Below, piece by piece: positions 1-64,000 of a stretch of DNA of 64,000 nucleotides; position 1 is the first letter of the stretch, and each line of letters starts with the position of its first letter. The translations under genes and the position numbers were made by a program. The notes beneath the pieces are model-generated. The model saw only the letters and a list, made by a program, of their open reading frames with translations, searched no databases and was not told where the DNA came from. Origin of the DNA: Actinomycetospora chibensis (lineage in GTDB: Bacteria; Actinomycetota; Actinomycetes; Mycobacteriales; Pseudonocardiaceae). Location: contig NZ_JAQZAM010000001.1 of the NCBI RefSeq assembly GCF_028737215.1, forward strand, positions 310,001-374,000, in the 5' to 3' direction.

Positions 1-721
1 CCACCACGGTGGACACCACGAGATCGGGGTGCGTCGCCGAGCGGCCGGCGAGCTGCTCGGCGAGCACCCGCCTCTCGTCGTCGACGATCGCGTCCCAGCC
101 CAGCAGCGGCTCCGTCACCGGGTCGAAGAGCGGGTCCCACCACGTGTGGACCGCGACCAGCGAGCAGCTCGCGAGGTCCGCGGCCGCGACGGCGAAATCG
201 ATCGCGGCGTCGCTGGCCGGCGAGCCGTCGACCCCGACGACCACGGGTGCGCTGGGCTCGGTGGGCTCGTCGCCGCGGACCACGACGACCGGGCCCACGG
301 CGTGGGCCGCCACCGACGAGGCGACCGACCCGACGAGCGTGCCGCCGAGTCCGCTGGAGCCCTGCTCACCCACCACGAGCAGGGCATCGTCCGCCCGCTC
401 GAGCAGGGCCGCTGCGGCCGGGCCGTCCACGACCTCCTTCGTGACGGTCACCGACGGGGCCGCCTCGTGCGCCACCGCCACGGCCCGTGCGGCGATCTCG
501 CGGGCGTGCTCGAGGAGATCCTGCTCGTAGCGGCGCCACAGCGAGGCGTCGGCGACGAGGGAGGCGTCGACCGCGCCGTAGGCGTGCACGACGTGCAGGT
601 CCCGGCCTCGGGACGCGGCCGTGCGGGCGGCCCATCGGACGGCGCGCAGCGCCGACTCGGAGCCGTCGGCACCCACCACCACGGGCCGGCCCGTCCCGGC
701 GTCGCCCGACATGTCAGCCAT
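1..721 (-). CDS. universal stress protein, two USP domains (C-terminus cut by window edge)
   Basis: The minus-strand frame is open from ATG 721 to the window edge, about 240 residues. It contains two Usp folds. The first starts with PVVVGADGSE and carries the late signature LLVVGEQGSSGLGGTLVGSV. The second starts with [13 protein letters not shown] and runs off the edge. Tandem-USP proteins bind ATP/AMP and act in stress and dormancy responses in the cytosol. The ATG overlaps the stop of the upstream 64-aa gene (TGATGG), so the two are probably co-translated. ATG 712 is an alternative start. The missing part is the end of the second domain. Confidence 0.85.
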   Translation of the reverse strand, partial: MADMSGDAGTGRPVVVGADGSESALRAVRWAARTAASRGRDLHVVHAYGAVDASLVADASLWRRYEQDLLEHAREIAARAVAVAHEAAPSVTVTKEVVDGPAAAALLERADDALLVVGEQGSSGLGGTLVGSVASSVAAHAVGPVVVVRGDEPTEPSAPVVVGVDGSPASDAAIDFAVAAADLASCSLVAVHTWWDPLFDPVTEPLLGWDAIVDDERRVLAEQLAGRSATHPDLVVSTVV

Positions 722-915
722 CAGGCGGCCGCGGCGTGGCGGGGAGCCCGCGTGCCGACGACGGCCCCGATGTGCACGTGGGCGAAGTCCTCGACGACAC
801 CGTCGTCGATCACCCGCCCGACGTGCACCCCTTCGAAGTCCCGGACGTCACCGGCGGCGTCCGCCCGACCGAACACCACTCCGCCGTGATCGGCCACCCT
901 GCGTTCCGCGTCCAT
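721..915 (-). CDS. hypothetical 64-aa protein upstream of USP
   Basis: This small frame starts at ATG 915 behind a clear AGGAGAG Shine-Dalgarno sequence and ends at a TGA that overlaps the start of the tandem-USP gene, which argues that it is real. The protein is acidic and Val/Gly-rich, with repeated short strand-like motifs (GVHVGRVIDDGV, DFAHVHIGAVV) suggesting a small beta-rich fold. No family was recognised. It probably shares a promoter with the USP gene. The gap upstream contains a DosR-like element at 986-1000. Confidence 0.6.
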   Translation of the reverse strand: MDAERRVADHGGVVFGRADAAGDVRDFEGVHVGRVIDDGVVEDFAHVHIGAVVGTRAPRHAAAA

Positions 916-985
916 CGTGCTCTCCTGTCCTCGGCGGGCCTTCCTCGTCCGAGGCGAGGGTGGGTGGTGACGCCCGCCGGCGCCC

Positions 986-1000
986 GGGTCCTCCGGGCCC
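986..1000. promoter_or_regulatory. candidate DosR-like box (GGGTCCTCCGGGCCC)
   Basis: An imperfect palindrome with GGG and CCC ends, about 70 nt upstream of the 64-aa/USP pair. It resembles the better copies at 1611, 9640 and 12776 but has a 15-nt spacing. Function is inferred from similarity only. Confidence 0.4.
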
Positions 1001-1046
1001 CGTCGGGCGGGCCGATGGTCGCTGCGTCCGCGCCACCTCCCGCACG

Positions 1047-1081
1047 CCCGGGCCGGGCCGCCGTCGGCGGCCCGGCCCGGG
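1047..1081 (-). terminator. strong hairpin downstream of hsp20
   Basis: A near-perfect inverted repeat with 16-17 bp arms (CCCGGGCCGGGCCGCCG and its complement) and almost no loop. It sits 9 nt after the hsp20 stop codon on the minus strand, the position expected for an intrinsic terminator. No T-run follows, which is common in GC-rich actinobacteria. Confidence 0.6.
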
Positions 1082-1090
1082 TGGCGGGAC

Positions 1091-1561
1091 TCAGCCCTTC
1101 TCGATGGCGATGGTCGTGGGTTCCTCGCCCGCGGCCGGCTCGGGCATCGGGACACGGACCGTGAGGATCCCGTCCTTGTAGGACGCGGCCACCGCCGAGG
1201 GGTCCACACCGTCGGGCAGGGGCAGGCGGCGGGCGAAGGTGCCGTAGCGCAGCTCGTGCCGGTGGTAGCCCTTGTCCTCGGTGTCCTCCGCGACCCTGCG
1301 TTCGGCGCGGAGGTCGAGGATCCCGTCGGCGACGGTCAGGCTGAGGTCCTTGTCCGGGTCGATACCCGGCATCTCGGCCTTGATCATTAGGTCACCGTTC
1401 TCCCGGTACTCGTCGACCTTGATCACCTCCTCGGGGGCCCGCATCGCGGGCGGCTCCCACGCCCGCAGGGGAAGGGCGCGCATCCAGTCGTCGAACATCC
1501 GGTCGAACTGTCGGAAGACGTCGGCCGAGCTCGTGGGTGTCTGGCGTCGGATCAATGACAT
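1091..1561 (-). CDS. Hsp20/alpha-crystallin family chaperone (HspX/Acr-like)
   Basis: A 156-aa small heat-shock protein. The alpha-crystallin domain spans about residues 45-145, with the typical 'KAEMPGIDPDKDLSL' strand and the C-terminal 'SYKDGILTVRVP' motif. Such proteins are ATP-independent holdases; the M. tuberculosis homologue HspX/Acr is a hallmark DosR-regulated protein. Start ATG 1561 follows a strong GGAGGTGG ribosome site. It is divergent from the pseudokinase gene, and a DosR-like box (1611-1624) lies 50 nt upstream. A hairpin follows the stop. Confidence 0.92.
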   Translation of the reverse strand: MSLIRRQTPTSSADVFRQFDRMFDDWMRALPLRAWEPPAMRAPEEVIKVDEYRENGDLMIKAEMPGIDPDKDLSLTVADGILDLRAERRVAEDTEDKGYHRHELRYGTFARRLPLPDGVDPSAVAASYKDGILTVRVPMPEPAAGEEPTTIAIEKG

Positions 1562-1610
1562 GTTCTCCACCTCCGGGCCCGACGTTCCGACCCGGCCCGA
1601 TCCACCCCCA

Positions 1611-1624
1611 GGGTCGAAGGACCC
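1611..1624. promoter_or_regulatory. candidate DosR-like box (GGGTCGAAGGACCC)
   Basis: A palindromic 14-mer, GGGTC-GAAG-GACCC, in the divergent gap between hsp20 and the pseudokinase gene, 50 nt from the hsp20 start. It differs at one base from the boxes at 12776 and 13566. The arrangement resembles M. tuberculosis DosR boxes (GGGAC-n4-GTCCC core) upstream of hspX. Confidence 0.65.
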
Positions 1625-1725
1625 GCGACCGGCGTCGTCCGGCCCTCCGGGCGCGGGGCGTGCGGCCGTGCCCTGCTGCCCGCGGCGCTCCGAGACTCGT
1701 GACCAGGACGAGCGGGGAGGACGCG

Positions 1726-3084
1726 GTGGACGAGGTCGACACCCGGGTCGTCGGGGACGCCGAGGGCACGCTGATCGCGGGGCGCTATCGGCTCGGCGGG
1801 CTCCGGGACGCCGACGGACGCCGACGCGTCCACCACGGGTGGGACACCCGGCTCCGCCGGGCCGTCGCCGTGCTCCTCGTCGACCGTGACACCTCCCACA
1901 GTGCTGCCGGTCCCGCGGCGACCGAACCGACGCTGCCCGTGACCCCGGCACACCTGCACCGACCGGGACTCGTCGAGCTCTACGACGGCGGGGTGCACGG
2001 CCGCGAGGTCTTCCTGGTGTGCCAGCTGGTGCCGGGACCGACACTCGCCACGCGCCTGGAGGAGCGACTCGATCCGACCGAGCTCGCCGGCCTCGTGAGC
2101 CGGGCGGCCGAGGCGCTCGGGCCCGTCCATCGGCACGGCGCGGCGCACGGCGCGCTGACCCCCGACCGGGTCCTCCTCGGCGGCGCCCGTCCCATGATCG
2201 CCGAGTGCGGGCTCGCCGAGCTGGTCGAGCGGTGGTCCGGCCTCCCCGGCGACGCCGCCTACCGGGCACCGGAGCAGGACGGCGGGCCGGCGCGGCCCTC
2301 CTCCGACGTGTACGCCCTCGGTCGGATGCTGCTCGAGGCCCGTCTGCGTTCCCCGTGGGGCCGCGAGGCGCGCGCGGTGCGCGCGATGGCGCGCGGGATG
2401 ACGGCGCACGACCCGCGGGTCCGTCCGACGATCGACGAGGTGGCGGTGGGGCTCGCGTCCTGTCGTGACGGGGTCCGCCCGACGCCGCACGGCGCCGCGA
2501 CGACCGCCCGCCTCGTGCGCGGAGCGGCGATCGCCGTGGCCGCGGGCGCGGTGGTGCTCGGCGCGACGACGGCGGCGGCGTTCGACCACGCTCCGGCCGA
2601 CGGCGCGTCGGCCACCCTGGCTCCCCGCGAGCAGGATCCCCCCGCTGCGGCGGCCCCCTCGCCGGGTCGTCCCACGGGGCGCGAGCCGACCGTCCTCACC
2701 GGCGGGGTGTCCCCCGTCGCCTCCGCCGCGACGCACCGGGACCACGACCCCGGACGTCCTCCGGCGACCACCGCGTGGACGCCCGGACCGGACACGACGG
2801 AGCACACCACGGAGCACACCACGGAGCGCACGACGCCGACGAGCGCGCCGACCTCCACGCCGCCTACCGCGTCGCGCACACCGACGCCGACGCGGGCATC
2901 GTCGACCTCTCCCGAGCCGACCTCGTCCGAGCCGACCTCGTCCGAGCCGACCTCGTCCGAGCCGATCTCGTCCGAGCCGACCTCGTCCGAGCCGACCTCG
3001 TCGGAGACCACGGTGCCGGACTCCGGGACCACCGGGCCCGGCGACGGCACCGACGTGGTCACCGGGACGCGAGGATCGCGGTGA
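1726..3084 (+). CDS. membrane-anchored Ser/Thr kinase-like protein (predicted pseudokinase)
   Basis: A 452-aa protein. Residues about 18-255 follow the Hanks-kinase fold (RYRLGGL..., AYRAPEQ, SSDVYALGRMLLE), but the catalytic residues are missing: the VAIK lysine is replaced (VAVLLV), the HRD loop reads HGALTPDRVLL without Asp or Asn, and DFG is ECG. A transmembrane helix at about 265-287 is followed by a long Thr/Pro/Ser extracellular tail ending in SEPTS repeats. Start GTG 1726 was chosen for the GGGGAGG site 5 nt upstream. The protein probably binds rather than phosphorylates. Divergent from hsp20. Confidence 0.75.
   Translation: MDEVDTRVVGDAEGTLIAGRYRLGGLRDADGRRRVHHGWDTRLRRAVAVLLVDRDTSHSAAGPAATEPTLPVTPAHLHRPGLVELYDGGVHGREVFLVCQLVPGPTLATRLEERLDPTELAGLVSRAAEALGPVHRHGAAHGALTPDRVLLGGARPMIAECGLAELVERWSGLPGDAAYRAPEQDGGPARPSSDVYALGRMLLEARLRSPWGREARAVRAMARGMTAHDPRVRPTIDEVAVGLASCRDGVRPTPHGAATTARLVRGAAIAVAAGAVVLGATTAAAFDHAPADGASATLAPREQDPPAAAAPSPGRPTGREPTVLTGGVSPVASAATHRDHDPGRPPATTAWTPGPDTTEHTTEHTTERTTPTSAPTSTPPTASRTPTPTRASSTSPEPTSSEPTSSEPTSSEPISSEPTSSEPTSSETTVPDSGTTGPGDGTDVVTGTRGSR
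2911..3000 (+). repeat. six tandem 15-bp units encoding SEPTS
   Basis: Six consecutive copies of a 15-bp unit close to TCCGAGCCGACCTCG, with one T variant, lie within the extracellular tail of the pseudokinase. The length of 15 keeps the frame, so copy-number changes would alter tail length only. Confidence 0.85.
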
Positions 3085-3136
3085 GCACACCGACACCGCT
3101 CGTCGCCCCGGCGCCGGGAACGGGAGGACGGGCGAG

Positions 3137-3679
3137 GTGTCCGCGGGGACCGGCCCGGAACGGCCGGGGCTTCCGGGGACGGGGGGCGACGCGGTGTGGT
3201 CCGACGGCGCGGGCGTGATCGTGGGCGTGGCCCCGGGAACCGGGCCACACCCCGAGATCGTGGAGGGCTACCGGGAGGCGCGACGCCGCGGTGTCGGGCT
3301 GCTCGCCCTCACCGCGTACGAGCCGCCCGACTTCTGGGCCGTCGTGCCCGGCTCGCCGCCACCGCCACCGCCACCGCCACCCACGGCGGCCACGCTGCGC
3401 GAGAGCGCCCTGGAGGCGCTGGTGGACACCGTGACGCGCGCGCTCACCGGGGCCGAGCCCGGGGACGTGGACAGGCGCGTGACGTGCGAGGTGGCCCCCG
3501 GAACCGCCCGGGGCGTCCTGGCGGAGGCGTCGACACGGGCGGAGCTGTTGGTGATCGGCACGGCGCGGCGGGCCGAGGCGCGGTACGCCGGGGCGCTCTC
3601 GGTGGCCGCGGACTGTCTGCGGCACGCGCGCTGCACCGTCCGCATCGTGCCGGTCGGCGTCACACCGGGCCGAGCGTGA
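3137..3679 (+). CDS. universal stress protein, single domain with proline tract
   Basis: About 180 aa. The Usp fold begins near VIVGVAPGTG and ends with the typical 'ELLVIGTARR ... CTVRIVPVG' strand-loop. The usual GVDGS nucleotide loop is altered to GVAPGTG, so nucleotide binding may be lost. A run of nine prolines interrupts the region before helix 2. Start choice is uncertain: GTG 3137 has GGGAGG upstream; GTG 3194 after a G-rich tract would give 161 aa. It follows the pseudokinase by 52 nt, and its 3' end overlaps the convergent membrane-USP gene by 20 bp. Confidence 0.65.
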   Translation: MSAGTGPERPGLPGTGGDAVWSDGAGVIVGVAPGTGPHPEIVEGYREARRRGVGLLALTAYEPPDFWAVVPGSPPPPPPPPPTAATLRESALEALVDTVTRALTGAEPGDVDRRVTCEVAPGTARGVLAEASTRAELLVIGTARRAEARYAGALSVAADCLRHARCTVRIVPVGVTPGRA

Positions 3680-4337
3680 CGATCGTCCCGCGCCCGTCCG
3701 ACCCCGCATCGCCGACGCGGGAGCCCTCCGGAGGAGCGGCGAGCAGGACCGGGACCGTCGCGTGCCGGCCGAGCCGGGTGGCCACGTCACCGAGCACGTG
3801 CCGGGTCAGGCCCGCCCCACGACGTCCCAGCACGATCATGGACGCGCCCTTCGCCTCGGCCACGGCCTCGAGGGCCCGGGCGGGCTGACCCGCGACCACC
3901 TCGATCGTCACGTGGCCTGCGGGTGCCGCGGGCCGGAACCACGCGGCGCGCTCGACGAGCGTCGCCCTGGCACGCACCCGGCGCGGGTCGTCCTGCGGAC
4001 CGTCGGCCGCGTCGGGATCCACGACGCTCACCAGGACGACGCGCACCCGCGCGGTGTCGAACAACGTCGCGGCGAGGCGTACCGCCTGGTCCGCGCCGGC
4101 CGATCCGTCGACGCCGACCACGATCGACGTCCCGCTGCCGGGGGCCTGCTCGCTGGACTCGACGACCGCCACGGAGCGGTTCGCCCGCTCGGCGGCGATC
4201 GGGATGAACAGCGGGCCGAACACGGCGCCGAGGACGTACCAGCGCCAGTCGCGGTAGCCCTGCCGGCCCAGGAGGACGAGCGCCGCCAGCACCCCCGCGA
4301 CGATCCACACGATGGCGCCGACGGTGAAGGTGGACAT
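3660..4337 (-). CDS. membrane-tethered universal stress protein
   Basis: A 225-aa protein with two N-terminal hydrophobic helices (about residues 5-24 and 33-48) followed by one full USP domain (SIVVGVDGSAGAD at about 70, MIVLGRRGAGLTRHVLGDVA late signature). The first 50 residues resemble PLDc_N-type two-helix anchors (WRWYVLGAVFGPLFIPIA). The USP domain would sit in the cytosol at the membrane. ATG 4337 is preceded by GAGGAG. Convergent with the proline-tract USP and divergent from the next USP. Confidence 0.85.
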   Translation of the reverse strand: MSTFTVGAIVWIVAGVLAALVLLGRQGYRDWRWYVLGAVFGPLFIPIAAERANRSVAVVESSEQAPGSGTSIVVGVDGSAGADQAVRLAATLFDTARVRVVLVSVVDPDAADGPQDDPRRVRARATLVERAAWFRPAAPAGHVTIEVVAGQPARALEAVAEAKGASMIVLGRRGAGLTRHVLGDVATRLGRHATVPVLLAAPPEGSRVGDAGSDGRGTIVTLGPV

Positions 4338-4534
4338 GCTGGCTCCTCAGAACGGGCGACGTGCGACCCCGGCCCCGCACCCTCGCGCCCACCCGCGCGG
4401 GGCGTCAGAGGCTCCGGTCCCGACCCTGGAGGGCCGTCCTTCCCCTCCCTGCGGCCCGGGCAGGGCTACGAGACCCGGGCGACACCGGTCGAACGCCTCT
4501 GCTGTCCTCCGGCGTGGGCGGACATCCTGGCCCG

Positions 4535-5101
4535 ATGAACGAGGAGCCGTCGGGCCGCGCCGCACCCGCCGCCGCGAGCGGGCACACGGCCCGGGCCGAG
4601 GAGATCGCCCTGGTCGTCGCCGGCTACGACGGCTCGGAGGAGTCCGTCGAGGCCGTGCGCTGGGCCGCCTCGCTGGCCCGACCGACCGGGAGCGCCCTCC
4701 GGGTCGTGTGGGCCTGGAAGATCCGCGACGTCTGGGACACGGCGGTGGCCGCCGACGACCAGCCCACCGGCCCTCACCTGGCCGAGCTCGAGGGGGTCGC
4801 TCGGCTCCACCTCACCGGGGTCCTCACCGGTCTCCTGGGCCAGGACGCCGCGCACGTCGACGTCCACCTGCGCCAGGGGCCCGACTCGGCGGGCATCCTC
4901 CTCCACGCGGCCGCCGACGCGGACCTCCTCGTCGTGGGGTCCCGCGGACGCGGACGCGCCGCCTCGGCCGTCCTCGGTTCCGTGAGCGCCCGCTGCGTGC
5001 GCGAGTCGCCGGTCCCGGTGCTCGTGATCCCGCACCGCATGGTGCGGTCGGCGGCCGCGGGCCCCGAGCCGGTCGCCGTGGGCCGGCGACAGGAGCCGTG
5101 A
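4535..5101 (+). CDS. universal stress protein, single domain
   Basis: A 188-aa protein with one USP domain: VVAGYDGSEESVEAVRWA near residue 28 and the ATP-binding signature LLVVGSRGRGRAASAVLGSVS, followed by the VPVLVIP end strand. The G-x2-G-x9-G(S) motif is intact, so it is probably an ATP-binding type. The N-terminus is a 24-residue Ala/Glu-rich extension. No convincing Shine-Dalgarno precedes ATG 4535, so the start is less certain. It ends 22 nt before the convergent DUF1876 gene. Confidence 0.85.
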   Translation: MNEEPSGRAAPAAASGHTARAEEIALVVAGYDGSEESVEAVRWAASLARPTGSALRVVWAWKIRDVWDTAVAADDQPTGPHLAELEGVARLHLTGVLTGLLGQDAAHVDVHLRQGPDSAGILLHAAADADLLVVGSRGRGRAASAVLGSVSARCVRESPVPVLVIPHRMVRSAAAGPEPVAVGRRQEP

Positions 5102-5123
5102 CCGGACGGCCGCCCGGTTCCCG

Positions 5124-5444
5124 TCAGGACCCTGACGCCGCGACCGGCCCCAGGGCCGGACGTCCGTAGGCGTTCGCGAAGGCGTCGTCGACGGCGCGGT
5201 CGCCGAGGCGGTGACCCAGCTCCACGAGCGCCCGCGCCGCGGCCATCTGCCGCCCGATGAGCGTGACCGAGGGATGGTGCGGCCACCGCACGGCCCGGCC
5301 CTCGACCGCCAGCACCTCCCCCGGGCCGAGGACGTCGTCGGGTGCGCTGTCGAGCACGGCACGGGCCCAGGTGGCGCTGCCGTTCTCGTCCTCGTGCTCG
5401 TCCTCGAAGGTCAGGGTGACCGTCCACGTCCTGGTCGTCGTCAT
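5124..5444 (-). CDS. DUF1876 family protein (Rv1738/Rv2632c-like)
   Basis: A 106-aa protein. 'TWTVTLTFEDEHEDENG', then A-R-A-x-L and later 'GRQMAAARALVELGHRL' match the DUF1876 pattern. In M. tuberculosis the family member Rv1738 is strongly DosR-induced and resembles ribosome hibernation factors in structure. A role in shutting down translation in dormancy is therefore a family-based inference. ATG 5444 was chosen over the longer upstream frame because the homology begins there. A DosR-like box lies 59 nt upstream (5503-5516). It follows PEP synthase in the same direction. Confidence 0.8.
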   Translation of the reverse strand: MTTTRTWTVTLTFEDEHEDENGSATWARAVLDSAPDDVLGPGEVLAVEGRAVRWPHHPSVTLIGRQMAAARALVELGHRLGDRAVDDAFANAYGRPALGPVAASGS

Positions 5445-5502
5445 GCAGTGACCCTCCTGCGGTCCGCCCGGAGAGGCACGGGGCCGCCGGACCGGGATCG
5501 GG

Positions 5503-5516
5503 GGGCCGGAGGTCCC
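5503..5516. promoter_or_regulatory. candidate DosR-like box (GGGCCGGAGGTCCC)
   Basis: A GGGCC-GGAG-GTCCC palindrome in the 79-nt gap between the PEP synthase stop and the DUF1876 start, placed to drive DUF1876. Confidence 0.55.
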
Positions 5517-5523
5517 GCCGGGC

Positions 5524-7851
5524 TCAGGGTCGCTCGCGGGCGGCGTCGAGCAGCACCCGGCGCTCGGCCCGCCCGACGGCCGCCCGCACACCGTCGACGG
5601 CGTGGGGGTCGACCGAGATCGCCGTGATACCGGCGCGCACCAGGATCTCGGCGAACTCCGGGCGACGGGTCGGCGCCTGGCCGCACAGGGAGGACGGAGC
5701 GCCGAGGCGGCGCGCCGTGGCGATGATCCGCTCGATGGCGTCGACGACGGCGGCGTCGCCCTCGTCGTAGACCTCGGCGCACCGGTCGCTGTCGCGGTCG
5801 ACCCCGAGCACGAGCTGGGTGAGGTCGTTGCTGCCGATCGAGACCCCGTCGATGCCGCACCCGAGGTACTCGGGGAGCCGGAAGACGACCGAGGGCACCT
5901 CGGCGGTCAGCCACCGCTGCAGGCCGCGCTGCCGTCCGAGGGGACTCGCGTCGATCAGCTCGAGGCAGCCCTCGAGCTCCCATCGCGTGCGGACGAACGG
6001 CAGCATCACGTGCAGGCTCGGGTGCTGCTCGCGGACGCGGGCGAGAGCCCGCAGCTCCAGGGCGAACACCTCGGGCTCGCGCAGGTAGCGGTAGGCCCCG
6101 CGGAAGCCCAGCATCGGGTTGTTCTCGGACGGCTCGTGGCGCTCTCCCCCGGCCAGCCCGCGGAACTCGTTGCTGCGCAGGTCGGTGGTCCGGTACACGA
6201 CGGGACGCGGCGCGAACGCAGCGGCGATGGTGCCCACCGACTCGGCCACGCGGTTGACGAAGCGCTCCTGCTCCCCGCGGGCCACTACCTCACGCGGATG
6301 CACGCCGTCGAGCGCGGCGGTCAGCAGGAACTCCGCGCGGAGCAGACCGACGCCGTCCACGTCCGGTCGGGCCGCGACTCGCGCGGCCGCCTCGGGCAGG
6401 GCGAGGTTCACGTGGATCTCGGTGCCGAGCGGCGTGGGAGCGCCCGCCGGCCCGGCTACGGGGGCGGAGGCCACGCCCGGCCGCACCGCGACCGCAGCGG
6501 AGGGCGTCGTCGCGACGGTGCCGCGGGACGTGCGATCGCCGTCGGTGATCTCCCCGGTGGCGCCGTCGACGGTGACGATCCGCCCGTCGGCGAGGATGTC
6601 CGTCGCCCGGCGGGTCCCGACGACGCACGGCAGGCCGAGCTCGCGCGCGGCGATCGCCGCGTGGCACGTCGCACCCCCGGTGTCGGTCACCACGCCCGCG
6701 GCGCGGCGCAGCGTCGGCAGCCAGTCCGGGTTGGTCAGCGGTGCGACGAGCAGCTCCCCCTGCTGCAGCGCCCCGCCCTCGTCGGGCGACCGCAGGACAC
6801 GGACCGGGCCGGACACGCGACCCGGAGCAGCGGGGAGGCCGCGCAGCAGGACCTCGCCCGGGTCTCCGGCGGCCCGGTGACCCTCGAGCCCCGTGGTGAT
6901 CGGGCGGGCCTGGAGCAGCCGGAGCCGGTCGCCCGCGTAGGCCCACTCGACGTCCTGCGGTCGTCCGTAGTGCTCCTCGACGCGGCGGGCGAGCGCGGCG
7001 ACGTCCATGATCTCGGCGAGGGCGAGCACCGGGGCACCGCCGCGGTCCGGCTCCAGGGCGACGGTGAGGTCGGCCCCGTCGGGTCCGCGCACGACCGCAT
7101 GGGTCTGCATCCCGACGCGCATCGAGCGCAGCCGCAGCCCGTCGGCCACGACCTCGTAGGTGTCCGGCTCGACGGCCCCGCTCACCACGACCTCGCCCTG
7201 GCCGAGAGCCGCCTCGATGAGCACGAGGTCGCGCTCGCCCGTGCGCGGATCGGCCGTGAACGCCACCCCGGCCCGGTCGGCGGCGACCATGGTCTGCACG
7301 ACCACCGCGATCGCGGGCTCCGCGGTGAGGCCCCGCGCGGCCCGGTACGCCACCACGCGGGCACCGAACAGGGAGGCCCAGCAGTCGACGATGCGGGTCA
7401 CCAGCTCGTCCGCGTCGCGGACGTTGGTGAAGGTGGAGTTCATCCCGGCGAAGGACGCCTCCGCGCCGTCCTCGCCCACGGCCGACGAGCGGACGGCGAC
7501 GACGGGGGCGCCCAGGCGATCCCACGCGGCGCGGACGTGGTCGGCGAGCGCCGGGGGCATCCCCGCCCCGCGCACCTTCTCCGCCAGCGCGGTGCACAGC
7601 TCCGGCAGGCGCTCGGGCCCGGCGGTCAGCGCCTCCTCGTGACCGGTCGCGAGGGCGGCGCGGATGCCGGCGGCATCCATCGCCGACCGGTAGGACTCCG
7701 CCGGCAGGACGAACCCGTCGGGTACGGGGAACCCCGCGGCGATCAGCTCACCGAGGTGGGCGGCCTTGCCACCGACGTCCCCCGCGTCGCGGGCGCGCAC
7801 CTCGGCGAGGGGCCGCACGGCGGTGGTCGGACGCTCGGTGGTGGTGGTCAT
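5524..7851 (-). CDS. ppsA: phosphoenolpyruvate synthase
   Basis: A 775-aa protein, close to the usual 790 aa. The order is the N-terminal ATP-grasp PEP/pyruvate-binding domain (KAAHLGELIAAGFPVPDGFV start; AVRSSAVGEDGAEASFAGM), the swivelling phosphohistidine domain with GGATCHAAIAARE (catalytic His about residue 395), and the C-terminal TIM barrel with the SIGSNDLTQ and CGQAP motifs (catalytic Cys about 721). It converts pyruvate + ATP to PEP + AMP + Pi, supporting gluconeogenesis. The ATG at 7851 is preceded by GGGAGG. A DosR-like box lies 96 nt upstream. Confidence 0.92.
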   Translation of the reverse strand: MTTTTERPTTAVRPLAEVRARDAGDVGGKAAHLGELIAAGFPVPDGFVLPAESYRSAMDAAGIRAALATGHEEALTAGPERLPELCTALAEKVRGAGMPPALADHVRAAWDRLGAPVVAVRSSAVGEDGAEASFAGMNSTFTNVRDADELVTRIVDCWASLFGARVVAYRAARGLTAEPAIAVVVQTMVAADRAGVAFTADPRTGERDLVLIEAALGQGEVVVSGAVEPDTYEVVADGLRLRSMRVGMQTHAVVRGPDGADLTVALEPDRGGAPVLALAEIMDVAALARRVEEHYGRPQDVEWAYAGDRLRLLQARPITTGLEGHRAAGDPGEVLLRGLPAAPGRVSGPVRVLRSPDEGGALQQGELLVAPLTNPDWLPTLRRAAGVVTDTGGATCHAAIAARELGLPCVVGTRRATDILADGRIVTVDGATGEITDGDRTSRGTVATTPSAAVAVRPGVASAPVAGPAGAPTPLGTEIHVNLALPEAAARVAARPDVDGVGLLRAEFLLTAALDGVHPREVVARGEQERFVNRVAESVGTIAAAFAPRPVVYRTTDLRSNEFRGLAGGERHEPSENNPMLGFRGAYRYLREPEVFALELRALARVREQHPSLHVMLPFVRTRWELEGCLELIDASPLGRQRGLQRWLTAEVPSVVFRLPEYLGCGIDGVSIGSNDLTQLVLGVDRDSDRCAEVYDEGDAAVVDAIERIIATARRLGAPSSLCGQAPTRRPEFAEILVRAGITAISVDPHAVDGVRAAVGRAERRVLLDAARERP

Positions 7852-7946
7852 GGGGCCTCCCGACCGGGTGGACGTGCACGGCGACGTCGGCCGACCGTCA
7901 CCCGTCGTGCCCGCCTGCGCCCAGGGGCGGGCGGCCCCCCACCGCC

Positions 7947-7960
7947 GGGCGGAAGGTCCC
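7947..7960. promoter_or_regulatory. candidate DosR-like box (GGGCGGAAGGTCCC)
   Basis: GGGCG-GAAG-GTCCC, sharing the GAAGGTCCC half with the boxes at 12776 and 13566. It lies upstream of ppsA in the gap after the MarR gene. Confidence 0.5.
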
Positions 7961-8023
7961 GCCCGGTGAGCTGTCCGGTGGCCCTCACCCGGCGGTCGAG
8001 GGCGTCGAGCAGGAGCGTGACGA

Positions 8024-8542
8024 TCACGCGGGTGCGCCCTCGTCCGAGTCGGGCACGCCGGGATCGGCGGTGTCCTCGCGCAGGAGCCGACGACGCAGGT
8101 GGTTGACGTCGCCGGCTCGGAGGCGGAGGGCTGCGGCGAGCTGATCGAGCATCTCGGCCAGCTCGTCGAGGTGGTCGATCGGCACGTCCTCGAGGGCCGT
8201 GTGGACGTCCTCCCGGAAGAGACGCCCCATGATCTCGGCGACGCGACGACCGCGCGGGGTCAGGTCGACGAGCGTGCTGCGTCGATCGGTCGGATGGGGA
8301 CGCCGCGCCGCCAGGCCCCGCGTCTGCATCCGGTCGACGAGCGCCGTGCCTGCCGGCGCGCTCACTCCCAGTCGGGCGGCGAGCAGCGACACCGGAACGG
8401 GGCCCTGCCGGCCGAGATCCGCCAGCGTGAGCACCTCGCCGACCCCGAGCCCGAGCACGTCCGCGAAGGCCCGGCGGTAGGCGTCGACGGCCAGCACCAG
8501 GTCACGCATCCGGTCGGGCATGTCCGTCCGACTGGTGTCCAC
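8024..8542 (-). CDS. MarR family transcriptional regulator
   Basis: A 172-aa winged-helix protein. The core is 'LTLADLGRQGPVPVSLLAARLGVSAPAGTALVDRMQTRGLAARRPHPTDRRSTLVDLTPRGR', with the DxR wing motif (DRRS) typical of MarR dimers. GTG 8542 has GGGAGG just upstream, with short spacing. ATG codons upstream (in PMSRV) and downstream are alternatives. It lies between ppsA and a tandem USP, all on the minus strand, with 71 nt to the USP. The ligand is unknown. Confidence 0.8.
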   Translation of the reverse strand: MDTSRTDMPDRMRDLVLAVDAYRRAFADVLGLGVGEVLTLADLGRQGPVPVSLLAARLGVSAPAGTALVDRMQTRGLAARRPHPTDRRSTLVDLTPRGRRVAEIMGRLFREDVHTALEDVPIDHLDELAEMLDQLAAALRLRAGDVNHLRRRLLREDTADPGVPDSDEGAPA

Positions 8543-8613
8543 GGCACCTCCCACTCTCGACATCGGGCGGGCGGTCGGCGGGGCGACACGGGGAGCCGGG
8601 GCCGGAGCCGGAG

Positions 8614-9519
8614 CTACCGTGAGGCCCCGGAGCGCCCGCCCGGACCCGGGGGCACGATCGCCACCGGGCACGTCGCCCTCCGCACGAGGCCGGGGCGCGT
8701 CCGCGGGCGGCGATGCCGCAGCCGGCCGTGCTCCCCCACCCCGAGGACCACGAGCTCCGCGTCGCGGGCCTGGTCGGCCAGCACCCGGTCCGCGCGCTCC
8801 TCGGCGAGGACGACACGGACTCCGACCGGACGCTCCGAGCCCAGCTCGGGGACGTCCTCGTCGAGCAGCCGCACGTCCTTGCCCGCCCGCACCACCACCA
8901 GGGGAGCCCCGCGGGACACGGCCCGGACAGCGGCGAACCGCAGAGCGGCCCGACAGCCCTCCGTGCCGTCGTCCCCGACCACGACGGGGGCGTGACCCTC
9001 CGCCCTCTCGCGCGCCTGCGCGTCGCAGTGGTGGGGCACGAGGACGACCGGAATGGCGACCTCACCGGCGAGGCCCCGGGTGGTCCTGCCCAGGGCGAGC
9101 TCGCCGAGCCTGCCGAACCCGTCGCTGCCGAGGACGAGCAGGGAGGCGACGCGCGCCTGGGCCCGCAGCACCGCGACAGGATCGCTCTCGACGAGGTCCT
9201 CGACGATCGGGACGTCCGGGGCGACGTCGCGGGCGACGAGCCGCATGTCGCGCAGTTCCTGCCGGGCCAGGGAGAAGAGGCCCCGCTCGGCGTCGACGCC
9301 GACGAACGAGCGCCCCGGATAGCCCCCGCGGGGGACCACCAGCCCGTGCACCAGCCGGAGCGCGACGCCGCGGTCCCGGGCCTCGGCGGCGGCCCAGTGG
9401 ACCGCGGCTCGGGCCCGTCCCCCGAGGGGCACGCCCACCACGACGTCGGCACCCGCCCGGGGCGTCGGTGCTGCTGGTGCGGGGGCGCCCACCGGCGCGG
9501 AGACCCTCGGATCCGACAC
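8614..9519 (-). CDS. universal stress protein, two USP domains
   Basis: A 301-aa tandem-USP protein. Domain 1 runs from about residue 25 (ADVVVGVPLGGRARAAVHWAA) to VPVVLVPH; its nucleotide loop is altered (GVPLGG rather than GVDGS). Domain 2 starts at APVVVGDDGTEGCRAAL and ends with CPVAIVPPGP. GTG 9519 has an ideal GAGGAGG site 6 nt upstream. Two DosR-like elements (9575, 9640) lie upstream in the gap shared with the divergent DUF4389 gene. Confidence 0.85.
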   Translation of the reverse strand: MSDPRVSAPVGAPAPAAPTPRAGADVVVGVPLGGRARAAVHWAAAEARDRGVALRLVHGLVVPRGGYPGRSFVGVDAERGLFSLARQELRDMRLVARDVAPDVPIVEDLVESDPVAVLRAQARVASLLVLGSDGFGRLGELALGRTTRGLAGEVAIPVVLVPHHCDAQARERAEGHAPVVVGDDGTEGCRAALRFAAVRAVSRGAPLVVVRAGKDVRLLDEDVPELGSERPVGVRVVLAEERADRVLADQARDAELVVLGVGEHGRLRHRRPRTRPGLVRRATCPVAIVPPGPGGRSGASR

Positions 9520-9574
9520 GGCCCACCTCCTCGTCCTCACCGCAATGGTCACGACCCCCGGCGAGCGAGGGCCA

Positions 9575-9588
9575 GGGTCGGAAGGCCT
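9575..9588. promoter_or_regulatory. weak DosR-like box (GGGTCGGAAGGCCT)
   Basis: A partial match (one good GGGTC half-site) 56 nt upstream of the tandem-USP start at 9519. Confidence 0.35.
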
Positions 9589-9639
9589 GGTGACCCGGGT
9601 CGGCCGGCCGTCGTGCGCACCCGGAGGAGCGCGACGCCC

Positions 9640-9653
9640 GGGCCGTTCGGCCC
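9640..9653. promoter_or_regulatory. candidate DosR-like box (GGGCCGTTCGGCCC)
   Basis: A perfect 14-bp palindrome in the divergent gap, 61 nt upstream of the DUF4389 gene and about 120 nt from the USP start. One of the cleanest copies of the element in the window. Confidence 0.65.
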
Positions 9654-9714
9654 TGACGAGATCCGCGCACCGCGCACAGCCTGCCGGTGTCCGTGCGATC
9701 CGAGGGAGACCACC

Positions 9715-11199
9715 ATGACCACGACGAAGGACGCACTGCAGGCCTCTCCCCCGTCGGGGCCCGTGGCCTATCCGGTCCGGGTGCGTGGCGACCTGGACCC
9801 CGGGCTCTCGCGCTGGCTGTGGCTGCTCAAGTGGATCCTCGCCATCCCGCACTGGATCGTCCTGGCGTTCCTCTGGGTGGCGTTCGCCATGGTCACGGTG
9901 GTCGCGTTCGTCGCGATCCTCGTCACCGCCCGCTACCCGCGGGTGCTCTTCGACTTCGCGGTCGGGGTGCTGCGATGGTCCTGGCGCGTGGCGTTCTACA
10001 CCAACGCCGCCTTCGGCACCGACCGCTACCCGCCCTTCTCCCTCCGGCCCGACCCCACCTACCCGGCGGACCTCGAGGTCGATGTCCCGGAGCACCTGTC
10101 GCGCGGCCTCGTGCTGGTCAAGTGGTGGCTGCTGGCGCTCCCCCACTACGTCGTGGTCGGGCTCCTGATCTCGAGTCCCTGGTGGATCTGGGAGGACCAG
10201 AACTACCAGTGGACGGTCGGGGCCGGCGGCCTGGTGGGGCTGCTGGCCCTCATCGGGATCGTCGTGCACGCCGTCAGCGGCACCTACCCGCGCGCCCTGT
10301 TCGACATGATCATCGGCTTCGACCGGTGGGTGCTGCGGGTGGCCGGCTACGTCACCCTCATGACCGACCGCTACCCGCCGTTCCAGCTCGACATGGGTCC
10401 GCGTGAGCCCGCCGACCGGCCCGTCGAGCGGCCCGTCGACCCCGACACGGCGCCGGCGCCCTCACCGGCGCCCGAACGGTCGGGATGGAGCGCGGGCCCG
10501 GTGGTCGCGCTCGCGCTCGGCGCCCTGCTGTGCCTGGGTGCCGTACCCCCGCTCGTCGGCGGGACGACCGGCCTCGCGGCCGACTCGACCGCGCGCGACG
10601 CCGCGGGCCTGCTGACGACGCCGCCGACGCGGCTGACCGACGCGGGGTACGCGCTGCGCTCCCCGGGGATGCTCCTCGAGGCGGCCGGCCCGGCGATGTA
10701 CTCCCCGTACGCCGCTCTCGGCACGGTCCGGGTGCGGGCCACCGCCCTCGACCCCGGGCGTCCGGTGTTCGTGGGCGTCGCCCCCCGCGCGGACGTGGAC
10801 CGCTACCTGGCCGGCGTGGCGTCGGGCACGGTCGTGGGTGACCGCGACGGCACCGGCACGGAGGACGGCCCGGTCGTCCTCGCCCAGCCCGGCGGCGCGC
10901 CGCCGGTGCCGCCCCAGGAGGCGGGCATCTGGACCACGTCGGTCTCCGGGCCGGGCGTGCAGTCGGTCGCGTGGCGTCCGGCGCCGGGCGACTGGACCCT
11001 CGTGGTCCTCCAGCCCGACGGGCGACCGGGCGTCGACGTGGCCGTCGACGTGGGCGCCACGGTGCCGGGTCTGCGGACGCTCGCCGTCGGGCTGCTGGTG
11101 GTCGGCGGGGTGCTCCTCGCCCTCGGCGCCACGATGGTGACGGCCGCGGTGTCCACGGCCCACCGCCGCCGCAGGACGGCCACCGGCGCGACCGCCTGA
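9715..11199 (+). CDS. DUF4389 domain membrane protein
   Basis: A 494-aa protein with two DUF4389-type repeats. Each has a 'LLKWILAIPHWIVLAFL' or 'LVKWWLLALPHYVVVGLL' helix, a second hydrophobic segment and a 'YPRVLFDF / YPRALFDM ... RYPPFSL / RYPPFQL' motif. After about residue 260 come a single helix, a 200-aa probably extracytoplasmic domain, and a final helix near residue 455-480 followed by an Arg-rich tail. The function is unknown; the family is common beside USP genes in actinobacteria. ATG 9715 follows GAGGGAG. A clean DosR-like box lies upstream. Confidence 0.85.
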   Translation: MTTTKDALQASPPSGPVAYPVRVRGDLDPGLSRWLWLLKWILAIPHWIVLAFLWVAFAMVTVVAFVAILVTARYPRVLFDFAVGVLRWSWRVAFYTNAAFGTDRYPPFSLRPDPTYPADLEVDVPEHLSRGLVLVKWWLLALPHYVVVGLLISSPWWIWEDQNYQWTVGAGGLVGLLALIGIVVHAVSGTYPRALFDMIIGFDRWVLRVAGYVTLMTDRYPPFQLDMGPREPADRPVERPVDPDTAPAPSPAPERSGWSAGPVVALALGALLCLGAVPPLVGGTTGLAADSTARDAAGLLTTPPTRLTDAGYALRSPGMLLEAAGPAMYSPYAALGTVRVRATALDPGRPVFVGVAPRADVDRYLAGVASGTVVGDRDGTGTEDGPVVLAQPGGAPPVPPQEAGIWTTSVSGPGVQSVAWRPAPGDWTLVVLQPDGRPGVDVAVDVGATVPGLRTLAVGLLVVGGVLLALGATMVTAAVSTAHRRRRTATGATA

Positions 11200-11211
11200 G
11201 GCGGACCCGGG

Positions 11212-11715
11212 TCACGCTCGCGCGGTCCGGGCCGTCGCCCCGCCGGCCGTCGCCGCGGCCGGCGGGGTGGTCGGGACGGGTACGACCAGCACCGGGCAGG
11301 GAGCGTGCAGCACGCAGCCCAGACCGACCGAACCCAGCGCGACGCTGCGGAACGCCCCGCGGCCCCGGTGTCCCACGACGAGGAGGTCCGCGTCGCGCGC
11401 GGCCTCGAGGAGCACCTCGGTCGGGTGGCCGGCGTGCGCCCGGACCTGCACGTCCACCCCGTGGTCGGGCTCGGTGGCCATCACCCGGTCGACCTGCGCG
11501 CGGGCCCGCCGGTCGAGCTCCGCCTGGAGCTCGCCCTCCTCGCCCAACGGCAGGTCGAGGTACTCCGCGAGCGTCAGACCGCGACGTTCCCAGGCCGAGA
11601 CGACCTCGAGCCGCCCTCCGAGCCGGGCGGCTTCCCGGAGCGCTGTCCGCAGGGCCGCGTCCCCGTGCTCGGAGCCGTCGACCCCGACGACCACCAGCGG
11701 CATCTGCTCCGACAT
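11212..11715 (-). CDS. universal stress protein, single domain
   Basis: A 167-aa protein with [20 protein letters not shown] at the N-terminus and the intact ATP signature [39 protein letters not shown] 11715 is chosen with GAAGGG 8 nt upstream; the in-frame GTG 11724 would overlap that site. An Ala/Thr-rich tail follows the last strand. Convergent with the DUF4389 gene, 12 nt apart. It is the last member of a minus-strand series that includes the DosR-like regulator. Confidence 0.88.
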   Translation of the reverse strand: MSEQMPLVVVGVDGSEHGDAALRTALREAARLGGRLEVVSAWERRGLTLAEYLDLPLGEEGELQAELDRRARAQVDRVMATEPDHGVDVQVRAHAGHPTEVLLEAARDADLLVVGHRGRGAFRSVALGSVGLGCVLHAPCPVLVVPVPTTPPAAATAGGATARTARA

Positions 11716-11855
11716 CCCGATCACCCTTCCGAGCTCCCGGCACGGCGGCGCCGGTCGGCCGGGAGATCCGACGGACCCGGCGACCCCAGCGTCGTCCGTG
11801 ACGACGCCGTCGATCAGGGGCGAAGGCCCGCCCGACGGTCCCGCGACCCGGGGAC

Positions 11856-12392
11856 CTAGGGCCCCCGACGCGACCTCGTGCTCGACGGAGCGGGGAGACT
11901 CGTGAGGACTCCCGGGACGACGATCACCGGGCAGTGGGCCCGGCGCAGACACCCGGCGGCCACCGACGTCATGGTGCGCGCGCCCTCGCCGTGGCCCACG
12001 ACGAGGGCGGCGGCCTCGGCGGACTCCCGGACGAGCACGTCGACGGGACGGCCGGGCACGGCCCGGGTCTCGATCGCCATCGGGCCCTCCGCGACGAGCG
12101 GCGCGAGTGCGGGGTCGGACAGCACGTCGTCGACGAAGGCCCGCAGCGTCGCCTCCTCGGCCGCCCGGACCGCGGCCCGGTCGGGCACCGGGAGCAGGTC
12201 GCCTCCGGGCAACGCGGCGAGGGCCCCCCAGAAGTAGCCCACGGCGTCGTACGCCGTGACGACCGTCAGCCGGCCGCCGCACGCCGACGCTCGGCGTACG
12301 GCTTCGGCGAGGGCTCGTCGTGAGCTGGTCGAGCCGTTGACCCCGCACAGGACCTGCGGGGGATGGTCGGGGCGGCCGCGAGACACGGTCAC
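11856..12392 (-). CDS. universal stress protein, single domain
   Basis: A 178-aa USP with a variant nucleotide loop (VLCGVNGSTSSRRALAEA instead of GVDGS) and a late motif ALVVGHGEGARTMTSVAAGCLRRAHCPVIVVPG, so the glycine pattern is only partly kept. GTG 12392 overlaps the TGA of the upstream 116-aa membrane-protein gene (GTGA), indicating translational coupling and a two-gene unit that begins at the DosR-like box 12776-12789. Confidence 0.82.
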   Translation of the reverse strand: MTVSRGRPDHPPQVLCGVNGSTSSRRALAEAVRRASACGGRLTVVTAYDAVGYFWGALAALPGGDLLPVPDRAAVRAAEEATLRAFVDDVLSDPALAPLVAEGPMAIETRAVPGRPVDVLVRESAEAAALVVGHGEGARTMTSVAAGCLRRAHCPVIVVPGVLTSLPAPSSTRSRRGP

Positions 12393-12739
12393 GCCAGGAC
12401 CGGCGCCGGCACCGGGTGCGGGACGCCGTGCGGCTGGGGCTCCCACCGCCGGAACGCGGCGTAGCCGCACCCGGCCGCCACGGCGACGGGCCAGCTCACC
12501 ACACCCGTGACGGCGAGGGCGGCCACACCGAGGTAGATCGGCACGGGGTTCGCCGGAAGTCGCGCCCGGAGCCGGTCGATCACGACCGCGGAGCGGTACA
12601 CGACACCGTCGAGGACGTCGCCGACCCGCTCGGGACCGGGACGGGGCTGCTCCGTCGTCTCCGTCGTCTCCGTCGTCTCCGTCGTCTCCGTCGTCTCCGC
12701 CGCGCTGCCGTCCGGGGCGAGGAGCTGGTGTGCCGTCAT
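12389..12739 (-). CDS. hypothetical small membrane protein with ETT repeats
   Basis: A 116-aa protein. The N-terminal part has an ETT triplet repeat encoded by a 9-bp tandem repeat, then a short charged region and one or two hydrophobic segments (PIYLGVAALAVTGVVSWPVAVAAGCGYAAF). No family recognised. Its stop overlaps the start of the downstream USP gene (GTGA). A perfect copy of the GGGTCGAAGGTCCC element lies 37 nt upstream of ATG 12739, making it a likely direct target of the neighbouring regulator. Confidence 0.7.
   Translation of the reverse strand: MTAHQLLAPDGSAAETTETTETTETTETTEQPRPGPERVGDVLDGVVYRSAVVIDRLRARLPANPVPIYLGVAALAVTGVVSWPVAVAAGCGYAAFRRWEPQPHGVPHPVPAPVLA
12652..12696. repeat. 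five tandem 9-bp units (CCGTCGTCT) encoding the ETT repeat
   Basis: Five exact copies of a 9-bp unit within the 116-aa membrane-protein gene. The unit length is a multiple of three, so expansion or contraction keeps the frame. Confidence 0.9.
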
Positions 12740-12775
12740 GACCACGAGCCTGGCCGCCCCGGCGAGGGCCCGTGA

Positions 12776-12789
12776 GGGTCGAAGGTCCC
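12776..12789. promoter_or_regulatory. candidate DosR-like box (GGGTCGAAGGTCCC)
   Basis: Identical to the box at 13566-13579 in front of the response regulator. Located 37 nt upstream of the 116-aa/USP pair. Confidence 0.7.
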
Positions 12790-12815
12790 GAAGAGGTCCC
12801 GGCGATCGGGCCCGG

Positions 12816-13454
12816 TCAGTACTCCTCGGGCTTGACCTTGTTCGCGAGGACGGCGGCCTGCACCCGGCGTTGCATCCCCAGCTTCGCCAACAACGCCGAC
12901 ACGTAGTTCTTCACCGTCTTCTCCGCCAGGTACATCCGCTGGCCGATCTCCCGATTCGTCAGCCCCTCCCCGATGAAGCCCAGGACCTCCCGCTCCTTGA
13001 CCGTCAGCTCCGCCAACGGATCCGGAGCCTCACTGCGCGACCGCAACCGACCCATGAGGGCACTCGCCGCCCGTCCGTCGAGCAAGGACCCTCCTGCCCC
13101 CACCTCTCGCACCGCGTTCACGATGTCGTTGCCCCGGACGTCCTTGATCACATAACCCGCGGCCCCCGCCAGGACCGCGTCGAACATCGCCTGCTCATCG
13201 GTGTACGAGGTCAACATCAGACAGGACAACTCCGGCATCCGGGACCGCAGCTCCCGGCACAGCTCGATCCCCGTGCCGTCCGGCAGACGCACGTCGAGCA
13301 CCGCCACCTGTGGTCGCAACGCCGGGATCCGGCTGAGGGCCTCGGCCACCGACCCCGCCTCACCGACCACCTCGAGATCGTCGTGTCCGTCCAGCAGGTC
13401 TGCCACCCCCCGCCGGACCACCTCATGATCATCCACCAGGAACACCGTGGTCAC
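12816..13454 (-). CDS. devR: NarL/FixJ response regulator, DosR/DevR-like
   Basis: A 212-aa protein. The receiver domain (2-120) has acidic D8/D9, phospho-acceptor D54 (VLDVRLPDG), T82 and K104. The LuxR-type HTH (about 148-205) includes K179, K182 and N183. These numbers coincide with those of M. tuberculosis DosR, which drives the hypoxia/NO dormancy regulon. The positions of the PknH target threonines (198 and 205) are Val and Asn here. GTG 13454 has AAGGAG upstream. A perfect box (13566-13579) upstream suggests autoregulation. No sensor kinase gene is adjacent. Confidence 0.92.
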
Positions 13455-13565
13455 GACACGCTCCTTCTCCTGCAGCTCGTCGGGTTCGGGGGGACGGACC
13501 GGGGCCGGCGTGAACGCGACGACATCCGTGATCGCGAGCATCGTCCCTCGCCGAGGCGACGGGCA

Positions 13566-13579
13566 GGGTCGAAGGTCCC
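13566..13579. promoter_or_regulatory. candidate DosR-like box (GGGTCGAAGGTCCC), autoregulatory position
   Basis: A perfect repeat of the 12776 element, 112 nt upstream of the regulator start, in the 130-nt gap after the preceding USP gene (6 nt before its stop on the genomic + strand). Confidence 0.65.
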
Positions 13580-13584
13580 GACGA

Positions 13585-14094
13585 TCAGGAGTCGGCCGGC
13601 GGCGAGGACCCGGGCACGACCCGCACGGGACAGGGCGCGTGGAGCAGGCAGCCCAGCCCGACCGATCCGAGCAGCGCGCTGGCCACCGCCCCGCGGCCGC
13701 GGTGGCCCACGACCAGCTCGTCGGCACCCTCGGCCGCGTCGACCAGGACCTCGGCGGCCTGGCCGGGAAGCGCGAGGACATCGACCTCGGGACGCCGCAG
13801 GTGCTCCCCGCCGAGTTCGTAGGCGACGTCGGTGACCATCCCACGGACCGCGGCGAGCAACTCGGTCTCGATCTCGGCGCGGCTCGGGAGGGGCATGCCG
13901 GGAGTCGGGCCCAGCCGCCACTCGGGGGGCTCGTAGACCGCGACCACGTGCAGGCGGGCGCCTCGACGGGACGCGGAGCGCATCGCGTCGACCAGCGCCG
14001 CGCGCGAACCCGGCGACCCGTCGACCCCCACGACGACGGTCGGGCGGCCTCCCTCACGCGCGGGCACCCGAGCGCCGTCCTCCCGAACCTTCAT
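13585..14094 (-). CDS. universal stress protein, single domain
   Basis: A 169-aa [23 protein letters not shown] near residue 20 and [37 protein letters not shown] at the C-terminus give an intact ATP-binding signature. ATG 14094 overlaps the TGA of the upstream membrane-protein gene (ATGA), with GGGGAG before it. It lies directly upstream of the regulator gene. Confidence 0.9.
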
Positions 14095-14819
14095 GATCGC
14101 TCCCCGCGTCGCACCGGTATCGCTCCGGACGATCCGCCCTCGGCGCCCCCGACCCCAGGGCCGAACGTCTCTCCGGAGGTCCCGCGACCCGTGGCCCGTC
14201 CGCGCGAGCGCCTGAGGAGGACGACCAGCCCCGCTCCGGTGACCGCCGCCATCACGAGCGCCATGAGGGCGCCGGCGACGAGACCGACCAGAACGGCCAC
14301 CGGGACCGACTGCCCGGGATGCCAGAGCGGCATCGCGACGGCGAGGAAGATCCCGAGGCCGAGCAGCCACGCGACGGCGGTGATGCCGATCCACGCCGCG
14401 GCGGGGTCCACGTGGCGGCGGAGCTCCGACCACTGGGCGACGCCGATCGTCAGGAGGACCAGGAGGCCCAGGGCGATCGCCGACACGATCAGCACGGGAA
14501 CGGGCCAGGCGGCCGTGACCGTCGCCGTCGTCGACGGCAGGAGCGCGAGGAGATAGGCCAGGGCCGCGGCTCCCGCGGTCGCGAGGACCCAGCGGGTCAC
14601 CGAGATCGCGGGGAGGGCGCTCCGGAGGACCAGGGCCTGCCCCGTGCCGAGCAGCGCTCCCTCCACCGCCCCGGCCGCGACCAGCAACGGGAGGGAGAGG
14701 ACCACGGGGGATCCGACGGTCAGCACCCCGACGACCGCCGGCACCGCGAACCCGAGGATCTCCGCCAGGGCGACGACAGGGATCCACCGCCGCAGCAGAG
14801 CCCGTTCCCGGTGTTCCAC
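14091..14819 (-). CDS. hypothetical integral membrane protein
   Basis: A 242-aa protein with about six hydrophobic helices (for example VVALAEILGFAVPAVVGVLTV, VLATAGAAALAYLLALL, VLIVSAIALGLLVLLTIGVA, AVAWLLGLGIFLAVAMPLW) and an Arg/Gly-rich C-terminal tail. No family recognised. GTG 14819 follows GGGAGG; the longer upstream frame lacks any start signal. Coupled by ATGA to a USP gene, and divergent from the P-type ATPase gene. Confidence 0.7.
   Translation of the reverse strand: MEHRERALLRRWIPVVALAEILGFAVPAVVGVLTVGSPVVLSLPLLVAAGAVEGALLGTGQALVLRSALPAISVTRWVLATAGAAALAYLLALLPSTTATVTAAWPVPVLIVSAIALGLLVLLTIGVAQWSELRRHVDPAAAWIGITAVAWLLGLGIFLAVAMPLWHPGQSVPVAVLVGLVAGALMALVMAAVTGAGLVVLLRRSRGRATGRGTSGETFGPGVGGAEGGSSGAIPVRRGERS
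14158..14171. promoter_or_regulatory. weak DosR-like element (GGGCCGAACGTCTC)
   Basis: One GGGCC half-site with a degenerate second half, 64 nt upstream of the USP start at 14094. It lies inside the C-terminal coding end of the membrane-protein gene. Low confidence. Confidence 0.25.
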
Positions 14820-14924
14820 GGGTCCTCCCGACGATCTCCCACGGGTCGTACCGCACGTCCCGCTCAGCCGGAACGTTGCCCGGGCCGGGCATCTCCGGCC
14901 CAGAGACCAAGGTCCGGTCCCCCG

Positions 14925-14938
14925 GGGTCCTCGGACCG
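14925..14938. promoter_or_regulatory. possible DosR-like element (GGGTCCTCGGACCG)
   Basis: It contains the palindrome GGTCC-TC-GGACC in the 200-nt divergent gap between the membrane-protein gene and the ATPase, 82 nt from the chosen ATPase start. A second inverted repeat (GGGCCGG-n6-CCGGCCC) lies at 14882-14901. Confidence 0.4.
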
Positions 14939-15019
14939 GGACCGGCGGGCTCTCGGCGACCTCCCCCGTGACCTCCGGCCCTGGTGCGGGGAGCCCGGTC
15001 GCCGACAACGTCGCGCTCC

Positions 15020-17509
15020 ATGTCGAGGACCGCGCCACCCGGGGAGGGGCTCGACGAGGTCGAGGCAGCCGCGCTCCTCGTGCGGGAGGGACCGAACGAG
15101 CTGCCGCGCCCCCGTCGACGCTCGGTCGTGAGGCGGGTGGGCGCGCAGCTGGTCGATCCTCTGGTCCTCGTGCTCGTCGGGGTCGCGGTGGTCACGATCG
15201 CGATCGGCGACCACACCGACGCGGCGGTCGTGCTGCTCGTCATCGTCGGCAACACGGCCGTCGGGGTGGTGCAGGAGATCCGGGCCGACCGCGCCGTCGA
15301 GGCCCTGGACCGACTCGGGGCCGCGAGGGCACGGGTCCGGCGCAGCGGGGTCGTGCGCACCGTCCCCGCCCGCGACGTCGTGCCCGGGGACGTGCTCGTG
15401 GTGGCGGCCGGCGACGTCCTCGCCGCGGACGGCACCGTGGTGTGGGGTGAGTCGTTGCAGCTCGACGAGGCCGCGATCACCGGCGAGTCGATGCCCGTGG
15501 AGTCGCACCGCCCCGGTACGGAGGTCCTCTCGGGCAGCGTCGTCATCCGGGGACGGGGCGAGATCGTCGTCGGGGCGACCGGACCGGCCTCCGCGATGGG
15601 TCGGATCGCCGAGGGCCTGGTGCGCACCCGGTCGCGCCGCACCCCGCTGCAGCGCCAGCTCGCCGTCCTGGGCCGTCGGCTGGCGCTCGTCATCGCGGTC
15701 GCGTGCGTCGTCGTGTTCGTCCTCGGGCTCGCCCGCGGCGAGCCCCCGGTGCTGATGCTCGTGGCCGCGCTGAGCCTCGCGGTGGCGGCCGTGCCCGAGT
15801 CGTTGCCGGTCGTGGTCACCCTCGGGCTCGCCCTCGGGGCCCGGCGCATGGCCGCGCGGCACGCGGTCGCCCGCAGCCTGCCGGCGGTCGAGACGCTCGG
15901 GGCGGTGACCCTGCTCGCGACGGACAAGACCGGGACGCTCACCGAGGGCAGGCTCCGGGTCGCCGAGACCTGGACCGACCCCGAGCAGGACGCCGACGAC
16001 GAGCTCGCCCGGATGGCGGTGCTGGCCAACGACGCACCCGAGAACGGCCCGGACGGAGCCGACGTGTCCGGGCCGGGCGCGGATCCCATCGACGTCGCGC
16101 TCGTCGAGTGGGCCCGCGACCGCGGGATCGACGTGGCGGCCGTCCGGGCCCGCCACCCTCGCCTGGGTGCGCTGCCCTTCGACGCCGTCCGCCGGCGGAT
16201 GACGACCTGGCACGGCGGCGGTGCGGAGTCGTTCCTGGTCGTCGGCAAGGGCGCGCCCGAGGCCGTGCTCCCCCCGCCCGGGATCTCGAGCCGGGCCGAC
16301 CGGGCGCGCGACTGGGCGGAGGACGCGGCCGCGCGTGGGCTGCGGGTGCTCGTGGTGGCCGCCGCCGGTCGTAGGGCACTGCCCGAAGCCGCCGAGGTGG
16401 AGCAGGGTCTGGACGTCGTGGGCGTCGTGGCACTGCAGGACCTCCCCCGAGCCGCGGCTCGTGACGCCCTCGAAGGCTGTCACCGGGCGGGTATCCGGAC
16501 CGTGGTGCTGACCGGCGACCACCCCGCCACGGCCGCCATCGTCGCGGGTCAGGTCGGGCTCACCGGCCGGGGCGGACGGCCCGCCCGGGTCGCCACGCCC
16601 GACGACGAGGCCGACCAACAGGCCGACGGGTCGTCCGACGACCGGGAGCGCGCGCTGCTCGACGCCGACGTCGTCGCGCGATGCCGACCCGAGCGCAAGC
16701 TCGACCTCATCGTCGGCTGGCAGGCCCGGGGCGAGGTCGTGGCGATGACCGGCGACGGGGTGAACGACGGACCCGCGCTCCGGCGGGCCGACGTCGGGGT
16801 GGCGATGGGCCGGCGCGGCACCGAGGTCGCGCGTCAGGCCGCCGACCTCGTGCTCGCCGACGACGACCTGGGCACCGTGGTGACGGCCGTCGACGAGGGG
16901 CGGCGCATCCACGCCAACGTGCGCCGCTTCCTCGCCTACGCCCTCGCGGGAGGGCTGGCCGAGGTCCTCGTGATGCTCGTGGGCCCGATGATCGGTGTGG
17001 CACTGCCGCTGCTCCCGGGGCAGATCCTCTGGATCAACCTCCTCACGCACGGCCTGCCCGGGGTCGCGTTCGGCACCGAGCCGTCCGAACCGGGTGTCAT
17101 GGCGGCCGAGCCGCGACGGCCCGGCGCCTCCGTGCTCGCGGGCGGTCTCTGGCTCGCGGTGCTGGTGGTGGGGGCGTCGGTGGCCGCGCTGACCCTGGGC
17201 GCCATGCTCCTCGTCGGTGGGGACGACCCCCGCAGCGTCGCCTTCCTGGTGCTGGGCCTCGGCCAGCTCGGTGCGGCTGTCGGGCTGCGGGCCCGACGAC
17301 CGCGGGGCGCGCGGCGGCACGGGCGGGACTGGTTGTCGATCGCCGTGGCCGCGGCCGTCCTCGCTCAGATCGCGGCGGTGACGGTGCCCCCGCTGATGAC
17401 GCTGCTGCGTACGACGACACCCGCGTCCGCCAGCCTCGCCGTGGCCCTCGGCGGGGCTGTCATCGCGGGTCTCGTCGCCCGCCTGGTCGGCAGGCCCCGG
17501 GTGACGTAG
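15020..17509 (+). CDS. P2-type cation-transporting ATPase (CtpF-like)
   Basis: An 829-aa protein. In order: short cation-ATPase N-domain (EAAALLVREGPNEL), two helices, actuator domain (LDEAAITGESMPVE), helix pair with PESLP, phosphorylation site DKTGTLTEG (Asp about 302), nucleotide domain (VGKGAPEAVL), hinge MTGDGVNDGPAL, then six C-terminal helices. PESLP and the general layout fit P2A/P2B Ca2+-type pumps. The M. tuberculosis homologue CtpF is DosR-regulated. ATG 15020 is chosen, but no good ribosome site is visible, so the true N-terminus may differ. Confidence 0.88.
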   Translation: MSRTAPPGEGLDEVEAAALLVREGPNELPRPRRRSVVRRVGAQLVDPLVLVLVGVAVVTIAIGDHTDAAVVLLVIVGNTAVGVVQEIRADRAVEALDRLGAARARVRRSGVVRTVPARDVVPGDVLVVAAGDVLAADGTVVWGESLQLDEAAITGESMPVESHRPGTEVLSGSVVIRGRGEIVVGATGPASAMGRIAEGLVRTRSRRTPLQRQLAVLGRRLALVIAVACVVVFVLGLARGEPPVLMLVAALSLAVAAVPESLPVVVTLGLALGARRMAARHAVARSLPAVETLGAVTLLATDKTGTLTEGRLRVAETWTDPEQDADDELARMAVLANDAPENGPDGADVSGPGADPIDVALVEWARDRGIDVAAVRARHPRLGALPFDAVRRRMTTWHGGGAESFLVVGKGAPEAVLPPPGISSRADRARDWAEDAAARGLRVLVVAAAGRRALPEAAEVEQGLDVVGVVALQDLPRAAARDALEGCHRAGIRTVVLTGDHPATAAIVAGQVGLTGRGGRPARVATPDDEADQQADGSSDDRERALLDADVVARCRPERKLDLIVGWQARGEVVAMTGDGVNDGPALRRADVGVAMGRRGTEVARQAADLVLADDDLGTVVTAVDEGRRIHANVRRFLAYALAGGLAEVLVMLVGPMIGVALPLLPGQILWINLLTHGLPGVAFGTEPSEPGVMAAEPRRPGASVLAGGLWLAVLVVGASVAALTLGAMLLVGGDDPRSVAFLVLGLGQLGAAVGLRARRPRGARRHGRDWLSIAVAAAVLAQIAAVTVPPLMTLLRTTTPASASLAVALGGAVIAGLVARLVGRPRVT

Positions 17510-17575
17510 AGCGTCCCTCGGGGCCCGCGCGTGACGGTCGCCCCGCGGCATCGCCGGCTCGCCTAGGCTCCGACC

Positions 17576-18466
17576 GTGCTGGTCCTGAGCCGAGAGACCG
17601 GTCAGGGCGTCCGGTCGGCCGACGGGAGCGTCGTCGGGCACCTGCGGGACCTCACCGCCCGGTTGGGAGCCGATCACCCGGTCGTCGCCCGGCTGGCGGT
17701 GGGCTCCCGACGACGGATCACCCACCTGGTGCCGTGGAGCGCAGTCGCCTCCTTCGAGCGTTCCGAGGTCCAGCTGCGCGATATCGGGCCGTGGGAGCGG
17801 TTCGTGATCGGGCACGGCGAGGACCCGCTGGAGGAGGACGAGCTCCTGCTCGTGCGTGACGTGCTGGACACCCAGATCGTCGACCTGGCCGGCCACCGGC
17901 TCTCGCGTGTGTCGGACGTACTGATGACCCGGCTACCCGACGGTCGGCTCGAGGTCGCCGCCGTCGAGGTCGGCAGCGGTGCGGTCGTCCGCCGCCTCGG
18001 GCTGCGGAGGCTCGGCGAGCGGCTGCCCCTGCGGGCCGTCGACTGGCGCGACCTGCATCTGACCTCCGCACGGGGTCACGACATCCACCTCGCGACGACG
18101 ACGGCCGCCGTGCACCAGCTCGATGCGCACGGCCTCGCCGAACTGCTCACCCGGCTCGACGTCACGAGTGCCGCCGAGGTCGTCCAGGCGGTCGGACCCC
18201 GTCGGGCCGCCGGCGCGGTCGCCCGCGCCGACCCGGCCGTCGGCCGGCGCATCATGCTGGCGCTCGAACCGGCCGACGCCGCGAGCGTGATCGACGAGCT
18301 CCCCGCCGACGCCCATCAGCAGTACCGGACCGCGGTGAGCGCGCGGTCCCCGCTGCGCAGGCGCCGGTTCCGGCGGCTGCGGGGGTGGCGGCGGCACGGG
18401 CTGCCGACCGCCCGCGCCGCGCACCACCGTCCCGACCCGGAGGACGGCCGTGGCCGCGACCGGTGA
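17576..18466 (+). CDS. MgtE intracellular N-domain/PRC-barrel-like protein
   Basis: A 296-aa soluble protein without membrane helices. Residues about 1-160 look like two PRC-barrel-type beta modules ('GSVVGHLRDLTARLGADHP', then 'VRDVLDTQIVDLAGHRLSRVSDVLM'). Residues about 185-265 resemble MgtE_N helical repeats ('LAELLTRLDVTSAAEVVQAVGPRRAAGAV', 'ALEPADAASVIDELPAD'). In MgtE this domain senses cytosolic Mg2+. The C-terminus is very Arg-rich. It overlaps the next transporter gene by 17 bp, so it is probably a cytosolic sensor or gate subunit for it (inference). Confidence 0.75.
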   Translation: MLVLSRETGQGVRSADGSVVGHLRDLTARLGADHPVVARLAVGSRRRITHLVPWSAVASFERSEVQLRDIGPWERFVIGHGEDPLEEDELLLVRDVLDTQIVDLAGHRLSRVSDVLMTRLPDGRLEVAAVEVGSGAVVRRLGLRRLGERLPLRAVDWRDLHLTSARGHDIHLATTTAAVHQLDAHGLAELLTRLDVTSAAEVVQAVGPRRAAGAVARADPAVGRRIMLALEPADAASVIDELPADAHQQYRTAVSARSPLRRRRFRRLRGWRRHGLPTARAAHHRPDPEDGRGRDR

Positions 18467-19715
18467 CCAGGCACCGGCCGGCGCCGTGCGCGCCGGCCGC
18501 CGAACCCGGCTCCTGGCGCTGGTCGCCGTCCTGGGACCCGGCCTGCTCGCCGGGCTGTCCGACGACGACCCGGCCGGCATCACCACCTACTCGGTCCTCG
18601 GCGCCCAGTACGGCTACCAGCTGCTCTGGGTGCTCCTGCTCTCCACGCTCGCCCTGATCGTGTTCCACAGCCTCGGCGCGCGGATGGGGGTGGTCACGGG
18701 TCAGGGGCTGATCGGGCTCATCCGCCAGCGCTACGGCGTCCGCGCCGGCGGGATCGCGCTCGTCGTTCTCGTCGTGGCCAACGTCGGCACCACCTGCGCC
18801 GAGTTCGCCGGCATCGCCGGAGGCTTCGAGCTGTTCGGCGTCAGCCGCTACGTCGCCGTGCCCGTCGCCGCCGTGGCGGTGACGGTGCTCATGAACCGCG
18901 GCAACTTCCACCGCGTCGAGCACATCCTGATCGGGCTGTCCGCCGTGTTCGTCGCCTACGTCGCTGCCGGGATCCTCGCCGGCCCCGACTGGGGACAGGC
19001 CTTCTACGGCCTGGTGGTCCCCACCATGCCCCTCACCCGCGACGCCGTGCTCATCGCCACCGCCACCGTGGGAACCACGCTGGCGCCGTGGGGGCTGAGC
19101 TTCATCCAGTCCTATGCGGTGGACAAGAAGCTCACCGTCGCCGACCTGCGCTACGAACGGATCGACGTCGCGACCGGCGCGGTGCTCACGGGAGTCATCG
19201 GCTTCTTCGTGGTGGTGGCCTGCGCCGCGACCCTGCACGTCCAGGGGGTCGCGATCAACGACGCCGCCGACGCCGCGGGCGCGCTCGAGCCCCTCGCGGG
19301 GAGCCTCGCGAGTGCCCTGTTCGCGATCGGGCTCATCGGGGCGGCCCTGCTCGCCGCGGCCGTCCTCCCGCTGTCCACGGCCTACTCGATCTGCGAGTAC
19401 ACCGGTTCCGAGGCCGCTCTCGACGACAGGTTCGCGGACGCCAAGCCGTTCTACCTCTCCTACGTCGTCGTGATCGGGGTGTCGGCGCTGATCGTGCTCC
19501 TCCCCGACGCGCCGTTGATCCCGATCCTCGTGCTCTCCCAGGTCCTCAACGCGGTCCTGCTGCTGCCCCTCCTGGTGTTCATGTACGGGATCGCCCGGGA
19601 CCGCGACCTGATGGGCGACCACACCGCGAGCCGGCCCGCGGCCGCGCTCTACCTCGCCACCATCGCCTTCATCGCCCTGTGCGTCGGAGCGCTGTTCGTC
19701 CTCAACGTGGCGTAG
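18450..19715 (+). CDS. NRAMP-family divalent metal transporter, atypical metal site
   Basis: A 421-aa protein with about eleven hydrophobic helices and NRAMP spacing. The canonical TM1 DPGN motif reads DDDPAGITTY, and the TM6 region (usually MPH) reads GTTLAPWGLSFIQS, so the methionine that favours Mn/Fe is replaced. Such changes occur in the NRAMP-related Mg2+ transporters. Together with the overlapping MgtE-N gene, this suggests Mg2+ rather than Mn2+ transport (inference). GTG 18450 lies inside the upstream gene end. Confidence 0.8.
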   Translation: MAATGDQAPAGAVRAGRRTRLLALVAVLGPGLLAGLSDDDPAGITTYSVLGAQYGYQLLWVLLLSTLALIVFHSLGARMGVVTGQGLIGLIRQRYGVRAGGIALVVLVVANVGTTCAEFAGIAGGFELFGVSRYVAVPVAAVAVTVLMNRGNFHRVEHILIGLSAVFVAYVAAGILAGPDWGQAFYGLVVPTMPLTRDAVLIATATVGTTLAPWGLSFIQSYAVDKKLTVADLRYERIDVATGAVLTGVIGFFVVVACAATLHVQGVAINDAADAAGALEPLAGSLASALFAIGLIGAALLAAAVLPLSTAYSICEYTGSEAALDDRFADAKPFYLSYVVVIGVSALIVLLPDAPLIPILVLSQVLNAVLLLPLLVFMYGIARDRDLMGDHTASRPAAALYLATIAFIALCVGALFVLNVA

Positions 19716-20077
19716 CGGTGGGGCCAGCGAGGTGATCTGGAGGTTCCTGCGGTCGGACTCGAGGACCGTGGACGTGGCGAGGAGCCGTCGGGTCCTCCGC
19801 CGGGCGTGGACGCGCAGGACGCCCCCTGGTTCCCCTGGCCGTTCCGACTCTCGATCCTCAGGTGCAGCCCGTCGCGGATCAGCTCGCGCAGGAGATGATC
19901 GAGTCGGGGACCGAGGTCCTCCTGGAGGAGCACGAGACGATCCGAGGGACTCGCCCTCATGGCACGGGGTGGAGCTGCGTGGTCCATCGGTCGCTCCGGG
20001 ACCGGGAGTCCGACCGGACCGCGAGCTCGGGCCCTTCGGCCCTGAGGTTCTGCCGACCTCGTGACGACCGTGTGGTC
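19716..20077. other. 362-nt gap with no confident gene
   Basis: Less GC-biased than its surroundings. Open frames on both strands are short and show no family motif; they may be remnants. The only clear element is the DosR-like box at 20029-20042 near the right end. Confidence 0.5.
20029..20042. promoter_or_regulatory. candidate DosR-like box (GGGCCCTTCGGCCC)
   Basis: GGGCC-CTTC-GGCCC, 35 nt upstream of the DUF305 lipoprotein start. Confidence 0.55.
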
Positions 20078-20746
20078 ATGGTGCAGTGGAAGCGGGGTCG
20101 CCGGCCCGTGCTCGGCGTGCTGATCATCGTGATCACGGCGTTCGCCACCACGGCCTGCGGCGCGCCCGCCCCACCGACGACCTCGGCCGCGCCGACGGCA
20201 GGCGGCCTCGGCGTACCGATGCCGATGATGGGAGGGCCGCGCGTCGACGAGGCGAGCTACCTCGCCGAGATGATCCCCCACCACGAGGAAGCCGTCGCGG
20301 CCGCGACACAGCTCGCGCGATCCCCACGTCCCGAGATGCGCGCACTGGGGCAGCGGATCGTCGACACCCAGAGCGTCGAGATCCAGCAGATGACCGGATG
20401 GCTGGCGACGTGGTACCCCCGGCAGCCGCGACCCGAGTACCACCCGATGATGCGCGATCTCTCCGCGTTGTCCGGCGACGACCTCGACCGGGCGTTCCTC
20501 ACCGACATGATCCCCCACCACATGAGCGCGGTGATGATGTCCCAACGTGTCCTGATCGCCGGCGGCCCCCTCCACCCCGAGATCGTCGGGTTCGCCAGCA
20601 CGGTGCGCGACACACAGCGCAGCGAGATCGTCCTGATGCGCGGTTACCTGGCCAGCTGGTTCCCGACCTCGACCGGCCCCGGCGGAATGGGCCCCGGCGG
20701 GATGGGCCCCGGCGGGATGGGCCCCGGCGGTGGGTGGCCGCGGTAG
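20078..20746 (+). CDS. DUF305 lipoprotein
   Basis: A 222-aa protein. A signal peptide with a TTAC lipobox-like site near residue 25 suggests a lipid-anchored extracytoplasmic protein. It has two copies of the DUF305 ferritin-like helical motif with D/E-M-I-P-H-H: 'AEMIPHHEEAV' and 'TDMIPHHMSAVMMS', each followed by Q-x2-E-I-x2-M. Members often bind metals such as copper. The tail is a GPGGM repeat. ATG 20078 lies 35 nt downstream of a DosR-like box. Convergent with the GH65 gene. Confidence 0.88.
   Translation: MVQWKRGRRPVLGVLIIVITAFATTACGAPAPPTTSAAPTAGGLGVPMPMMGGPRVDEASYLAEMIPHHEEAVAAATQLARSPRPEMRALGQRIVDTQSVEIQQMTGWLATWYPRQPRPEYHPMMRDLSALSGDDLDRAFLTDMIPHHMSAVMMSQRVLIAGGPLHPEIVGFASTVRDTQRSEIVLMRGYLASWFPTSTGPGGMGPGGMGPGGMGPGGGWPR
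20675..20734 (+). repeat. four tandem 15-bp units encoding GPGGM
   Basis: Four copies of a unit close to GGCCCCGGCGGGATG form the C-terminus of the DUF305 protein; the methionines could add metal-binding capacity. Confidence 0.8.
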
Positions 20747-20764
20747 CGGCCGGTCGGCGACGTC

Positions 20765-23206
20765 TCAGCCCTCTGCGGCGGCGTCCTCGAGCACCCCGAC
20801 CGCGGTGAAGCGGACCGACTCACCGGAGTGCAGCGTCAGCACGCGGTCACCACACCCGACCCGGACGGGCCCGTAGGGTCCCGGCACCGCCGACACCTGC
20901 ACCTCGCGCCCGGACACCACGACGTCCATCGGTCGGCCGCGGTACTGGAGGGAGAACTCCAGCCGGCCGAATCGGCGGGGCCAGTGGGGGTTGAACCAGA
21001 GCGCGTCGTGCCTGGTCTCGAGCCCGGCGAAGCACCGCTGCAGCAGATCGACACATCCGGCCATCGCGCCGAGGTGCACACCCTCCGCGGTCGTTCCGCC
21101 CTGCACGTCGGCGATGTCGCTCTGCAGCGCCTGCTCGAAGTGCTCGAGTGCCTGCGCCCGGTGCGCCCGGGCGAGGACCCACGAGTGCACGAGGGCGCTG
21201 AGGGTGGAGCCGTGCGCCGTGCGGGCGGCGTAGTACTCGATCGTGCGCGGGATGACCTCGGGCGGGAGCGCGTAGCCGAGGCCGGTGAGCAGCGAGCGGA
21301 GCTCGTCGGCGGAGAAGACGAAGAACAGCATGAGCACGTCCGCCTGCTTGGAGGCCTGGAACTCGTCCACCGAGCGGCCCTCCGCCTCCAGGATGCGATC
21401 CAGTCGTCGGATGTCGCCGTAGCGGGTCCGGTAGTCGTCCCAGTCCAGCTCCGGCAGATCCCGGTATCCCTCGAACTGGCTGATGATCCCGTCCGGCGCG
21501 ATGGGGACGTACATGCGGCGTTCGACATCGCTCCAGCGCAGGAGCTCGGCCCGGGTGATGCCGAGGCGCTCGACGAGCTCGGTGCGTCGCGTGGTCGGCA
21601 GCACGGCGAGCACGTCGCGGGCCCGTCCCAGCAGCCAGACGGTCATGACGTTGGTGTAGGCGTTGTCGTCCAGCCCGGGGGTCTCGGAACCCGGGTAGCG
21701 GGTGCTGAACTCGTCCGGACCCATGACCCCGCGGATGCGGAAGCGGTCGCGAGCCGCGTCGTAGGTCGCGAGGCCCGCGAAGAAGCGGGCGATCTCGAGC
21801 ATCGTCTCCGCCCCGTGGTCGGCGAGGAACTCGAGGTCGGCGGTGGCCTGGTAGTACTGCCAGAGGTTGTAGGCGACGGCCAGCCCGACGTGGCGTTGGA
21901 GGAAGCTGGTGTCCGGCATCCACCTCCCGGAGCGCGGGTTGAGGTGGACGCGCTGGCTCTCCTCCCGACCGTCGCTGCCGGACTGCCACGGGTACATCGC
22001 CCCGGCGTGGCCGGCAGCGCGGGCGGCCCGTCGCGCCGCGTCCAGCCGGCGGGTGCGGTAGCGCAGCAGCGCCCGGGCGAGCCCGGGCAGACGCAGGGTC
22101 AGCACCGGGAACACGAAGAGCTCGTCCCAGAACACGTGTCCGCGATAGGCCTCCCCGTGCAGGCCACGCGCCGGGATGCCCGCGTCGAGGTCGAGGTTGT
22201 GCTCCGTCAGGGTCTGCAGGACGTGGAAGAGGTTCAGGCGCAGGCTGCACAGCGTCTCGTCCGTCGTGGCCTCCTCGCCGTCGGTGAGGTCGAGTCGGAA
22301 GCGCTGCCACAACTGGTGCCACGCCAGCTCGTGGGTCTCCAGGAGCTCGTCGAAGGTCGGCGCCTCCGCCAGCGCGCCGACGGCGGCGGCGGTCGGCTCG
22401 GCCACCGCGGGGTCCCGCGAGGTCACCAGGGACACGATCTTCTCCACCGCGAGGGGCACGCCCCGGCGCAGCTCCGGTGCGAACTCGAGGCACACCGAGT
22501 CCGAGGCCTCACGCACGTCGGGGGCCGGGCTCCCGGCGCCGCTCCCGGGCACGACCGTGACCCGGGCGGCCTCGGCGACCAGCACCTGCGACCGGAGGGT
22601 CCGCGCCGCCAGGAAAACCGTGCCGGGCGCGGGGTGCCCGGTGCCGATCGTCTCGAGATGCCGGCCCGCCAGGTCGCGGTAGCGCTCCACCCCGGAGTTC
22701 GTCACGCAGCCGTCGAGCCCGGAGGCGATCCGGAGCCTGCCGTCCCAGTTCTCGGCCGTGAACACCGTGTGCAGTCCGGCCAGGTAGGGCTGCGCCATGT
22801 GCACGAAGCGTCGCTGCCGCATCGTCGTGCGACGACCCCTCGGATCGTCGAACCGCACCACGCGGATCAGCAGGCCGCGCCGCAGATCCAGCGCCACCCG
22901 GTGCTCCACGACATTCTGGGCGGACAGCTGGATCCACTCACCGTCCTCGATCGCGAACCGCAGGTCCGCCCAGTGGGGCAGGTTGACCAGGCTCTCGTTC
23001 TCGATGGTGACGCCGGCGATCTCGTCGCCGAGCCGGTTGTAGCAGCCGGCTGCGTAGGTGCCCGGGTAGTGCACACCGTCGGCCACCGACTCCGGGGCCG
23101 CCCCCCGCGTGGCGAAACGCCCGTTCCCGAGCGTGCCGAGCGCCTCGCGTCGGCCCTCGTCCGCGAGATCGATGCCGTGCCACTCCACGGTCCACGCGTC
23201 CGCCAC
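20765..23206 (-). CDS. glycoside hydrolase family 65 protein (disaccharide phosphorylase type)
   Basis: An 813-aa protein with the GH65 order: N-terminal beta-sandwich (GTLGNGRFATRG, YPGTYAAGCYNR), linker, (alpha/alpha)6 barrel and a small C-terminal sheet. Key motifs are 'VFWDELFVFPVL', 'AMYPWQSGSDGRE', 'GVMGPDEFS' (catalytic Glu about 498), 'SKQADVLMLFF' and 'GGTTAEGVHLGAMAG'. The family phosphorolyses trehalose, maltose or kojibiose. M. tuberculosis Rv2006, a DosR-regulon protein, carries such a domain fused to a phosphatase; here it is unfused. GTG 23206 follows GGAGGGG. Which disaccharide it uses cannot be read from the sequence. Confidence 0.88.
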   Translation of the reverse strand: MADAWTVEWHGIDLADEGRREALGTLGNGRFATRGAAPESVADGVHYPGTYAAGCYNRLGDEIAGVTIENESLVNLPHWADLRFAIEDGEWIQLSAQNVVEHRVALDLRRGLLIRVVRFDDPRGRRTTMRQRRFVHMAQPYLAGLHTVFTAENWDGRLRIASGLDGCVTNSGVERYRDLAGRHLETIGTGHPAPGTVFLAARTLRSQVLVAEAARVTVVPGSGAGSPAPDVREASDSVCLEFAPELRRGVPLAVEKIVSLVTSRDPAVAEPTAAAVGALAEAPTFDELLETHELAWHQLWQRFRLDLTDGEEATTDETLCSLRLNLFHVLQTLTEHNLDLDAGIPARGLHGEAYRGHVFWDELFVFPVLTLRLPGLARALLRYRTRRLDAARRAARAAGHAGAMYPWQSGSDGREESQRVHLNPRSGRWMPDTSFLQRHVGLAVAYNLWQYYQATADLEFLADHGAETMLEIARFFAGLATYDAARDRFRIRGVMGPDEFSTRYPGSETPGLDDNAYTNVMTVWLLGRARDVLAVLPTTRRTELVERLGITRAELLRWSDVERRMYVPIAPDGIISQFEGYRDLPELDWDDYRTRYGDIRRLDRILEAEGRSVDEFQASKQADVLMLFFVFSADELRSLLTGLGYALPPEVIPRTIEYYAARTAHGSTLSALVHSWVLARAHRAQALEHFEQALQSDIADVQGGTTAEGVHLGAMAGCVDLLQRCFAGLETRHDALWFNPHWPRRFGRLEFSLQYRGRPMDVVVSGREVQVSAVPGPYGPVRVGCGDRVLTLHSGESVRFTAVGVLEDAAAEG

Positions 23207-23245
23207 CTCGCCGCCCCTCCCCCTCCGGCCCGTCGGTCCGTGCGA

Positions 23246-23971
23246 TCAGCCCGAGAGGTCGGACACGACCTGCTCCGTCCGTTCCCGGAACATCCGCCAG
23301 CGGCGTTCGTTGTCGTGGACCAGCTCGGCGGACTGGCAGCACAGATCGGCGGCGCGGGCGATCACCTCGGCCGCCGACCTCATCCGGGCCGGGCTGACGC
23401 GGTCGGCGGCCAGGTCGGCTCTCAGCGCCTCCGGAGCGAGATCGACGTGGTCGAGCATCTCGGCGGCGCGCAGGAGGAGCGCGGCGATCACCGACTGCAT
23501 GTGGGCGGCGAGCCAGTCGTTGGTGATGATTCGGTGCCGCTCCCCCATCACGTCGGACAGGGCATCGACCTCGAGCAGGGAGGCCGCGACCTCCCAGCTG
23601 CTCCGCATCGCGGCGGCCAGCCACTCCCCGCCCCGGGCGAAGCCCTCGGCATCGGTCCGGAGCTCCGCGATCATGGCTGTGATCTCGACGGGTCGGCCTC
23701 CGCCCTCCATGAACAACGCGCCGTCCAGGGCGATGGCGGCCTCGCTGTTGAGGTCGTCGGCCCCCTCGTACGGGTTCGCCGCGGATCGGGGCGTGGGTAC
23801 GACGGTCGACCAGCGGTCGGCGAGCGCGTGCAGCATGCGCCCGTGACGCTGCAGACGCAGCGCCGTCTCGAGGGGCGAGGACGAGTAGAACCGCTCGTGC
23901 TGCCCGTGGGCGCGGGCGAGGTTGAGAATCGCCTCGAGGAGGGGCGAGGTCTCTCTCGAGGGCGTGGTCAT
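23246..23971 (-). CDS. hypothetical protein upstream of GH65
   Basis: A 241-aa soluble, mostly alpha-helical and acidic protein with no signal peptide or membrane helix. No family recognised. Repeated helix patterns (AMIAELRTDAEGFARGGEWLAAAM, VIAALLLRAAEMLDHVDL, EVIARAADLCCQSAELVHDNERRW) suggest a helical bundle. It lies 39 nt upstream of the GH65 gene on the same strand, so co-transcription is likely. The start ATG 23971 has only a weak ribosome site. Confidence 0.6.
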   Translation of the reverse strand: MTTPSRETSPLLEAILNLARAHGQHERFYSSSPLETALRLQRHGRMLHALADRWSTVVPTPRSAANPYEGADDLNSEAAIALDGALFMEGGGRPVEITAMIAELRTDAEGFARGGEWLAAAMRSSWEVAASLLEVDALSDVMGERHRIITNDWLAAHMQSVIAALLLRAAEMLDHVDLAPEALRADLAADRVSPARMRSAAEVIARAADLCCQSAELVHDNERRWRMFRERTEQVVSDLSG

Positions 23972-24077
23972 CGCGACGGCTCGTTCCTGACGGGTGGCAC
24001 GGACACCCCGATGGTGGGGGCGGCGCCGGCGGGTCGGGAGAGTCTTCCGGCCCGCGCCGAGGAGGTCGATCGGCGGC

Positions 24078-25088
24078 TCAGACCGTCAGCACGATCTTGC
24101 CCTGGATGTGCCCGCGCGCGGCACGTTCGTGGGCCTTCGCGGCGTCGGCGAGCGGGAAGGTGCTGTCGACGGCGACGCGGAGGGTCCCGTCGTCGAGGGA
24201 GCCCGCGAGTTCGGCCAGCTGGGCGCCGTTCGCGCGCACCTGGGTGGCCGAGGTCGTGACGCCGAGCGCGGCGACCTCGTCGGGGTCGTACTCGGCGGGG
24301 TAGAGCGGGAACAACGCGCCGCCGCGCTTGAGCGTGCGCAGGAACCGCCCGCTGTCGGGACCGCCGACGCAGTCGAGCACGAGATCGAGGTCGTGCGCGA
24401 CGTCCTCGGGGCGGCGCGTGGTGTAGTCGATGAACTCGTCCGCACCGAGGTCCACCAGGAACGACTCGTGCGCGGCCGAGGCGACCGCGACGACGTGCGC
24501 GCCCCGGCTCTTCGCGAGCTGCACCGCGAGGTGCCCGACACCGCCTGCGGCGCCGTTGATCAGCACGGTCGTCGTGGAGTCCAGCGTCCTCGGTCGGTGC
24601 TGCGCGGCCTGGAAGGGCGAGGGGTGATCGTGGCCGAGCTCGATCAGGAACTGCCACGCGGTGAGGCCGGCCATCGGCGCTCCTGCAGCGTGCACGTGGT
24701 CCAGGCGCGCCGGCTTGCGCGCCAGATCCGCGGCCGGTGCGGCGACGTACTCGGCGTACGCCTTGCCGCCCTCCGGGGCGGGGAAGCGCAGGAGGCCGAA
24801 GACCTCGTCGCCGACGGCGACGTCGTCGACGTCGTCCGCAGTGGCCTCCACGACGCCCGACACGTCCGTCTTCGGGATCAGGGGCAGGTTCAGCGTCGGC
24901 CGCAGCTCGGCCGGCACGTCGGGCATGCCCTCGCGCAGGTACCAGTCGGGAGGGTTCACCCCCACGGCGTGGACGCGGACGAGCACCTCACCGGGTCCCG
25001 GCTCCGGAACGGGCACCTCGTCGGGGCCCAGCACCTCCGGGCCGCCGAACTCGTGGAGCCGGACCGCCGTCATCGTGGTCGTCGGCAT
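24078..25088 (-). CDS. zinc-independent medium-chain oxidoreductase (quinone reductase type)
   Basis: A 336-aa NAD(P)H-dependent MDR protein. The GroES-like half starts 'GGPEVLGPDEVPVPEPGPGEVLVRVHAVGVNPPDWYLREG'; the Rossmann half has VLINGAAGGVGHLAVQLAKSRGAHVVAVAS. It lacks the structural and catalytic zinc ligands of alcohol dehydrogenases, as is usual for quinone or enone reductases. ATG 25088 was chosen (AGAGG upstream). Divergent from a TetR gene with a shared operator-like inverted repeat, so its expression is probably controlled by that regulator. Confidence 0.88.
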   Translation of the reverse strand: MPTTTMTAVRLHEFGGPEVLGPDEVPVPEPGPGEVLVRVHAVGVNPPDWYLREGMPDVPAELRPTLNLPLIPKTDVSGVVEATADDVDDVAVGDEVFGLLRFPAPEGGKAYAEYVAAPAADLARKPARLDHVHAAGAPMAGLTAWQFLIELGHDHPSPFQAAQHRPRTLDSTTTVLINGAAGGVGHLAVQLAKSRGAHVVAVASAAHESFLVDLGADEFIDYTTRRPEDVAHDLDLVLDCVGGPDSGRFLRTLKRGGALFPLYPAEYDPDEVAALGVTTSATQVRANGAQLAELAGSLDDGTLRVAVDSTFPLADAAKAHERAARGHIQGKIVLTV

Positions 25089-25126
25089 CGCCACCTCTTC
25101 CCCGTCGGAGTACGACTATCGTGAGC

Positions 25127-25163
25127 GGAGCAGTGCCCCGAATATAAATGGGGGCAGTGCTCC
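25127..25163. promoter_or_regulatory. inverted-repeat operator and divergent promoter
   Basis: Arms GGAGCAGTGCCCC and GGGGCAGTGCTCC form a 13-bp inverted repeat with one mismatch around an AT-rich centre (AATATAAAT). In this GC-rich DNA the centre can supply -10 elements in both directions. The spacing fits TetR binding over both promoters. Confidence 0.65.
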
Positions 25164-25181
25164 GGTTGTCAAGGTGGGTAG

Positions 25182-25727
25182 ATGCGGGCCGACGCCAGGA
25201 AGAACTACGACCACCTGCTCGACGTGGCGCGCGTCGTCGTGGCCGAGCAGGGCGCCGACGCGTCGCTGCGCGACGTCGCGCGACGGGCGGGGGTCGGGCT
25301 CGGCACGCTCTACCGGCACTTCCCGACCAGGGAAGCCCTGCTCGAGGCCCTGCTGCGCACGAGCTTCGACGAGCTGACGTCGCAGGCCTCCGCCCTCGAG
25401 GCCGCGAGCCCGCCACGCGAGGCCCTGCGGTCCTGGCTGCGCGACTGCGTCGCGTTCACCACCGCGTACCGGGGTGTGACCGAGCTGATGGTGGCGGCGA
25501 TCGAGGATCCCGGCTCCGCGCTCCACTCCTCGTGCGTCGCGCTGCGCGCCGCCGGCACGCGGCTGCTCGTCCGCGCCCAGGCCGACGGCACCGCGCGCAC
25601 CGAGCTCGACGGGACCGACCTGTTCGCGCTCGTCGCAGCCCTCGCCTGGCTCAGTGACCAACCGGCCCTCGCGCCCCGCGCCGATCACCTCTTCGACGTC
25701 GTGGCCCGCGCCGTCCTGACCTCCTGA
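25182..25727 (+). CDS. TetR family transcriptional regulator
   Basis: A 181-aa protein. The N-terminal HTH reads 'ARVVVAEQGADASLRDVARRAGVGLGTLYRHFPTREALLEALL', a classic TetR DNA-binding domain; the rest is a ligand-binding helical domain with the pattern of the TetR_C_33/SBP-type repressors. Divergent from the MDR oxidoreductase, and the inverted repeat at 25127-25163 is its likely operator. ATG 25182 overlaps no upstream gene. Confidence 0.9.
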   Translation: MRADARKNYDHLLDVARVVVAEQGADASLRDVARRAGVGLGTLYRHFPTREALLEALLRTSFDELTSQASALEAASPPREALRSWLRDCVAFTTAYRGVTELMVAAIEDPGSALHSSCVALRAAGTRLLVRAQADGTARTELDGTDLFALVAALAWLSDQPALAPRADHLFDVVARAVLTS

Positions 25728-25803
25728 GGGCGCGCGAGGGGCGTCCGCGGAGCGCCCTCCGGCAGACCGCTCTCGTCGCTCGTCACGTCGTCGGTCGACC
25801 GGG

Positions 25804-26247
25804 TCAGCGGTGCTCCGTGCTCTCGCGGCCCAGCTCCGCACCCACCCACGCGAGGAGCCGATCGCCCGGTGGTGCCCCGACCTGACGACCGACCACGCGC
25901 CCGGACCGCAGCAGCAGGAGCGTGGGGATGCTCCGGGCCTCGAAGCGGGCGGCGACGGAGGGCGCGGCGTCGACGTCGACCTTGACCACCTTGAGCTGCC
26001 CGGCGTACTCGCGCGCCGCGCGCTCCACGACCGGTGCGACCATGCGACACGGCCCGCACCAGGCGGCCCAGAGGTCCACCAGCACGGGCAGGCGAGCACC
26101 CTCGGCGATGTCGGCGAAGTCGCGGTCGTCGGCGTCCACGATCCAGGGCAGCGCGGCGCGGCAGTGACCACACCGTGGGCTGCCGGCTGCGGCCGGAGGG
26201 ATGCGGTTGGCACGCCCGCACTGGGGGCACGACACGGGCAAGGACAT
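25804..26247 (-). CDS. trxC: thioredoxin with N-terminal zinc ribbon (thioredoxin-2 type)
   Basis: A 147-aa protein. An N-terminal four-cysteine ribbon (CPQCGRANRIP ... CGHC) precedes a complete thioredoxin domain with active site WCGPC, 'VDVDAAPSVAARFEARSIPTLLLLRSG' and the cis-proline. This is the TrxC layout, associated with oxidative stress. ATG 26247 was chosen because the ribbon begins there. A half-matching DosR-like element lies at 26307. Confidence 0.9.
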   Translation of the reverse strand: MSLPVSCPQCGRANRIPPAAAGSPRCGHCRAALPWIVDADDRDFADIAEGARLPVLVDLWAAWCGPCRMVAPVVERAAREYAGQLKVVKVDVDAAPSVAARFEARSIPTLLLLRSGRVVGRQVGAPPGDRLLAWVGAELGRESTEHR

Positions 26248-26306
26248 GCTCGGAGCGTCCGTCGCCCCGCGGAGGCTGGGCCAGGGCCGTCCGGGCGTCC
26301 CGAGGC

Positions 26307-26320
26307 GGGCCCTTCGACGC
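26307..26320. promoter_or_regulatory. weak DosR-like element (GGGCCCTTCGACGC)
   Basis: The first ten bases match the 20029 box; the second half is degenerate. It lies 60 nt upstream of the thioredoxin start. Confidence 0.3.
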
Positions 26321-26421
26321 GGGACCGGCCACCCGGGGCCGACGGCGACGGCGCCGAGCTCCCACGACGTCGTTCGAGCCGCCCGCGGCTCCCCTGACGT
26401 CCCGGTCCCCACCGGAGATCA

Positions 26422-27786
26422 TCAGGGCGTGCCGACCGCCGGCGCCACCGAATCGCCACGCCGGACGTCGGCGACGGTGGCGTCGACGAAGAGGATCGGC
26501 GAGGTGCGGATGTTCCGGTCCTCGACGTCGAAGGACGGCCTGTTCTGCACCTGCAGGTGCAGGTGGGGCTCGCCCGAGTTGCCGGAGTCACCGACCTGGC
26601 CGATCACCTGGCCGCGCCGCACCTGCTCGCCGAGCCGGACGCGGACGCTGCCCTGCTGCAGATGTCCGTAGAGGACGTAGTGGCCGCCACCGATGTCGAG
26701 GACCAGGTGGTTGCCGGCCATGTCGTGCCGGGTGGCTCCACCGACCGGCAGGTCGGGGAGACCGTCCACGGCCTCGGTGATCCGTCCGTCCGAGACGGCG
26801 AGGACCGGTTGGGAGAAGATGGCGAAGTCCTCGAGGCGGCTCCCGTCTCCGCGGTGTGTCCTGTCGTCGACGACGCCGACGAAGTCGATGGCGTCACGCT
26901 GCACGGCGAGCGTCCAGTGGTTGTTGACCAACGCGCTCCGCCCCGCCGAGACGGCCTCCCATCGAACGGCCAGCGGAAGGCCGATCGCCACCGGATCGCG
27001 GGGCGCGGTCACGGTGCCGACGAGCTGGGCGACGAGGACCACCGAGCCGACCATGGCCAGCAGGTTGCTCATGAGCGATATCCGCTGCAGCGGGAAGGCG
27101 ACCAGGACCACCGCGACGGCCAGGCCGACCCAGAACGCCGCGGTCACGAACGGCTCGGCACCGGGGAGGTAGGACCGCCAGACGAAGAACGTGCCGGGAA
27201 GTCCGGCGGCGGCCAGCACCGCGAGGAAGAGCCAGAGGTTCGCCGCCTGGAGCCCGAAGGGCCGCCGTGTCAGGCAGCCCGGCGGGCACGCGCCGGCACG
27301 GACGCGACGAACGACCATGACGACGGGCAGGACGACGGCGAACACGACCATCGCGATCACCGTCTCCCCCGCCTGGTAGGCGCGGGCGCCGGCGACGAGC
27401 CCCGTGACCCCGAGGATCAGCTCACGGTGCCCGACGACGGCCGATGTGGGGAACTCCCGCGTCTCGGCCAGGCGCGGGATCGCCACGCACACCGAGGCCA
27501 GAGCACTCAGCACGAGGGGTACGAACTCGAAGGACACCCTGCCGACCAGGAGATCCGCGCCCGACGCGACCGGCACGAAGGCGACCGTCGTGAGCGCGGC
27601 CAGAACGAGGTTGCGCGGGGTCGCGGCGACGCCGCGGTGCCGGTGACGTGCGTCCGACTCGACCGAGAGCATCACGAGCACGCCCAGGACGACCACGACG
27701 ACGAAGGCCGGCAGATCGAGCACGCCGAGAGCGGTCACGACGAACCACGTCACCGCCAGCCCGCCCGCAAGCCACCGCGTCGACAA
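26422..27786 (-). CDS. M23-family metallopeptidase with membrane-spanning N-terminal half
   Basis: A 454-aa protein. About eight hydrophobic helices fill residues 5-290. The C-terminal third is an M23/LytM fold with 'GNHLVLDIGGGHYVLYGHLQ', 'RRGQVIGQVGDSGNSGEPHLHLQV', that is, the N-terminal zinc His and the HxH motif. It likely cleaves peptidoglycan cross-links or acts as an activator outside the membrane. TTG 27786 is the start because GGGAGG lies 6 nt upstream. Half-sites of the DosR-like element occur about 135-150 nt upstream (GAAGGTCCC at 27922). Confidence 0.82.
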   Translation of the reverse strand: MSTRWLAGGLAVTWFVVTALGVLDLPAFVVVVVLGVLVMLSVESDARHRHRGVAATPRNLVLAALTTVAFVPVASGADLLVGRVSFEFVPLVLSALASVCVAIPRLAETREFPTSAVVGHRELILGVTGLVAGARAYQAGETVIAMVVFAVVLPVVMVVRRVRAGACPPGCLTRRPFGLQAANLWLFLAVLAAAGLPGTFFVWRSYLPGAEPFVTAAFWVGLAVAVVLVAFPLQRISLMSNLLAMVGSVVLVAQLVGTVTAPRDPVAIGLPLAVRWEAVSAGRSALVNNHWTLAVQRDAIDFVGVVDDRTHRGDGSRLEDFAIFSQPVLAVSDGRITEAVDGLPDLPVGGATRHDMAGNHLVLDIGGGHYVLYGHLQQGSVRVRLGEQVRRGQVIGQVGDSGNSGEPHLHLQVQNRPSFDVEDRNIRTSPILFVDATVADVRRGDSVAPAVGTP

Positions 27787-28036
27787 GCCGCACCTCCCTG
27801 GTCAGAGACGGGACGCTCCTGTATCGAGAGATCCCGGCGACCGTGTGGTCCGCTGAGGAGCCGCCCGTCCCTGCCTCTCGGAAGCGACCCTGTCGCGCCC
27901 GCACCGCCCGCCGCAGCCTGCGAAGGTCCCCTCACTCCGGACCGAAGGACCACAGCCGGACGCTCCGCCCGCTCCTCGCGGGATCGGACCGGAGCGACGG
28001 GCCCCACGACCGTCCGAGGCGAGGTCGCACGGCCCT

Positions 28037-28050
28037 GGGTCGAAGCCTGA
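28037..28050. promoter_or_regulatory. weak DosR-like element (GGGTCGAAGCCTGA)
   Basis: The first nine bases equal the perfect box; the right half is degenerate. It lies 23 nt upstream of the small membrane-protein gene at 28073. Confidence 0.35.
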
Positions 28051-28072
28051 CCGGCAGGTGACGCTTCCCGTC

Positions 28073-28504
28073 ATGAGATCGTCCACGGTCTACCGTGTCT
28101 GGCTCCCGAGTTGGCTGGGTCTGCTGCTGCTGGCCGTGCTCAACGGCACGGTCCGGGGCACGATCCTCCAGCCCCGGCTCGGCGAGGAGACCGCGCGCCG
28201 TGTCGCGACCGTCGTGCTGCTCGTGGCGTTGACCGCCTACGTACGCCGGCTGCAGCGACGTCACCCGATCCCGGACGCGCAGCACGCGTGGGTGGTCGGG
28301 ATGTCCTGGGTCGTGATGACCCTGGGCTTCGAGTTCGGCTTCGGACGGCTGGTGGCCAAGCTGGCCTGGTCGGAGTTGCTGGCGGACTACGACGTGCGGG
28401 CCGGTCGCATCTGGGTTCTGGTGCCCCTGTGGACCGCCGTCGCTCCCGAGGTGATGCGCCGCCTCACGCTCCCGCAGGCGCCCCACGAGCCCGAGACACG
28501 ATGA
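28073..28504 (+). CDS. hypothetical small membrane protein
   Basis: A 143-aa protein with about four hydrophobic segments (WLGLLLLAVLNGTV, VATVVLLVALTAYV, WVVGMSWVVMTLGFEFGFG, RIWVLVPLWTAVAPEVM). No function known. ATG 28073 is used; an in-frame GTG at 28058 is possible. Its stop overlaps the start of the ion-channel gene (ATGA), so the two are translated together and the protein may be an accessory subunit. Confidence 0.75.
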   Translation: MRSSTVYRVWLPSWLGLLLLAVLNGTVRGTILQPRLGEETARRVATVVLLVALTAYVRRLQRRHPIPDAQHAWVVGMSWVVMTLGFEFGFGRLVAKLAWSELLADYDVRAGRIWVLVPLWTAVAPEVMRRLTLPQAPHEPETR

Positions 28505-29397
28505 CGCCCACGGTCGCGGTGCTCAGCTCGGCCGTCGGCGTGGCGTTGATCGCGATCGCACTGTTCGACGTCTTCGCCACCCTGTTCTCGCACCCGCGGC
28601 GGCACTCGCTGAGCCGGGCGGAGATCCGTGCGACGTGGTCGGTGTGTCATCACCTGCCCGGGTCGCGGACCCTGGCGCTCGCCGGCCCCCTCTCGTTCCT
28701 CGTCGTCGTGACGAGCTGGACGATGTTCCTGGGCTTCGGCTGGGCACTGGTGTACTGGCCGTGGATGCCCGAGGGCTTCCTGCTCGCGACGGAGCTCGGC
28801 GCCGCCGGCACGAGCCTGCTCGACGCTCTGTCCTTCTCGCTGGTCACCCTCAGCACGCTCGGCTACGGCGACGTCTCGCCCTCGCACGGGCTGCTGCGCG
28901 TGGCTGCGCCGCTCGAGGCCCTGCTCGGGCTGGGGCTGCTGACCGCGAGCGTGTCGTGGTTGCTCTCGATCTTCCCCGTGCTCTCCCGGCGCCGCGGCCT
29001 GGCCTACGAGATCCGCCTGCTGCAGGAGGTCGGGAACGACAGCGCCGACCCCGGCCCGCCGGAGCCGCTGCCTGCGAGCGTGTACGCCGACCTGACCTCG
29101 CGGCTGGTGGCCAGCGAGCGCGACCTGGTCACCTTCCCGATCACCTACTACTTCCACGACGACGACGTGCGGTTCGCGCTGCCAGCGGTGATGAGCCATC
29201 TGCTGGACCTCGCCGAGCTGGCCCGCCGACAGAGCACCTGCCCCGACGCCCACTTCCACGGCGGGCTGCTGCTGCGGGCGATCGACGATTTCGCCGCCGG
29301 CCTCGTCGGCCGCTTCGGGCTTCCTGGCGACTCGACGCGGGAGGTGCTCGAGGCCTACGCCCGCGACCACGTCGTCGGAGCCGTCGGGCCCGGGTAG
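28501..29397 (+). CDS. two-TM potassium channel protein
   Basis: A 298-aa protein. N-terminal helix (VAVLSSAVGVALIAIALFDVFATLF), a second helix, then a pore loop with selectivity filter 'TLSTLGYGDVSPSHG' and an inner helix (PLEALLGLGLLTASVSWLLSIFPVL). The roughly 130-aa cytosolic C-terminus has no recognised RCK/TrkA domain. The filter T-L-G-Y-G-D marks K+ selectivity. Coupled to the small membrane protein upstream. Confidence 0.88.
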   Translation: MTPTVAVLSSAVGVALIAIALFDVFATLFSHPRRHSLSRAEIRATWSVCHHLPGSRTLALAGPLSFLVVVTSWTMFLGFGWALVYWPWMPEGFLLATELGAAGTSLLDALSFSLVTLSTLGYGDVSPSHGLLRVAAPLEALLGLGLLTASVSWLLSIFPVLSRRRGLAYEIRLLQEVGNDSADPGPPEPLPASVYADLTSRLVASERDLVTFPITYYFHDDDVRFALPAVMSHLLDLAELARRQSTCPDAHFHGGLLLRAIDDFAAGLVGRFGLPGDSTREVLEAYARDHVVGAVGPG

Positions 29398-29752
29398 CGT
29401 TCCCCGGGGCCTCGCCCTCCCGCCCGACCGGCCTCCGCAACCCGGAGGACCGGGGGGACGTGCTCGCTCAGCCTGTGGCGCGATGACGTCGCCGACGTGT
29501 CCCCACGACCGGCTCCAGCGCCACGGTCTCGGTCTCGGTGGCCTGTCGGATACCGGTGGGAGCGGGCCCCTCCCCCGCAGCATGGTTCCCCGTCACGGTT
29601 CGACGATCGCACGTGGGTCGCCGTGCCGGGCAGGCATCTCCGGGCCCTCGGTCGCGTCCCGACGGGCCCACCGGCCCTGCTCGACGGGGCTTCACAGTGG
29701 GGATCTGGTCTCCTCGGCCCGAGCGGCCGGGTTCGACGACAGGAGGAGATCC
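29398..29752. other. 355-nt gap with no confident gene
   Basis: A weak hairpin (CCTCCG-CAACC-CGGAGG, near 29432-29448) may terminate the channel transcript. The rest is presumably promoter for the second hsp20; no clear DosR-like palindrome was seen. Frames in this stretch look like shadows. Confidence 0.45.
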
Positions 29753-30382
29753 ATGGCCACCACGACGCGGGGCCGGCGCGCCGGTACCCACGAACGCACC
29801 GATCCCGCAGCAGCGACGGCGGCGGGCACCTCGACCGAGACCGCCACCACCGCCACGGCGGAGAGCGCGACCGACACCGCACAGCCCGCACCGTCGGGCG
29901 GCATGTCCGGCGCCCTCGTCCGCGGTGCCCGTGCGGTCGTCGGCACGTTGAGCGCACCGGTCTCCGACAGCCTGCTCGGCCGGCGCCCGCGCGTGAGCAC
30001 GATCGCGGTGGACGAGCGCGTCGAGGACGATGCCGTCGTCGTCGACGCTGAACTGCCCGGCTTCGCCCCCGGCGACATCACCGTCGCCGCTGAGGGCGGT
30101 CGGCTACTCCTGCACGCGGTGCGCGACGCCGGTCCGGAGAACGCTCGACCGGACACCGCCCGCCAGCGGCGCCGCGAGCGGCGGACGGGCACCTTCCACC
30201 GCGAGCTCGCCATCCCGCCGGACACCGACCCGTCGACGATCACCGCGTCCTACGCCGACGGCGTGCTGACCGTCCGCATGCCCCTGCCGGCGCCACGGAC
30301 GCCGACTGAGCGCGTCGAGATCCCCGTGCGGCACGACGAGCGGGCCGCTGGCGGCGACACGGAGGGCGGGAGTCCGTCCTGA
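29753..30382 (+). CDS. Hsp20/alpha-crystallin family chaperone, second copy
   Basis: A 209-aa protein. A low-complexity Ala/Thr-rich N-terminus (1-75) precedes an alpha-crystallin domain: 'DDAVVVDAELPGFAPGDITVAAEGGRLLLHAVR' and 'ASYADGVLTVRMPLP'. It is more diverged than the copy at 1091 and has the longer N-terminal arm. ATG 29753 follows an excellent AGGAGGAG site. Convergent with the DUF6920-like gene. Confidence 0.88.
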   Translation: MATTTRGRRAGTHERTDPAAATAAGTSTETATTATAESATDTAQPAPSGGMSGALVRGARAVVGTLSAPVSDSLLGRRPRVSTIAVDERVEDDAVVVDAELPGFAPGDITVAAEGGRLLLHAVRDAGPENARPDTARQRRRERRTGTFHRELAIPPDTDPSTITASYADGVLTVRMPLPAPRTPTERVEIPVRHDERAAGGDTEGGSPS

Positions 30383-30439
30383 GCGCGACCCTCGAGCCGC
30401 GCGCCGTCGGGCGGTGAGGAGGCGGGCGCCGAGGAGGCG

Positions 30440-31252
30440 TCAGGGCCCGGGTGTCGTGGGCACCAGAGCGGTGAGACGGAACCGGAAGAACTCCCGTCGG
30501 CGGGCGCCGGGCCCATCGGGGTACCAGCCCACCGCACCGCTCGCGGGGACGATCGAGGTGCCGAAGCGCCTGATCGCGGACACCCGCCCGCCGAACGGGT
30601 GCGCACCCCAGCGGCCGGTGCCGCCGGGGTCGCCCCACCGCATCGTGCGGAAGGCCCGCAGGTGGCCGCTCTCGTCGAGGTGGAGATGGAGGTCCACCGG
30701 GGTCTCGCCGACCGCGAACCGCACGCGCAGGTGCCGGTCGTCGACGACGGTCCACACGACCTCCGGGGCCGGCAGAACAGCCGCGGGCGCCCAGATCGCC
30801 TCGGCACCGCAGCGTCCGGCGGCGCTGCGCGCGACGTCGGACCCCTCGACGTCGACCAGGGGCACCAGGCCCGCGAGGCTCCAGCGCATCCGACCTGCGC
30901 CGGCGCCTCCCGTGTCCGCGCCGCGGATCAGCCCACCGACCGTCGCCGACCAGCGGAAACTCTGTCGTGGAGCGAGCTCCTCCTCGGCGCGGAGCGGGAG
31001 CCAGAGCGGTCCGAGCCGCAGCCATCCCCGCATCCGCAGACGCACCGCGGGGACCACCGGCGCCCCCGGGAGAAGCGATCCCGCGAAGTAGCGCACCACT
31101 GCGGGCGGCACCCGGTCGCGCAGGTCGCAGGGCCAGAACACCGCCGGCCCGGGCTCGGGCGCGGCGGAGCCGGCGGTCGGGGGCGGGTCGGCGGGTGTCG
31201 CGGCCTGTGTCCCGGGGCCGAAAAGGTCGTCGAGGTCTCGCTTGGTGATCAC
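30440..31252 (-). CDS. DUF6920/DUF6544-like protein
   Basis: A 270-aa soluble protein. Phrases such as 'PPAVVRYFAGSL', 'AVRLRMRGWLRLGPLWLPLRAEEELAP', 'FRWSATVGGLIRGADT', 'MRWSLAGLVPLVDVEGSDVARSAAGR' and 'FFRFRLTALVP' match the pattern of the DUF6920 family as I know it. The fold is beta-rich; the function is unknown. GTG 31252 overlaps the stop of the 34-aa USP-like peptide (GTGA). Last gene of a long minus-strand series. Confidence 0.7.
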   Translation of the reverse strand: MITKRDLDDLFGPGTQAATPADPPPTAGSAAPEPGPAVFWPCDLRDRVPPAVVRYFAGSLLPGAPVVPAVRLRMRGWLRLGPLWLPLRAEEELAPRQSFRWSATVGGLIRGADTGGAGAGRMRWSLAGLVPLVDVEGSDVARSAAGRCGAEAIWAPAAVLPAPEVVWTVVDDRHLRVRFAVGETPVDLHLHLDESGHLRAFRTMRWGDPGGTGRWGAHPFGGRVSAIRRFGTSIVPASGAVGWYPDGPGARRREFFRFRLTALVPTTPGP

Positions 31253-31353
31253 CTGACGACCTCCTGCGTGTCATCCGCCCGCTGGGCGGTCTCCGAGCCG
31301 TCGACCCCGACGACGACCGAGCCGGCGCGGTCGACCACCAGGGCTCGGGGCAT
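31249..31353 (-). CDS. 34-aa ORF carrying only a USP N-terminal motif (USP relic)
   Basis: ATG 31353 with a GGAGG site 9 nt upstream encodes 34 residues including '[17 protein letters not shown]', the first strand and nucleotide loop of a universal stress protein, then stops. No continuation of the USP fold is seen in the other frames, so it looks like a decayed USP start now acting as a coupled leader for the DUF6920-like gene (GTGA overlap). Confidence 0.45.
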   Translation of the reverse strand: MPRALVVDRAGSVVVGVDGSETAQRADDTQEVVR

Positions 31354-31405
31354 GGTCCACGTCCTCCGTCCTGCCACGATGACGGCGGAGCGGGCGGTGT
31401 CGACA

Positions 31406-31419
31406 GGGTCCAACGGGCC
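31406..31419. promoter_or_regulatory. possible DosR-like element (GGGTCCAACGGGCC)
   Basis: Lies 53 nt upstream of the USP-relic/DUF6920 pair. Resembles the 15-nt-spaced variants. Confidence 0.35.
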
Positions 31420-31467
31420 GGGGCGCCGGGACGATCGGGGCGGGTCAGCAGACCAGCGCACCTCGGG

Positions 31468-32472
31468 TCACGAGCCACCTCCGCGAGCGCCCGACGTCAC
31501 AGCGCTCCCGCGTGCGGGTGCTGACCGAGGTGACGCGATCAAGCGTCCGGCCACCGCGGGTCCGTCCCCCCGCGGGCCGGGCACGACGGTCACCGCGCAG
31601 GGCGCCACCCGGATCAGCCGGAGCAGCCGACCGGGCGACCAGGCGCCGCCGACCGGAAGGACGAGCTCGTCGGCCCCGAGGTCGCGTGCGGCACCGATCA
31701 CGGCTCGCGTCGGCTCCTGTGGCCAGGAGAGCACCTCGACCTCGGGCCCGCCCGCACCACGCGCATCGCCCCCGTCCCGGACCGCACCCGCCACCGGCGC
31801 CACCACCGCGAGCGACGCGTCCCGGACGGCCCGGACCTGCTCGTCGACCGTGGCGGACGGCCGGCGCCCCCGAGGCCAGTCGAGTCGCTCGGCCGCGGGG
31901 ACGAATCCGACGACCACGACGACCCGGTCCCCGCCGCGGACATGGCGCAGCGCCTCGCGCACCGTGCCCTGCAGTGCCTCCCCGGCACAGGCGACCGGCA
32001 CCGCGTCGACGCCGACCACGACGAGACGACCCCGCCGCGCGTCGACGCCCGAGCCGGCCGTGCCCGCCACCGAGATCGGGCATGACGCGTGGTGGAGCAG
32101 CTCGCGCAGGGTGCGGCCCGCCCTCGCCGGCCGACCGACCACGAGGGCGTCGTGGGCCGCCGCGAGGAGCACGTCCGCCGGGCGCCCGCGGCACCAGGAC
32201 AGCGACACCGGCGGGGCGTCGGGCACACCCGTCGCTGCGGCGACGCGGCGGGCGAGGTGTCGCAGCGCCCCCGTCTCGCTCTCGACCACCGCAGGGTCGG
32301 TCCCGGCGGCGCACCCCGAGGTGATCCCGTCCGCGGCCCCGCCGGTGACCGCCCGGACGGCGTGCACCGCAGCACCCTCGCGCGCGGCACGATGCAATGC
32401 CCACTCCAGAGCCGCCAGGGACGCCTCGTCGTCCCCGAAGCCCACCGTGACCTGCGTCGTCGAACCCGTCAT
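31468..32472 (-). CDS. universal stress protein, two divergent USP domains
   Basis: A 334-aa protein with two USP-like halves (QVTVGFGDDEASLAALEWALHRAA; RLVVVGVDAVPVACAGEALQGTV). Neither has the GVDGS loop intact, and the late motifs read 'ALVVGRPARAGRTLRELLHHASCPISV' and 'ELVLPVGGAWSPGRLLRLIRVAPCAVTVVPG', so nucleotide binding is doubtful. ATG 32472 overlaps the upstream USP stop (ATGA). The C-terminal 40 residues are low complexity. Confidence 0.82.
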   Translation of the reverse strand: MTGSTTQVTVGFGDDEASLAALEWALHRAAREGAAVHAVRAVTGGAADGITSGCAAGTDPAVVESETGALRHLARRVAAATGVPDAPPVSLSWCRGRPADVLLAAAHDALVVGRPARAGRTLRELLHHASCPISVAGTAGSGVDARRGRLVVVGVDAVPVACAGEALQGTVREALRHVRGGDRVVVVVGFVPAAERLDWPRGRRPSATVDEQVRAVRDASLAVVAPVAGAVRDGGDARGAGGPEVEVLSWPQEPTRAVIGAARDLGADELVLPVGGAWSPGRLLRLIRVAPCAVTVVPGPRGDGPAVAGRLIASPRSAPARGSAVTSGARGGGS

Positions 32473-32945
32473 CGGTCCTCCTCGCCCGGGGGTACGACCG
32501 TGACCGGGCAGCGGCTCCGCAGGATGCAGCCGAGGGCCACGGGACCGGTCGGACGCCCGTGGACCGCGCCGCGTCCCCGGTGGCCGATGACCAGCAGATC
32601 CGCTCCGTCGGCGGTGTCGGCGAGCACGTCCGCGGGAGCTCCGGCGACGCCGACGACCTCGGTCGCCACATCGGGCACCGGGGCCGCCGCCGCGCGGCGG
32701 GCGGCGACCACCTGGTCCACCAGCTCCCGAGCACGCGCCGTCGCGCCCGGCCCCGGGTCGGGGATCGGAGGAAGCGGATCCAGGGCGAACAGCTCGGCCC
32801 CGTCGTGGGGCGGTGGGTGGGCGACGACCGCCCGGACCCCGGTGCGCCGCCGCGCGGCCTCTCCGAGGGCGTGGTGCAGCGCGGCGCGGGACCCGTCGGA
32901 GCCGTCGACCCCGACCACGACCGCGGGGCCCTCGACCCGGGTCAC
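32469..32945 (-). CDS. universal stress protein, single domain
   Basis: A 158-aa USP with [20 protein letters not shown] and [38 protein letters not shown]: intact loop, and a nearly intact late motif with a GRPTG variant. GTG 32945 overlaps the stop of the next upstream USP (GTGA), and its own stop overlaps the tandem USP, so three USPs are chained. Confidence 0.88.
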   Translation of the reverse strand: MTRVEGPAVVVGVDGSDGSRAALHHALGEAARRRTGVRAVVAHPPPHDGAELFALDPLPPIPDPGPGATARARELVDQVVAARRAAAAPVPDVATEVVGVAGAPADVLADTADGADLLVIGHRGRGAVHGRPTGPVALGCILRSRCPVTVVPPGEEDR

Positions 32946-33439
32946 GGGGCGGCCGCCGGCGCCGTGGTCCCCGGGACCGGTGCTCCGGAGGGCATCGCCC
33001 GGACGACCGTCACCGGACACGGGGCATGCAGGACACAGCCGAGGCCCACCGATCCGAGAAGGGCCGAACGGATCGGCCCACGGCCGCGGTGGCCCACCAC
33101 CAGCAGATCGGCCTCCCGGGCGGCGTGCACCAGCGCCCAGGTCGGGCGCCCGAGTCGGGCCCGTACCTCGACGGGCACCCGATCCGCGTCCGTGGCCCCG
33201 GCCAGGAGCTCGTCGATGTGCGCCCGGACGCGCCGCTCGGTCGACTCGCGCACCGCCTCCGGGTTCACGGGGAGCGACTCGACGTCACCTGCCGCGAGCA
33301 CGGGGCTGTCCGCGGCCGCCACCGCCAGCACCCGACCGTTCCGCCGGTGGGCCTCCTGCACGGCATGCCGCAGCGCGGCGTCGGCGTCGCGCGACCCGTC
33401 CACCCCCACGACCACCACGGGACGTCCGTCCTCGTTCAT
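32942..33439 (-). CDS. universal stress protein, single domain
   Basis: A 165-aa USP with [20 protein letters not shown] and [35 protein letters not shown]: a complete ATP-binding signature and the best conserved of this chain. ATG 33439 overlaps the stop of the 68-aa membrane peptide (ATGA). Confidence 0.9.
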   Translation of the reverse strand: MNEDGRPVVVVGVDGSRDADAALRHAVQEAHRRNGRVLAVAAADSPVLAAGDVESLPVNPEAVRESTERRVRAHIDELLAGATDADRVPVEVRARLGRPTWALVHAAREADLLVVGHRGRGPIRSALLGSVGLGCVLHAPCPVTVVRAMPSGAPVPGTTAPAAAP

Positions 33440-33642
33440 TCCGCTCTCTTCTCGACTCCTCGTGGTGGCCCCGGCGCGTACGACGACCGGTCACGTCCCT
33501 CCGCCTCGGTCCGGCCCTGCGCCGCCCGGCCACGGTCGAGGGATTCCGGCAACCACACGCCGCGTTCGAGGAGGTCGAGGACCAGGAGGACGGCCATGAG
33601 CATGGGGGCCAGGAGCGCCGGGACCCAGAGCCAGGCGATCAC
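33436..33642 (-). CDS. 68-aa single-pass membrane protein
   Basis: One N-terminal helix (IAWLWVPALLAPMLMAVLLVLDLLERG) followed by a basic, Pro/Gly-rich cytosolic tail. GTG 33642 is placed 7 nt after the SpoIIAA-like gene, and the stop overlaps the next USP start. No family recognised; possibly an anchor or toxin-like small protein, but nothing specific supports that. Confidence 0.65.
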   Translation of the reverse strand: MIAWLWVPALLAPMLMAVLLVLDLLERGVWLPESLDRGRAAQGRTEAEGRDRSSYAPGPPRGVEKRAE

Positions 33643-33649
33643 GAGACGT

Positions 33650-34063
33650 TCAGGCTCCCTGCGGAAGGTCCGCCGAGGTGGCGCGCTCGACCGACGAGGC
33701 CAACCAGGCGGCGGCCTCGTCGAGGGCGTCGTTGCCGAACACGCGCATCGGGAAGGGCACCAGGAGCCCCGCGAGGTGGACGAGCTCGGCGACCCAGTGG
33801 ATGTCGCTCACGAGGGCGTACCCCTCGATCTCGTGCCACAGGCCGGGATGCCGCATCCACGTCCCGGCCTTCTCCCACACCGCGCCCGCGGTGAAGCCCT
33901 CGTACTCCGGGCCGAGCTGCAGCAGGACGCGCAGACGTCGGCCGTCCGCGCGGGCCTCCTCGAGCATCGACTCGACCACGCTCGCGTAGTCCTCGGCGGT
34001 GATCGTCCCGACGGCCTTGATCGCCACGATGCCCTCGGGCATGTCCGGGATCGTCTCCAGCAT
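33650..34063 (-). CDS. SpoIIAA-like (STAS-related) protein
   Basis: A 137-aa protein with the PF11964-type pattern: 'GIVAIKAVGTITAEDYASVVESMLEEA', 'LRVLLQLGPEYEGFTAGAVWEKAGTWMRH', 'YALVSDIHWVAELVHLAGLLVPFPMRVFGNDALDEAAAWL'. The family adopts a STAS-like fold, possibly lipid- or partner-binding. ATG 34063 has a strong GGAGGAG site. Precedes the 68-aa peptide and USP chain. Confidence 0.85.
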   Translation of the reverse strand: MLETIPDMPEGIVAIKAVGTITAEDYASVVESMLEEARADGRRLRVLLQLGPEYEGFTAGAVWEKAGTWMRHPGLWHEIEGYALVSDIHWVAELVHLAGLLVPFPMRVFGNDALDEAAAWLASSVERATSADLPQGA

Positions 34064-34137
34064 CGTCTCCTCCTCCGATCGGTCCTGCTGTGGGATCGCG
34101 CGTCGGGTAGCGGCGACGGCAGCCGCGGGGACCGGCG

Positions 34138-34962
34138 TCAGGGGCGGACGTTCGCCCGGTGGTCCCGGGGTCCGGGGATCTCGGCCCCGGAGCGTGCGTC
34201 GCCGGCCGCCGGAACGACCTCGTCCTCGGCCGCGGCCCAGCCGATCGCCACGTCGAGGTCGTCGTAGGGAAATCGACGGACCTCCGGGTGCAGGGCCACG
34301 TCGGCGACGGCCGCGCCCGCAGCGGGCAGGACGCCGTCGACGGCGAGTGCGAGGCGCCGGAGGCGGTACTCGTGCCCCGCCACGAAGCCGAGGTGATGCC
34401 ACAGCGCCGGGAGGTTCGCCCAGCCCGGGACCCGAGGGGCGTGCACGACCAGGCCGCGGAGCTCGCGCACGGACCGCAGCTCGTCGTCGACGGCGGCCGC
34501 GAGCGCATCGATGTCCTCGGTACGCAGCGCGCGGTCGACCTCCACGACGACCACCCCGGTCCCGGGGTAGGTCCGGGTGTGGATGCGGGGACCTTCGTGG
34601 AGACCCAGGAGCCACGCGACGGCCTCGTCCCGCTGCCGGGTGCCGAACACGCGCAGCGGATACGGCACCGCGAAGGCCGCGACGCGGCACGCCACCCGCA
34701 TCCACACGAGGTCGGTCACCACGGCGAAGGCCGCGAAGCGTCCGATGGCGCGGGCGCCCAGCCGCAGGTCCTCCCAGAGCGCGGCGGGTGTCACCCCCGC
34801 GTAGTCGTCGTCGATCTGGCAGAGGACCCGGAGCCGTCGGTCGGCGCGCTCGGCCTCCTGCAGCAGCGGCAGCACGACGGCGTCGTACTCCTGCCGGGTG
34901 AGCAGACCGCCGGCCCGGACGCCGTCGATCTCGGGCGGGACATCGGACAGCTTCTCGATCAT
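34138..34962 (-). CDS. tandem SpoIIAA-like domain protein
   Basis: A 274-aa protein. Residues 1-120 match the SpoIIAA-like pattern ('LRVLCQIDDDYAGVTPAALWEDL', 'AVVTDLVWMRVACRVAAFAVPYPLRVFGTRQRDEAVAWL'), and residues 125-250 look like a second, more diverged STAS-like unit ('GVVVVEVDRALRTEDIDALAAAVDDEL', 'LRGLVVHAPRVPGW'). A paralogue of the downstream 137-aa protein, 74 nt away. ATG 34962 follows GGAGGAAAC. Confidence 0.8.
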   Translation of the reverse strand: MIEKLSDVPPEIDGVRAGGLLTRQEYDAVVLPLLQEAERADRRLRVLCQIDDDYAGVTPAALWEDLRLGARAIGRFAAFAVVTDLVWMRVACRVAAFAVPYPLRVFGTRQRDEAVAWLLGLHEGPRIHTRTYPGTGVVVVEVDRALRTEDIDALAAAVDDELRSVRELRGLVVHAPRVPGWANLPALWHHLGFVAGHEYRLRRLALAVDGVLPAAGAAVADVALHPEVRRFPYDDLDVAIGWAAAEDEVVPAAGDARSGAEIPGPRDHRANVRP

Positions 34963-34992
34963 GTTTCCTCCGTCGGCCTCGATCGCCCTCCG

Positions 34993-35529
34993 TCAGCGGG
35001 CCGCGACGGGGCCGGGCCGCAGCCGGCCGGCGACGAGCAGCGTCACGCCCTCGATGACGATCTGGATTCCGAGCAGGAGGCCCAGCAGGGACGGGACGGC
35101 GATGGTCAGGTTGAAGAGCACGACCAGACCCAGAATGATCGACAGGATCCCGCTGACGATCAGCAGGGAACGGGCCTGTGGCACCTGGGCCCCGGCGAAC
35201 AGCCGGGTCACGCCCACGACGAGGAACAGCGTGCCCGCCAGGAACGTGAGCGCCGCGGCCCCCGCCAGCGGGTCGCGGACGATGATCACGCCGAGCACGA
35301 TGAGCACTGCCCCGCCGAGCGCTGCGGACCAGGAGACGCCGGAGTCGCGGCGGACGAAGGCGCCCACCAGCGTCACCACACCCGATCCGATCGCGATCCA
35401 GCCCAGGAACAGCACGGACAGGATCGTCGCGATCACCGCGTTGCCCAGCACCAACAACCCGGCCAGCAGCAACAGGATCCCGAGCGCGACGTCCCAGCCG
35501 GTCCTGCGTCGTTCCATGACGGTCGCCAT
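34993..35529 (-). CDS. HdeD family (DUF308) membrane protein
   Basis: A 178-aa protein with six helices in three pairs: 'DVALGILLLLAGLLVLGN', 'ILSVLFLGWIAIGSGVVTLVGAF', 'AALGGAVLIVLGVIIVRDPL', 'ALTFLAGTLFLVVGVTRLFAGAQV', 'LLIVSGILSIILGLVVLF', 'LLGLLLGIQIVIEGVTLLVAG'. Typical HdeD/DUF308 acid- or stress-related membrane protein. ATG 35529 has AAGGAG 6 nt upstream. First gene of a co-directional series reaching 30440, with a DosR-like box 58 nt upstream. Confidence 0.9.
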   Translation of the reverse strand: MATVMERRRTGWDVALGILLLLAGLLVLGNAVIATILSVLFLGWIAIGSGVVTLVGAFVRRDSGVSWSAALGGAVLIVLGVIIVRDPLAGAAALTFLAGTLFLVVGVTRLFAGAQVPQARSLLIVSGILSIILGLVVLFNLTIAVPSLLGLLLGIQIVIEGVTLLVAGRLRPGPVAAR

Positions 35530-35586
35530 GACCATCTCCTTCCGCTCCGTGGCGGAGACGATGCTGGGGGGCGGGTGGTCCCGGTA

Positions 35587-35601
35587 GGGACCTTCGGACC
35601 C
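35587..35601. promoter_or_regulatory. candidate DosR-like box (GGGACCTTCGGACCC)
   Basis: A 15-nt near-palindrome GGGACC-TTC-GGACCC, 58 nt upstream of the HdeD gene that begins the minus-strand USP/SpoIIAA series. Confidence 0.55.
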
Positions 35602-35683
35602 GCTCGTGAGGGGGCGTCGGTCCCCCACGACCGGCAGGACGGCGTCGGCCGCGGGTCCGCAGCGGTGAAGGGCCGTTCCGACC

Positions 35684-35697
35684 GGGCCGGAAGGCCC
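35684..35697. promoter_or_regulatory. candidate DosR-like box (GGGCCGGAAGGCCC)
   Basis: GGGCC-GGAA-GGCCC palindrome in the same divergent gap, 106 nt upstream of the 69-aa plus-strand gene. Confidence 0.5.
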
Positions 35698-35802
35698 GGT
35701 CCCTCGGGCCCGAGAGCCTCTCGCCACCCCGTGTCGACCCGGCGCTCGATGGCGGTCAGGCGCGTGCGCGGCGCTGGTTCGGAGCCGGAGAGGATGGTGT
35801 CG

Positions 35803-36012
35803 ATGTTCGAGTCGGCCCTGCACGAAGGGATCACCCGGGCACAGGAAGGGTTGCGGCGGGCCCGCCGCGAGGACCTCCCCCACGAGGTGACCGCCTACGC
35901 CGCGCGCCTCCTGGACCTGGTGGACCGGGCTCGTGAGAACGGGATCGACACCACGGCCTGGGTGGACCCGGAGCTCATGGCCGCCGCACAGGCGTCAGCC
36001 GGAGACACCTGA
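35803..36012 (+). CDS. hypothetical 69-aa helical protein
   Basis: A small acidic helical protein ('FESALHEGITRAQEGLRRARREDLPHEVTAYAARLLDLVDRARENGIDTTAW'). No family recognised. Start is ATG 35803 or ATG 35794; GGAGAGG lies just upstream. Convergent with the KAS III-like gene. The divergent gap carries two DosR-like boxes. Confidence 0.55.
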   Translation: MFESALHEGITRAQEGLRRARREDLPHEVTAYAARLLDLVDRARENGIDTTAWVDPELMAAAQASAGDT

Positions 36013-36047
36013 ACGTCCGGACCGGAAAGCCACAGCGGCGGGCGGCG

Positions 36048-38015
36048 CTACTCGCCGAAGGCCACCCGGACGTCGTCGGTCGTGGTCGGTGTCCGGCGTG
36101 CCGGACCTCCGCGCCCACTCTCGACGGGGTCGGGCACCACTTCGTCGGCCACGATCGCGGGGTCGATGCGGAGGACCGCGTAACCACCCACGGCCCCGGC
36201 CCCGAAGCCGGGAGCGAAGATCCTCGCAGGGCGGTCGATCGCGCCGTCGCGCACGGCATCGTGGATGGCGATGGGAATGCTCGCGGCCGAGACGTTGCCC
36301 ATGGACTCGATGTTGAAGTAGAGCTGGTCGGCCGACAGCCCGGCCTTGGCGGCGAGGTCGAGGATCATCGTCTTGTTCGCCTGGTGCGGGACGATGAGCT
36401 CGATGCTCTCCAGCAGGCTGCGCCCGGGGTCGTCGGGGTCGGTCTGCTCGGAGAGCTCGCCGAGCATCTGGTCCAGGTAGCGCTGCACCAACGACTTGAC
36501 CTCGGGGCCGTAGACGGTGATGTCGTTGTCGAACTCCGGGTTCGGCCAGATGATCGAATTGACCTCCGACGCCGGACCGCTCGCGTAGGTCTGCAGGACC
36601 TCGACGTCGACCGGGGCGCCCTCCGCGGCCGGAGCCACGACCATCGCCGACGCCCCGTCGCCGAAGATCATTCTCGACGTGCGCGCGCTCCCGATCTTGT
36701 CGGAGAACTTCTCGACGCACACCAGCAGCACGGGCCGTCGGACCTCCTGGATCTGCCGGACCGCCTCGGCGAGCCCGTAGGGCAGTCCGGCACAGGCGGC
36801 GACCATGTCCATCGACGTGTGGGTCTGCGCCAGCCCCAGCTCGCCGGACACCCAGCAGGCGATGGACGGAATCTGGCGGTTGCTGGTGCAGGTGCTGACC
36901 AGGACCGCGCCGATCTCGTCGGGGGAGCGGCCGGACTTCCCGAGCGCCGCCCGCGCGGCGTCCAGCGCGAGGTGCTGCGGCTCGCGGGACGTGTAGCGCC
37001 GCTGGCGGATCCCGGTCTTGCGGCCGATCTCCTCGGCGCTCATCGGTGACCACGAGAAGCTGGCGTTGCGGATGACGTCGTCGTTGTCGCAGACGTGCTC
37101 ACCGCGCACCACGGCCAGGGCCTCCAGCGCCGGCCGCACCGCGAAGGCCTCGCGCACCCTCACCGCCGGGTACGGCGTGCGGGGCGACACCGTCTCGACC
37201 GGCACCCTCGGCGTCTCCGGGGCGGTGGGGCCCGTGTCGCGCGCCTGCTTGACCCGATCGATGAACGCCGTGACGTCGCGGTTGCGCGGGTGGAAGGTGA
37301 CGACGAAGTCGTCGGGGCCGATGTCGGCGGGGTGGCGCAGCGTCGTCCGGGAACCGTCCCAGGGATACAGGTTGTGCAGCACCATCGCCCAGCGCATGAG
37401 GGCTTCGAGCTCGGGCACCTCCTCGTCGGCGTCGAGGATCTCGTCCACCGGGAAGAGGTGGTGATCGGGATCGTGGTCGGGCATGACGAAGGTCAGGGCC
37501 TCGGGTTGCGCGAGGAACTCGGCGACGGTCGGCTTGATCGCCGGGAGCTCGGTGGCGTGGTGGAGCTTGTGCCGGAACACGTCGAACAGCAGGGCGAAGA
37601 CCCGGTCCTCGGTGTCGGCGACCCAGCGCGGCGGCAGGTCGTGGAACGCACGCTCGACCGCCGCGACCTTGCGGTCACGGTCCTCCCACGGCGTCAGCAC
37701 CGGGAGGAAGACGTCGTCGCGGTGCCGGGGCACGTCACGCCACCGCATCGGGCGCTTGTCGAACATCGTCATCGAGTACCGGTTGACCCAGAACAGGTTC
37801 TGCCCGAGGTCGCGCAGCAGCTCGAAGCGGCTCGGGTAGGAGCCGCTCTCCACGCGGTGGAGGATGTCGGTCCCCGTCGGGGCCTTCGCCTCGAAGTCCC
37901 GCTCGATGACGGCGGTGAACTGCTCGAGCGTGTCGAGGACCGAGAAGTCCATCTCGCCGAAGAAGTTGGCCGGGAAGACGAGGCGACCACTCCGGTTGAT
38001 CACGAACGGCTTCAC
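36048..38015 (-). CDS. ketoacyl-ACP synthase III-like protein with 300-aa N-terminal extension
   Basis: A 655-aa protein, about twice the usual KAS III length. Residues about 305-640 are the thiolase-fold domain, with the active-site triad Cys (VAACAGLPYG, about 407), His (IVPHQANK, about 540) and Asn (SMGNVSAASIP, about 575). The first 300 residues have no recognised domain ('NRSGRLVFPANFFGEMDFSVLDTLEQF', 'LWVNRYSMTMF'). It presumably condenses acyl-CoA/ACP substrates or transfers acyl groups. GTG 38015 has GAAGGTG upstream; ATG 38114 would add 33 residues without a ribosome site. Confidence 0.8.
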   Translation of the reverse strand: MKPFVINRSGRLVFPANFFGEMDFSVLDTLEQFTAVIERDFEAKAPTGTDILHRVESGSYPSRFELLRDLGQNLFWVNRYSMTMFDKRPMRWRDVPRHRDDVFLPVLTPWEDRDRKVAAVERAFHDLPPRWVADTEDRVFALLFDVFRHKLHHATELPAIKPTVAEFLAQPEALTFVMPDHDPDHHLFPVDEILDADEEVPELEALMRWAMVLHNLYPWDGSRTTLRHPADIGPDDFVVTFHPRNRDVTAFIDRVKQARDTGPTAPETPRVPVETVSPRTPYPAVRVREAFAVRPALEALAVVRGEHVCDNDDVIRNASFSWSPMSAEEIGRKTGIRQRRYTSREPQHLALDAARAALGKSGRSPDEIGAVLVSTCTSNRQIPSIACWVSGELGLAQTHTSMDMVAACAGLPYGLAEAVRQIQEVRRPVLLVCVEKFSDKIGSARTSRMIFGDGASAMVVAPAAEGAPVDVEVLQTYASGPASEVNSIIWPNPEFDNDITVYGPEVKSLVQRYLDQMLGELSEQTDPDDPGRSLLESIELIVPHQANKTMILDLAAKAGLSADQLYFNIESMGNVSAASIPIAIHDAVRDGAIDRPARIFAPGFGAGAVGGYAVLRIDPAIVADEVVPDPVESGRGGPARRTPTTTDDVRVAFGE

Positions 38016-38219
38016 GGCATCACCTTCGGCGTCCTGCGAGCGATGGCCGGCCAGCCACGTGGTCGCCCACTCTAGGAGAGCGGAGAGGCTGCGGGGTCCG
38101 CGCGAGCGCGTCATGGGCCGAACGCGACCCCGCGGCCCTCCTGCGTCGCCGCTGCATCGGTCGGCACCACGGGACGCCCGGGACGCCGGCCGGCCGGTCG
38201 GGTCACGGCCGGCCGCGGG

Positions 38220-38516
38220 TCACCCGGCGGGCGTCAGGGCGAGGGACGCGGCGAGGATCCGCGTGAACGCCTCGAGATCGTCGCGGTCCACATCGACCGG
38301 AAGCGCGTCGAGCTCGCCACGCAGATCCTCGAGCAGGTCGCGTCGCGCCTGCTCGTCCAGTGGCTCGGGACGGTGCTCGAGCGGCCCGCAGGCGCCGACG
38401 AGGCGACGGGTGAACCCTTCGTGCGCGTACTCGATGATCTCGGTGGTGTCGACGCCGCGGGAGCGGGTCAGTCGGGCGGTGATGGTCGCGGACCAGGGCC
38501 GGAAGGACGAATTCAT
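38220..38516 (-). CDS. hypothetical 98-aa protein
   Basis: ATG 38516 sits behind a strong GAGGAGG site. The protein is small, acidic in its C-terminal half, and helical ('EQARRDLLEDLRGELDALPVDVDRDDLEAFTRILAASLA'), with an N-terminal 'SSFRPWSATITARLTRSRG' segment. No family recognised. A clear DosR-like box lies 83 nt upstream, so it is probably a member of the same regulon. Confidence 0.65.
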   Translation of the reverse strand: MNSSFRPWSATITARLTRSRGVDTTEIIEYAHEGFTRRLVGACGPLEHRPEPLDEQARRDLLEDLRGELDALPVDVDRDDLEAFTRILAASLALTPAG

Positions 38517-38598
38517 GATGTGCCTCCTCGTAGTGATTGCATCGAGAGAGTCATCTCCCGACTCCGGCATCGACCAGTGCACCTCGGCACCGAAAGGC

Positions 38599-38612
38599 GG
38601 GTCCTTGGTCCC
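38599..38612. promoter_or_regulatory. candidate DosR-like box (GGGTCCTTGGTCCC)
   Basis: GGGTC-CTTG-GTCCC upstream of the 98-aa gene; the last clear element before the regulon boundary. Confidence 0.55.
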
Positions 38613-38613
38613 C

Positions 38614-39027
38614 TCACCCCGTCCCGGTCGTCGGTGTGACCTCGCGCGGGCTCCTCGGCTGGAACAGCTCGACCAGGTTGCCGTCGGGGTCGGCGATCAG
38701 GACCTGGCGGCCTCCCGGGCCGGCGACGAGTTCGCTGCGGAAGGGCAGGTCCGCGGCGCGGAGGCGGGCGATCTCGGCGTCCAGGTCGTCGACGACGAGA
38801 TGGATGCGGTTGCCTCCCGGTGTCGCCGCGTCGGCGGGTGTCGCGCGGGCACCGGAGCTCGCGGGGCCGGAGAGCAGGAGCCGAAGTCGACCACGCAGGA
38901 CGTCGGCGAAGGCGGGCGCGGCGCTCATGTGGAGCGTGAAGCCCAGGTGCTCGGTGTAGAAGTCGATCGCGGCCCCGACGTCGTCGACGAGGTAGCGGAC
39001 GCTGGCGTACTCCTCTGGCGTGTTCAC
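38614..39027 (-). CDS. VOC/glyoxalase family protein
   Basis: A 137-aa protein: 'ASVRYLVDDVGAAIDFYTEHLGFTLHM', 'NRIHLVVDDLDAEIARLRAADLPF', 'GGRQVLIADPDGNLVELFQP' are the paired beta-alpha-beta-beta-beta motifs of the vicinal oxygen chelate fold, with His and C-terminal Glu as metal-ligand candidates. GTG 39027 overlaps the stop of the upstream ArsR-phosphatase gene (GTGA), so it is probably in an arsenic-linked unit, as other VOC proteins (ArsI/Cad types) are; the substrate is unknown. Confidence 0.85.
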   Translation of the reverse strand: MNTPEEYASVRYLVDDVGAAIDFYTEHLGFTLHMSAAPAFADVLRGRLRLLLSGPASSGARATPADAATPGGNRIHLVVDDLDAEIARLRAADLPFRSELVAGPGGRQVLIADPDGNLVELFQPRSPREVTPTTGTG

Positions 39028-39818
39028 GGGTCACCCTCTCGTTGACGGGTCGTGGCGAGGACCGGAAGCAGGTGCCCGACGCGCGTGTCGATGTCCTCCG
39101 CGGCCCGCTCGAAGGCCGCGTAGCCCTGCGCGTCGACGCCGCCGGCGGCCGCGGGGTCGGGGATGCTCCAGTGCATCCGTCGGACGGGGCCGGCGAACTC
39201 CGGGCAGATCTCCCGCGCCTTGTCGCACAAGGTGACGACGAGATCGAACGACTCGTCGGCGACGTCGTCCAGGTGCCGGGGTCGCTGGGCGGACACGTCG
39301 ACGTCGAAGCGTTCGCGGAGCACGCGGACGGCGTCGGGGTGCAGGTGGTCCCGGGGTCGGCTGCCCGCGCTCCTCGTCAGGACCGCGCCGGCCGAGCGGA
39401 GCGTGAGGAGGGCCTCGGCCACCGGTGAGCGAGCGCTGTTGCCGGTACAGACGAACAGGACGGACACGGGCCGCCCCCTCCGTGGCCGGAGGGGAGGACC
39501 GGACGGCGTGCGGCTCGTCCGCAGGGCCGGGTGGAGCGCGGTGCCGCTACCGGCCAGTTCGCGGGCGCACCGGTCGAGGTCGAGGTGGTAGTAGCTGTCC
39601 CGCCGATCGGCCGAGCTGCGGGTGGCGGTCACGAGCCCGCCGTCGCGGAGCAACCGCAGGTGGTACGAGACGAGGTTCTGCGGCTGGTCGAGCCGCGTCA
39701 CCAGCTCCCGGACGCGGTAGTCGCTCCCGGCGAGCTCGGCCATCAGCCGCCAGCGCACGGGATGCGCCGCCAGCGCCACGAACGGCGGCGGTGCGCTGAC
39801 TTGACCCGAGCTCGGCAC
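39024..39818 (-). CDS. ArsR family regulator fused to low-molecular-weight phosphatase/arsenate reductase
   Basis: A 264-aa fusion. Residues 12-90 form a winged helix ('ALAAHPVRWRLMAELAGSDYRVRELVTRLDQPQNLVSYHLRLLRDGGLV'). Residues 118-255 form an LMW-PTP/ArsC domain with P-loop CTGNSARS (Cys124-Arg130) and a DP general-acid loop. Such fusions couple sensing and reduction of arsenate or act on phosphotyrosine. Coupled by GTGA to the VOC gene and divergent from an APC permease, with a CATCAA-n6-TTGATG palindrome in the gap. Confidence 0.88.
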   Translation of the reverse strand: MPSSGQVSAPPPFVALAAHPVRWRLMAELAGSDYRVRELVTRLDQPQNLVSYHLRLLRDGGLVTATRSSADRRDSYYHLDLDRCARELAGSGTALHPALRTSRTPSGPPLRPRRGRPVSVLFVCTGNSARSPVAEALLTLRSAGAVLTRSAGSRPRDHLHPDAVRVLRERFDVDVSAQRPRHLDDVADESFDLVVTLCDKAREICPEFAGPVRRMHWSIPDPAAAGGVDAQGYAAFERAAEDIDTRVGHLLPVLATTRQREGDP

Positions 39819-39849
39819 GCGCAGCAGTATGCGCCCCGAGCGGCCGATC

Positions 39850-39867
39850 CATCAATCACAGTTGATG
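39850..39867. promoter_or_regulatory. ArsR-type operator palindrome (CATCAATCACAGTTGATG)
   Basis: A perfect 6-bp inverted repeat, CATCAA-TCACAG-TTGATG, in a 70%+ GC background, in the divergent gap between the ArsR-fusion and the APC permease. ATCAA/TTGAT repeats are typical ArsR/SmtB family operators. Confidence 0.7.
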
Positions 39868-39903
39868 CATTTCTCGTCCAGTAGGTCGACCGAGGGAGCC
39901 GAG

Positions 39904-41157
39904 GTGACCGACCCACAGCTGGCGCGCCGGCTCGGGTTGACCGACGCCGTCCTGATCGGACTCGGCTCGATGATCGGCGCCGGGGTGTTCTCGGCGTTCG
40001 CGCCTGCGGCATCGGCTGCCGGCGCCGGGCTGCTGATCGGACTGGTCATCGCCGCAGCGGTCGCCTACGGCAATGCCACCGCGTCGGCGCAGCTCGCGGC
40101 GCAGTATCCGGTCTCGGGAGGGACCTACGTCTACGGCCGCGAGCAGCTCGGAGACTGGTGGGGATTCCTCGCCGGTTGGGGCTTCGTCGTCGGCAAGACG
40201 GCCAGCTGCGCGGCGATGGCCCTGACCTTCGCCGCCTACGCCGTGCCCGCCCCGTGGCAGCGCCCGGCGGCCGTGGCGGCCGTCGTCGCCCTCGCCGCGA
40301 TCAACTACCAGGGGGTCACCCGCACCGCTCGGCTCACCCGCGTGATCGTCACCGTGGTCCTGCTCGTGCTGACGACGGCGGTCGTCGCATCCTTCGCCGG
40401 AGGGACGCCGGCCATCGCCGGCCTCGTCGCCGATCCGGTGGAGGGCCCGAGCCCGTACGAGGTCCTGCAATCGGCGGGACTGCTGTTCTTCGCCTTCGCG
40501 GGGTACGCCCGCATCGCCACCATGGGCGAGGAGGTGCGCGACCCACGGCGCACGATCCCGCGCGCCATCGTGACGGCCCTCGCCATCGCGGTGACGGTGT
40601 ACGCCGTCGTCGCGGTCACGCTCCTGCTCGTGCTCGGTCCGCAGCGGCTCGCGACGTCGAGGGTCCCGCTGGCCGATGCGGTCGCCGTCGGGGGCTCGGC
40701 CTGGGCCGTGCCACTGGTGGCCGTCGGCGCCTCGGCGGCGGCGCTCGGGGCGCTGCTGGCGTTGATCGCCGGAGTCGGTCGGACCACCTTGGCCATGGCC
40801 CGGCGGGCCGACCTCCCCGCGTGGCTCGCGGCGGTCCACCCACGCCACGAGGTCCCGCACCGCGCGGAGGTCGCGGTTGCCGTCGTCGTCTCGGTCCTCG
40901 TGCTCACGGTGGATCTGCGCGATGCGATCGGGTTCTCGTCGTTCGGCGTGCTCGTGTACTACCTGATCGCCAACCTCTCGGCCTTCACCCAGCGGCCCGA
41001 GCAGCGGCGGTTCCCGCGCTGGCTCCAGGTCGCCGGGGCCGCCGGATGCCTGCTCCTCGTAGCCACCCTGCCACCGCAGGCCGTGCTGTCCGGACTGCTC
41101 GTCTACGCCGTCGGTGTCGCCTACCGCACCGCGAGACTGACCGTCGCTCGACGGTGA
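39904..41157 (+). CDS. APC family amino acid/amine permease
   Basis: A 417-aa protein with about twelve helices. The first helix carries 'AVLIGLGSMIGAGVFSAFAPAA', the APC substrate-binding GSxIGxG motif; 'YPVSGGTYVYGREQLGDWWGFLAGW' is the conserved second segment. GTG 39904 follows GAGGGAG. Divergent from the ArsR-phosphatase fusion, so its expression may respond to the same regulator; an arsenic link for the permease is only inferred from position. Confidence 0.88.
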   Translation: MTDPQLARRLGLTDAVLIGLGSMIGAGVFSAFAPAASAAGAGLLIGLVIAAAVAYGNATASAQLAAQYPVSGGTYVYGREQLGDWWGFLAGWGFVVGKTASCAAMALTFAAYAVPAPWQRPAAVAAVVALAAINYQGVTRTARLTRVIVTVVLLVLTTAVVASFAGGTPAIAGLVADPVEGPSPYEVLQSAGLLFFAFAGYARIATMGEEVRDPRRTIPRAIVTALAIAVTVYAVVAVTLLLVLGPQRLATSRVPLADAVAVGGSAWAVPLVAVGASAAALGALLALIAGVGRTTLAMARRADLPAWLAAVHPRHEVPHRAEVAVAVVVSVLVLTVDLRDAIGFSSFGVLVYYLIANLSAFTQRPEQRRFPRWLQVAGAAGCLLLVATLPPQAVLSGLLVYAVGVAYRTARLTVARR

Positions 41158-41251
41158 CGGCACCGTGGTTCACGGGTGATCTCGGGCGGGCCGTCGTCTC
41201 TGAACATGCCGTCGAACCGCGGGGTCCCGTACCGTCCCCGTCCGGGTCGGG

Positions 41252-41581
41252 GTGACCCTCCTTGCGGTTTCTCGGGGGTTGGCCGTGTCGTCTCGTTTCG
41301 TCGCTCCGATCTCGAGGTTGGTGGCGTGGGGTCAGCCGCGTCCCGGCGAGCAGGGGGCCGCGGGGTCCGAGCGGCTCGGTACGTGGGGCGCGCGACGGCG
41401 TTACCACCGAGCGCTCTTCCTCGTGATCGGCTTCTGGGCCGCCGTCACGTGCGTCGCGGCCGCCGTCCACCCCCTGGCCGCGATCGTGATCGCCCTGGCA
41501 GGCCTTGCCCACGTCGTCGCCGGTCACCGGGTCGAACAGAGGCGCCGAGCCGATCGAGCGAGGCCCGGCGAGCGGGCATGA
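41252..41581 (+). CDS. hypothetical small membrane protein
   Basis: About 109 aa with one or two C-terminal hydrophobic segments (YHRALFLVIGFWAAVTCVAAAVHPLAAIVIALAGLAHVVAGH). The N-terminal half is low complexity. GTG 41252 or GTG 41285 may be the start; the ribosome site is poor. No family recognised; possibly a single-gene unit between the permease and YchJ. Confidence 0.4.
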   Translation: MTLLAVSRGLAVSSRFVAPISRLVAWGQPRPGEQGAAGSERLGTWGARRRYHRALFLVIGFWAAVTCVAAAVHPLAAIVIALAGLAHVVAGHRVEQRRRADRARPGERA

Positions 41582-41645
41582 CGTCGATCCGCGCCGCGCT
41601 CCAGGGCGCGCCTCGGCCACCGCACGGTCGGCATACTCGAGCCTC

Positions 41646-42032
41646 GTGCCTTCCCGACCGTGCCCGTGCGGCCTGCCCGAACCGTTCGACGCGTGCTGCG
41701 GCCGGTATCTCGGCGACTCCGATCACCCCGCTCCCACCGCCGAGGCCCTCATGCGGTCGCGCTACACGGCCTTCGCCCACGGCGACGTCGCCCACCTGCT
41801 GCGGACCTGGCACCCCTCGACCCGCCCGACGACGCTGACACTCGACCCCTCGATCCGGTGGACGCAGCTGGAGGTGCTCGACCGCGTGGGCGGCGGCCTC
41901 TTCGACAGCGACGGAGTCGTCGAGTTCCGCGCGCACTACCGCGAGGGTCCGCAGAGCGGGGTCCTGCACGAAAGCAGCCGTTTCGTCCGGGAGGCCGGGC
42001 AGTGGTTCTACCGGGACGGAACCGCCCGCTGA
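41646..42032 (+). CDS. ychJ: YchJ family protein (SEC-C motif)
   Basis: A 128-aa protein. An N-terminal zinc-binding SEC-C-like motif (CPCGLPEPFDACCGRYL) is followed by the UPF0225/YchJ domain 'APTAEALMRSRYTAFAHGDVAHLLRTWHPSTRP' and 'VVEFRAHYREGPQSGVLHESSRFVREAGQWFYRDG'. The function is unresolved in the family (NTF2-like fold). GTG 41646 is chosen because the zinc motif begins at residue 5. Confidence 0.88.
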   Translation: MPSRPCPCGLPEPFDACCGRYLGDSDHPAPTAEALMRSRYTAFAHGDVAHLLRTWHPSTRPTTLTLDPSIRWTQLEVLDRVGGGLFDSDGVVEFRAHYREGPQSGVLHESSRFVREAGQWFYRDGTAR

Positions 42033-42619
42033 CCACAGTGACGGGGATCCGGCGACGTCCCGGGCCGCGACCTCGGCGGTTCCTCCGGCGCGACGCCTCG
42101 TGGCGCCGCTCGACCTGAGGGCTCGGGGTGTCACCCCGCTCGGACGTCGTGACCTCGAGGGGACACCGCGCCGTGGCGGCACGCTCAAGCCCTGAGGTCC
42201 GATCCGAGGTCCTCGGTGCCGGGACCTCACGCAAGCACACCTCTTCGACGAAGAAAATCTCCCTCCGCCACGCTAGACATGCTGACAGCGGCAGGTGTAC
42301 TTTCGGCATCGCGCAACGAGAAGATCAAGAGACACGGGAGATCGCGTACCTGCCCGTGGCGCACGTCGACGCGAACGGATTCCGGGGAAGGGAGGTCGGC
42401 GCACCGTCAGCCCGTCCGGGTCGTCACGGCCCGGACACACCGACTCGTCGGAACGGATGGTGATCTTCGGTTATCGAGCTCCCCCGATCCCCGCAGCACC
42501 CGCTCGTCGGTTCCTGCGGTACGAGGCCGGCACCTGAGCCGGCCGACAGTGTGCAGACCTGATCCCCCAGGGGCCCCGGTGCCAGGTGCACCGGGGCCCC
42601 TCGTCCGTCGGAGGTGATA
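42033..42619. other. 587-nt gap upstream of the MerR-type gene
   Basis: Locally lower GC. No frame shows family motifs. A plausible sigma-70-type promoter TAGACA (42274-42279), 18 nt, TACTTT (42298-42303) is visible on the + strand, then about 270 nt of leader ending in the hairpin at 42570-42600. Confidence 0.4.
42570..42600 (+). terminator. 13-bp GC hairpin in leader of the MerR-type gene
   Basis: Perfect arms GGGGCCCCGGTGC and GCACCGGGGCCCC around a 5-nt loop, ending 10 nt before the GGAGGTGAT ribosome site of the MerR-type gene. It could be a terminator/attenuator of an upstream leader transcript or a translation-control hairpin. Confidence 0.5.
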
Positions 42620-42934
42620 TTGGCCCGAGAGTCCGAAGCCGTGACGCAGCGGCTCGACGACGAGCACTACCCCGCCTACTCCATCGGCCGTGCCGCCGAG
42701 ATGGTCGGCGCGACCCCCGGCTTCCTGCGCAGCCTGGACGAGGCGAAGCTCCTCGACCCCCAGCGCTCCGGAGGAGGTCACCGCCGCTACTCCCGCCACG
42801 AGCTCCGGCTGGCCGCGCGGGTCCGGGAACTCCTCGACCACGGCACCGCTCTCGACGCCGCGTGCCGCATCGTGGTGCTCGAGGACCAGCTCGACGAGGC
42901 GCGACGCACCATCGCCGACCAGCGCAACGGGTGA
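42620..42934 (+). CDS. MerR-type HTH regulator (short form)
   Basis: A 104-aa protein. The MerR winged HTH reads 'AYSIGRAAEMVGATPGFLRSLDEAKLLDPQRSGGGHRRYSRHELRLAARVRELLDHG', followed by a short coiled segment 'RIVVLEDQLDEARRTIADQ' and no ligand domain. TTG 42620 is the start because a near-perfect GGAGGTGAT Shine-Dalgarno ends 3-5 nt upstream; GTG 42614 lies inside that site. Confidence 0.82.
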   Translation: MARESEAVTQRLDDEHYPAYSIGRAAEMVGATPGFLRSLDEAKLLDPQRSGGGHRRYSRHELRLAARVRELLDHGTALDAACRIVVLEDQLDEARRTIADQRNG

Positions 42935-43092
42935 GGACTCGCGTATCCCAGGACGCGCACCCGATGAACCCGCTGGACGTTCGACCTGACGAGGGGGCGA
43001 CCTCCCGGCGCGACTCGGCCGCCGCGATCGTCGTCGTCGTCAAGGTCGTGCACACCGCGGCGTGATTCTCCATCGAGGCATGAGGAGACACG

Positions 43093-43362
43093 ATGAGCGC
43101 GATCCCACGACGACAACAGCCTGATGTGACCCGTGTGCTCCTCTCCGACGGGTGGCACGAGGTGCACGAGCGGACGTTCGAGCTGGACGGCCACAGCTTC
43201 GGGTTCGCCGAGCTCGTGCCGGTCGAGGGCCAGCACGGCGAGCTCATCGCGACCGCCCGCTTCATCACCGGCCCGCTCACGTCGGTGCTCGCTGTCGAAT
43301 CCGAGCCGACCCCTACCGAGGACGTCCCGGGGCGAGCCCCGCGACCCCCGGCGTGGCCGTAG
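43093..43362 (+). CDS. hypothetical 89-aa protein
   Basis: ATG 43093 follows TGAGGAG. 'RVLLSDGWHEVHERTFELDGHSFGFAELV' and 'ATARFITGPLTSVLAVE' suggest a small beta-rich protein. No family recognised. It lies between the MerR-type gene and the methyltransferase on the same strand. Confidence 0.6.
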   Translation: MSAIPRRQQPDVTRVLLSDGWHEVHERTFELDGHSFGFAELVPVEGQHGELIATARFITGPLTSVLAVESEPTPTEDVPGRAPRPPAWP

Positions 43363-43590
43363 TCGGCCCACCGTCGAGGACCCCGGACGGCGGGACGTCG
43401 TGCGTCCTGCGCGACCCGCTCCTCCCCCAGCAGCGCCAGAGGACGTTCCGATCACGTGACCGTCGCTCTCCCGCGCGGCCTCATAAGGCGGACCTTCTCG
43501 AATCAGTGACGCTGCGCATCGACCGGACGGAGTCATCTCCTCCACCGAGGGCGATTCTGGGGAGATCCACGACGGCGAAGCGAGGTCACC

Positions 43591-44661
43591 ATGACAGTTC
43601 CCCAGCCGGCGCCGGAGTCCCTCCGCGGTCCCGGCCTGCGCGAGCGCCTGGCGGCCGGGCCGGTCGTGTGCGGCGAGGGCTACCTGTTCGAGCTCGAGCG
43701 GCGGGGCTACCTGCAGGCCGGTGCGTTCGTCCCGGAGGTGGTCCTCGACCACCCCGAGGAGGTCGCCGCACTGCATCGGCAATTCGTGCACGCGGGCTCC
43801 GACGTCGTCGAGGCGTTCACGTACTACGCGCATCGCGAGAAGCTGCGCATCATCGGCAAGGGCGACATCCTGGAACCTCTCAACCGGCAGGCGCTCGAGA
43901 TCGCCCGCGGGGTGGCCGACAGCACGGGCACGCTGCTCGCGGGCAACATCTGCAACACCGGGGTCTACGACCCGGCCGATCCCGTGACGCACGCGACCGT
44001 GCGCGAGATGTTCACCGAGCAGGTGGGCTGGGCGGCGGAGGCCGGCGTCGACGTCGTCATCGGCGAGACGTTTCGCTGGCTCGGGGAAGCCGAGATCGCT
44101 CTCGAGGTGATCCGCGCGGCGGGACTGCCCTCGGTGCTGCTGCTGGTGGCCGGGCAGGAGCCGGTGACCCGGGACGGGGTCGCGATCGCGCAGGCGTGCC
44201 GCGAGCTCGCCGCGCGCGGCGCCGACGTCGTCGGCCTCAACTGTGTGCGCGGTCCGGCCACGATGCTGCCGCTGCTGGGCCCGATCGCCGCGGCGGTGGA
44301 CGTTCCGGTCGCCGCGTTGCCGGTGCCCTACCGCACCCACCCCGAGCAGCCGACCTTCCACGCACTGCGCGACCGCGGGCCGACCACGCCGCCGGAGGGT
44401 CTCCCGTTCCCGACGGCGCTCGACCCGTTCACCTGCCACCGCTACGAGATCGCGGACTTCACCCGCCGGGCCCGGGCGGCCGGCGTGAGCTACTTCGGCC
44501 TGTGCTGCGGCGCGGCACCACACCACCTGCGGGCGATGGCCGAGACGTTGGGGCGCACCCCGCCGGCCAGCAGATACTCACCGGACATGTCGAAGCACGT
44601 CTACCTCGGGGCCGACCCCCGGTTGCGGCCGTCGAACCGGGAGTACCGCACCTTGCTGTAG
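43591..44661 (+). CDS. homocysteine S-methyltransferase (betaine-homocysteine type) family protein
   Basis: A 356-aa (beta/alpha)8 protein. Zinc-binding cysteines appear as 'GLNC' (about 218) and 'CCG' (about 305-306). 'GEGYLFELERRGYLQAGAFVPEVVLDHPEEVAALHRQFVHAGSDVVEAFTYYAHREKLRIIGK' resembles BHMT more than bacterial MmuM. It would transfer a methyl group from betaine or an S-methyl donor to homocysteine. ATG 43591 follows GCGAGG. Confidence 0.85.
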   Translation: MTVPQPAPESLRGPGLRERLAAGPVVCGEGYLFELERRGYLQAGAFVPEVVLDHPEEVAALHRQFVHAGSDVVEAFTYYAHREKLRIIGKGDILEPLNRQALEIARGVADSTGTLLAGNICNTGVYDPADPVTHATVREMFTEQVGWAAEAGVDVVIGETFRWLGEAEIALEVIRAAGLPSVLLLVAGQEPVTRDGVAIAQACRELAARGADVVGLNCVRGPATMLPLLGPIAAAVDVPVAALPVPYRTHPEQPTFHALRDRGPTTPPEGLPFPTALDPFTCHRYEIADFTRRARAAGVSYFGLCCGAAPHHLRAMAETLGRTPPASRYSPDMSKHVYLGADPRLRPSNREYRTLL

Positions 44662-44772
44662 CCGGCTCACCGGCCCGCGGGGAGCTCCCGCCCGGTCCGC
44701 TCGCGAGGTGTCGAGACACGAAAGTGCGCGTGGGCACTATCGTGCGCCCCGCCTCGGCACGGAGGAGCACCC

Positions 44773-45627
44773 GTGAGGATCACCACCGACGACGGTGTCG
44801 GGCTCGCCGTCCACGTCACCGGGCCGACCGACGTCGACGACGGGCCGGGCCCGCCGATCCTGTTCGTCCACGAGTTCGGCGGCGACCACCGCTCGTGGGA
44901 TCCGCAGGTCGCCGACCTCTCCCGCGCGCACCGCTGCGTCACCTACGACGCCCGCGGCTACCCACCCTCCGACGTGCCGACCGAGCCCGCCGCGTACTCG
45001 CAGGACCGCGCCGTCGCCGACGCCCTCGCGGTCCTCGACGCCACCGGCACGGAACGCGCCGTGGTCGTCGGCAACTCGATGGGAGGGTTCGCGACCCTGC
45101 ACCTCGGCCTGCGCCATCCCGAGCGCTGCCTCGGCCTCGTCGTCGCCGGCTGCGGCTACGGCGCCGCCCCGGAGCACGCCGACGCCTTCCGCGCCGACGC
45201 GCTCGCCCTCGCCGACGCCTACGACCGTGTGGGGGCCGCAGCGGTCGCGGCCGAGTACGGCCATCGCCCCGCCCGCCAGGCCCTGCGTCGCCGCGATCCC
45301 GCCGCCCACGAGCAGCACCTGCGCATCCTGGCCGAGCACGACCCCGTCGGCTCCGCCCTCACCATGCGCGGGGTGCAGGCCGCGCGGCCCTCGTTGTTCG
45401 ACCTGCGGGCCGACCTCGCCACGATGCCCGTGCCGACCCTGCTCCTGGTGGGCGACGAGGACGCGGAGGCGATCGACGCCAACCTCATGCTGCGGGGCAC
45501 GCTGCCCGACGCCGGCCTCGCGGTGCTCCCCCGCGCCGGGCACCTCACCAACCTCGAGGACCCGCGCCTGTTCGACCACCTCGTGCGGACGTTCGTCGCC
45601 GGGCTCGGAGGCTCCTCGACGGCATGA
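44773..45627 (+). CDS. alpha/beta hydrolase
   Basis: A 284-aa protein. Nucleophile elbow GNSMGG (Ser near residue 99), oxyanion-loop region 'ILFVHEFGGDHRSWDPQ', late Asp in 'LLVGDEDAEAID' and catalytic His in 'RAGHLTNLEDP' complete the triad. The substrate is not determined. GTG 44773 follows GGAGGAGCACCC. Convergent with the cupin gene. Confidence 0.88.
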   Translation: MRITTDDGVGLAVHVTGPTDVDDGPGPPILFVHEFGGDHRSWDPQVADLSRAHRCVTYDARGYPPSDVPTEPAAYSQDRAVADALAVLDATGTERAVVVGNSMGGFATLHLGLRHPERCLGLVVAGCGYGAAPEHADAFRADALALADAYDRVGAAAVAAEYGHRPARQALRRRDPAAHEQHLRILAEHDPVGSALTMRGVQAARPSLFDLRADLATMPVPTLLLVGDEDAEAIDANLMLRGTLPDAGLAVLPRAGHLTNLEDPRLFDHLVRTFVAGLGGSSTA

Positions 45628-45647
45628 CGTGCGAGGTCGGCCGGTCG

Positions 45648-46001
45648 TCACGACGCCGTCGGTGCGGCGCAGACGGCGATGAAGACCATCCCGTCCGAGC
45701 CCGCACGCAGGAACCTCGAGGAGTCCACCGTGACGGCGACGTACTGCCCCGGCCCGACCGGGATCTCCTCCCCGTCGACGATCACCCAGCCGTGGCCCTG
45801 CAGGACGGCGTAGGCGTCCTCGGCGTGGTCGTCGAGGTGGTCGTGGGGAACGGTCTCCTCCCCGGCGGGCAGCTCGATCTGGTAGAGGCCGAAGGCCGTG
45901 AGCCCGAGAGCCTCACCGACTCGCTTCTCGAACGGGCTCGCCGCGGGATGGGGTCCCCGACCGACATCGAGGTCGGCGGCGTCGACGCTGTAGTGGGTCA
46001 C
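45648..46001 (-). CDS. cupin domain protein
   Basis: A 117-aa single-domain cupin: 'ELPAGEETVPHDHLDDHAEDAYAVLQGHGWVIVDGEEIPVGPGQYVAV' matches cupin motif 1 (H-x-H pattern with the acidic ligand) and 'SDGMVFIAV' lies in motif 2. Probably a metal-binding small-molecule enzyme or sensor. GTG 46001 is the only start candidate. Followed upstream by the RidA gene on the same strand, 35 nt apart. Confidence 0.82.
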   Translation of the reverse strand: MTHYSVDAADLDVGRGPHPAASPFEKRVGEALGLTAFGLYQIELPAGEETVPHDHLDDHAEDAYAVLQGHGWVIVDGEEIPVGPGQYVAVTVDSSRFLRAGSDGMVFIAVCAAPTAS

Positions 46002-46036
46002 GGACGGAACCTAGGACAACGACCGCTCGAGCGACC

Positions 46037-46444
46037 TCAGGGCAGCACCGCCACGGCCTCGACCTCGACGAGGTAGCCCGGCGCGGCCAGCGCGGTGACC
46101 CCGATCCAGGTGCTCGGCTGCTGGAACTCGACGCCCAGCGCCTCCGCCGCCCGCTCGCGCCCGACGACGAACTGCTCGGCCTTCGCCTCGTCGAGCTCCA
46201 CGATGTAGACGGTGACCTTCGCCAGGTCGGCCGGCGTCGCCTCGACCGCGTCGAGCGCGGCGGCGATGTTGAGGTAGCACTTCTCGGCCTGCGCGGCGAC
46301 GTCGCCACGGCCCACGAGATCGCCCTCGAGGTCCCAGGACACCTGCCCGGCCAGGTACACGGTGCGCGAGCCCTCCGCGACGGCGACCTGGTGGTGGACG
46401 TCGACCCGGTGGACACCCTCGGGATGCACCAGTCGGACGGTCAT
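46037..46444 (-). CDS. RidA/YjgF/Rid family protein
   Basis: A 135-aa protein. 'VYLAGQVSWDLEGDLVGRGDVAAQAEKCYLNIAAALDAVEATPADLAKVTVYIVELDEAKAEQF' is the RidA trimer core. The usual arginine that binds substrate carboxylates in the C-terminal R-x-x-V-x-V motif is not evident ('LAAPGYLVEVEAVAVLP'), so it may belong to a Rid subgroup without enamine deaminase activity. ATG 46444 follows GAGAGGAG. Confidence 0.85.
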   Translation of the reverse strand: MTVRLVHPEGVHRVDVHHQVAVAEGSRTVYLAGQVSWDLEGDLVGRGDVAAQAEKCYLNIAAALDAVEATPADLAKVTVYIVELDEAKAEQFVVGRERAAEALGVEFQQPSTWIGVTALAAPGYLVEVEAVAVLP

Positions 46445-46561
46445 CGGCGTGCTCCTCTCCCCTGCGAGCGCCTGTTCCAGCGACACGAGAAACCATGCCG
46501 TCGCGGCACACTCCAGTCCGTGTGACTCGCTTCACCGGCGCCTCGCGGCCGACCGAAGACC

Positions 46562-47587
46562 TCAGCCGAAGAACACCTCGGCCTCGTCGAGACGGGTCGT
46601 GGGGACGGTCTTGAGCTCGGCGGTGGCCTCGTCGAGCGAGACCCGCACGATGTCGGTGCCGCGCAGCGCGACCATGACGCCGGACTCCCCGTCGTGCAGG
46701 GCCGCCATGGCCTGGACGCCGAACCGTGTCGCGAGGACACGGTCGTACGCCGTGGGCGTGCCACCGCGCTGGATGTGGCCGAGCACCACGGCGCGGGACT
46801 CCGCACCGGTCTCCCGCTCGATCTCGTCGGCCAGCCAGGTGCCGACCCCACCCAGGCGGCGGTGGCCGAAGGCGTCGGTGCCACCGGCTGCGAGGAGCTC
46901 GTCGCCACCGTCGGGCACCGCGCCCTCCGAGACGACGATGACCGGGGCGTACTCGTTACGGAAGCAGCTGTTCACCCAGTCGCACACCCGGCCCACCGTG
47001 AACGGCCGCTCCGGGATGATGATCGCGTTCGCGCCGCCGGCCATGCCCGCGTGCAGGGCGATCCAGCCGGCGTGGCGCCCCATCACCTCGCAGACCAGGG
47101 CCCGTCGGTGCGACTCCGCGGTGGTGCGCAGCCGGTCGATCGCCTCGGTCGCGATGTGCACCGCGGTGTCGAAACCGAACGTGTAGTCGGTGGCGGCGAG
47201 GTCGTTGTCGATCGTCTTGGGGACCCCGACCACCCGGACGCCGTCCGCGGCGAGCCGGGCCGCCGCACCCAGGGTGTCCTCGCCGCCGATCGCCACGAGC
47301 GCGTCGACGCCCTGGGCCGCCATCGTGGCGCGGACGGCGTCGGCGCCGCCCTCGCCCTGGGCGTAGGGGTTCGTGCGCGACGAGCCGAGGATGGTGCCGC
47401 CCCGCGCGAGGATCCCGGCCACGTCGGCGACGTTCAGCGGCCGCGACGCGCCCTTGAGCGGGCCCCGCCAGCCGTCCCGGAAACCGATGACCTCGTCGCC
47501 GGCGGCGTCGGCACGGTGCACGACGGCCCGGATGACAGCGTTGAGCCCCGGACAGTCGCCGCCGCCGGTCAGCATCCCGATACGCAC
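46562..47587 (-). CDS. pfkA: 6-phosphofructokinase, PPi-type active-site signature
   Basis: A 341-aa protein colinear with E. coli PfkA. Residues G-G-E103-D104-T and P-K124-T-I-D-N-D are visible. ATP-dependent enzymes have Gly at 104 (M. tuberculosis PfkA: GGEGT); Asp104 plus Lys124 marks pyrophosphate-dependent PFKs such as that of Amycolatopsis methanolica. It therefore probably catalyses reversible fructose-6-P phosphorylation with PPi (inference). Catalytic TIDND and MGRHAGWIA motifs are present. ATG 47587 with GAGGAG upstream. Confidence 0.88.
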   Translation of the reverse strand: MRIGMLTGGGDCPGLNAVIRAVVHRADAAGDEVIGFRDGWRGPLKGASRPLNVADVAGILARGGTILGSSRTNPYAQGEGGADAVRATMAAQGVDALVAIGGEDTLGAAARLAADGVRVVGVPKTIDNDLAATDYTFGFDTAVHIATEAIDRLRTTAESHRRALVCEVMGRHAGWIALHAGMAGGANAIIIPERPFTVGRVCDWVNSCFRNEYAPVIVVSEGAVPDGGDELLAAGGTDAFGHRRLGGVGTWLADEIERETGAESRAVVLGHIQRGGTPTAYDRVLATRFGVQAMAALHDGESGVMVALRGTDIVRVSLDEATAELKTVPTTRLDEAEVFFG

Positions 47588-47706
47588 GATGTTCTCCTCG
47601 TCGAGAGTCGCCGCGTGCCAGTGTGCCAGGTCACCTAGAACGGTTCAGCTCCGCCTCGCGTCGGCCGGCGAGAGGACGGATGCGGGGTGGTCCTCGCGAC
47701 GCTGGA

Positions 47707-48426
47707 TCAGGACGTCAAGGCCCCGCGCAGCACGCTCGACGCGTGGGCGGGGTCGCCGTCGTAGCGCTCGGCGGAGACGTCGACGACGGAGTAGCCGGTC
47801 ATGTCCAGGCCGGCGGGCATCGTGAAGGTGCCGTGCCCGTTCTCGCCGAGGGCGCCGATCGCGATCATGCTGTCGGTGCGCTCGTCGAGCAACCAGACCT
47901 CGTAGTAGCCCTGCTCCGGGGGCGGCGGCATCGTTGCGCTCACCTCGATGCGCCGCTCGTCGCCGGTCTCGACGACGCTGACCTGCCCCGTCGCGCCGGG
48001 CGGTCCGGCCGCGACGGCGGACAGGGACGCGGACGCGATCTGTCGCGTCGCGGGCGGGTCCTCGGTGAACCCACCGGTGAACGCGCCGGCCACCGCGATC
48101 GCCACCGCGGCGACGAGTGCGGCGGCTGCCGCCAGCGCGCCGACGACGAGACCCCGACGTCGGCGCGACGGCCGGGCCGGTCGGACCGGGCTGCCTGGAG
48201 GATCGGCCTCGAGGGCGAGCTCGGCGGCGATGCTGGACCAGACGTGGTCGGGGGGTGCTTCCAGCGGTGCCGGTCCGGCCTCGCGGGCGAGCGCGACCGT
48301 GTCACGCATCGCCGTCACCTCGCTCCGACACTGCGCGCACTGGTCGAGGTGGGCGGACAGTGCGTCGACGACGGGCTGCTCGCCCAGGGCCACCAGGGTG
48401 AGCCGTTCACGGTCGGGATGCGGCAC
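47707..48426 (-). CDS. anti-sigma factor, RskA type
   Basis: A 239-aa protein. The N-terminal zinc-type anti-sigma motif H-x3-C-x2-C (HLDQCAQC, His26/Cys30/Cys33) is followed by a transmembrane helix (about 108-130) and an extracytoplasmic RskA-like domain ('QGYYEVWLLDERTDSMIAIGALGENGHGTFTMPAGLDMTGYSVVDVSAERYDG'). It would hold the neighbouring sigma factor at the membrane. GTG 48426 has GGAGGTGG upstream and overlaps the sigma gene end by 20 nt. Confidence 0.88.
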   Translation of the reverse strand: MPHPDRERLTLVALGEQPVVDALSAHLDQCAQCRSEVTAMRDTVALAREAGPAPLEAPPDHVWSSIAAELALEADPPGSPVRPARPSRRRRGLVVGALAAAAALVAAVAIAVAGAFTGGFTEDPPATRQIASASLSAVAAGPPGATGQVSVVETGDERRIEVSATMPPPPEQGYYEVWLLDERTDSMIAIGALGENGHGTFTMPAGLDMTGYSVVDVSAERYDGDPAHASSVLRGALTS

Positions 48427-48964
48427 CTTCCACCTCCCTCCTCGTCCGGAGACGCTCGATCCCCCGCCGGAGGTGACTCTTGACCGTACCGAGGGGTAGA
48501 CCGGTGACGGCGGCGATCTGTGCATGCGTGAGGTCGTCGTAGAACGCGAGCTCGATGACACGCCGTTGCTGTGGGACGAGGTGGGTCAGCTCGTCGGCGG
48601 CGACGATCCGGTCGAGGACGCGGTCCGCCGAGGGTTCGGGCGCAGGGGGGTCCTCAGTTCGTTCGAGAACGCGCTGGAGCCGGGCCTCACGCTGGAGCAC
48701 CCGCAGACGGTCGGCGACCTGCCGGCGCGCGATGCCGAGCAACCAGGCCGGCAGGGTGCCCCGGCGCGGGTCGAAGGTGTGCCGTCCGCGCCACGCGGTG
48801 ACGAAGGTCTGCTGGGTGATGTCCTCGGCGTCGACCCGGTCGGGCAAGCTGCGCAGACCCAGCGCGAACACCAGTCGGCCCCACCGGTCGTAGGCGGCGC
48901 GAAGCGCGGCCTCGTCGCCGGTGACGAAGCCCTCGGCGAGCCGGACCTCGTCGTCGGACGTCAT
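48407..48964 (-). CDS. ECF-type RNA polymerase sigma factor
   Basis: A 185-aa protein with region 2 ('YDRWGRLVFALGLRSLPDRVDAEDITQQTFVTAWRGRHTFDPRRGTLPAWLLGIARRQVADRLR') and region 4 ('LPQQRRVIELAFYDDLTHAQIAAVTGLPLGTVKSHLRRGIERLR'). The layout fits the SigK/RskA pair. ATG 48964 overlaps the stop of the sortase gene (ATGA). Probably controls the adjacent sortase and DUF4397 genes. Confidence 0.9.
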   Translation of the reverse strand: MTSDDEVRLAEGFVTGDEAALRAAYDRWGRLVFALGLRSLPDRVDAEDITQQTFVTAWRGRHTFDPRRGTLPAWLLGIARRQVADRLRVLQREARLQRVLERTEDPPAPEPSADRVLDRIVAADELTHLVPQQRRVIELAFYDDLTHAQIAAVTGLPLGTVKSHLRRGIERLRTRREVEGAASRP

Positions 48965-49641
48965 GGCCCTCCCGTGGGAACCGCGGTGATCACCACGTTG
49001 TCCCGGTACGACCGGGTGGCCTCGTCGAACGGCCCGCCGCAGGTGATCACGACGAGGCGAGGCGCACCGGTCCGCGCGAACAGCCGCTCCAGGGGCACCC
49101 GGTCCTTCGACCACTGGTCACGGGAGGCGACCGCGTAGGACCGGACCTGACCGTCCGGACCCGCGACGGCCAGTGTCGCCCCCGGCTCGAGCTCCCGCAG
49201 GTCGAACAGGGCGCCCTCCTGCCCGGCACGGTCCACGTGGCCGGCCAGGACCGTCGAGCCCTGCACCGCGTCGAACCCGGGGCCGTAGCGGTACCAGCCG
49301 ACGGTGGCGACGTCCTCGGGGATCTCCATGCCACCGCTCGCGCGGTCGACGCCGACCGGGACCACGGGCACGTCGACGCCGAGGTCCGGGATCCGGAGGC
49401 CGACCGGAGGCGCCTCCGGGCGCGTGGTGGACGTGGTCCCGGTGACGCGGGGTGGAGGCGCGGGGTCGGAGACCGCCGCGACGGCCGACGAGGACGAGGA
49501 CCGGGAGACCGGGTCGACGGCCGGCCAGACGGCGCCCGCGAGCAGGAGCAGGGCGCCGACGACGACGCCGGTCAGGGCGGACACGCGTCGACGCCGCCCC
49601 GGGTGGGGCGGCGTCGAGCGTGATGGGTCAGGAGCGCGCAC
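48961..49641 (-). CDS. class F sortase
   Basis: About 226 aa. N-terminal anchor helix (SALTGVVVGALLLLAGAVWP), Ser/Thr/Pro stalk, then the sortase fold with catalytic His (TVLAGHVDRAG), Cys (LVVITCGGPF) and Arg (YRDNVVI). Class F sortases attach exported proteins to the actinobacterial cell wall. GTG 49641 overlaps the DUF4397 gene end; GTG 49584 is an alternative. Coupled to the sigma factor downstream. Confidence 0.85.
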   Translation of the reverse strand: MRAPDPSRSTPPHPGRRRRVSALTGVVVGALLLLAGAVWPAVDPVSRSSSSSAVAAVSDPAPPPRVTGTTSTTRPEAPPVGLRIPDLGVDVPVVPVGVDRASGGMEIPEDVATVGWYRYGPGFDAVQGSTVLAGHVDRAGQEGALFDLRELEPGATLAVAGPDGQVRSYAVASRDQWSKDRVPLERLFARTGAPRLVVITCGGPFDEATRSYRDNVVITAVPTGGP

Positions 49642-50458
49642 GGACCCAGACCGCGCCGGAACCCGCGAGCACCAGCAGACCCAGGACCCCGAGGCCGAGG
49701 CCGACGGGCAGGCCGTCGTCCGCCAGCCCGCCGGAGCCGCCGGCGACCCCACCGGGGGCGCTGTGCGCACCGGAGATCGTCTGCGTCACCAGCGCCAGCG
49801 TGTTGTCACTCGCCGAACCGATGGCGTAGGCGACGGTGACCGTGCCCTCGCCGAGCTCGAGGGATGCCGGGCCGATGACGACGTCGTCGGTCCCGGCGAG
49901 GACCACGTCGGCCGAGACCGTGCCGGCGGGGACGTCGGCCTGGGCGCTGTTCGGGTTGGTGAGCCCGGTCAGGGCCGCCTGGCCGTCGACGCGGGCGTCC
50001 ACGGCGGGGGCCGCCGCGGTGTGCCGCACCACGAGCCGGGCGTCACCGGCCGGGAGCGAGCCGACGTCGTTGACGAACGGGGTCAGGGTCGGCTGGCCCT
50101 GCTCGGACAGGTGCGCGACGACGCTGATGTTCGCCCCGGCCGGGACCTCGGCGTCCTCGGCCGCGATGAGCGGGGCCTCCGAGGCCGGGGCGCCCGCGGC
50201 CCGGACCGCGAGGTCGTAGGTGCCGGCGGGCAGCTCGAGCGGGCCCGCGACCGTGCCCGGCGCGAAGTCGGACACGGTCTCCGTGCCGTTGACGTAGACG
50301 TCGACCGGCTGTCCGGGGATGCCGTGCACCACCGAGACCTGAGCCGCCTGGTCACCCTCCCCCTCCGCCGCCTGCGCGGCCCCGGCGAGACCCACGGACG
50401 TGCTGAGAGCGAGGGTCGCCGCGGCGACACCCGTGAGGATCCTGCGTGTCGAGATCAT
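49628..50458 (-). CDS. secreted DUF4397 protein, candidate sortase substrate
   Basis: A 276-aa protein. Signal peptide (about 1-31, ending AAQAAE), two DUF4397-like units ('AQVSVVHGIPGQPVDVYVNGTETVSDFAPGT' and 'ARLVVRHTAAAPAVDARVDGQAALTGLTNPNSAQ'), then a Gly-rich region, 'GGLADDGLPVG', a hydrophobic helix (LGLGVLGLLVLAGSGAVWV) and a basic tail RARS. This is a cell-wall sorting-signal layout, with LADDG as the possible cleavage motif. ATG 50458 follows GGTAGGAG. Confidence 0.85.
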   Translation of the reverse strand: MISTRRILTGVAAATLALSTSVGLAGAAQAAEGEGDQAAQVSVVHGIPGQPVDVYVNGTETVSDFAPGTVAGPLELPAGTYDLAVRAAGAPASEAPLIAAEDAEVPAGANISVVAHLSEQGQPTLTPFVNDVGSLPAGDARLVVRHTAAAPAVDARVDGQAALTGLTNPNSAQADVPAGTVSADVVLAGTDDVVIGPASLELGEGTVTVAYAIGSASDNTLALVTQTISGAHSAPGGVAGGSGGLADDGLPVGLGLGVLGLLVLAGSGAVWVRARS

Positions 50459-50514
50459 GGAACTCCTACCTCGGACGAACGGTGATGCGCAGGACTACGT
50501 CCGGAACGCCCGAT

Positions 50515-50920
50515 ATGGATGCGGAGACGGATGCAGAGAAGCGTGTCGAGATGGATGGCGTAGATGCCTGCGCCGTCTGCGCCTCGACGGCTGGGCCACG
50601 ACACGAGAGGGAAGCGCCCCGAGAACTGCGGCTGGTCGAGGCCATCGTCGAGGTGGCCGGCACCACCGGCCCCGGACTCGACGTCTCCGAGCTGCTCCAC
50701 AACCTCGCCGCCAACAGCGTCGACCTCCTCGACACCGACACCGCGAGCGTCCACATCACGGACGACAACGGCGCGCTCGAGACCGTCGCCACCTGCGGCG
50801 AGGGCAGCCGCTGCGTCGAGCGAGGCCTTCCAGCGGCTCCGGTCCTACTCCCGCCGCCGGCACCTCTCCATCGCCACGGTCGCCGAGGAGGTCGTCACCC
50901 GACGCCTGGACCTCCGCTGA
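50515..50920 (+). pseudogene. GAF-ANTAR regulator remnant (internal deletion and frameshift)
   Basis: One frame from ATG 50515 reads a GAF beginning ('LRLVEAIVEVAGTTGPGLDVSELLHNLAANSVDLLDTDTASVHITDDNG'). From about 50815 another frame reads 'AFQRLRSYSRRRHLSIATVAEEVVTRRLDL', the end of an ANTAR RNA-binding domain, and stops at 50920. The middle of both domains is missing, so an intact antiterminator has lost about 100 codons and the frame. Confidence 0.65.
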
Positions 50921-50950
50921 GGGCTCGCGCCCACCTCGGAGCCGGACCGC

Positions 50951-51658
50951 TCACTCCGGAGGCGTGCTCCGACGACCCCGAGCGCTGAGGTACCGGATCG
51001 GCGGGATCAGCAGGCGGTAGATCGGTCGCACGGCCCGGCCGGGGAGGCTGCCGTGGCGCTCCTCCTCCCAGACCCGGGCGCGCGGGTGCTCCTCGAGCAG
51101 ACGGTCCGCCAGGGCCCGGGGCACGCCCGTACGTCCGGCGGTACGCATCTCGATGCGGCTCAGGTGCTTCGTGCTCATGAAGCCGTACTGGCTCGGGCTG
51201 ACGAGCCGGGCCGGCGCGCCGTGGTCGGCGTCGAGCGGCCGGCCGTCGAGGTTCTCCGCGATCAGGACGTTCGCGGCCAGGGCGTCCTCGAGGGTCGCGA
51301 CCGACCGGTGGCCGTCCAGGCCCGCGAAGGCCACGTGGGTCACCGGGGCGCTCCGGTCGAGGACCGGCTCGATGACCTCCCGGTACACGGTCTCGAAGGC
51401 CACCCCCTCCCACCGGAGGTCGATCGCCGACCACCCGGCGACGCAGTGGAGATCGGCGCGGACCTCGCGACGCGGGAGCTGCGCGAGGTCCGCCGAGGTC
51501 ATCGAAACCGAGACGGTCACCGCCCCGCCGACCTCGATCGCGTGGTCGACCGGGACCTCAGGGGGCGGGTGGTGGAGATGGGTGCCGAACCGCGGGAACC
51601 CCTCGACCGGGCGCTGGCCCGGCGGCATCCGCAGGCCGTGGCGCGTCGCGATGCTCAT
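50951..51658 (-). CDS. molybdopterin-dependent oxidoreductase (sulfite oxidase fold)
   Basis: A 235-aa protein with the Oxidored_molyb core: 'ADLHCVAGWSAIDLRWEGVAFETVYREVI' (Cys72 is the probable Mo ligand) and 'ARLVSPSQYGFMSTKHLSRIEM'. No signal peptide is visible, so it is likely cytosolic. It may reduce oxidised methionine or other S/N-oxides, but the substrate is unknown. ATG 51658. Divergent from a TetR gene with twin palindromes between. Confidence 0.88.
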   Translation of the reverse strand: MSIATRHGLRMPPGQRPVEGFPRFGTHLHHPPPEVPVDHAIEVGGAVTVSVSMTSADLAQLPRREVRADLHCVAGWSAIDLRWEGVAFETVYREVIEPVLDRSAPVTHVAFAGLDGHRSVATLEDALAANVLIAENLDGRPLDADHGAPARLVSPSQYGFMSTKHLSRIEMRTAGRTGVPRALADRLLEEHPRARVWEEERHGSLPGRAVRPIYRLLIPPIRYLSARGRRSTPPE

Positions 51659-51670
51659 GGTGACCTCGTC

Positions 51671-51686
51671 TATACGACGTCGTATA
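51671..51686. promoter_or_regulatory. TetR operator 1 (TATACGACGTCGTATA)
   Basis: A perfect 16-bp palindrome 13 nt upstream of the molybdo-oxidoreductase start; AT content is far above background. Confidence 0.75.
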
Positions 51687-51711
51687 CCGGGCTCGGGACG
51701 CTACCAGCGTG

Positions 51712-51727
51712 TGTACGGTGCCGTATA
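51712..51727. promoter_or_regulatory. TetR operator 2 (TGTACGGTGCCGTATA)
   Basis: A near-copy of operator 1 (T-R-T-A-C-G-R-Y-G-Y-C-G-T-A-T-A), 28 nt upstream of the TetR start and 41 nt centre-to-centre from operator 1, about four helical turns. Confidence 0.7.
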
Positions 51728-51755
51728 GAAGTGAGTCCGACAGAGAGGCCGGTTC

Positions 51756-52364
51756 ATGGCGGTCGCCCGCACGGCTCGTCACCGGTGGATCGACGAGGGC
51801 CTGCAGGCGCTGGCCGCGGGCGGCCCGGACGCGGTCCAGATCGAGTCGCTGGCGCGGGCGCTGGGCGTCAGCAAGGGCGGGTTCTACGGCTACTTCGACG
51901 ACCGGCGCGCGCTGCTGGGCGAGGTGCTCGACGCCTGGGAGTCGCGGAGCACCGAGCGCGTCATCGAGCAGGTCGAGCACGAGGGTGGCGACGCCATGAG
52001 TCGGGCGCGCCGGGCCGCCGAGCTCACCTTCAGCGCCGAGCTGCGGCCGATCGACCTCGCGGTGCGGGACTGGGCCCGCCGGGACGCCGCGGTCGCCGAG
52101 CGCCTGCGACGCGTCGACAACGTCCGGATCGCCTACCTCCGCACGCTGCTGGAGCCGGTGTGCGCCGACGAGGAGGACCTCGAGGCCCGGTGCCTGATCG
52201 CCTTCTCGGTGGCGATCGCCGACCGGCTCATCGCCGCCGACCACGGGGCACGCACGCGGTCCGACGTGCGCGAGGCCGTCCGTCGGCAGCTCTTCGCTCC
52301 GGCGCAGGGGGCACCTGTCGTGCTCGCCGATCGGCGGGACGGGTCACTACCGTCGGGAGGATGA
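51756..52364 (+). CDS. TetR family transcriptional regulator
   Basis: A 202-aa protein. HTH 'LQALAAGGPDAVQIESLARALGVSKGGFYGYFDDRRALLGEVLDAWE'. The C-terminal ligand domain is mainly helical ('RPIDLAVRDWARRDAAVAERLRRVDNVRIAYLRTLL'). Twin palindromes upstream are likely its operators and would control both itself and the divergent oxidoreductase. Its stop overlaps the ATG of the PPOX gene (ATGA). Confidence 0.9.
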   Translation: MAVARTARHRWIDEGLQALAAGGPDAVQIESLARALGVSKGGFYGYFDDRRALLGEVLDAWESRSTERVIEQVEHEGGDAMSRARRAAELTFSAELRPIDLAVRDWARRDAAVAERLRRVDNVRIAYLRTLLEPVCADEEDLEARCLIAFSVAIADRLIAADHGARTRSDVREAVRRQLFAPAQGAPVVLADRRDGSLPSGG

Positions 52365-52993
52365 CGGGGTCGACGCGCGGCGGTACGCAGATCACCAGTC
52401 TCGAGCAGCTGCGGGCGGTCGTCGGCGAGCCGATCGCCCGCGCCCGGGACAAGGTCCGCGCGACGCTGGACGACGTCGACCGCGCCTTCATCGCCTGCTC
52501 GACCCTGCACTTCCTGGCCACCACGGGCGCCGACGGCTCGCTGGACGTCTCCCCCAAGGGCGACCCGGCCGGCGCGGTCCTCGTGGCCGACGACCGGACG
52601 CTGCTGCTGCCCGACCGCCCGGGCAACCGTCGGGTCGACGGGATGATGAACCTTCTCGACGACCCCCACGTGGCGCTGCTGTTCCTCGTCCCGCGACGCG
52701 GGGACACCCTGCGGGTGAACGGTCGGGCGCGGCTGCTCCTGGACCCCGACGAGGCGGCGGCGTTCGAGATCCGCGGGCACCGCCCCCGCATCCTCACCGA
52801 GGTCACCGTCGACGAGGTCTTCTTTTACTGCCCCAAGGCCCTCATGCGCTCCCACCTCTGGGACCCGGACGCGTGGCCGGCCGTCCACCTCCCGAGCGTC
52901 GCCGAGATCGCGCACCGGACCAGCCCCGACTCCTCGCTCGAGGACCTCGAGCGCCGCTACGCGCCGGAGAACTACCGCACGCTCCTGTACTGA
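52361..52993 (+). CDS. pyridoxamine 5'-phosphate oxidase-like FMN protein (MSMEG_1061 type)
   Basis: A 210-aa protein. Split-barrel flavin-binding features 'FIACSTLHFLATTGADGSLDVSPKGDPAGAVLVADDRTLLLPDRPGNRRVDGMMNLLDDPHVALLFLVPRRGDTLRVNGRARLL'. Such proteins use FMN or F420; the cofactor and substrate are not readable. Translationally coupled to the TetR gene (ATGA), with GGGAGG upstream. Confidence 0.85.
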   Translation: MTGSTRGGTQITSLEQLRAVVGEPIARARDKVRATLDDVDRAFIACSTLHFLATTGADGSLDVSPKGDPAGAVLVADDRTLLLPDRPGNRRVDGMMNLLDDPHVALLFLVPRRGDTLRVNGRARLLLDPDEAAAFEIRGHRPRILTEVTVDEVFFYCPKALMRSHLWDPDAWPAVHLPSVAEIAHRTSPDSSLEDLERRYAPENYRTLLY

Positions 52994-53059
52994 CTCTGGT
53001 TCACTGCGCCGGGTGGGCCGAGCGGAACCTCGCCCGGCGGGCGCATCCGCGGGTCCGCG

Positions 53060-53470
53060 ATGACGTCCGACGGCGCGAGACACATGGTGATCGCCGCCGC
53101 GCTCGTGGGCCACCGGGGCGTCCTACTGTGCCACCGTCGGCCGGACCGCAGGTGGTACCCCGACGTGTGGGACCTGCCCGGAGGGCATGTCGACCCGGAC
53201 GAGACGGCGCGGGAGGCCGTGGGCCGCGAGTGTCGCGAGGAGCTCGGCGTCCGGCTCCTGGAGGCGACGGAGGTCCCCGTGAGCACCGGCGACCCGCTGG
53301 TCGAGCTGACCCTGTTCACCGTGCGGTCGTGGGTCGGGATGCCCACGAACACCGCCCACGAGGAGCACGACCGCATCGCCTGGTTCACGCGCGCGGACCT
53401 CGACACCGCGCGGCTCGCCGACGATCGCTACCGTCCCCTGCTCGCGCGAGCGATGGAGCCGGCACCATGA
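53060..53470 (+). CDS. Nudix hydrolase
   Basis: A 136-aa protein with a complete Nudix box, G-x5-E-x7-R-E-x-x-E-E-x-G from Gly42 to Gly63 ('GHVDPDETAREAVGRECREELG'), preceded by 'VLLCHRRPDRRWYPDVWDLPGG' as in 8-oxo-dGTP/NTP pyrophosphohydrolases. Substrate unknown. ATG 53060. Its stop overlaps the start of the SnoaL-like gene (ATGA). Confidence 0.9.
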   Translation: MTSDGARHMVIAAALVGHRGVLLCHRRPDRRWYPDVWDLPGGHVDPDETAREAVGRECREELGVRLLEATEVPVSTGDPLVELTLFTVRSWVGMPTNTAHEEHDRIAWFTRADLDTARLADDRYRPLLARAMEPAP

Positions 53471-53874
53471 CCGACGATCTCGAGACCCGCTACCTCGCCT
53501 ACCTGGCGGTCCTCAACGAACGGCGCCTCGACGACCTCGTGCACCTCGTGCAGGAGCGACTGACCTACAACGACGAGGAGATCACCCGTCGCGGGTACCG
53601 GGACATGATCGCCGCCGATATCGCCGCGATCCCCGACCTGGTGTTCGACCCGCACCTCGTGGTCGTCTCCGGGGACCGGGTGGCGTGCCGCCTCGTCTTC
53701 CGGTGCACGCCCCGCGACACGTTCCTCGGCTTCACGCCGGACGGCGAGCAGGTCTCCTTCGCCGAGCACGTCTTCTACCGGTTCGACGGGGGCCGCATCG
53801 CCGCGGTGACCTCGCTGATCGATCGCTGGTCGATCGCGACCCAGCTCCGGGAGCGCGCGCGACCCTCGCGGTGA
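53467..53874 (+). CDS. SnoaL-like/NTF2-fold ester cyclase family protein
   Basis: A 135-aa protein: 'LNERRLDDLVHLVQERLTYNDEEITRRGYRDMIAADIAAIPDLVFDPHLVVVSGDRVACRLVFRCTPRDTFLGFTPDGEQVSFAEHVFYRFDGGRIAAVTSLIDRW' is the SnoaL polyketide-cyclase-type fold. No substrate can be assigned. Translationally coupled to the Nudix gene. Confidence 0.82.
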   Translation: MTDDLETRYLAYLAVLNERRLDDLVHLVQERLTYNDEEITRRGYRDMIAADIAAIPDLVFDPHLVVVSGDRVACRLVFRCTPRDTFLGFTPDGEQVSFAEHVFYRFDGGRIAAVTSLIDRWSIATQLRERARPSR

Positions 53875-53902
53875 CGCACCCACCACGGCACCATCTCCGA
53901 GC

Positions 53903-55840
53903 ATGAGCGCTCCCGGCGGACCGACGCTGATGCGACCGGCGGGGTCGCCGGAGGGAACGGGGCTCGGGGCCTACCTCGAACACCTGTCGTCGACGCGCGA
54001 CCTCGAGTTCGACGACCACCGGGACCTGTGGCGCTGGTCGGTGGCCGAGCCCGAGGCGTTCTGGGCGTCGATCTGGGACCACTACGGGGTGCCGGGCACC
54101 TACGAGCGGGTGCTCGGCTCGTCGGCGATGCCGGGCGCGCAGTGGTTCCCGGGAGCCCGGGTCAACTACGCCGCGCACATGGTGGGCACCGACGCCGACA
54201 TCGACCGCACCGCCATCATCGCCCGCTCGCAGACGCGCGAGCCCCGGGAGCTCACGTTCGGCGAGCTGCGCGACCAGGTGGGACGCGCCCGCGCCGGCCT
54301 GCGGCGCCTCGGCGTGGGGCGGGGTGACCGGGTCGTCGGGTACCTGCCGCACGTCCCGGAGACGATCGTGGTGTTCCTGGCCGCCGCGAGCCTCGGCGCC
54401 GTCTGGGCGGCGTGCGCGACGGAGTTCGGCGCCCGCAGCGTCGTCGACCGGCTCGGCCAGCTCGAGCCGACGGTACTGCTCGCCGTCGCGTCGTACCGGT
54501 ACGGGATCAAGGAGATCGACCAACGCGACGAGCTGGCCACGATCCGCGAGGGGCTGCCGAGCGTCCGGCACGTCGTCGGTCTCGACTACGGGCCGCACCC
54601 GGTGCCCGACGCGATGGCGTGGGACGAGCTGCTCGCCGAGCCCGGGGAGCTGTCCTTCGACGAGGTCCCGTTCGACCACCCGCTGTACGTGCTGTTCTCC
54701 TCGGGCACCACCGGGCTGCCGAAGGCGATCGTCCACGGCCACGGCGGCATCCTGCTCGAGCACCTGCGGCTGTTCGGCCTGCACTTCGACATCCACCCGG
54801 GCGACCGGACGTTGTGGTTCACCACCACCGCCTGGGCGATGTGGAACATCACCATCTCGGTGCTGCTGCACCGCGGCGCCATCGTGCTGCTCGACGGCAA
54901 CCCGCTCTGGCCGGACCTCGAGGCGCAGTGGCGGCTCGCGGCGGAGACGGGCGTGGCGCTGTTCGGGGCCAGTCCCGGGTATCTCACGGCCTGCCGCAAG
55001 GAGGGCGTCGTCCCGCCGAGGTGGCCGCAGCTCCGGCAGCTCGGGACCACCGGTGCGCCGCTGCCGCCGGAGGCGTTCGACTGGGTCTACTCCCACCTCG
55101 GGCCGGACGTCATCCTCAACCCGTTCAGCGGCGGCACCGACGTGTGCAGCGGCTTCGTCGGCGGCGGGACCTGGCAGCCGGTGTACCGCGGGGAGATGTC
55201 CGGCCCGGGGTTCGGCCACGACGTCGCCGCGTTCGACGAGGACGGCCACCCGGTGGTCGGGCAGCTGGGCGAGCTCGTGGTGCGGGCGCCGATGCCGTCG
55301 ATGCCGGTCGGGTTCTGGAACGACCCGGACGGCGAGCGCTACCGCGAGGCCTACTTCGACACCTACCCGGGCGTCTGGCGCCACGGGGACTGGGTGCGGT
55401 TCACCGACCGCGGCAGCTGCGTGATCACCGGGCGGTCGGACGCGACGCTCAACCGCGGCGGCGTGCGGCTGGGCACGGCCGAGTTCTACGACGTCGTCGA
55501 GGACATGGCGGAGGTCGCCGACTCCCTGGTCGTGCACCTCGAGGACGACAGCGGCGGATCGGGCGAGCTGCTGCTGTTCGTCGCGCTCGTGCCCGGGGCC
55601 GAGCTGGACGACGACCTGCGCGCCCGGATCGCGAGCGGGCTGCGCCGCCACCTGTCCCCGCGGCACGTCCCGGACCTGATCGCGGCCGTCCCGGCCGTGC
55701 CGCGGACCCTGACCGGCAAGAAGCTCGAACGTCCGGTCAAGCAGGTGCTGCGCGGCCGTCCGGTCGAGGAGGTCATCAGCCCCGACGCGGTGAGCGGGGC
55801 CGACGCCGTACCGGCGTTCCGGGACGCCTACCGGCGATAG
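53903..55840 (+). CDS. acetoacetate--CoA ligase
   Basis: A 645-aa adenylate-forming enzyme. Signature 'YVLFSSGTTGLPKAIVHGHGG' (P-loop), 'LWFTTTAWAMWNITISVLL', 'NPFSGGTDVCSGFVGG', 'HGDWVRFTDRGSCVITGRSDATLNRGGVRLGTAEFYDVVE' and C-terminal catalytic lysine region 'PRTLTGKKLERPVKQVLRG' match acetoacetyl-CoA synthetase (AcsA/AacS). It activates acetoacetate (ketone body or PHB breakdown) to acetoacetyl-CoA. ATG 53903. Ends 10 nt before the convergent aldoxime dehydratase. Confidence 0.92.
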   Translation: MSAPGGPTLMRPAGSPEGTGLGAYLEHLSSTRDLEFDDHRDLWRWSVAEPEAFWASIWDHYGVPGTYERVLGSSAMPGAQWFPGARVNYAAHMVGTDADIDRTAIIARSQTREPRELTFGELRDQVGRARAGLRRLGVGRGDRVVGYLPHVPETIVVFLAAASLGAVWAACATEFGARSVVDRLGQLEPTVLLAVASYRYGIKEIDQRDELATIREGLPSVRHVVGLDYGPHPVPDAMAWDELLAEPGELSFDEVPFDHPLYVLFSSGTTGLPKAIVHGHGGILLEHLRLFGLHFDIHPGDRTLWFTTTAWAMWNITISVLLHRGAIVLLDGNPLWPDLEAQWRLAAETGVALFGASPGYLTACRKEGVVPPRWPQLRQLGTTGAPLPPEAFDWVYSHLGPDVILNPFSGGTDVCSGFVGGGTWQPVYRGEMSGPGFGHDVAAFDEDGHPVVGQLGELVVRAPMPSMPVGFWNDPDGERYREAYFDTYPGVWRHGDWVRFTDRGSCVITGRSDATLNRGGVRLGTAEFYDVVEDMAEVADSLVVHLEDDSGGSGELLLFVALVPGAELDDDLRARIASGLRRHLSPRHVPDLIAAVPAVPRTLTGKKLERPVKQVLRGRPVEEVISPDAVSGADAVPAFRDAYRR

Positions 55841-55850
55841 CGGGCGCGGC

Positions 55851-56909
55851 TCAGGCCGGGGGCGCCGACACGGCGTCGCGCAGCAGCCCGGTGGCGGGAT
55901 GGCAGTTGACGTACTCGTAGTACTGCTCGCCCGCGTCGAACACCGAGACCTCGTGGTAGAGCCGCAGCGTCGGGAGCCGTTTCGCCGTGCTGACGAACGC
56001 GACGAAGACCCGCAGGTGACTGGGGTGGGTCTCGGCCCACTGCTCGAGCCGGTCGAGCGAGCGCCAGTGGGAGATGGCGTAGGTCTTGTCGATCGGCAGG
56101 CCGTCGAGGTCGATGGAGCGGACGTAGCGGTTGCTGTAGCAGCCGAGGCGGTGCCCGCGGTCGCGCAGGAAGTCCATGGCCGCCCGTAGCGCGGGCTCGA
56201 TCTCGGTCAGGTAGAGCTCACGCTCGTCCGGCTCGGCGTCCGGCCACTCCTGGCCGGAGCGGATCAGGGCCACGTTGGCGTGGCCCCGGACGATCACACG
56301 GCCGCCGCGGGCCGGGTCGCCCTCCGCCGACAGCTCCCCCGCCGGGCGCATCCGGTCGGTCTGGGAGAGCGGGATGCGGTCGCGCATCGAACCCCAGTAC
56401 GCGTGCTCCTCGACCTCGTCGCTGACGCCGTCCATCACCCCGCCGACGCCGGGGAGGTGGTCGGTGAACGGGTAGAGCGTCTCGAACTGGTCGACACGCG
56501 GGGAGGCGATCTCGCGGAAGAATCCGACGTTCGCGGTGAGCCGGTCGTCCGAGTCCCACCACCCGGCGACCTCGGGCCGCGCGAGCCAGCGCCCGTAGGT
56601 GTCGGGATCGCGCCAGTAGCCGACCGCGACGAGGTTGTCGTAGCCGGCCGCGTCCTCGTGGTGGGTCGTGTCCCAGGCGCCCGGGCCGTCGTCGCGCCCG
56701 AACCCGTCGACGATGTGGCGCAGGGCCGCGAGCGCCTCGTCCCGGTGCTCCTCGCCGCGGTACTGCACGCCGAAGTAGCCCATCACCACCTGCGTGAGAT
56801 CCTCGGCGCCGCGCGCCACCCACACCGGGAACGGCGGGCGGTAGTCCTCCCCCGCCCGCCGCGACAACGTGCGCGGGCACTGCAGGTGGGTGTCGATCGC
56901 GGATTCCAC
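55851..56909 (-). CDS. aliphatic/phenylacetaldoxime dehydratase (heme)
   Basis: A 352-aa protein. 'DERELYLTEIEPALRAAMDFLRDRGHRLGCYSNRYVRSIDLDG', 'KTYAISHWRSLDRLEQWAETHPSHLRVFVAF' and 'LRLYHEVSVFDAGEQYYEYVNCHP' match the aldoxime dehydratases. His298 and His319 correspond to the proximal heme ligand and catalytic His (299/320 in Rhodococcus OxdRE). It dehydrates R-CH=NOH to nitriles. No nitrilase, nitrile hydratase or amidase gene is adjacent. ATG 56909. Confidence 0.85.
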   Translation of the reverse strand: MESAIDTHLQCPRTLSRRAGEDYRPPFPVWVARGAEDLTQVVMGYFGVQYRGEEHRDEALAALRHIVDGFGRDDGPGAWDTTHHEDAAGYDNLVAVGYWRDPDTYGRWLARPEVAGWWDSDDRLTANVGFFREIASPRVDQFETLYPFTDHLPGVGGVMDGVSDEVEEHAYWGSMRDRIPLSQTDRMRPAGELSAEGDPARGGRVIVRGHANVALIRSGQEWPDAEPDERELYLTEIEPALRAAMDFLRDRGHRLGCYSNRYVRSIDLDGLPIDKTYAISHWRSLDRLEQWAETHPSHLRVFVAFVSTAKRLPTLRLYHEVSVFDAGEQYYEYVNCHPATGLLRDAVSAPPA

Positions 56910-57141
56910 GCGTGCCTCCCGGGACGGTCCGTGCGGGGCTGAGGGACGGTGGCCATCTCACCATCGATCGGCCGGAGAGCGATCGCAGAGCTTTCGCGAC
57001 GACGGCGGCGATGCCCGTTCCGCTCGGCCCGACGCGGACGCGCGGTGAGTCCAGGGTCACGGGGTGATCCGGTGACGAAGAGGCCTGCCCGTTCGTCCTC
57101 GGGGCAGTCCGATGCCGTACCCCCTTCCTGAGGAGCCCGCC

Positions 57142-58038
57142 GTGTCCGATCGTCACGTCAAGCCCACCGACGACGGCTGGGCCGTCGAGAAGCCCGACGC
57201 CCAGCGTCCGAGCGCCAAGACCCCGACCCAGGCCGAGGCCGTGAAGCGGGCCGTCGAGATCGTCGCCAACGACGGCGGCGGCGAGGTCGTCGTGCACGGC
57301 ACCGACGGCAAGGTCCGGGAATCCCGCACCGTCGCGTCGGACGCCCAGGACACGGCCCGCACCGCGGCCGCCCTCGCCGCGAGCGCGGCGGGCGAAGGCG
57401 CGCGCACGACCGCCTCGGCCGCGGCCGCCGAGGTGTCCGACACCGCCGAGGACGTCGCCGACGAGGCATCGGTGACCGCGAAGAAGGTGGCCGGCCACAC
57501 CCGCACCGGGGCCGAGCACGCCGAAGCCACCGCCGACGCCGCCGCCGCCGCCGCCGGGATCGGGGAGCAGGTCGACGCCGTCAGCCGGGGTGAGAAGAGC
57601 CTCGAGGCCGCCGCCGACGACGCCGCGACGATCGCGCAGACCGCCGGCGCTCAGATCACCGACCAGGCCGACCGCACCGGTCGCGAGGTCGCCGGCGAGA
57701 CCCGCGCCGCGGGCCGCCGCGCCGCCGCCCGCGTGGACGCCACCGCCCGCGAGGGCGGTGACCAGCTCGTGTCGGGCGCCGACCGCGCCGCCACCATCGG
57801 TGCGGGCGTCGGCGAGCAGGCCGAGACGGCCGCGGACCGCGTGGGCAAGCAGATCCACGCCGTCACGGAGTCGGCCGCCGCGCCGCTGGACGAGCTCGCG
57901 AAGGCGCTCAACCCGGTGCGCATCGCCGGTCGCGTCGTCGGCGTCGTGGCCGCGGGCGGCCTGTCCCTCGTCGGGCGTGGCGCGTCCCGTGGCACCGCCG
58001 CCGCCCAGCGTGGCGCCCGCAAGGTCGCGCCGCGCTGA
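57142..58038 (+). CDS. DUF2188 protein with LEA-like helical tail
   Basis: A 298-aa protein. The N-terminal 55 residues match DUF2188 ('HVKPTDDGWAVEKPDAQRPSAKTPTQAEAVKRAVEIVANDGGGEVVVHGTDGKVRESRTV'). Then about 190 residues of Ala/Asp/Glu/Thr-rich amphipathic helix without Cys or Trp, with the eleven-residue-like periodicity of LEA/desiccation proteins, and a Gly/Arg-rich C-terminus. GTG 57142 has AGGAG 6 nt upstream. Strong bidirectional hairpin downstream. Confidence 0.75.
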   Translation: MSDRHVKPTDDGWAVEKPDAQRPSAKTPTQAEAVKRAVEIVANDGGGEVVVHGTDGKVRESRTVASDAQDTARTAAALAASAAGEGARTTASAAAAEVSDTAEDVADEASVTAKKVAGHTRTGAEHAEATADAAAAAAGIGEQVDAVSRGEKSLEAAADDAATIAQTAGAQITDQADRTGREVAGETRAAGRRAAARVDATAREGGDQLVSGADRAATIGAGVGEQAETAADRVGKQIHAVTESAAAPLDELAKALNPVRIAGRVVGVVAAGGLSLVGRGASRGTAAAQRGARKVAPR

Positions 58039-58063
58039 CCCAGCCGTCGGGAAGCGTTCCGCA

Positions 58064-58092
58064 CCGGGCGCCGACAGACCGTCGGCGCCCGG
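58064..58092. terminator. bidirectional terminator hairpin
   Basis: Perfect 12-bp arms CCGGGCGCCGAC and GTCGGCGCCCGG around a 5-nt loop, between the convergent DUF2188 and DUF6131 genes. Confidence 0.7.
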
Positions 58093-58107
58093 GCGGACGA
58101 GCCGGGG

Positions 58108-58263
58108 TCAGAAGTACGTCTTGCGGCCTCCGACCCCGCGTCCCACCGCACCCAGGATCGTGAGGATCAGGCCGACGACGGCCAGGATGATGCCGATCGT
58201 GTAGAGGATCGGGATGCTGAGCACGTAGCCCAGGATGATCAGGATGACACCGAGGATGATCAC
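58108..58263 (-). CDS. DUF6131 family small membrane protein
   Basis: A 51-aa, almost entirely hydrophobic protein: two helices ('IILGVILIILGYVLSIPILYTIGIILAVVGLILTILGAVG') ending in 'GRGVGGRKTYF', the pattern of the actinobacterial DUF6131 family. GTG 58263 has GAGGAG 10 nt upstream. Function unknown; common near stress genes. Confidence 0.8.
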   Translation of the reverse strand: MIILGVILIILGYVLSIPILYTIGIILAVVGLILTILGAVGRGVGGRKTYF

Positions 58264-58396
58264 GAGCGGTTGCTCCTCACTCGGGCACCGGTGCCCGCAG
58301 TAGTCGATTTCGTCACGCGCTGAGGCAGCCCGTGCGGCGGATGGGACCACAGCGAGGACGCCGGAGCCGTGAGGCGCACCGACGTCACCACGGTGT

Positions 58397-58546
58397 TCAG
58401 CTCGGCGTGTCGTCCTCGGCGCGCTCACGCCACACCACCGGATGGTCGACCCGTCGTGCGGCGAGGACGACGGCCGCGACCACGACCTCGCTCGTCAGGT
58501 CGAGCACGTCGGCGAGCACGTCCCGCAGGGAACCACTGACGGTCAC
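58397..58546 (-). CDS. possible 49-aa protein
   Basis: Frame 'VTVSGSLRDVLADVLDLTSEVVVAAVVLAARRVDHPVVWRERAEDD' looks protein-like (alternating hydrophobic helix), ahead of the DUF6131 gene on the same strand. No Shine-Dalgarno is visible and no family is recognised, so it may be noise. Confidence 0.3.
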   Translation of the reverse strand: MTVSGSLRDVLADVLDLTSEVVVAAVVLAARRVDHPVVWRERAEDDTPS

Positions 58547-58696
58547 CCGGCGGCGCCGGGCGGCATGAGGGCGTCGCGAGGAGGGTTCACGGTGGCTCCG
58601 GGGGCTCGTCACCACAGCGCGGGCCGCCGAGGACGATCAAGGGTCGCAGGTGGCCATTCGCCGCACGTGTCGGGCGAGCGGGTACGGCGGAACGGC

Positions 58697-59252
58697 CTAG
58701 TGCGGGTCCGCTTCCTGATCGCTTGTGGGCCACGCTGTGATCACGACCGGGTCGGGTGCAGCTCCTGGGTGCCGATGACCCCGCCCCCGCCCCAGGAGGC
58801 CCTCCGCCTCCGCGACCGTGAAGACGCAGGCCTCGACGCCGACGCCCCGCGCCAGCAGCAGGTCCGTCAGCTCGACGACGCCGTCCTCGCCCTGGTTGGC
58901 AGGGACCAGGTCGGGCAGCTCGGCCCACGACGACACCGTGGCGAGTCGCTTCGCGGGGTCCGGCTCGATCTGCGCGAAGGTGGTCATCGAGATCGGGACG
59001 CCGGGGCACGCACGGCGGACGGCCTGGATCGCGCGTCCCACCTCCCGCTCCGAGAGCGTCTCTGCGCCGTCGTCGCCGAAGGCGTGCAGGTGCAGCAGGG
59101 TCGCGCCCGCCGCGACGCACGCCGCGGCGTCGGCCGCGGTCTCCCCGGGGGTGCGCGGCATGGCCGGGTGGTCGCTGTCGCCGTTCAGGGCGCCCTGCAG
59201 CGTCCGGCGGGCGGACGGGCGGACGGGCGGACGGGCGGCCGTCGGGAGTCAT
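58697..59252 (-). pseudogene. BKACE (3-keto-5-aminohexanoate cleavage type, DUF849) gene, broken
   Basis: ATG 59252 with GAGG 8 nt upstream begins a frame that passes through an 8-bp tandem repeat (59213-59236) and lands one frame off from the clear BKACE body 'QGALNGDSDHPAMPRTPGETAADAAACVAAGATLLHLHAF...' read from 59207 onward. One extra repeat unit would restore the frame. The body also ends early: after 'GVGVEACVFTVAEAEGLLG' it diverges and stops at 154 residues from ATG 59161, well short of the usual 240-270. Confidence 0.7.
59213..59236. repeat. three tandem 8-bp units (GGACGGGC) at the 5' end of the BKACE gene
   Basis: Three exact copies plus partial units on each side (GGCGGGC, GGCC). 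The unit is not a multiple of three, so copy-number change shifts the reading frame; four copies would align ATG 59252 with the BKACE body. Confidence 0.85.
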
Positions 59253-59373
59253 GGACGGATCCTCGACCCCGCCGAGCAGCGGGGCGCGGATCGTGGCCCC
59301 GCCCACAGCGCCTTGAGTGTGCCGTGGCGGCGCGGCCTGTCCTGGACCGGCACACGCCCACCGGGAGGACCAG

Positions 59374-60063
59374 ATGACCGCGACACCACAGCACCACGGC
59401 CTCGAGGCCGAGGACGAGACCCCGACCGGCCCGCTGCCGGCCGTCGCGCCGGCGACCTCGAGGCCCTCCGTCCTCGACCAGATGGGCGGTCCGCGGGGGT
59501 TCGTCTACTCCTCGGTCCCCGTCGTCGTGTTCGTCGCGGCGAACACGTTCCTGTCGCTGCCGGTGACGATCGGGGTCTCGGTCGCTGTCGGACTCGCGCT
59601 GACCGCGCTGCGCCTGGTGCGTGGGGAGCACGTCGCCGGCGCGGTCGGGGGCCTGGTCGGCCTCGGCGCCGCCGTGGGCGTCGTCGCGTGGACCGGGTCG
59701 GCGAGGGACTTCTTCGTCATCGGCATCTGGGCCGCTCTCGCAGGCTTCGTCGTCGCCCTCGGCTCGGTGCTCGCCCGCCGCCCCCTGACCGGGGTCGTCT
59801 GGAACCTCGTGCACGGCGGCACCCACGACTGGCGCACCGACCGCGCCGTGCGGCGCTGGCACGACCTCGCCACGCTGTGCGCCGCGGCCGTGTTCGGGGC
59901 GCGGTTCGTGGTCAAGGAGTGGCTCTACGTCGCCGACTCCACCACCTGGCTCGCCGTCGCCAAACTCGCCCTGGGCACCCCGCTGACGATCCTGGCCGGC
60001 CTCGTCGTCGTCTGGGCGTTCCGCCGGACGAGCACGCGCCTGCTCGGCAAGGATGCCTCGTGA
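59374..60063 (+). CDS. DUF3159 family membrane protein
   Basis: A 229-aa protein with about six helices: 'DQMGGPRGFVYSSVPVVVFVAANTFLSLPVTIGVSVAVGLALTALRLVRGE', 'AVGGLVGLGAAVGVVAWTGSARDFFVIGIWAALAGFVVALGSVLARRPLTGVVWNLVHG' are the DUF3159 hallmarks. Function unknown. ATG 59374 follows GGGAGG. Confidence 0.88.
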   Translation: MTATPQHHGLEAEDETPTGPLPAVAPATSRPSVLDQMGGPRGFVYSSVPVVVFVAANTFLSLPVTIGVSVAVGLALTALRLVRGEHVAGAVGGLVGLGAAVGVVAWTGSARDFFVIGIWAALAGFVVALGSVLARRPLTGVVWNLVHGGTHDWRTDRAVRRWHDLATLCAAAVFGARFVVKEWLYVADSTTWLAVAKLALGTPLTILAGLVVVWAFRRTSTRLLGKDAS

Positions 60064-60143
60064 GCACCATCAGCCGCTCCGCCCCGACGCCGACCTCGAC
60101 AAGGTGCTCTGCCCGGCCCGTTCTCCGACCGTGACCGGCGGTT

Positions 60144-60157
60144 GGGCCCATCGGCCC
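60144..60157. promoter_or_regulatory. possible DosR-like box (GGGCCCATCGGCCC)
   Basis: A 14-nt palindrome matching the 20029 box except at two central bases, 61 nt upstream of the coiled-coil gene and far from the main regulon block. Confidence 0.45.
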
Positions 60158-60218
60158 TACCCCGCCTCCGGCCTCCGGACGACGCTCACCCGTGCCGGGG
60201 CGAACAGGGAGGGGCGCG

Positions 60219-61250
60219 ATGGGTCACGACGGGGCGGTCGGGAACGGGGCGGTCGGGAACGGGGTGGCCGCTGGAGTGGACGCCCCGGCGAAGGACCGAC
60301 GGATCCCGTGGTGGGGCGTCGGCTTCGACGTGGTGCACCGGGGCTACGACCGCGGCCAGGTCGAGGCGGCCCTCGACCGTGCCCAGGCCGACCTGCGGGT
60401 GATGACCGCCGACCGCGACGCGATGGTGCGGGCCGAGGAGCAGGTGCGCGCGGAGCTCCGGGCGGTCCGGACCGACGTCGACCGGATGGCGTCCGAGCCC
60501 CTCTCCCTCGACGGGGTGTCGACCCGGCTGCAGCATCTCCTGCGGCTCGCGCAGGAGGAGGCGGACGAGGTCCGCGAGCAGGCGGCCGCCGACGCCGGGT
60601 TGGTCGCCGAGCGGGTGGCCGACCGTGCCCGAGCGACCGAGGCGGAGGCCCTCGCGCGCGCCGACCGACTCGTCGCCGACGCCGACGCCCGGAGCCGCGC
60701 CCGCCTGACCCACGCCACCGAGCAGGCCGCGTTGATCGTCGCCGAGGCCGAGAAGCAGGCCCGTGCCCTGCGCCGGGAGGCCGAACGGGTCCGCGACGAC
60801 GTCGAGCGCCAGCAGCAGGAGCTCGTCGCCGAGCAGCAGGAGCTGGTGGAGCGCACCCGAGCCGACGTGGCACGGCTGGAGGACGAGGCGGCGGCCGACC
60901 GCCGAGGACGGGACGAGGACGCGCAGACCCGCCGGCACCGCGTCGAGGAGGACTTCGAGACCGCCCTGGCCGCGCGCCGGGCGGAGGCGGCCGCGGCCCT
61001 GGCCGACGCCGAGGAGCGCCGCCGGCGGGCGGAGGAGCGCGCCCGCGCGGCCGAGCAGGAGGCGGCCGCCCGGGTCGACGCCGCCACCACGGCCGTGGAC
61101 GCCCTCGAGGAACGCCGTCGCCGGGCCGCCACCCAGCTCGGCGAGCTCAAGCGGGTGCTCGATCGGAACGCTCTCGACGGTGCGGCCGGCGACGACCCGG
61201 CGAGCCACCCGGTGCTCGTGGCGGCCGGCGGCGACCAGGGCGTGGCCTGA
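60219..61250 (+). CDS. DivIVA-like coiled-coil protein
   Basis: A 343-aa protein. After a Gly-rich 30-residue start, 'VGFDVVHRGYDRGQVEAALDRAQADL' resembles the membrane-curvature-sensing N-terminus of DivIVA/Wag31. The rest (about 60-320) is a continuous, highly charged, Ala/Glu/Arg-rich coiled coil. Such proteins act as polar scaffolds; a structural role is inferred. ATG 60219 has GGGAGGGG upstream. Confidence 0.8.
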   Translation: MGHDGAVGNGAVGNGVAAGVDAPAKDRRIPWWGVGFDVVHRGYDRGQVEAALDRAQADLRVMTADRDAMVRAEEQVRAELRAVRTDVDRMASEPLSLDGVSTRLQHLLRLAQEEADEVREQAAADAGLVAERVADRARATEAEALARADRLVADADARSRARLTHATEQAALIVAEAEKQARALRREAERVRDDVERQQQELVAEQQELVERTRADVARLEDEAAADRRGRDEDAQTRRHRVEEDFETALAARRAEAAAALADAEERRRRAEERARAAEQEAAARVDAATTAVDALEERRRRAATQLGELKRVLDRNALDGAAGDDPASHPVLVAAGGDQGVA

Positions 61251-61253
61251 CCG

Positions 61254-62164
61254 TCAGACCTGGGCCTGCTCGCGGGTCTCGCCCCTCACCACCTGCACGG
61301 CACGACGCAGTGACGCGATGAGGGCCGAGGGGTCGCCCGCGCGCGTGCAGAGCGAGATCGGGCAGGGCTCGACGTCGGTCAGCGGGAGGAACACGACCTC
61401 CGGATGACGGTAGCTGTCCGCGACGGAGCTCCCGGTGATCGCGATGGCGGCGCCCGAGGCGACCACCTCGAGGAGCTCGTCCATCGTGTGCACCGTCGGT
61501 CCGTAGCGCACGGGCACGCCGCTGGGCCGGGGGTCACAGGCCCACCACCGCACCCACCGCTCGTCGGTCTCGTCGTCGTGGACGTGCGGCTCACCGTCGA
61601 GGTCGGCCAGCTCGACCTCAGCGCGGGTGGTCAGCCGATGGCCCGCCGGGAGCGCGACGACGCGGGGTTCGTCGCGAACCACGTCGAGGCACAGCCCGTC
61701 GGTGTCGACGATCGGCGGCCGGACGAGGGAGGCGTCGACGGTGCCGGCGCGGACCGCGGCCGCCTGGTCGGGCCAGGTCAACTGCACGAGCTGCACCGAC
61801 GCGGCGGGGACGTCACGCTGCACGAGGTCGAGGATGGCCGGGTGTGGGTGCCGGTCGCGGCGGTCATGAAGCCGAGCCGCAGGACTCCGCCGAGGGCGCG
61901 ACGGTGCGCCTCGACCGCCGCGACGGCGCGCTCGGCAGCGGCGAGCGCCGCACGGGCCTCGGGGAGGAAGCGTCGGCCCGCGTCCGTGGGGACGACCGGG
62001 TGCGCGCTGCGGTCGACCAGGTCGACACCGAGCTTGCGCTCGAGCAGGCGGATCTGCTTGCTCAGGGCGGGCCCGCTGACATAGAGCCGCGCGGCGGCCC
62101 GCCCGAAGTGTCCTTCGTCGACGACGGTCACGAGGTAGCGCACGAGGTGCAGGTTGAGGTCCAC
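61254..62164 (-). pseudogene. LysR family regulator split by a frameshift
   Basis: From GTG 62164 the HTH half is intact ('HLVRYLVTVVDEGHFGRAAARLYVSGPALSKQIRLLERKLGVDLVDRS'). Near 61838-61842 the frame breaks: 'GFMTAATGTHT' is followed in the neighbouring frame by 'PAILDLVQRDVPAASVQLVQLTWPDQAAAVRAGTVDASLV...' to a stop at 61254. One missing C in a CCC/CGG run would explain it. Total length (about 303 codons) is normal for LysR, so this is a recent lesion or a base-call error. Confidence 0.75.
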
Positions 62165-62330
62165 GCCGGCTCCCTCCGACGGGCCGAGTGTCGCACCTCA
62201 CGAGACGCAAGGGGCTCTCACCTGGCGCGATAACCGAATGGTTCAGGCACGCGACGACATGTGTCATGGACCTTCTCCGTGTCGCCGACGAGCCTCGGTG
62301 GCGTCCACCACCGACGGAGGAGACACCGCC

Positions 62331-62930
62331 GTGAGCCGTTACGACCACGAGTTCGTGACGATGTTCGCCGGGCTGGAGAAGCAGCTCGAGAACATCGACA
62401 ACCCGCGCCACCGCGCGATCCTGAAGAACTACCGGCGGCACGGGCTCCTGGAGGTGGCCGGGCGCTACCGGGAGCTTCTCGCCCCCGACATGACCGTCGA
62501 GCACCCGCAGTACCGCCTGCACGAGGGCGGGCAGTCCATCGTCCTCGACGGGATGGAGCAGGTCGTCGGCTTCTACCAGTCGCTGATGGCCGCCAACGCC
62601 ATCGTCATGTGGGTGGCCGAGCAGGACATCGCGGTCAACGACCACGGCTTCTCCGGGGAGGTCGTCTTCAACGCCTTCGTCCCGGCACCCATGCTCGGCG
62701 ACAGCGCCTTCTCCGACATCCGCCCGGGCGGCGACCCGACCGAGATGTACCTGCTGCGCCGCACGCTCGCCTTCGTCTGGCCCTACGACGAGCGGTGCCG
62801 CCTCATCGGCGAGCACGTCTACGAGGACGGCGCCTCTCGCGAGATCCTCGAGCCCGACCCCGCGGACGTCATCACCGCGGAGCGTGCCGCCGAGCTGCTC
62901 GCCCCCGAGATCGACCGGGTCCTGCCGTGA
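62331..62930 (+). CDS. SnoaL/NTF2-like protein
   Basis: A 199-aa protein. 'NPRHRAILKNYRRHGLLEVAGRYRELLAPDMTVEHPQYRLHEGGQSIVLDGMEQVVGFYQSLMAANAIVMWVAEQDIAV' suggests an NTF2-like cone fold with possible catalytic His/Asp. GTG 62331 has GGAGGAG upstream. Coupled to the SDR gene (its TGA overlaps GTG 62927). Divergent from the broken LysR gene. The substrate is probably the same small molecule the SDR acts on (inference). Confidence 0.78.
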   Translation: MSRYDHEFVTMFAGLEKQLENIDNPRHRAILKNYRRHGLLEVAGRYRELLAPDMTVEHPQYRLHEGGQSIVLDGMEQVVGFYQSLMAANAIVMWVAEQDIAVNDHGFSGEVVFNAFVPAPMLGDSAFSDIRPGGDPTEMYLLRRTLAFVWPYDERCRLIGEHVYEDGASREILEPDPADVITAERAAELLAPEIDRVLP

Positions 62931-63793
62931 GCGCCGGTGGCCGGCTGGACGGGAAGGTCGCGTTGATCACCGGAGGAGCCCGTGGGCAAGGTCGCGCGCA
63001 CGCCGTCCGGTTGGCCGAGGAGGGCGCCGACATCGTCCTCGTCGACCACTGCGCGCCGATCGACACGGCTCCCTATCCGATGCCCGATGTCGCGGAGCTC
63101 GAGCACACGGTGACGCTCGTCGAGGACCTCGACCGCCGCGCCCTCGCGTTCCGGGCCGACGTCCGCGACCTGGCTGCTCTGCGCAGCGCGGTCACCGACA
63201 CCGTGGCGGAGCTCGGGCGGCTCGACATCGTCGTCGCCAACGCCGGCATCGGCGGCTTCGCGCCCGCGCTGGAGATGGACGAGGCCACGTGGGACGAGAT
63301 GATCGACATCAACCTGACCGGGGCGTGGAAGACCGTTCGCGCCGCGGCCCCCGCGCTCGTCGACGGCGGTCGGGGCGGGTCGATCGTGCTCACGAGCTCC
63401 GTCGCCGGGCTGATCGGCTTCCCGAACCTCGCCCACTACTGCGCGGCCAAGCACGGCCTGGTGGGGCTGATGAAGGTGTTCGCCATCGAGCTCGCGCCCC
63501 ACCGGGTGCGGGTGAACTCCGTGCACCCCACGAACGTCGACACCGACATGATCCAGAACCCGGCGATGTACGAGCTCTTCAGCGGCGGCGTGCCCGGCGC
63601 GGACCGCGCCTCCGCCGCCGCGGCGATGAAGGGCATGCACGCGCTGCCGATCTCCTGGGTCGACCCGGTCGACATCAGCAACACCGTCACGTGGCTGGCC
63701 TCCGACGAGGCGCGTTACGTGACCGGAGTGGCCCTCCCCGTCGACGGCGGGATGACCGCTCCCTACACGATCCCCCACCCCGCACGGGCGTGA
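62927..63793 (+). CDS. mycofactocin-coupled short-chain dehydrogenase/reductase
   Basis: A 288-aa SDR. Nucleotide motif 'LITGGARGQGRAHAVRLAEEGADIVLVD' is the distinctive GGARGQGR form of mycofactocin-coupled SDRs; NAG (VVANAGIGG), catalytic Ser/Tyr/Lys (LTSSVAG; YCAAKHG) and 'DGGMTAPYTIP' end are present. These enzymes keep NAD(H) bound and pass electrons to mycofactocin. No mft biosynthesis gene is in the window. GTG 62927 overlaps the upstream stop. Confidence 0.85.
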   Translation: MSAGGRLDGKVALITGGARGQGRAHAVRLAEEGADIVLVDHCAPIDTAPYPMPDVAELEHTVTLVEDLDRRALAFRADVRDLAALRSAVTDTVAELGRLDIVVANAGIGGFAPALEMDEATWDEMIDINLTGAWKTVRAAAPALVDGGRGGSIVLTSSVAGLIGFPNLAHYCAAKHGLVGLMKVFAIELAPHRVRVNSVHPTNVDTDMIQNPAMYELFSGGVPGADRASAAAAMKGMHALPISWVDPVDISNTVTWLASDEARYVTGVALPVDGGMTAPYTIPHPARA

Positions 63794-63888
63794 ACGGCCC
63801 GAGGACGACCGCGAGTCCGGGCGTCGGCACCCCCGGCACCGCCGTCCCCGAGCTCCTGGTCGAGATCGAGCTCGTCGCGAGCATCTGA
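63790..63888 (+). CDS. possible 32-aa peptide coupled to the SDR gene
   Basis: GTG 63790 overlaps the SDR stop (GTGA) and encodes 32 residues ending 'PELLVEIELVASI'. The coupling suggests translation, but the sequence lacks the IDGMCGVY end of mycofactocin precursor MftA. Unrecognised. Confidence 0.3.
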   Translation: MNGPRTTASPGVGTPGTAVPELLVEIELVASI

Positions 63889-64000
63889 CCGCCCGACGTC
63901 CGGTCGGACCCCGTGCAGGCTGCGCCCGTGACCCCGACCGTCGCCGCCGCGCTGCGCCGCTCGACGAGCACCTCGTCCTCGCCCAGGGCAGCAGTGCCTT
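63889..64000. other. window end, no gene assigned
   Basis: Possible GTG starts (63905, 63928) begin frames that run off the edge; too short to identify. Confidence 0.4.

Follow-up and report, generated by a model that had tools for sequence, protein, structure and literature searches.

Two described systems come closest to the locus reported here, the OsdR/OsdK regulon of Streptomyces coelicolor (SCO0167-SCO0219) and the DosR/DevR regulon of Mycobacterium tuberculosis, and our comparison with them draws on parts of three published accounts (PMC5069765, PMC2275270 and PMC3388012). According to the part of the Streptomyces account used, the OsdR consensus is AGGGCCGATCGGCCCT, which was tested by EMSA in Streptomyces, nitrate reductase is part of the OsdR cluster, and some of the control by OsdR answers signals other than hypoxia or NO (PMC5069765). 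The window analysed here, a 64,000-nucleotide stretch of contig C11 of Actinomycetospora chibensis, lies partly in an island in which many promoters carry a GGG-n8-CCC palindrome equal to this OsdR consensus. As far as the excerpted mycobacterial account goes, the M. tuberculosis consensus TTSGGGACTWWAGTCCCSAA and the box here have GGG-n8-CCC with an inner C and G in common, whereas the spacer edges are G/C here and T/A there (PMC2275270).

The likeness extends to the genes. As in S. coelicolor, to judge from the portion of PMC5069765 used, the same box occurs with the same regulator family and precedes the regulator gene, and genes for universal stress proteins (USP), PPDK, nitroreductase and other stress proteins cluster around the regulator. 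Shared with M. tuberculosis are the DevR and DevS homologues, RafH, the Rv1733c family, and the Hsp20, USP, nitroreductase, CBS, P-type ATPase and GH65 families. Unlike the Streptomyces system, on the same partial account, the regulator and kinase genes here are 73 kb apart and the island spans ~105 kb, 29 of the 62 genomic USP matches fall within the island, cydA and the gene for a RafH orthologue have boxes in front of them, and a kinase-less DevS paralogue is present. Nitrate reductase does not figure among the annotated genes of the island. The M. tuberculosis system differs too, in that one of the two DevS-like proteins here has no kinase domain, and the targets here lie largely in one island, whereas the Rv units listed in the excerpt of PMC2275270 are scattered over many loci.

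Because a DevR orthologue, a DevS-type kinase, a box equal to that of OsdR, DosR-type families and boxes kept in relatives occur together, we interpret the locus as a probable DosR/DevR-type regulon, in agreement with the initial annotation, which had proposed a DosR-type dormancy regulon. Judged from sequence, DevR/OsdR, an oxygen-stress regulator already described, very probably docks at the mirrored tag that precedes many stress genes, and so the locus would be a large dormancy gene network, yet one ordinary in kind. It extends to a soil genus a regulon familiar mainly from dormancy in tuberculosis and from development in Streptomyces, and sister species of this genus can be compared for how the entire module was gained, lost or enlarged; Actinomycetospora is not mentioned in the literature matches listed, from a search whose coverage left out most subscription papers.

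The island starts near C11:242-245 kb, ~65 kb left of the window, so that the superlocus of 1091-38612 delineated at first does lie in it but is too short. All of the core target families (USP, Hsp20, RafH, Rv1733c, nitroreductase, CBS and PPDK) are represented, with two Rv1733c-family proteins, and boxes recognized by a matrix from published OsdR sites are found in target promoters, including two upstream of the gene for the RafH orthologue, a ribosome hibernation factor, and one before the cytochrome bd gene (cydA).

All 11 palindromes listed initially are present in the window sequence at the positions given, and all 11 lie outside called genes once four gene starts are corrected, which bears out the assertion that they sit in promoter gaps. 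As copies of one element they are uneven: six (1611, 9640, 12776, 13566, 20029 and 38599) fit the exact core GGGNCSWWSGNCCC, and by the OsdR matrix five score at least 9, two 7.7, one 6.1 and three below 3 (986, 1611 and 38599), but 986 fits poorly and a site at 1009 fits better. The near-identical pattern GGGNCSWWVGNCCC occurs at eight places in the window, giving 16 strand matches, against a mean of 0.83 and a maximum of 6 in 100 shuffles. Since GGGNCSWWVGNCCC was derived from the sites themselves, more weight is carried by a test with an independent matrix, built from 25 published S. coelicolor OsdR sites, in which a promoter was counted at a score of at least 9. By this measure 28 of 80 island promoters have a box, compared with 1 of 81 outside the island on the same contig; 500 column-permuted matrices gave a mean of 2.1 and a maximum of 22 island promoters, and none matched the real 28.

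The gene calls came from a purpose-built caller, which missed the USP gene at 8614-9555, and the four starts (DUF4389, DUF305, DUF308 and DevR) were corrected after the sites were known; with the starts left uncorrected the counts are 26/79 and 1/81. Likewise, the island edges and a 120-kb span were initially drawn from the sites themselves, and when the island is bounded by USP genes instead, 22 of 65 promoters have a box versus 7 of 96 (p=2e-5). Elsewhere in this genome, two further USP clusters are nearly box-free (2/39 and 0/18 promoters).

These data bear on the view that DNA of 74% GC yields such palindromes as by-products, by chance or for structural reasons (terminator-like hairpins, for example). 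The exact pattern does arise by chance in this genome: the reversed-pattern control occurs at 21 places, and 21 of the 32 matches outside one 120-kb stretch lie inside genes. The remaining 15 of the 47 genome-wide matches are gathered in that single stretch, a clustering that favours the DevR-box reading. However, neither the shuffles nor the permuted matrices attain the real counts, and a by-product would be expected at equal density in genes and gaps. The initial annotation had named such equality, genome-wide, as one observation that would speak against its own reading; within the island, OsdR-matrix sites instead number 1.78 per kb in intergenic DNA and 0.17 per kb in genes, while the corresponding densities are 0 and 0.20 to the left of the island and 0.09 and 0.10 to the right. 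In relatives, moreover, positions before gene starts are kept while the inner bases vary, as for the hsp20 gene at 1091-1570, which has a box at 40 bp in 4/4 relatives with other bases in three of them, and the DUF1876 gene, which has an over-threshold box 36-42 bp upstream in 3/3. We therefore regard the by-product explanation as extremely improbable. Most boxes (30 of 40 site-gene pairs) lie 25-125 bp from the start codon; no TANNNT (-10) hexamer was found downstream of the boxes near the 40 pairs, but the motif is too rare (43 on one strand of a 244-kb stretch) for its absence to count.

The gene at 12816-13454 (-; start corrected to 13454) encodes a response regulator with receiver and LuxR/GerE domains (Pfam Response_reg and GerE) and is, by sequence, a DevR/DosR orthologue (OsdR in Streptomyces). 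Its product matches M. tuberculosis DevR (PDB 3c3w) with E 8.4e-88, and the 11 residues of the recognition helix are identical. The devR promoter itself contains a predicted box, GGGTCGAAGGTCCC at 13566-13579 (OsdR matrix 7.7), consistent with autoregulation; an over-threshold box matching GGGACGTTCG[AG]CCC precedes devR in 6 of 10 orthologue places, and there is no over-threshold box in G002, G008 and G009 or before the second copy in G003 (4/10). A USP gene (13585-14067, -; PF00582) lies upstream of devR. Homologues of the two nitroreductases adjoin devR in 57/77 and 51/77 loci of other genera, and a homologue of the cation P-type ATPase (15020-17509, +; Pfam), which we take to resemble CtpF, is near devR in 14/77. 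A different LuxR/NarL-type or unrelated regulator could own the box, with devR merely one of its targets; in favour of this, GerE matches number 48 across the genome and the window includes a MarR gene (8024-8542). The identical recognition helix and the identity of the box with that of OsdR argue against this, as does the lack of box clusters in three near-complete devR-less genomes, and we consider it improbable.

A DevS-type kinase gene lies outside the window at C11:248165-249886, 73 kb left of devR. Its product has DevS/DosT-type GAF, HisKA_3 and HATPase homology, suggesting the cognate kinase, and keeps the HPPM stretch of the GAF domain, which presumably contains the heme-ligand histidine. 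With DevR, this leads to the explanation we hold to be highly likely: the palindrome is the DevR/OsdR box of the 12816-13454 regulator, the kinase senses the signal and phosphorylates DevR, and phosphorylated DevR activates the island. The homology of the regulator and kinase, the identity of the box, its placement in promoters, its clustering and its conservation are direct observations; on the proposed mechanism, which we infer from them, the heme-type GAF kinase would probably respond to redox state, NO or a shortage of oxygen by transferring phosphate to DevR, which would then bind the boxes and switch on USP, Hsp20, PPDK/PpsA-like, RafH-type, Rv1733c-type, CBS and cytochrome bd genes across the ~105 kb, with devR and the devS operon themselves among the targets. 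An overlapping variant keeps everything except the signal, the main one being not hypoxia or NO but development, osmotic stress or starvation. According to the part of the Streptomyces account used, Streptomyces and mycobacteria have only a regulon core in common (PMC5069765), which favours the variant, but retention of the HPPM stretch and the boxes before the cytochrome bd and RafH genes point to oxygen, and we judge the variant rather unlikely.

The freshest by-product of the analysis is the kinase-less DevS paralogue, which occurs in 12/12 near-complete devR-bearing genomes and in 0/3 without devR. We tentatively raise the possibility that the Actinomycetospora DevR system has a dedicated third component, in which this paralogue (two GAF domains and the remains of a dimerisation helix, with the phospho-accepting histidine and whole ATPase domain lost) is retained wherever devR is and forms pairs with DevS, thereby tuning or gating the kinase, while the island expands and contracts with devR across the genus; USP matches number 5-7 per near-complete genome without devR and 8-62 with it. 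A literature search, with most subscription papers outside its coverage, found no kinase-less DevS/DosT forms. If correct, the co-occurring kinase-less sensor would offer a testable model for the tuning of heme sensors.

Returning to the DevR box, conservation was assessed with a matrix of the OsdR sites plus 15 exact C11 sites, distinct from the OsdR-only matrix of the promoter test. Orthologue promoters have a box in 36 of 61 cases if the gene is boxed in the window genome and in 35 of 135 if it is not (p=1e-5); the 25 of 61 without an over-threshold box include the single relative examined for the RafH gene and all three for the PPDK gene. A comparison with 60 kb of A. callitridis did not recover sites 5503, 7947, 9640, 35684 and 38599. 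Genome-wide counts hardly tell devR-bearing from devR-less genomes (G013, which lacks devR, has 39 places and G012, which has it, 26), and for this reason clustering was chosen for the comparison: among the matches listed, the three near-complete devR-less Actinomycetospora genomes have at most 2 per 30 kb and no box cluster, and four devR-bearing genomes have 5 to 10. Such species of one genus constitute a natural experiment on core targets.

At the left edge of the window, the protein at 721 had been put forward as a new regulon member. This is not supported, because its gap serves a tandem USP that starts at 721 and continues left of the window (USP match, C11:309843-310688); the long form, ORF 721-1209, has single-base gaps when aligned to A. 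callitridis, and its final 64 codons stop precisely where the tandem USP starts. The short form has no gaps (mismatches 3/5/11 by codon position) and may be a small leader ORF. In the same gap, 1009-1022 (GGGCCGATGGTCGC; OsdR matrix 9.4) is preferred over 986-999 (1.1), which misses the exact core and is probably not a box, though A. callitridis, where the flank is 87% identical, retains 14/14 of its bases. The hsp20 gene (1091-1570, -; PF00011) is separated from a kinase-like gene by a predicted box at 1611-1624 (GGGTCGAAGGACCC), and the divergent USP genes 3660-4337 and 4535-5101 by a DevR-like box at 4431-4444 (GGGCCGTCCTTCCC; 12.9), which with those at 11851, 29664 and 60144 adds good matches absent from the initial list. 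The Rv2632c-like DUF1876 gene (5124-5444, -; PF08962) has a predicted box at 5503-5516 (9.7), and the PEP synthase/PPDK-like gene (5524-7851, -; PF01326, PF00391, PF02896) a weak one at 7947-7960 (6.1), with no over-threshold box in 3/3 relatives. The top score of the 244-kb stretch, 18.3, belongs to the predicted box at 9640-9653 (GGGCCGTTCGGCCC), between a tandem USP gene (8614-9555, -; USP match C11:319034-319444 and translation, start inferred) and a DUF4389 membrane protein gene (9715-11199, +; PF14333; start corrected). A further box-like site, 11851-11864 (GGGACCTAGGGCCC), lies 126 bp upstream of the USP gene 11212-11724 (-; PF00582) and overlaps the 3' end of 11856-12242.

The small putative membrane protein at 12389-12745 (-), also advanced as a new member, is a possible one: it is conserved, with homologues 63-71% identical in G003, G006 and G015, and a predicted box at 12776-12789 (GGGTCGAAGGTCCC; 7.7) lies 30 bp from its start, but the single relative examined has no over-threshold box before the orthologue, and A. 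callitridis keeps 13/14 bases of the box with no homologue of the protein in the stretch compared. It matches no Pfam or NCBIfam family. Membership is plausible for the 69-residue protein at 35803-36012 (+), likewise predicted, which has 94% identity to its A. callitridis counterpart (codon-position mismatches 2/2/9) and shares a gap with the DUF308 (HdeD-like) membrane protein gene (34993-35529, -; PF03729; start corrected). This gap holds a predicted box at 35587-35600 (GGGACCTTCGGACC; 11.3), of which A. callitridis retains 13/14 bases in an alignment containing one gap, with an over-threshold box in 1/4 relatives, and a second DevR-like box at 35684-35697 (GGGCCGGAAGGCCC; 9.2). ORF 38220-38516 (-), the fourth protein predicted to be a member, with no relative found in the sequences compared, is preceded by a DevR-like box at 38599-38612 (GGGTCCTTGGTCCC; 2.1) that is not alignable in A. 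callitridis. The DUF305 gene (20078-20746, +; PF03713; start corrected) has a predicted box 35 bp from its start at 20029-20042 (GGGCCCTTCGGCCC; 14.6), and the second hsp20 gene (29753-30382) a DevR-like box at 29664-29677 (13.2), with over-threshold boxes in 3/3 relatives (distance 74 bp in one, 139 bp in the other two). Finally, an outlying DevR-like box at 60144-60157 (GGGCCCATCGGCCC; 15.2) lies 61 bp from the start of 60219-61250.

The protein encoded at 12816-13454 (minus strand), named in the initial annotation as the regulator of a DosR-type dormancy superlocus, carries a receiver and a GerE domain. Its best match among solved structures is M. tuberculosis DevR (E = 8.4e-88), and the recognition helices of the two proteins are identical. 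The eleven GGG-n8-CCC palindromes (boxes) that the same annotation had placed almost only in promoter gaps were all found in the window sequence and, with gene starts corrected, all eleven lie outside called genes; six match the core GGG-N-C-S-W-W-S-G-N-CCC exactly. The pattern GGGNCSWWVGNCCC occurs at 8 places in the window, with shuffled sequence giving a mean of 0.83 strand matches. Because GGGNCSWWVGNCCC was derived from the sites themselves, we used an independent matrix, built from the 25 sites printed for OsdR, the Streptomyces coelicolor counterpart of DevR (PMC5069765), and scanned 244 kb of C11, the contig on which the window occupies positions 310001-374000.

With promoters defined by an upstream gap of at least 60 bp and a score cut-off of at least 9, boxes were found in 28 of 80 promoters of the stress gene island (taken as C11:234-349 kb) compared to 1 of 81 outside it. 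Over 500 palindrome-preserving column permutations of the matrix, the mean was 2.1 and the maximum 22, so that 28 was never reached. Uncorrected gene starts gave 26/79 inside and 1/81 outside, and when the island limits were set instead by USP genes, the values were 22/65 and 7/96. Within the island, the intragenic box density is a tenth of the intergenic density, and there is no comparable difference between genes and gaps on the remainder of the scanned contig; equal density inside genes, which had been put forward as grounds for rejecting the proposal, was therefore not seen in the matrix scan of C11. Five of the eleven sites score at least 9, two score 7.7, one 6.1 and three below 3, and thus the window boxes partly have their own dialect.

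Across the genome (6.18 Mb in 55 contigs; window GC, 74%), GGGNCSWWSGNCCC occurs at 47 places and the reversed control pattern at 21. Fifteen of the 47 fall within C11:250645-370144 (binomial p = 9e-15, for a span chosen post hoc); the other 32 comprise 21 within called genes and 11 outside them, among the latter one on contig C16 that precedes a USP gene by 100 bp and one on C36 that precedes the gene for a 460-aa protein by 87 bp. Two other USP-rich clusters (C33, about 369-407 kb, and C30, 1-8 kb) have boxes in 2/39 and 0/18 promoters; therefore, the box is not simply a companion of USP genes, and these clusters are probably under control other than DevR.

Nine related genomes supplied ten stretches in which orthologue promoters were compared, using a matrix that combined the OsdR sites with 15 exact C11 sites and a threshold of 1 box per 5 kb. 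An over-threshold box was present in 36/61 promoters of genes boxed in the window genome vs 35/135 of unboxed ones (p = 1e-5, the promoter pairs not being independent). The hsp20 box lies at exactly 40 bp in all four relatives, with bases differing from those of the window in three, and the DUF1876 box is kept in 3/3. That of devR is kept at six of ten orthologue places. Three of the exceptions are in G002, G008 and G009, in which devR is immediately preceded by a DevS-type kinase frame, and the fourth is the second copy in G003. Over-threshold boxes were seen in 1/4 relatives for the DUF308 gene, in 0/3 for the PPDK gene and not in the single relative examined for RafH. Actinomycetospora callitridis (DevR 97% identical; colinear blocks round devR at about 87-95% DNA identity), whose similarity places the window genome in the same genus, is too close for single-site conservation to say much: 14/14 bases are kept at 1611 and 986 and 13/14 at 12776, 13566, 29664, 1009 and 35587, and in the 60 kb compared there was only a poor match for 60144 and none for 5503, 7947, 9640, 35684 and 38599.

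Among 18 genomes of Actinomycetospora, a genus of the Pseudonocardiaceae, a close DevR (at least 84%) is present in 12 of the 15 near-complete ones; the other three, G004, G013 and G017, have only a 39-45% paralogue. These three have at most two pattern matches per 30 kb among the matches listed (for G013, 32 of 39 places), and the densest 30 kb of the window genome and of devR-bearing G001, G002 and G003 contain 8, 10, 7 and 5. Total pattern counts separate the two groups poorly. USP matches number 5, 7 and 7 in the devR-less genomes vs 8 to 62 in the 12 devR-bearing ones, the window genome having the most.

No kinase gene adjoining devR was seen in the window genome. A 573-aa DevS-type kinase with GAF, HisKA_3 and HATPase domains is encoded at C11:248165-249886; its first GAF domain, in which the HPPM stretch is retained, matches the heme domains of DevS and DosT (E about 1e-49), and the ATPase domain matches that of DevS (E = 1e-22). 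Since a DevS-type frame lies directly upstream of devR in six relatives (G002, G005, G008, G009, G010 and G016), the two genes, usually paired, were probably parted by rearrangement in the window genome.

A 444-aa GAF-GAF paralogue of DevS is encoded nearby (C11:253975-255309); its first GAF matches the heme domains of DosT and DevS with an E value of about 1e-43. In all 13 genomes aligned, its ATPase domain is missing and its H-box reads LSE, LNA or LNT in place of LHD, whose H is the phospho-acceptor. The paralogue is present in 12/12 near-complete devR-bearing genomes and 0/3 devR-less ones; as for incomplete genomes, G011 yielded the paralogue and no DevR, G010 DevS and no paralogue, and G014 neither DevS nor paralogue. 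HPPM is kept in 8/13 and lost or altered in G002, G005, G008, G009 and G016, so the ability to bind heme would not be common to all copies of the paralogue. The box at C11:250645 sits between the paralogue operon and the divergent CBS-devS operon, and the paralogue's neighbours suggest that it may be a modulator of DevS.

The homology of the regulator, together with the identity, placement and conservation of the boxes, is best read as a DevR/OsdR regulon, in which DevS would sense the signal via its GAF domain and phosphorylated DevR would bind the boxes, whereupon the island would be activated. This kind of regulon is already known; particular to the present one are the size of its island, the distance between the regulator and kinase genes, and a sensor that lacks the kinase domain.

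Beyond the window, the island encodes a RafH orthologue (E = 4.5e-36; one box at 36 bp and another at 90 bp), two Rv1733c-family proteins above the NCBIfam cut-off, cytochrome bd subunit I (box at 80 bp), CBS, pyridoxamine-oxidase-like, M50 peptidase, phosphoribosyltransferase and AAA proteins, and two nitroreductases. In other genera, where 77 devR loci were compared, homologues of these two lie within 10 kb of devR at 57 and 51 loci. Of the 62 USP matches in the genome, 29 lie in the island. Homologues close to devR occur at five or more of those 77 loci for 25/125 island proteins, compared to 3/137 proteins from outside it. Equivalence to Rv genes was tested for RafH and the Rv1733c family; other equivalences are presumed. 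DosR regulon units named in PMC2275270 include Rv0079, Rv1733c, Rv1997, Rv2006, Rv2031c, Rv2032, Rv2625c and Rv2626c.

A 695-bp unit containing a CBS gene and a box-like sequence upstream of it is duplicated at C11:278763-279457 and 297519-298185, about 19 kb apart and 95% identical. Two paralogous island proteins of ~96 aa (C11:263810-264100 and 271864-272157; 49% identical) are without a Pfam match, the latter gene having a box 84 bp upstream. At the island's right end, 36048-38015 encodes a 655-aa protein with a FabH-like ketoacyl synthase III in its C-terminal half and ~300 N-terminal residues without a Pfam match. A glycoside hydrolase family 65 enzyme (20765-23206) adjoins the DUF305 gene, and its homologues lie near devR at 6/77 loci of other genera.
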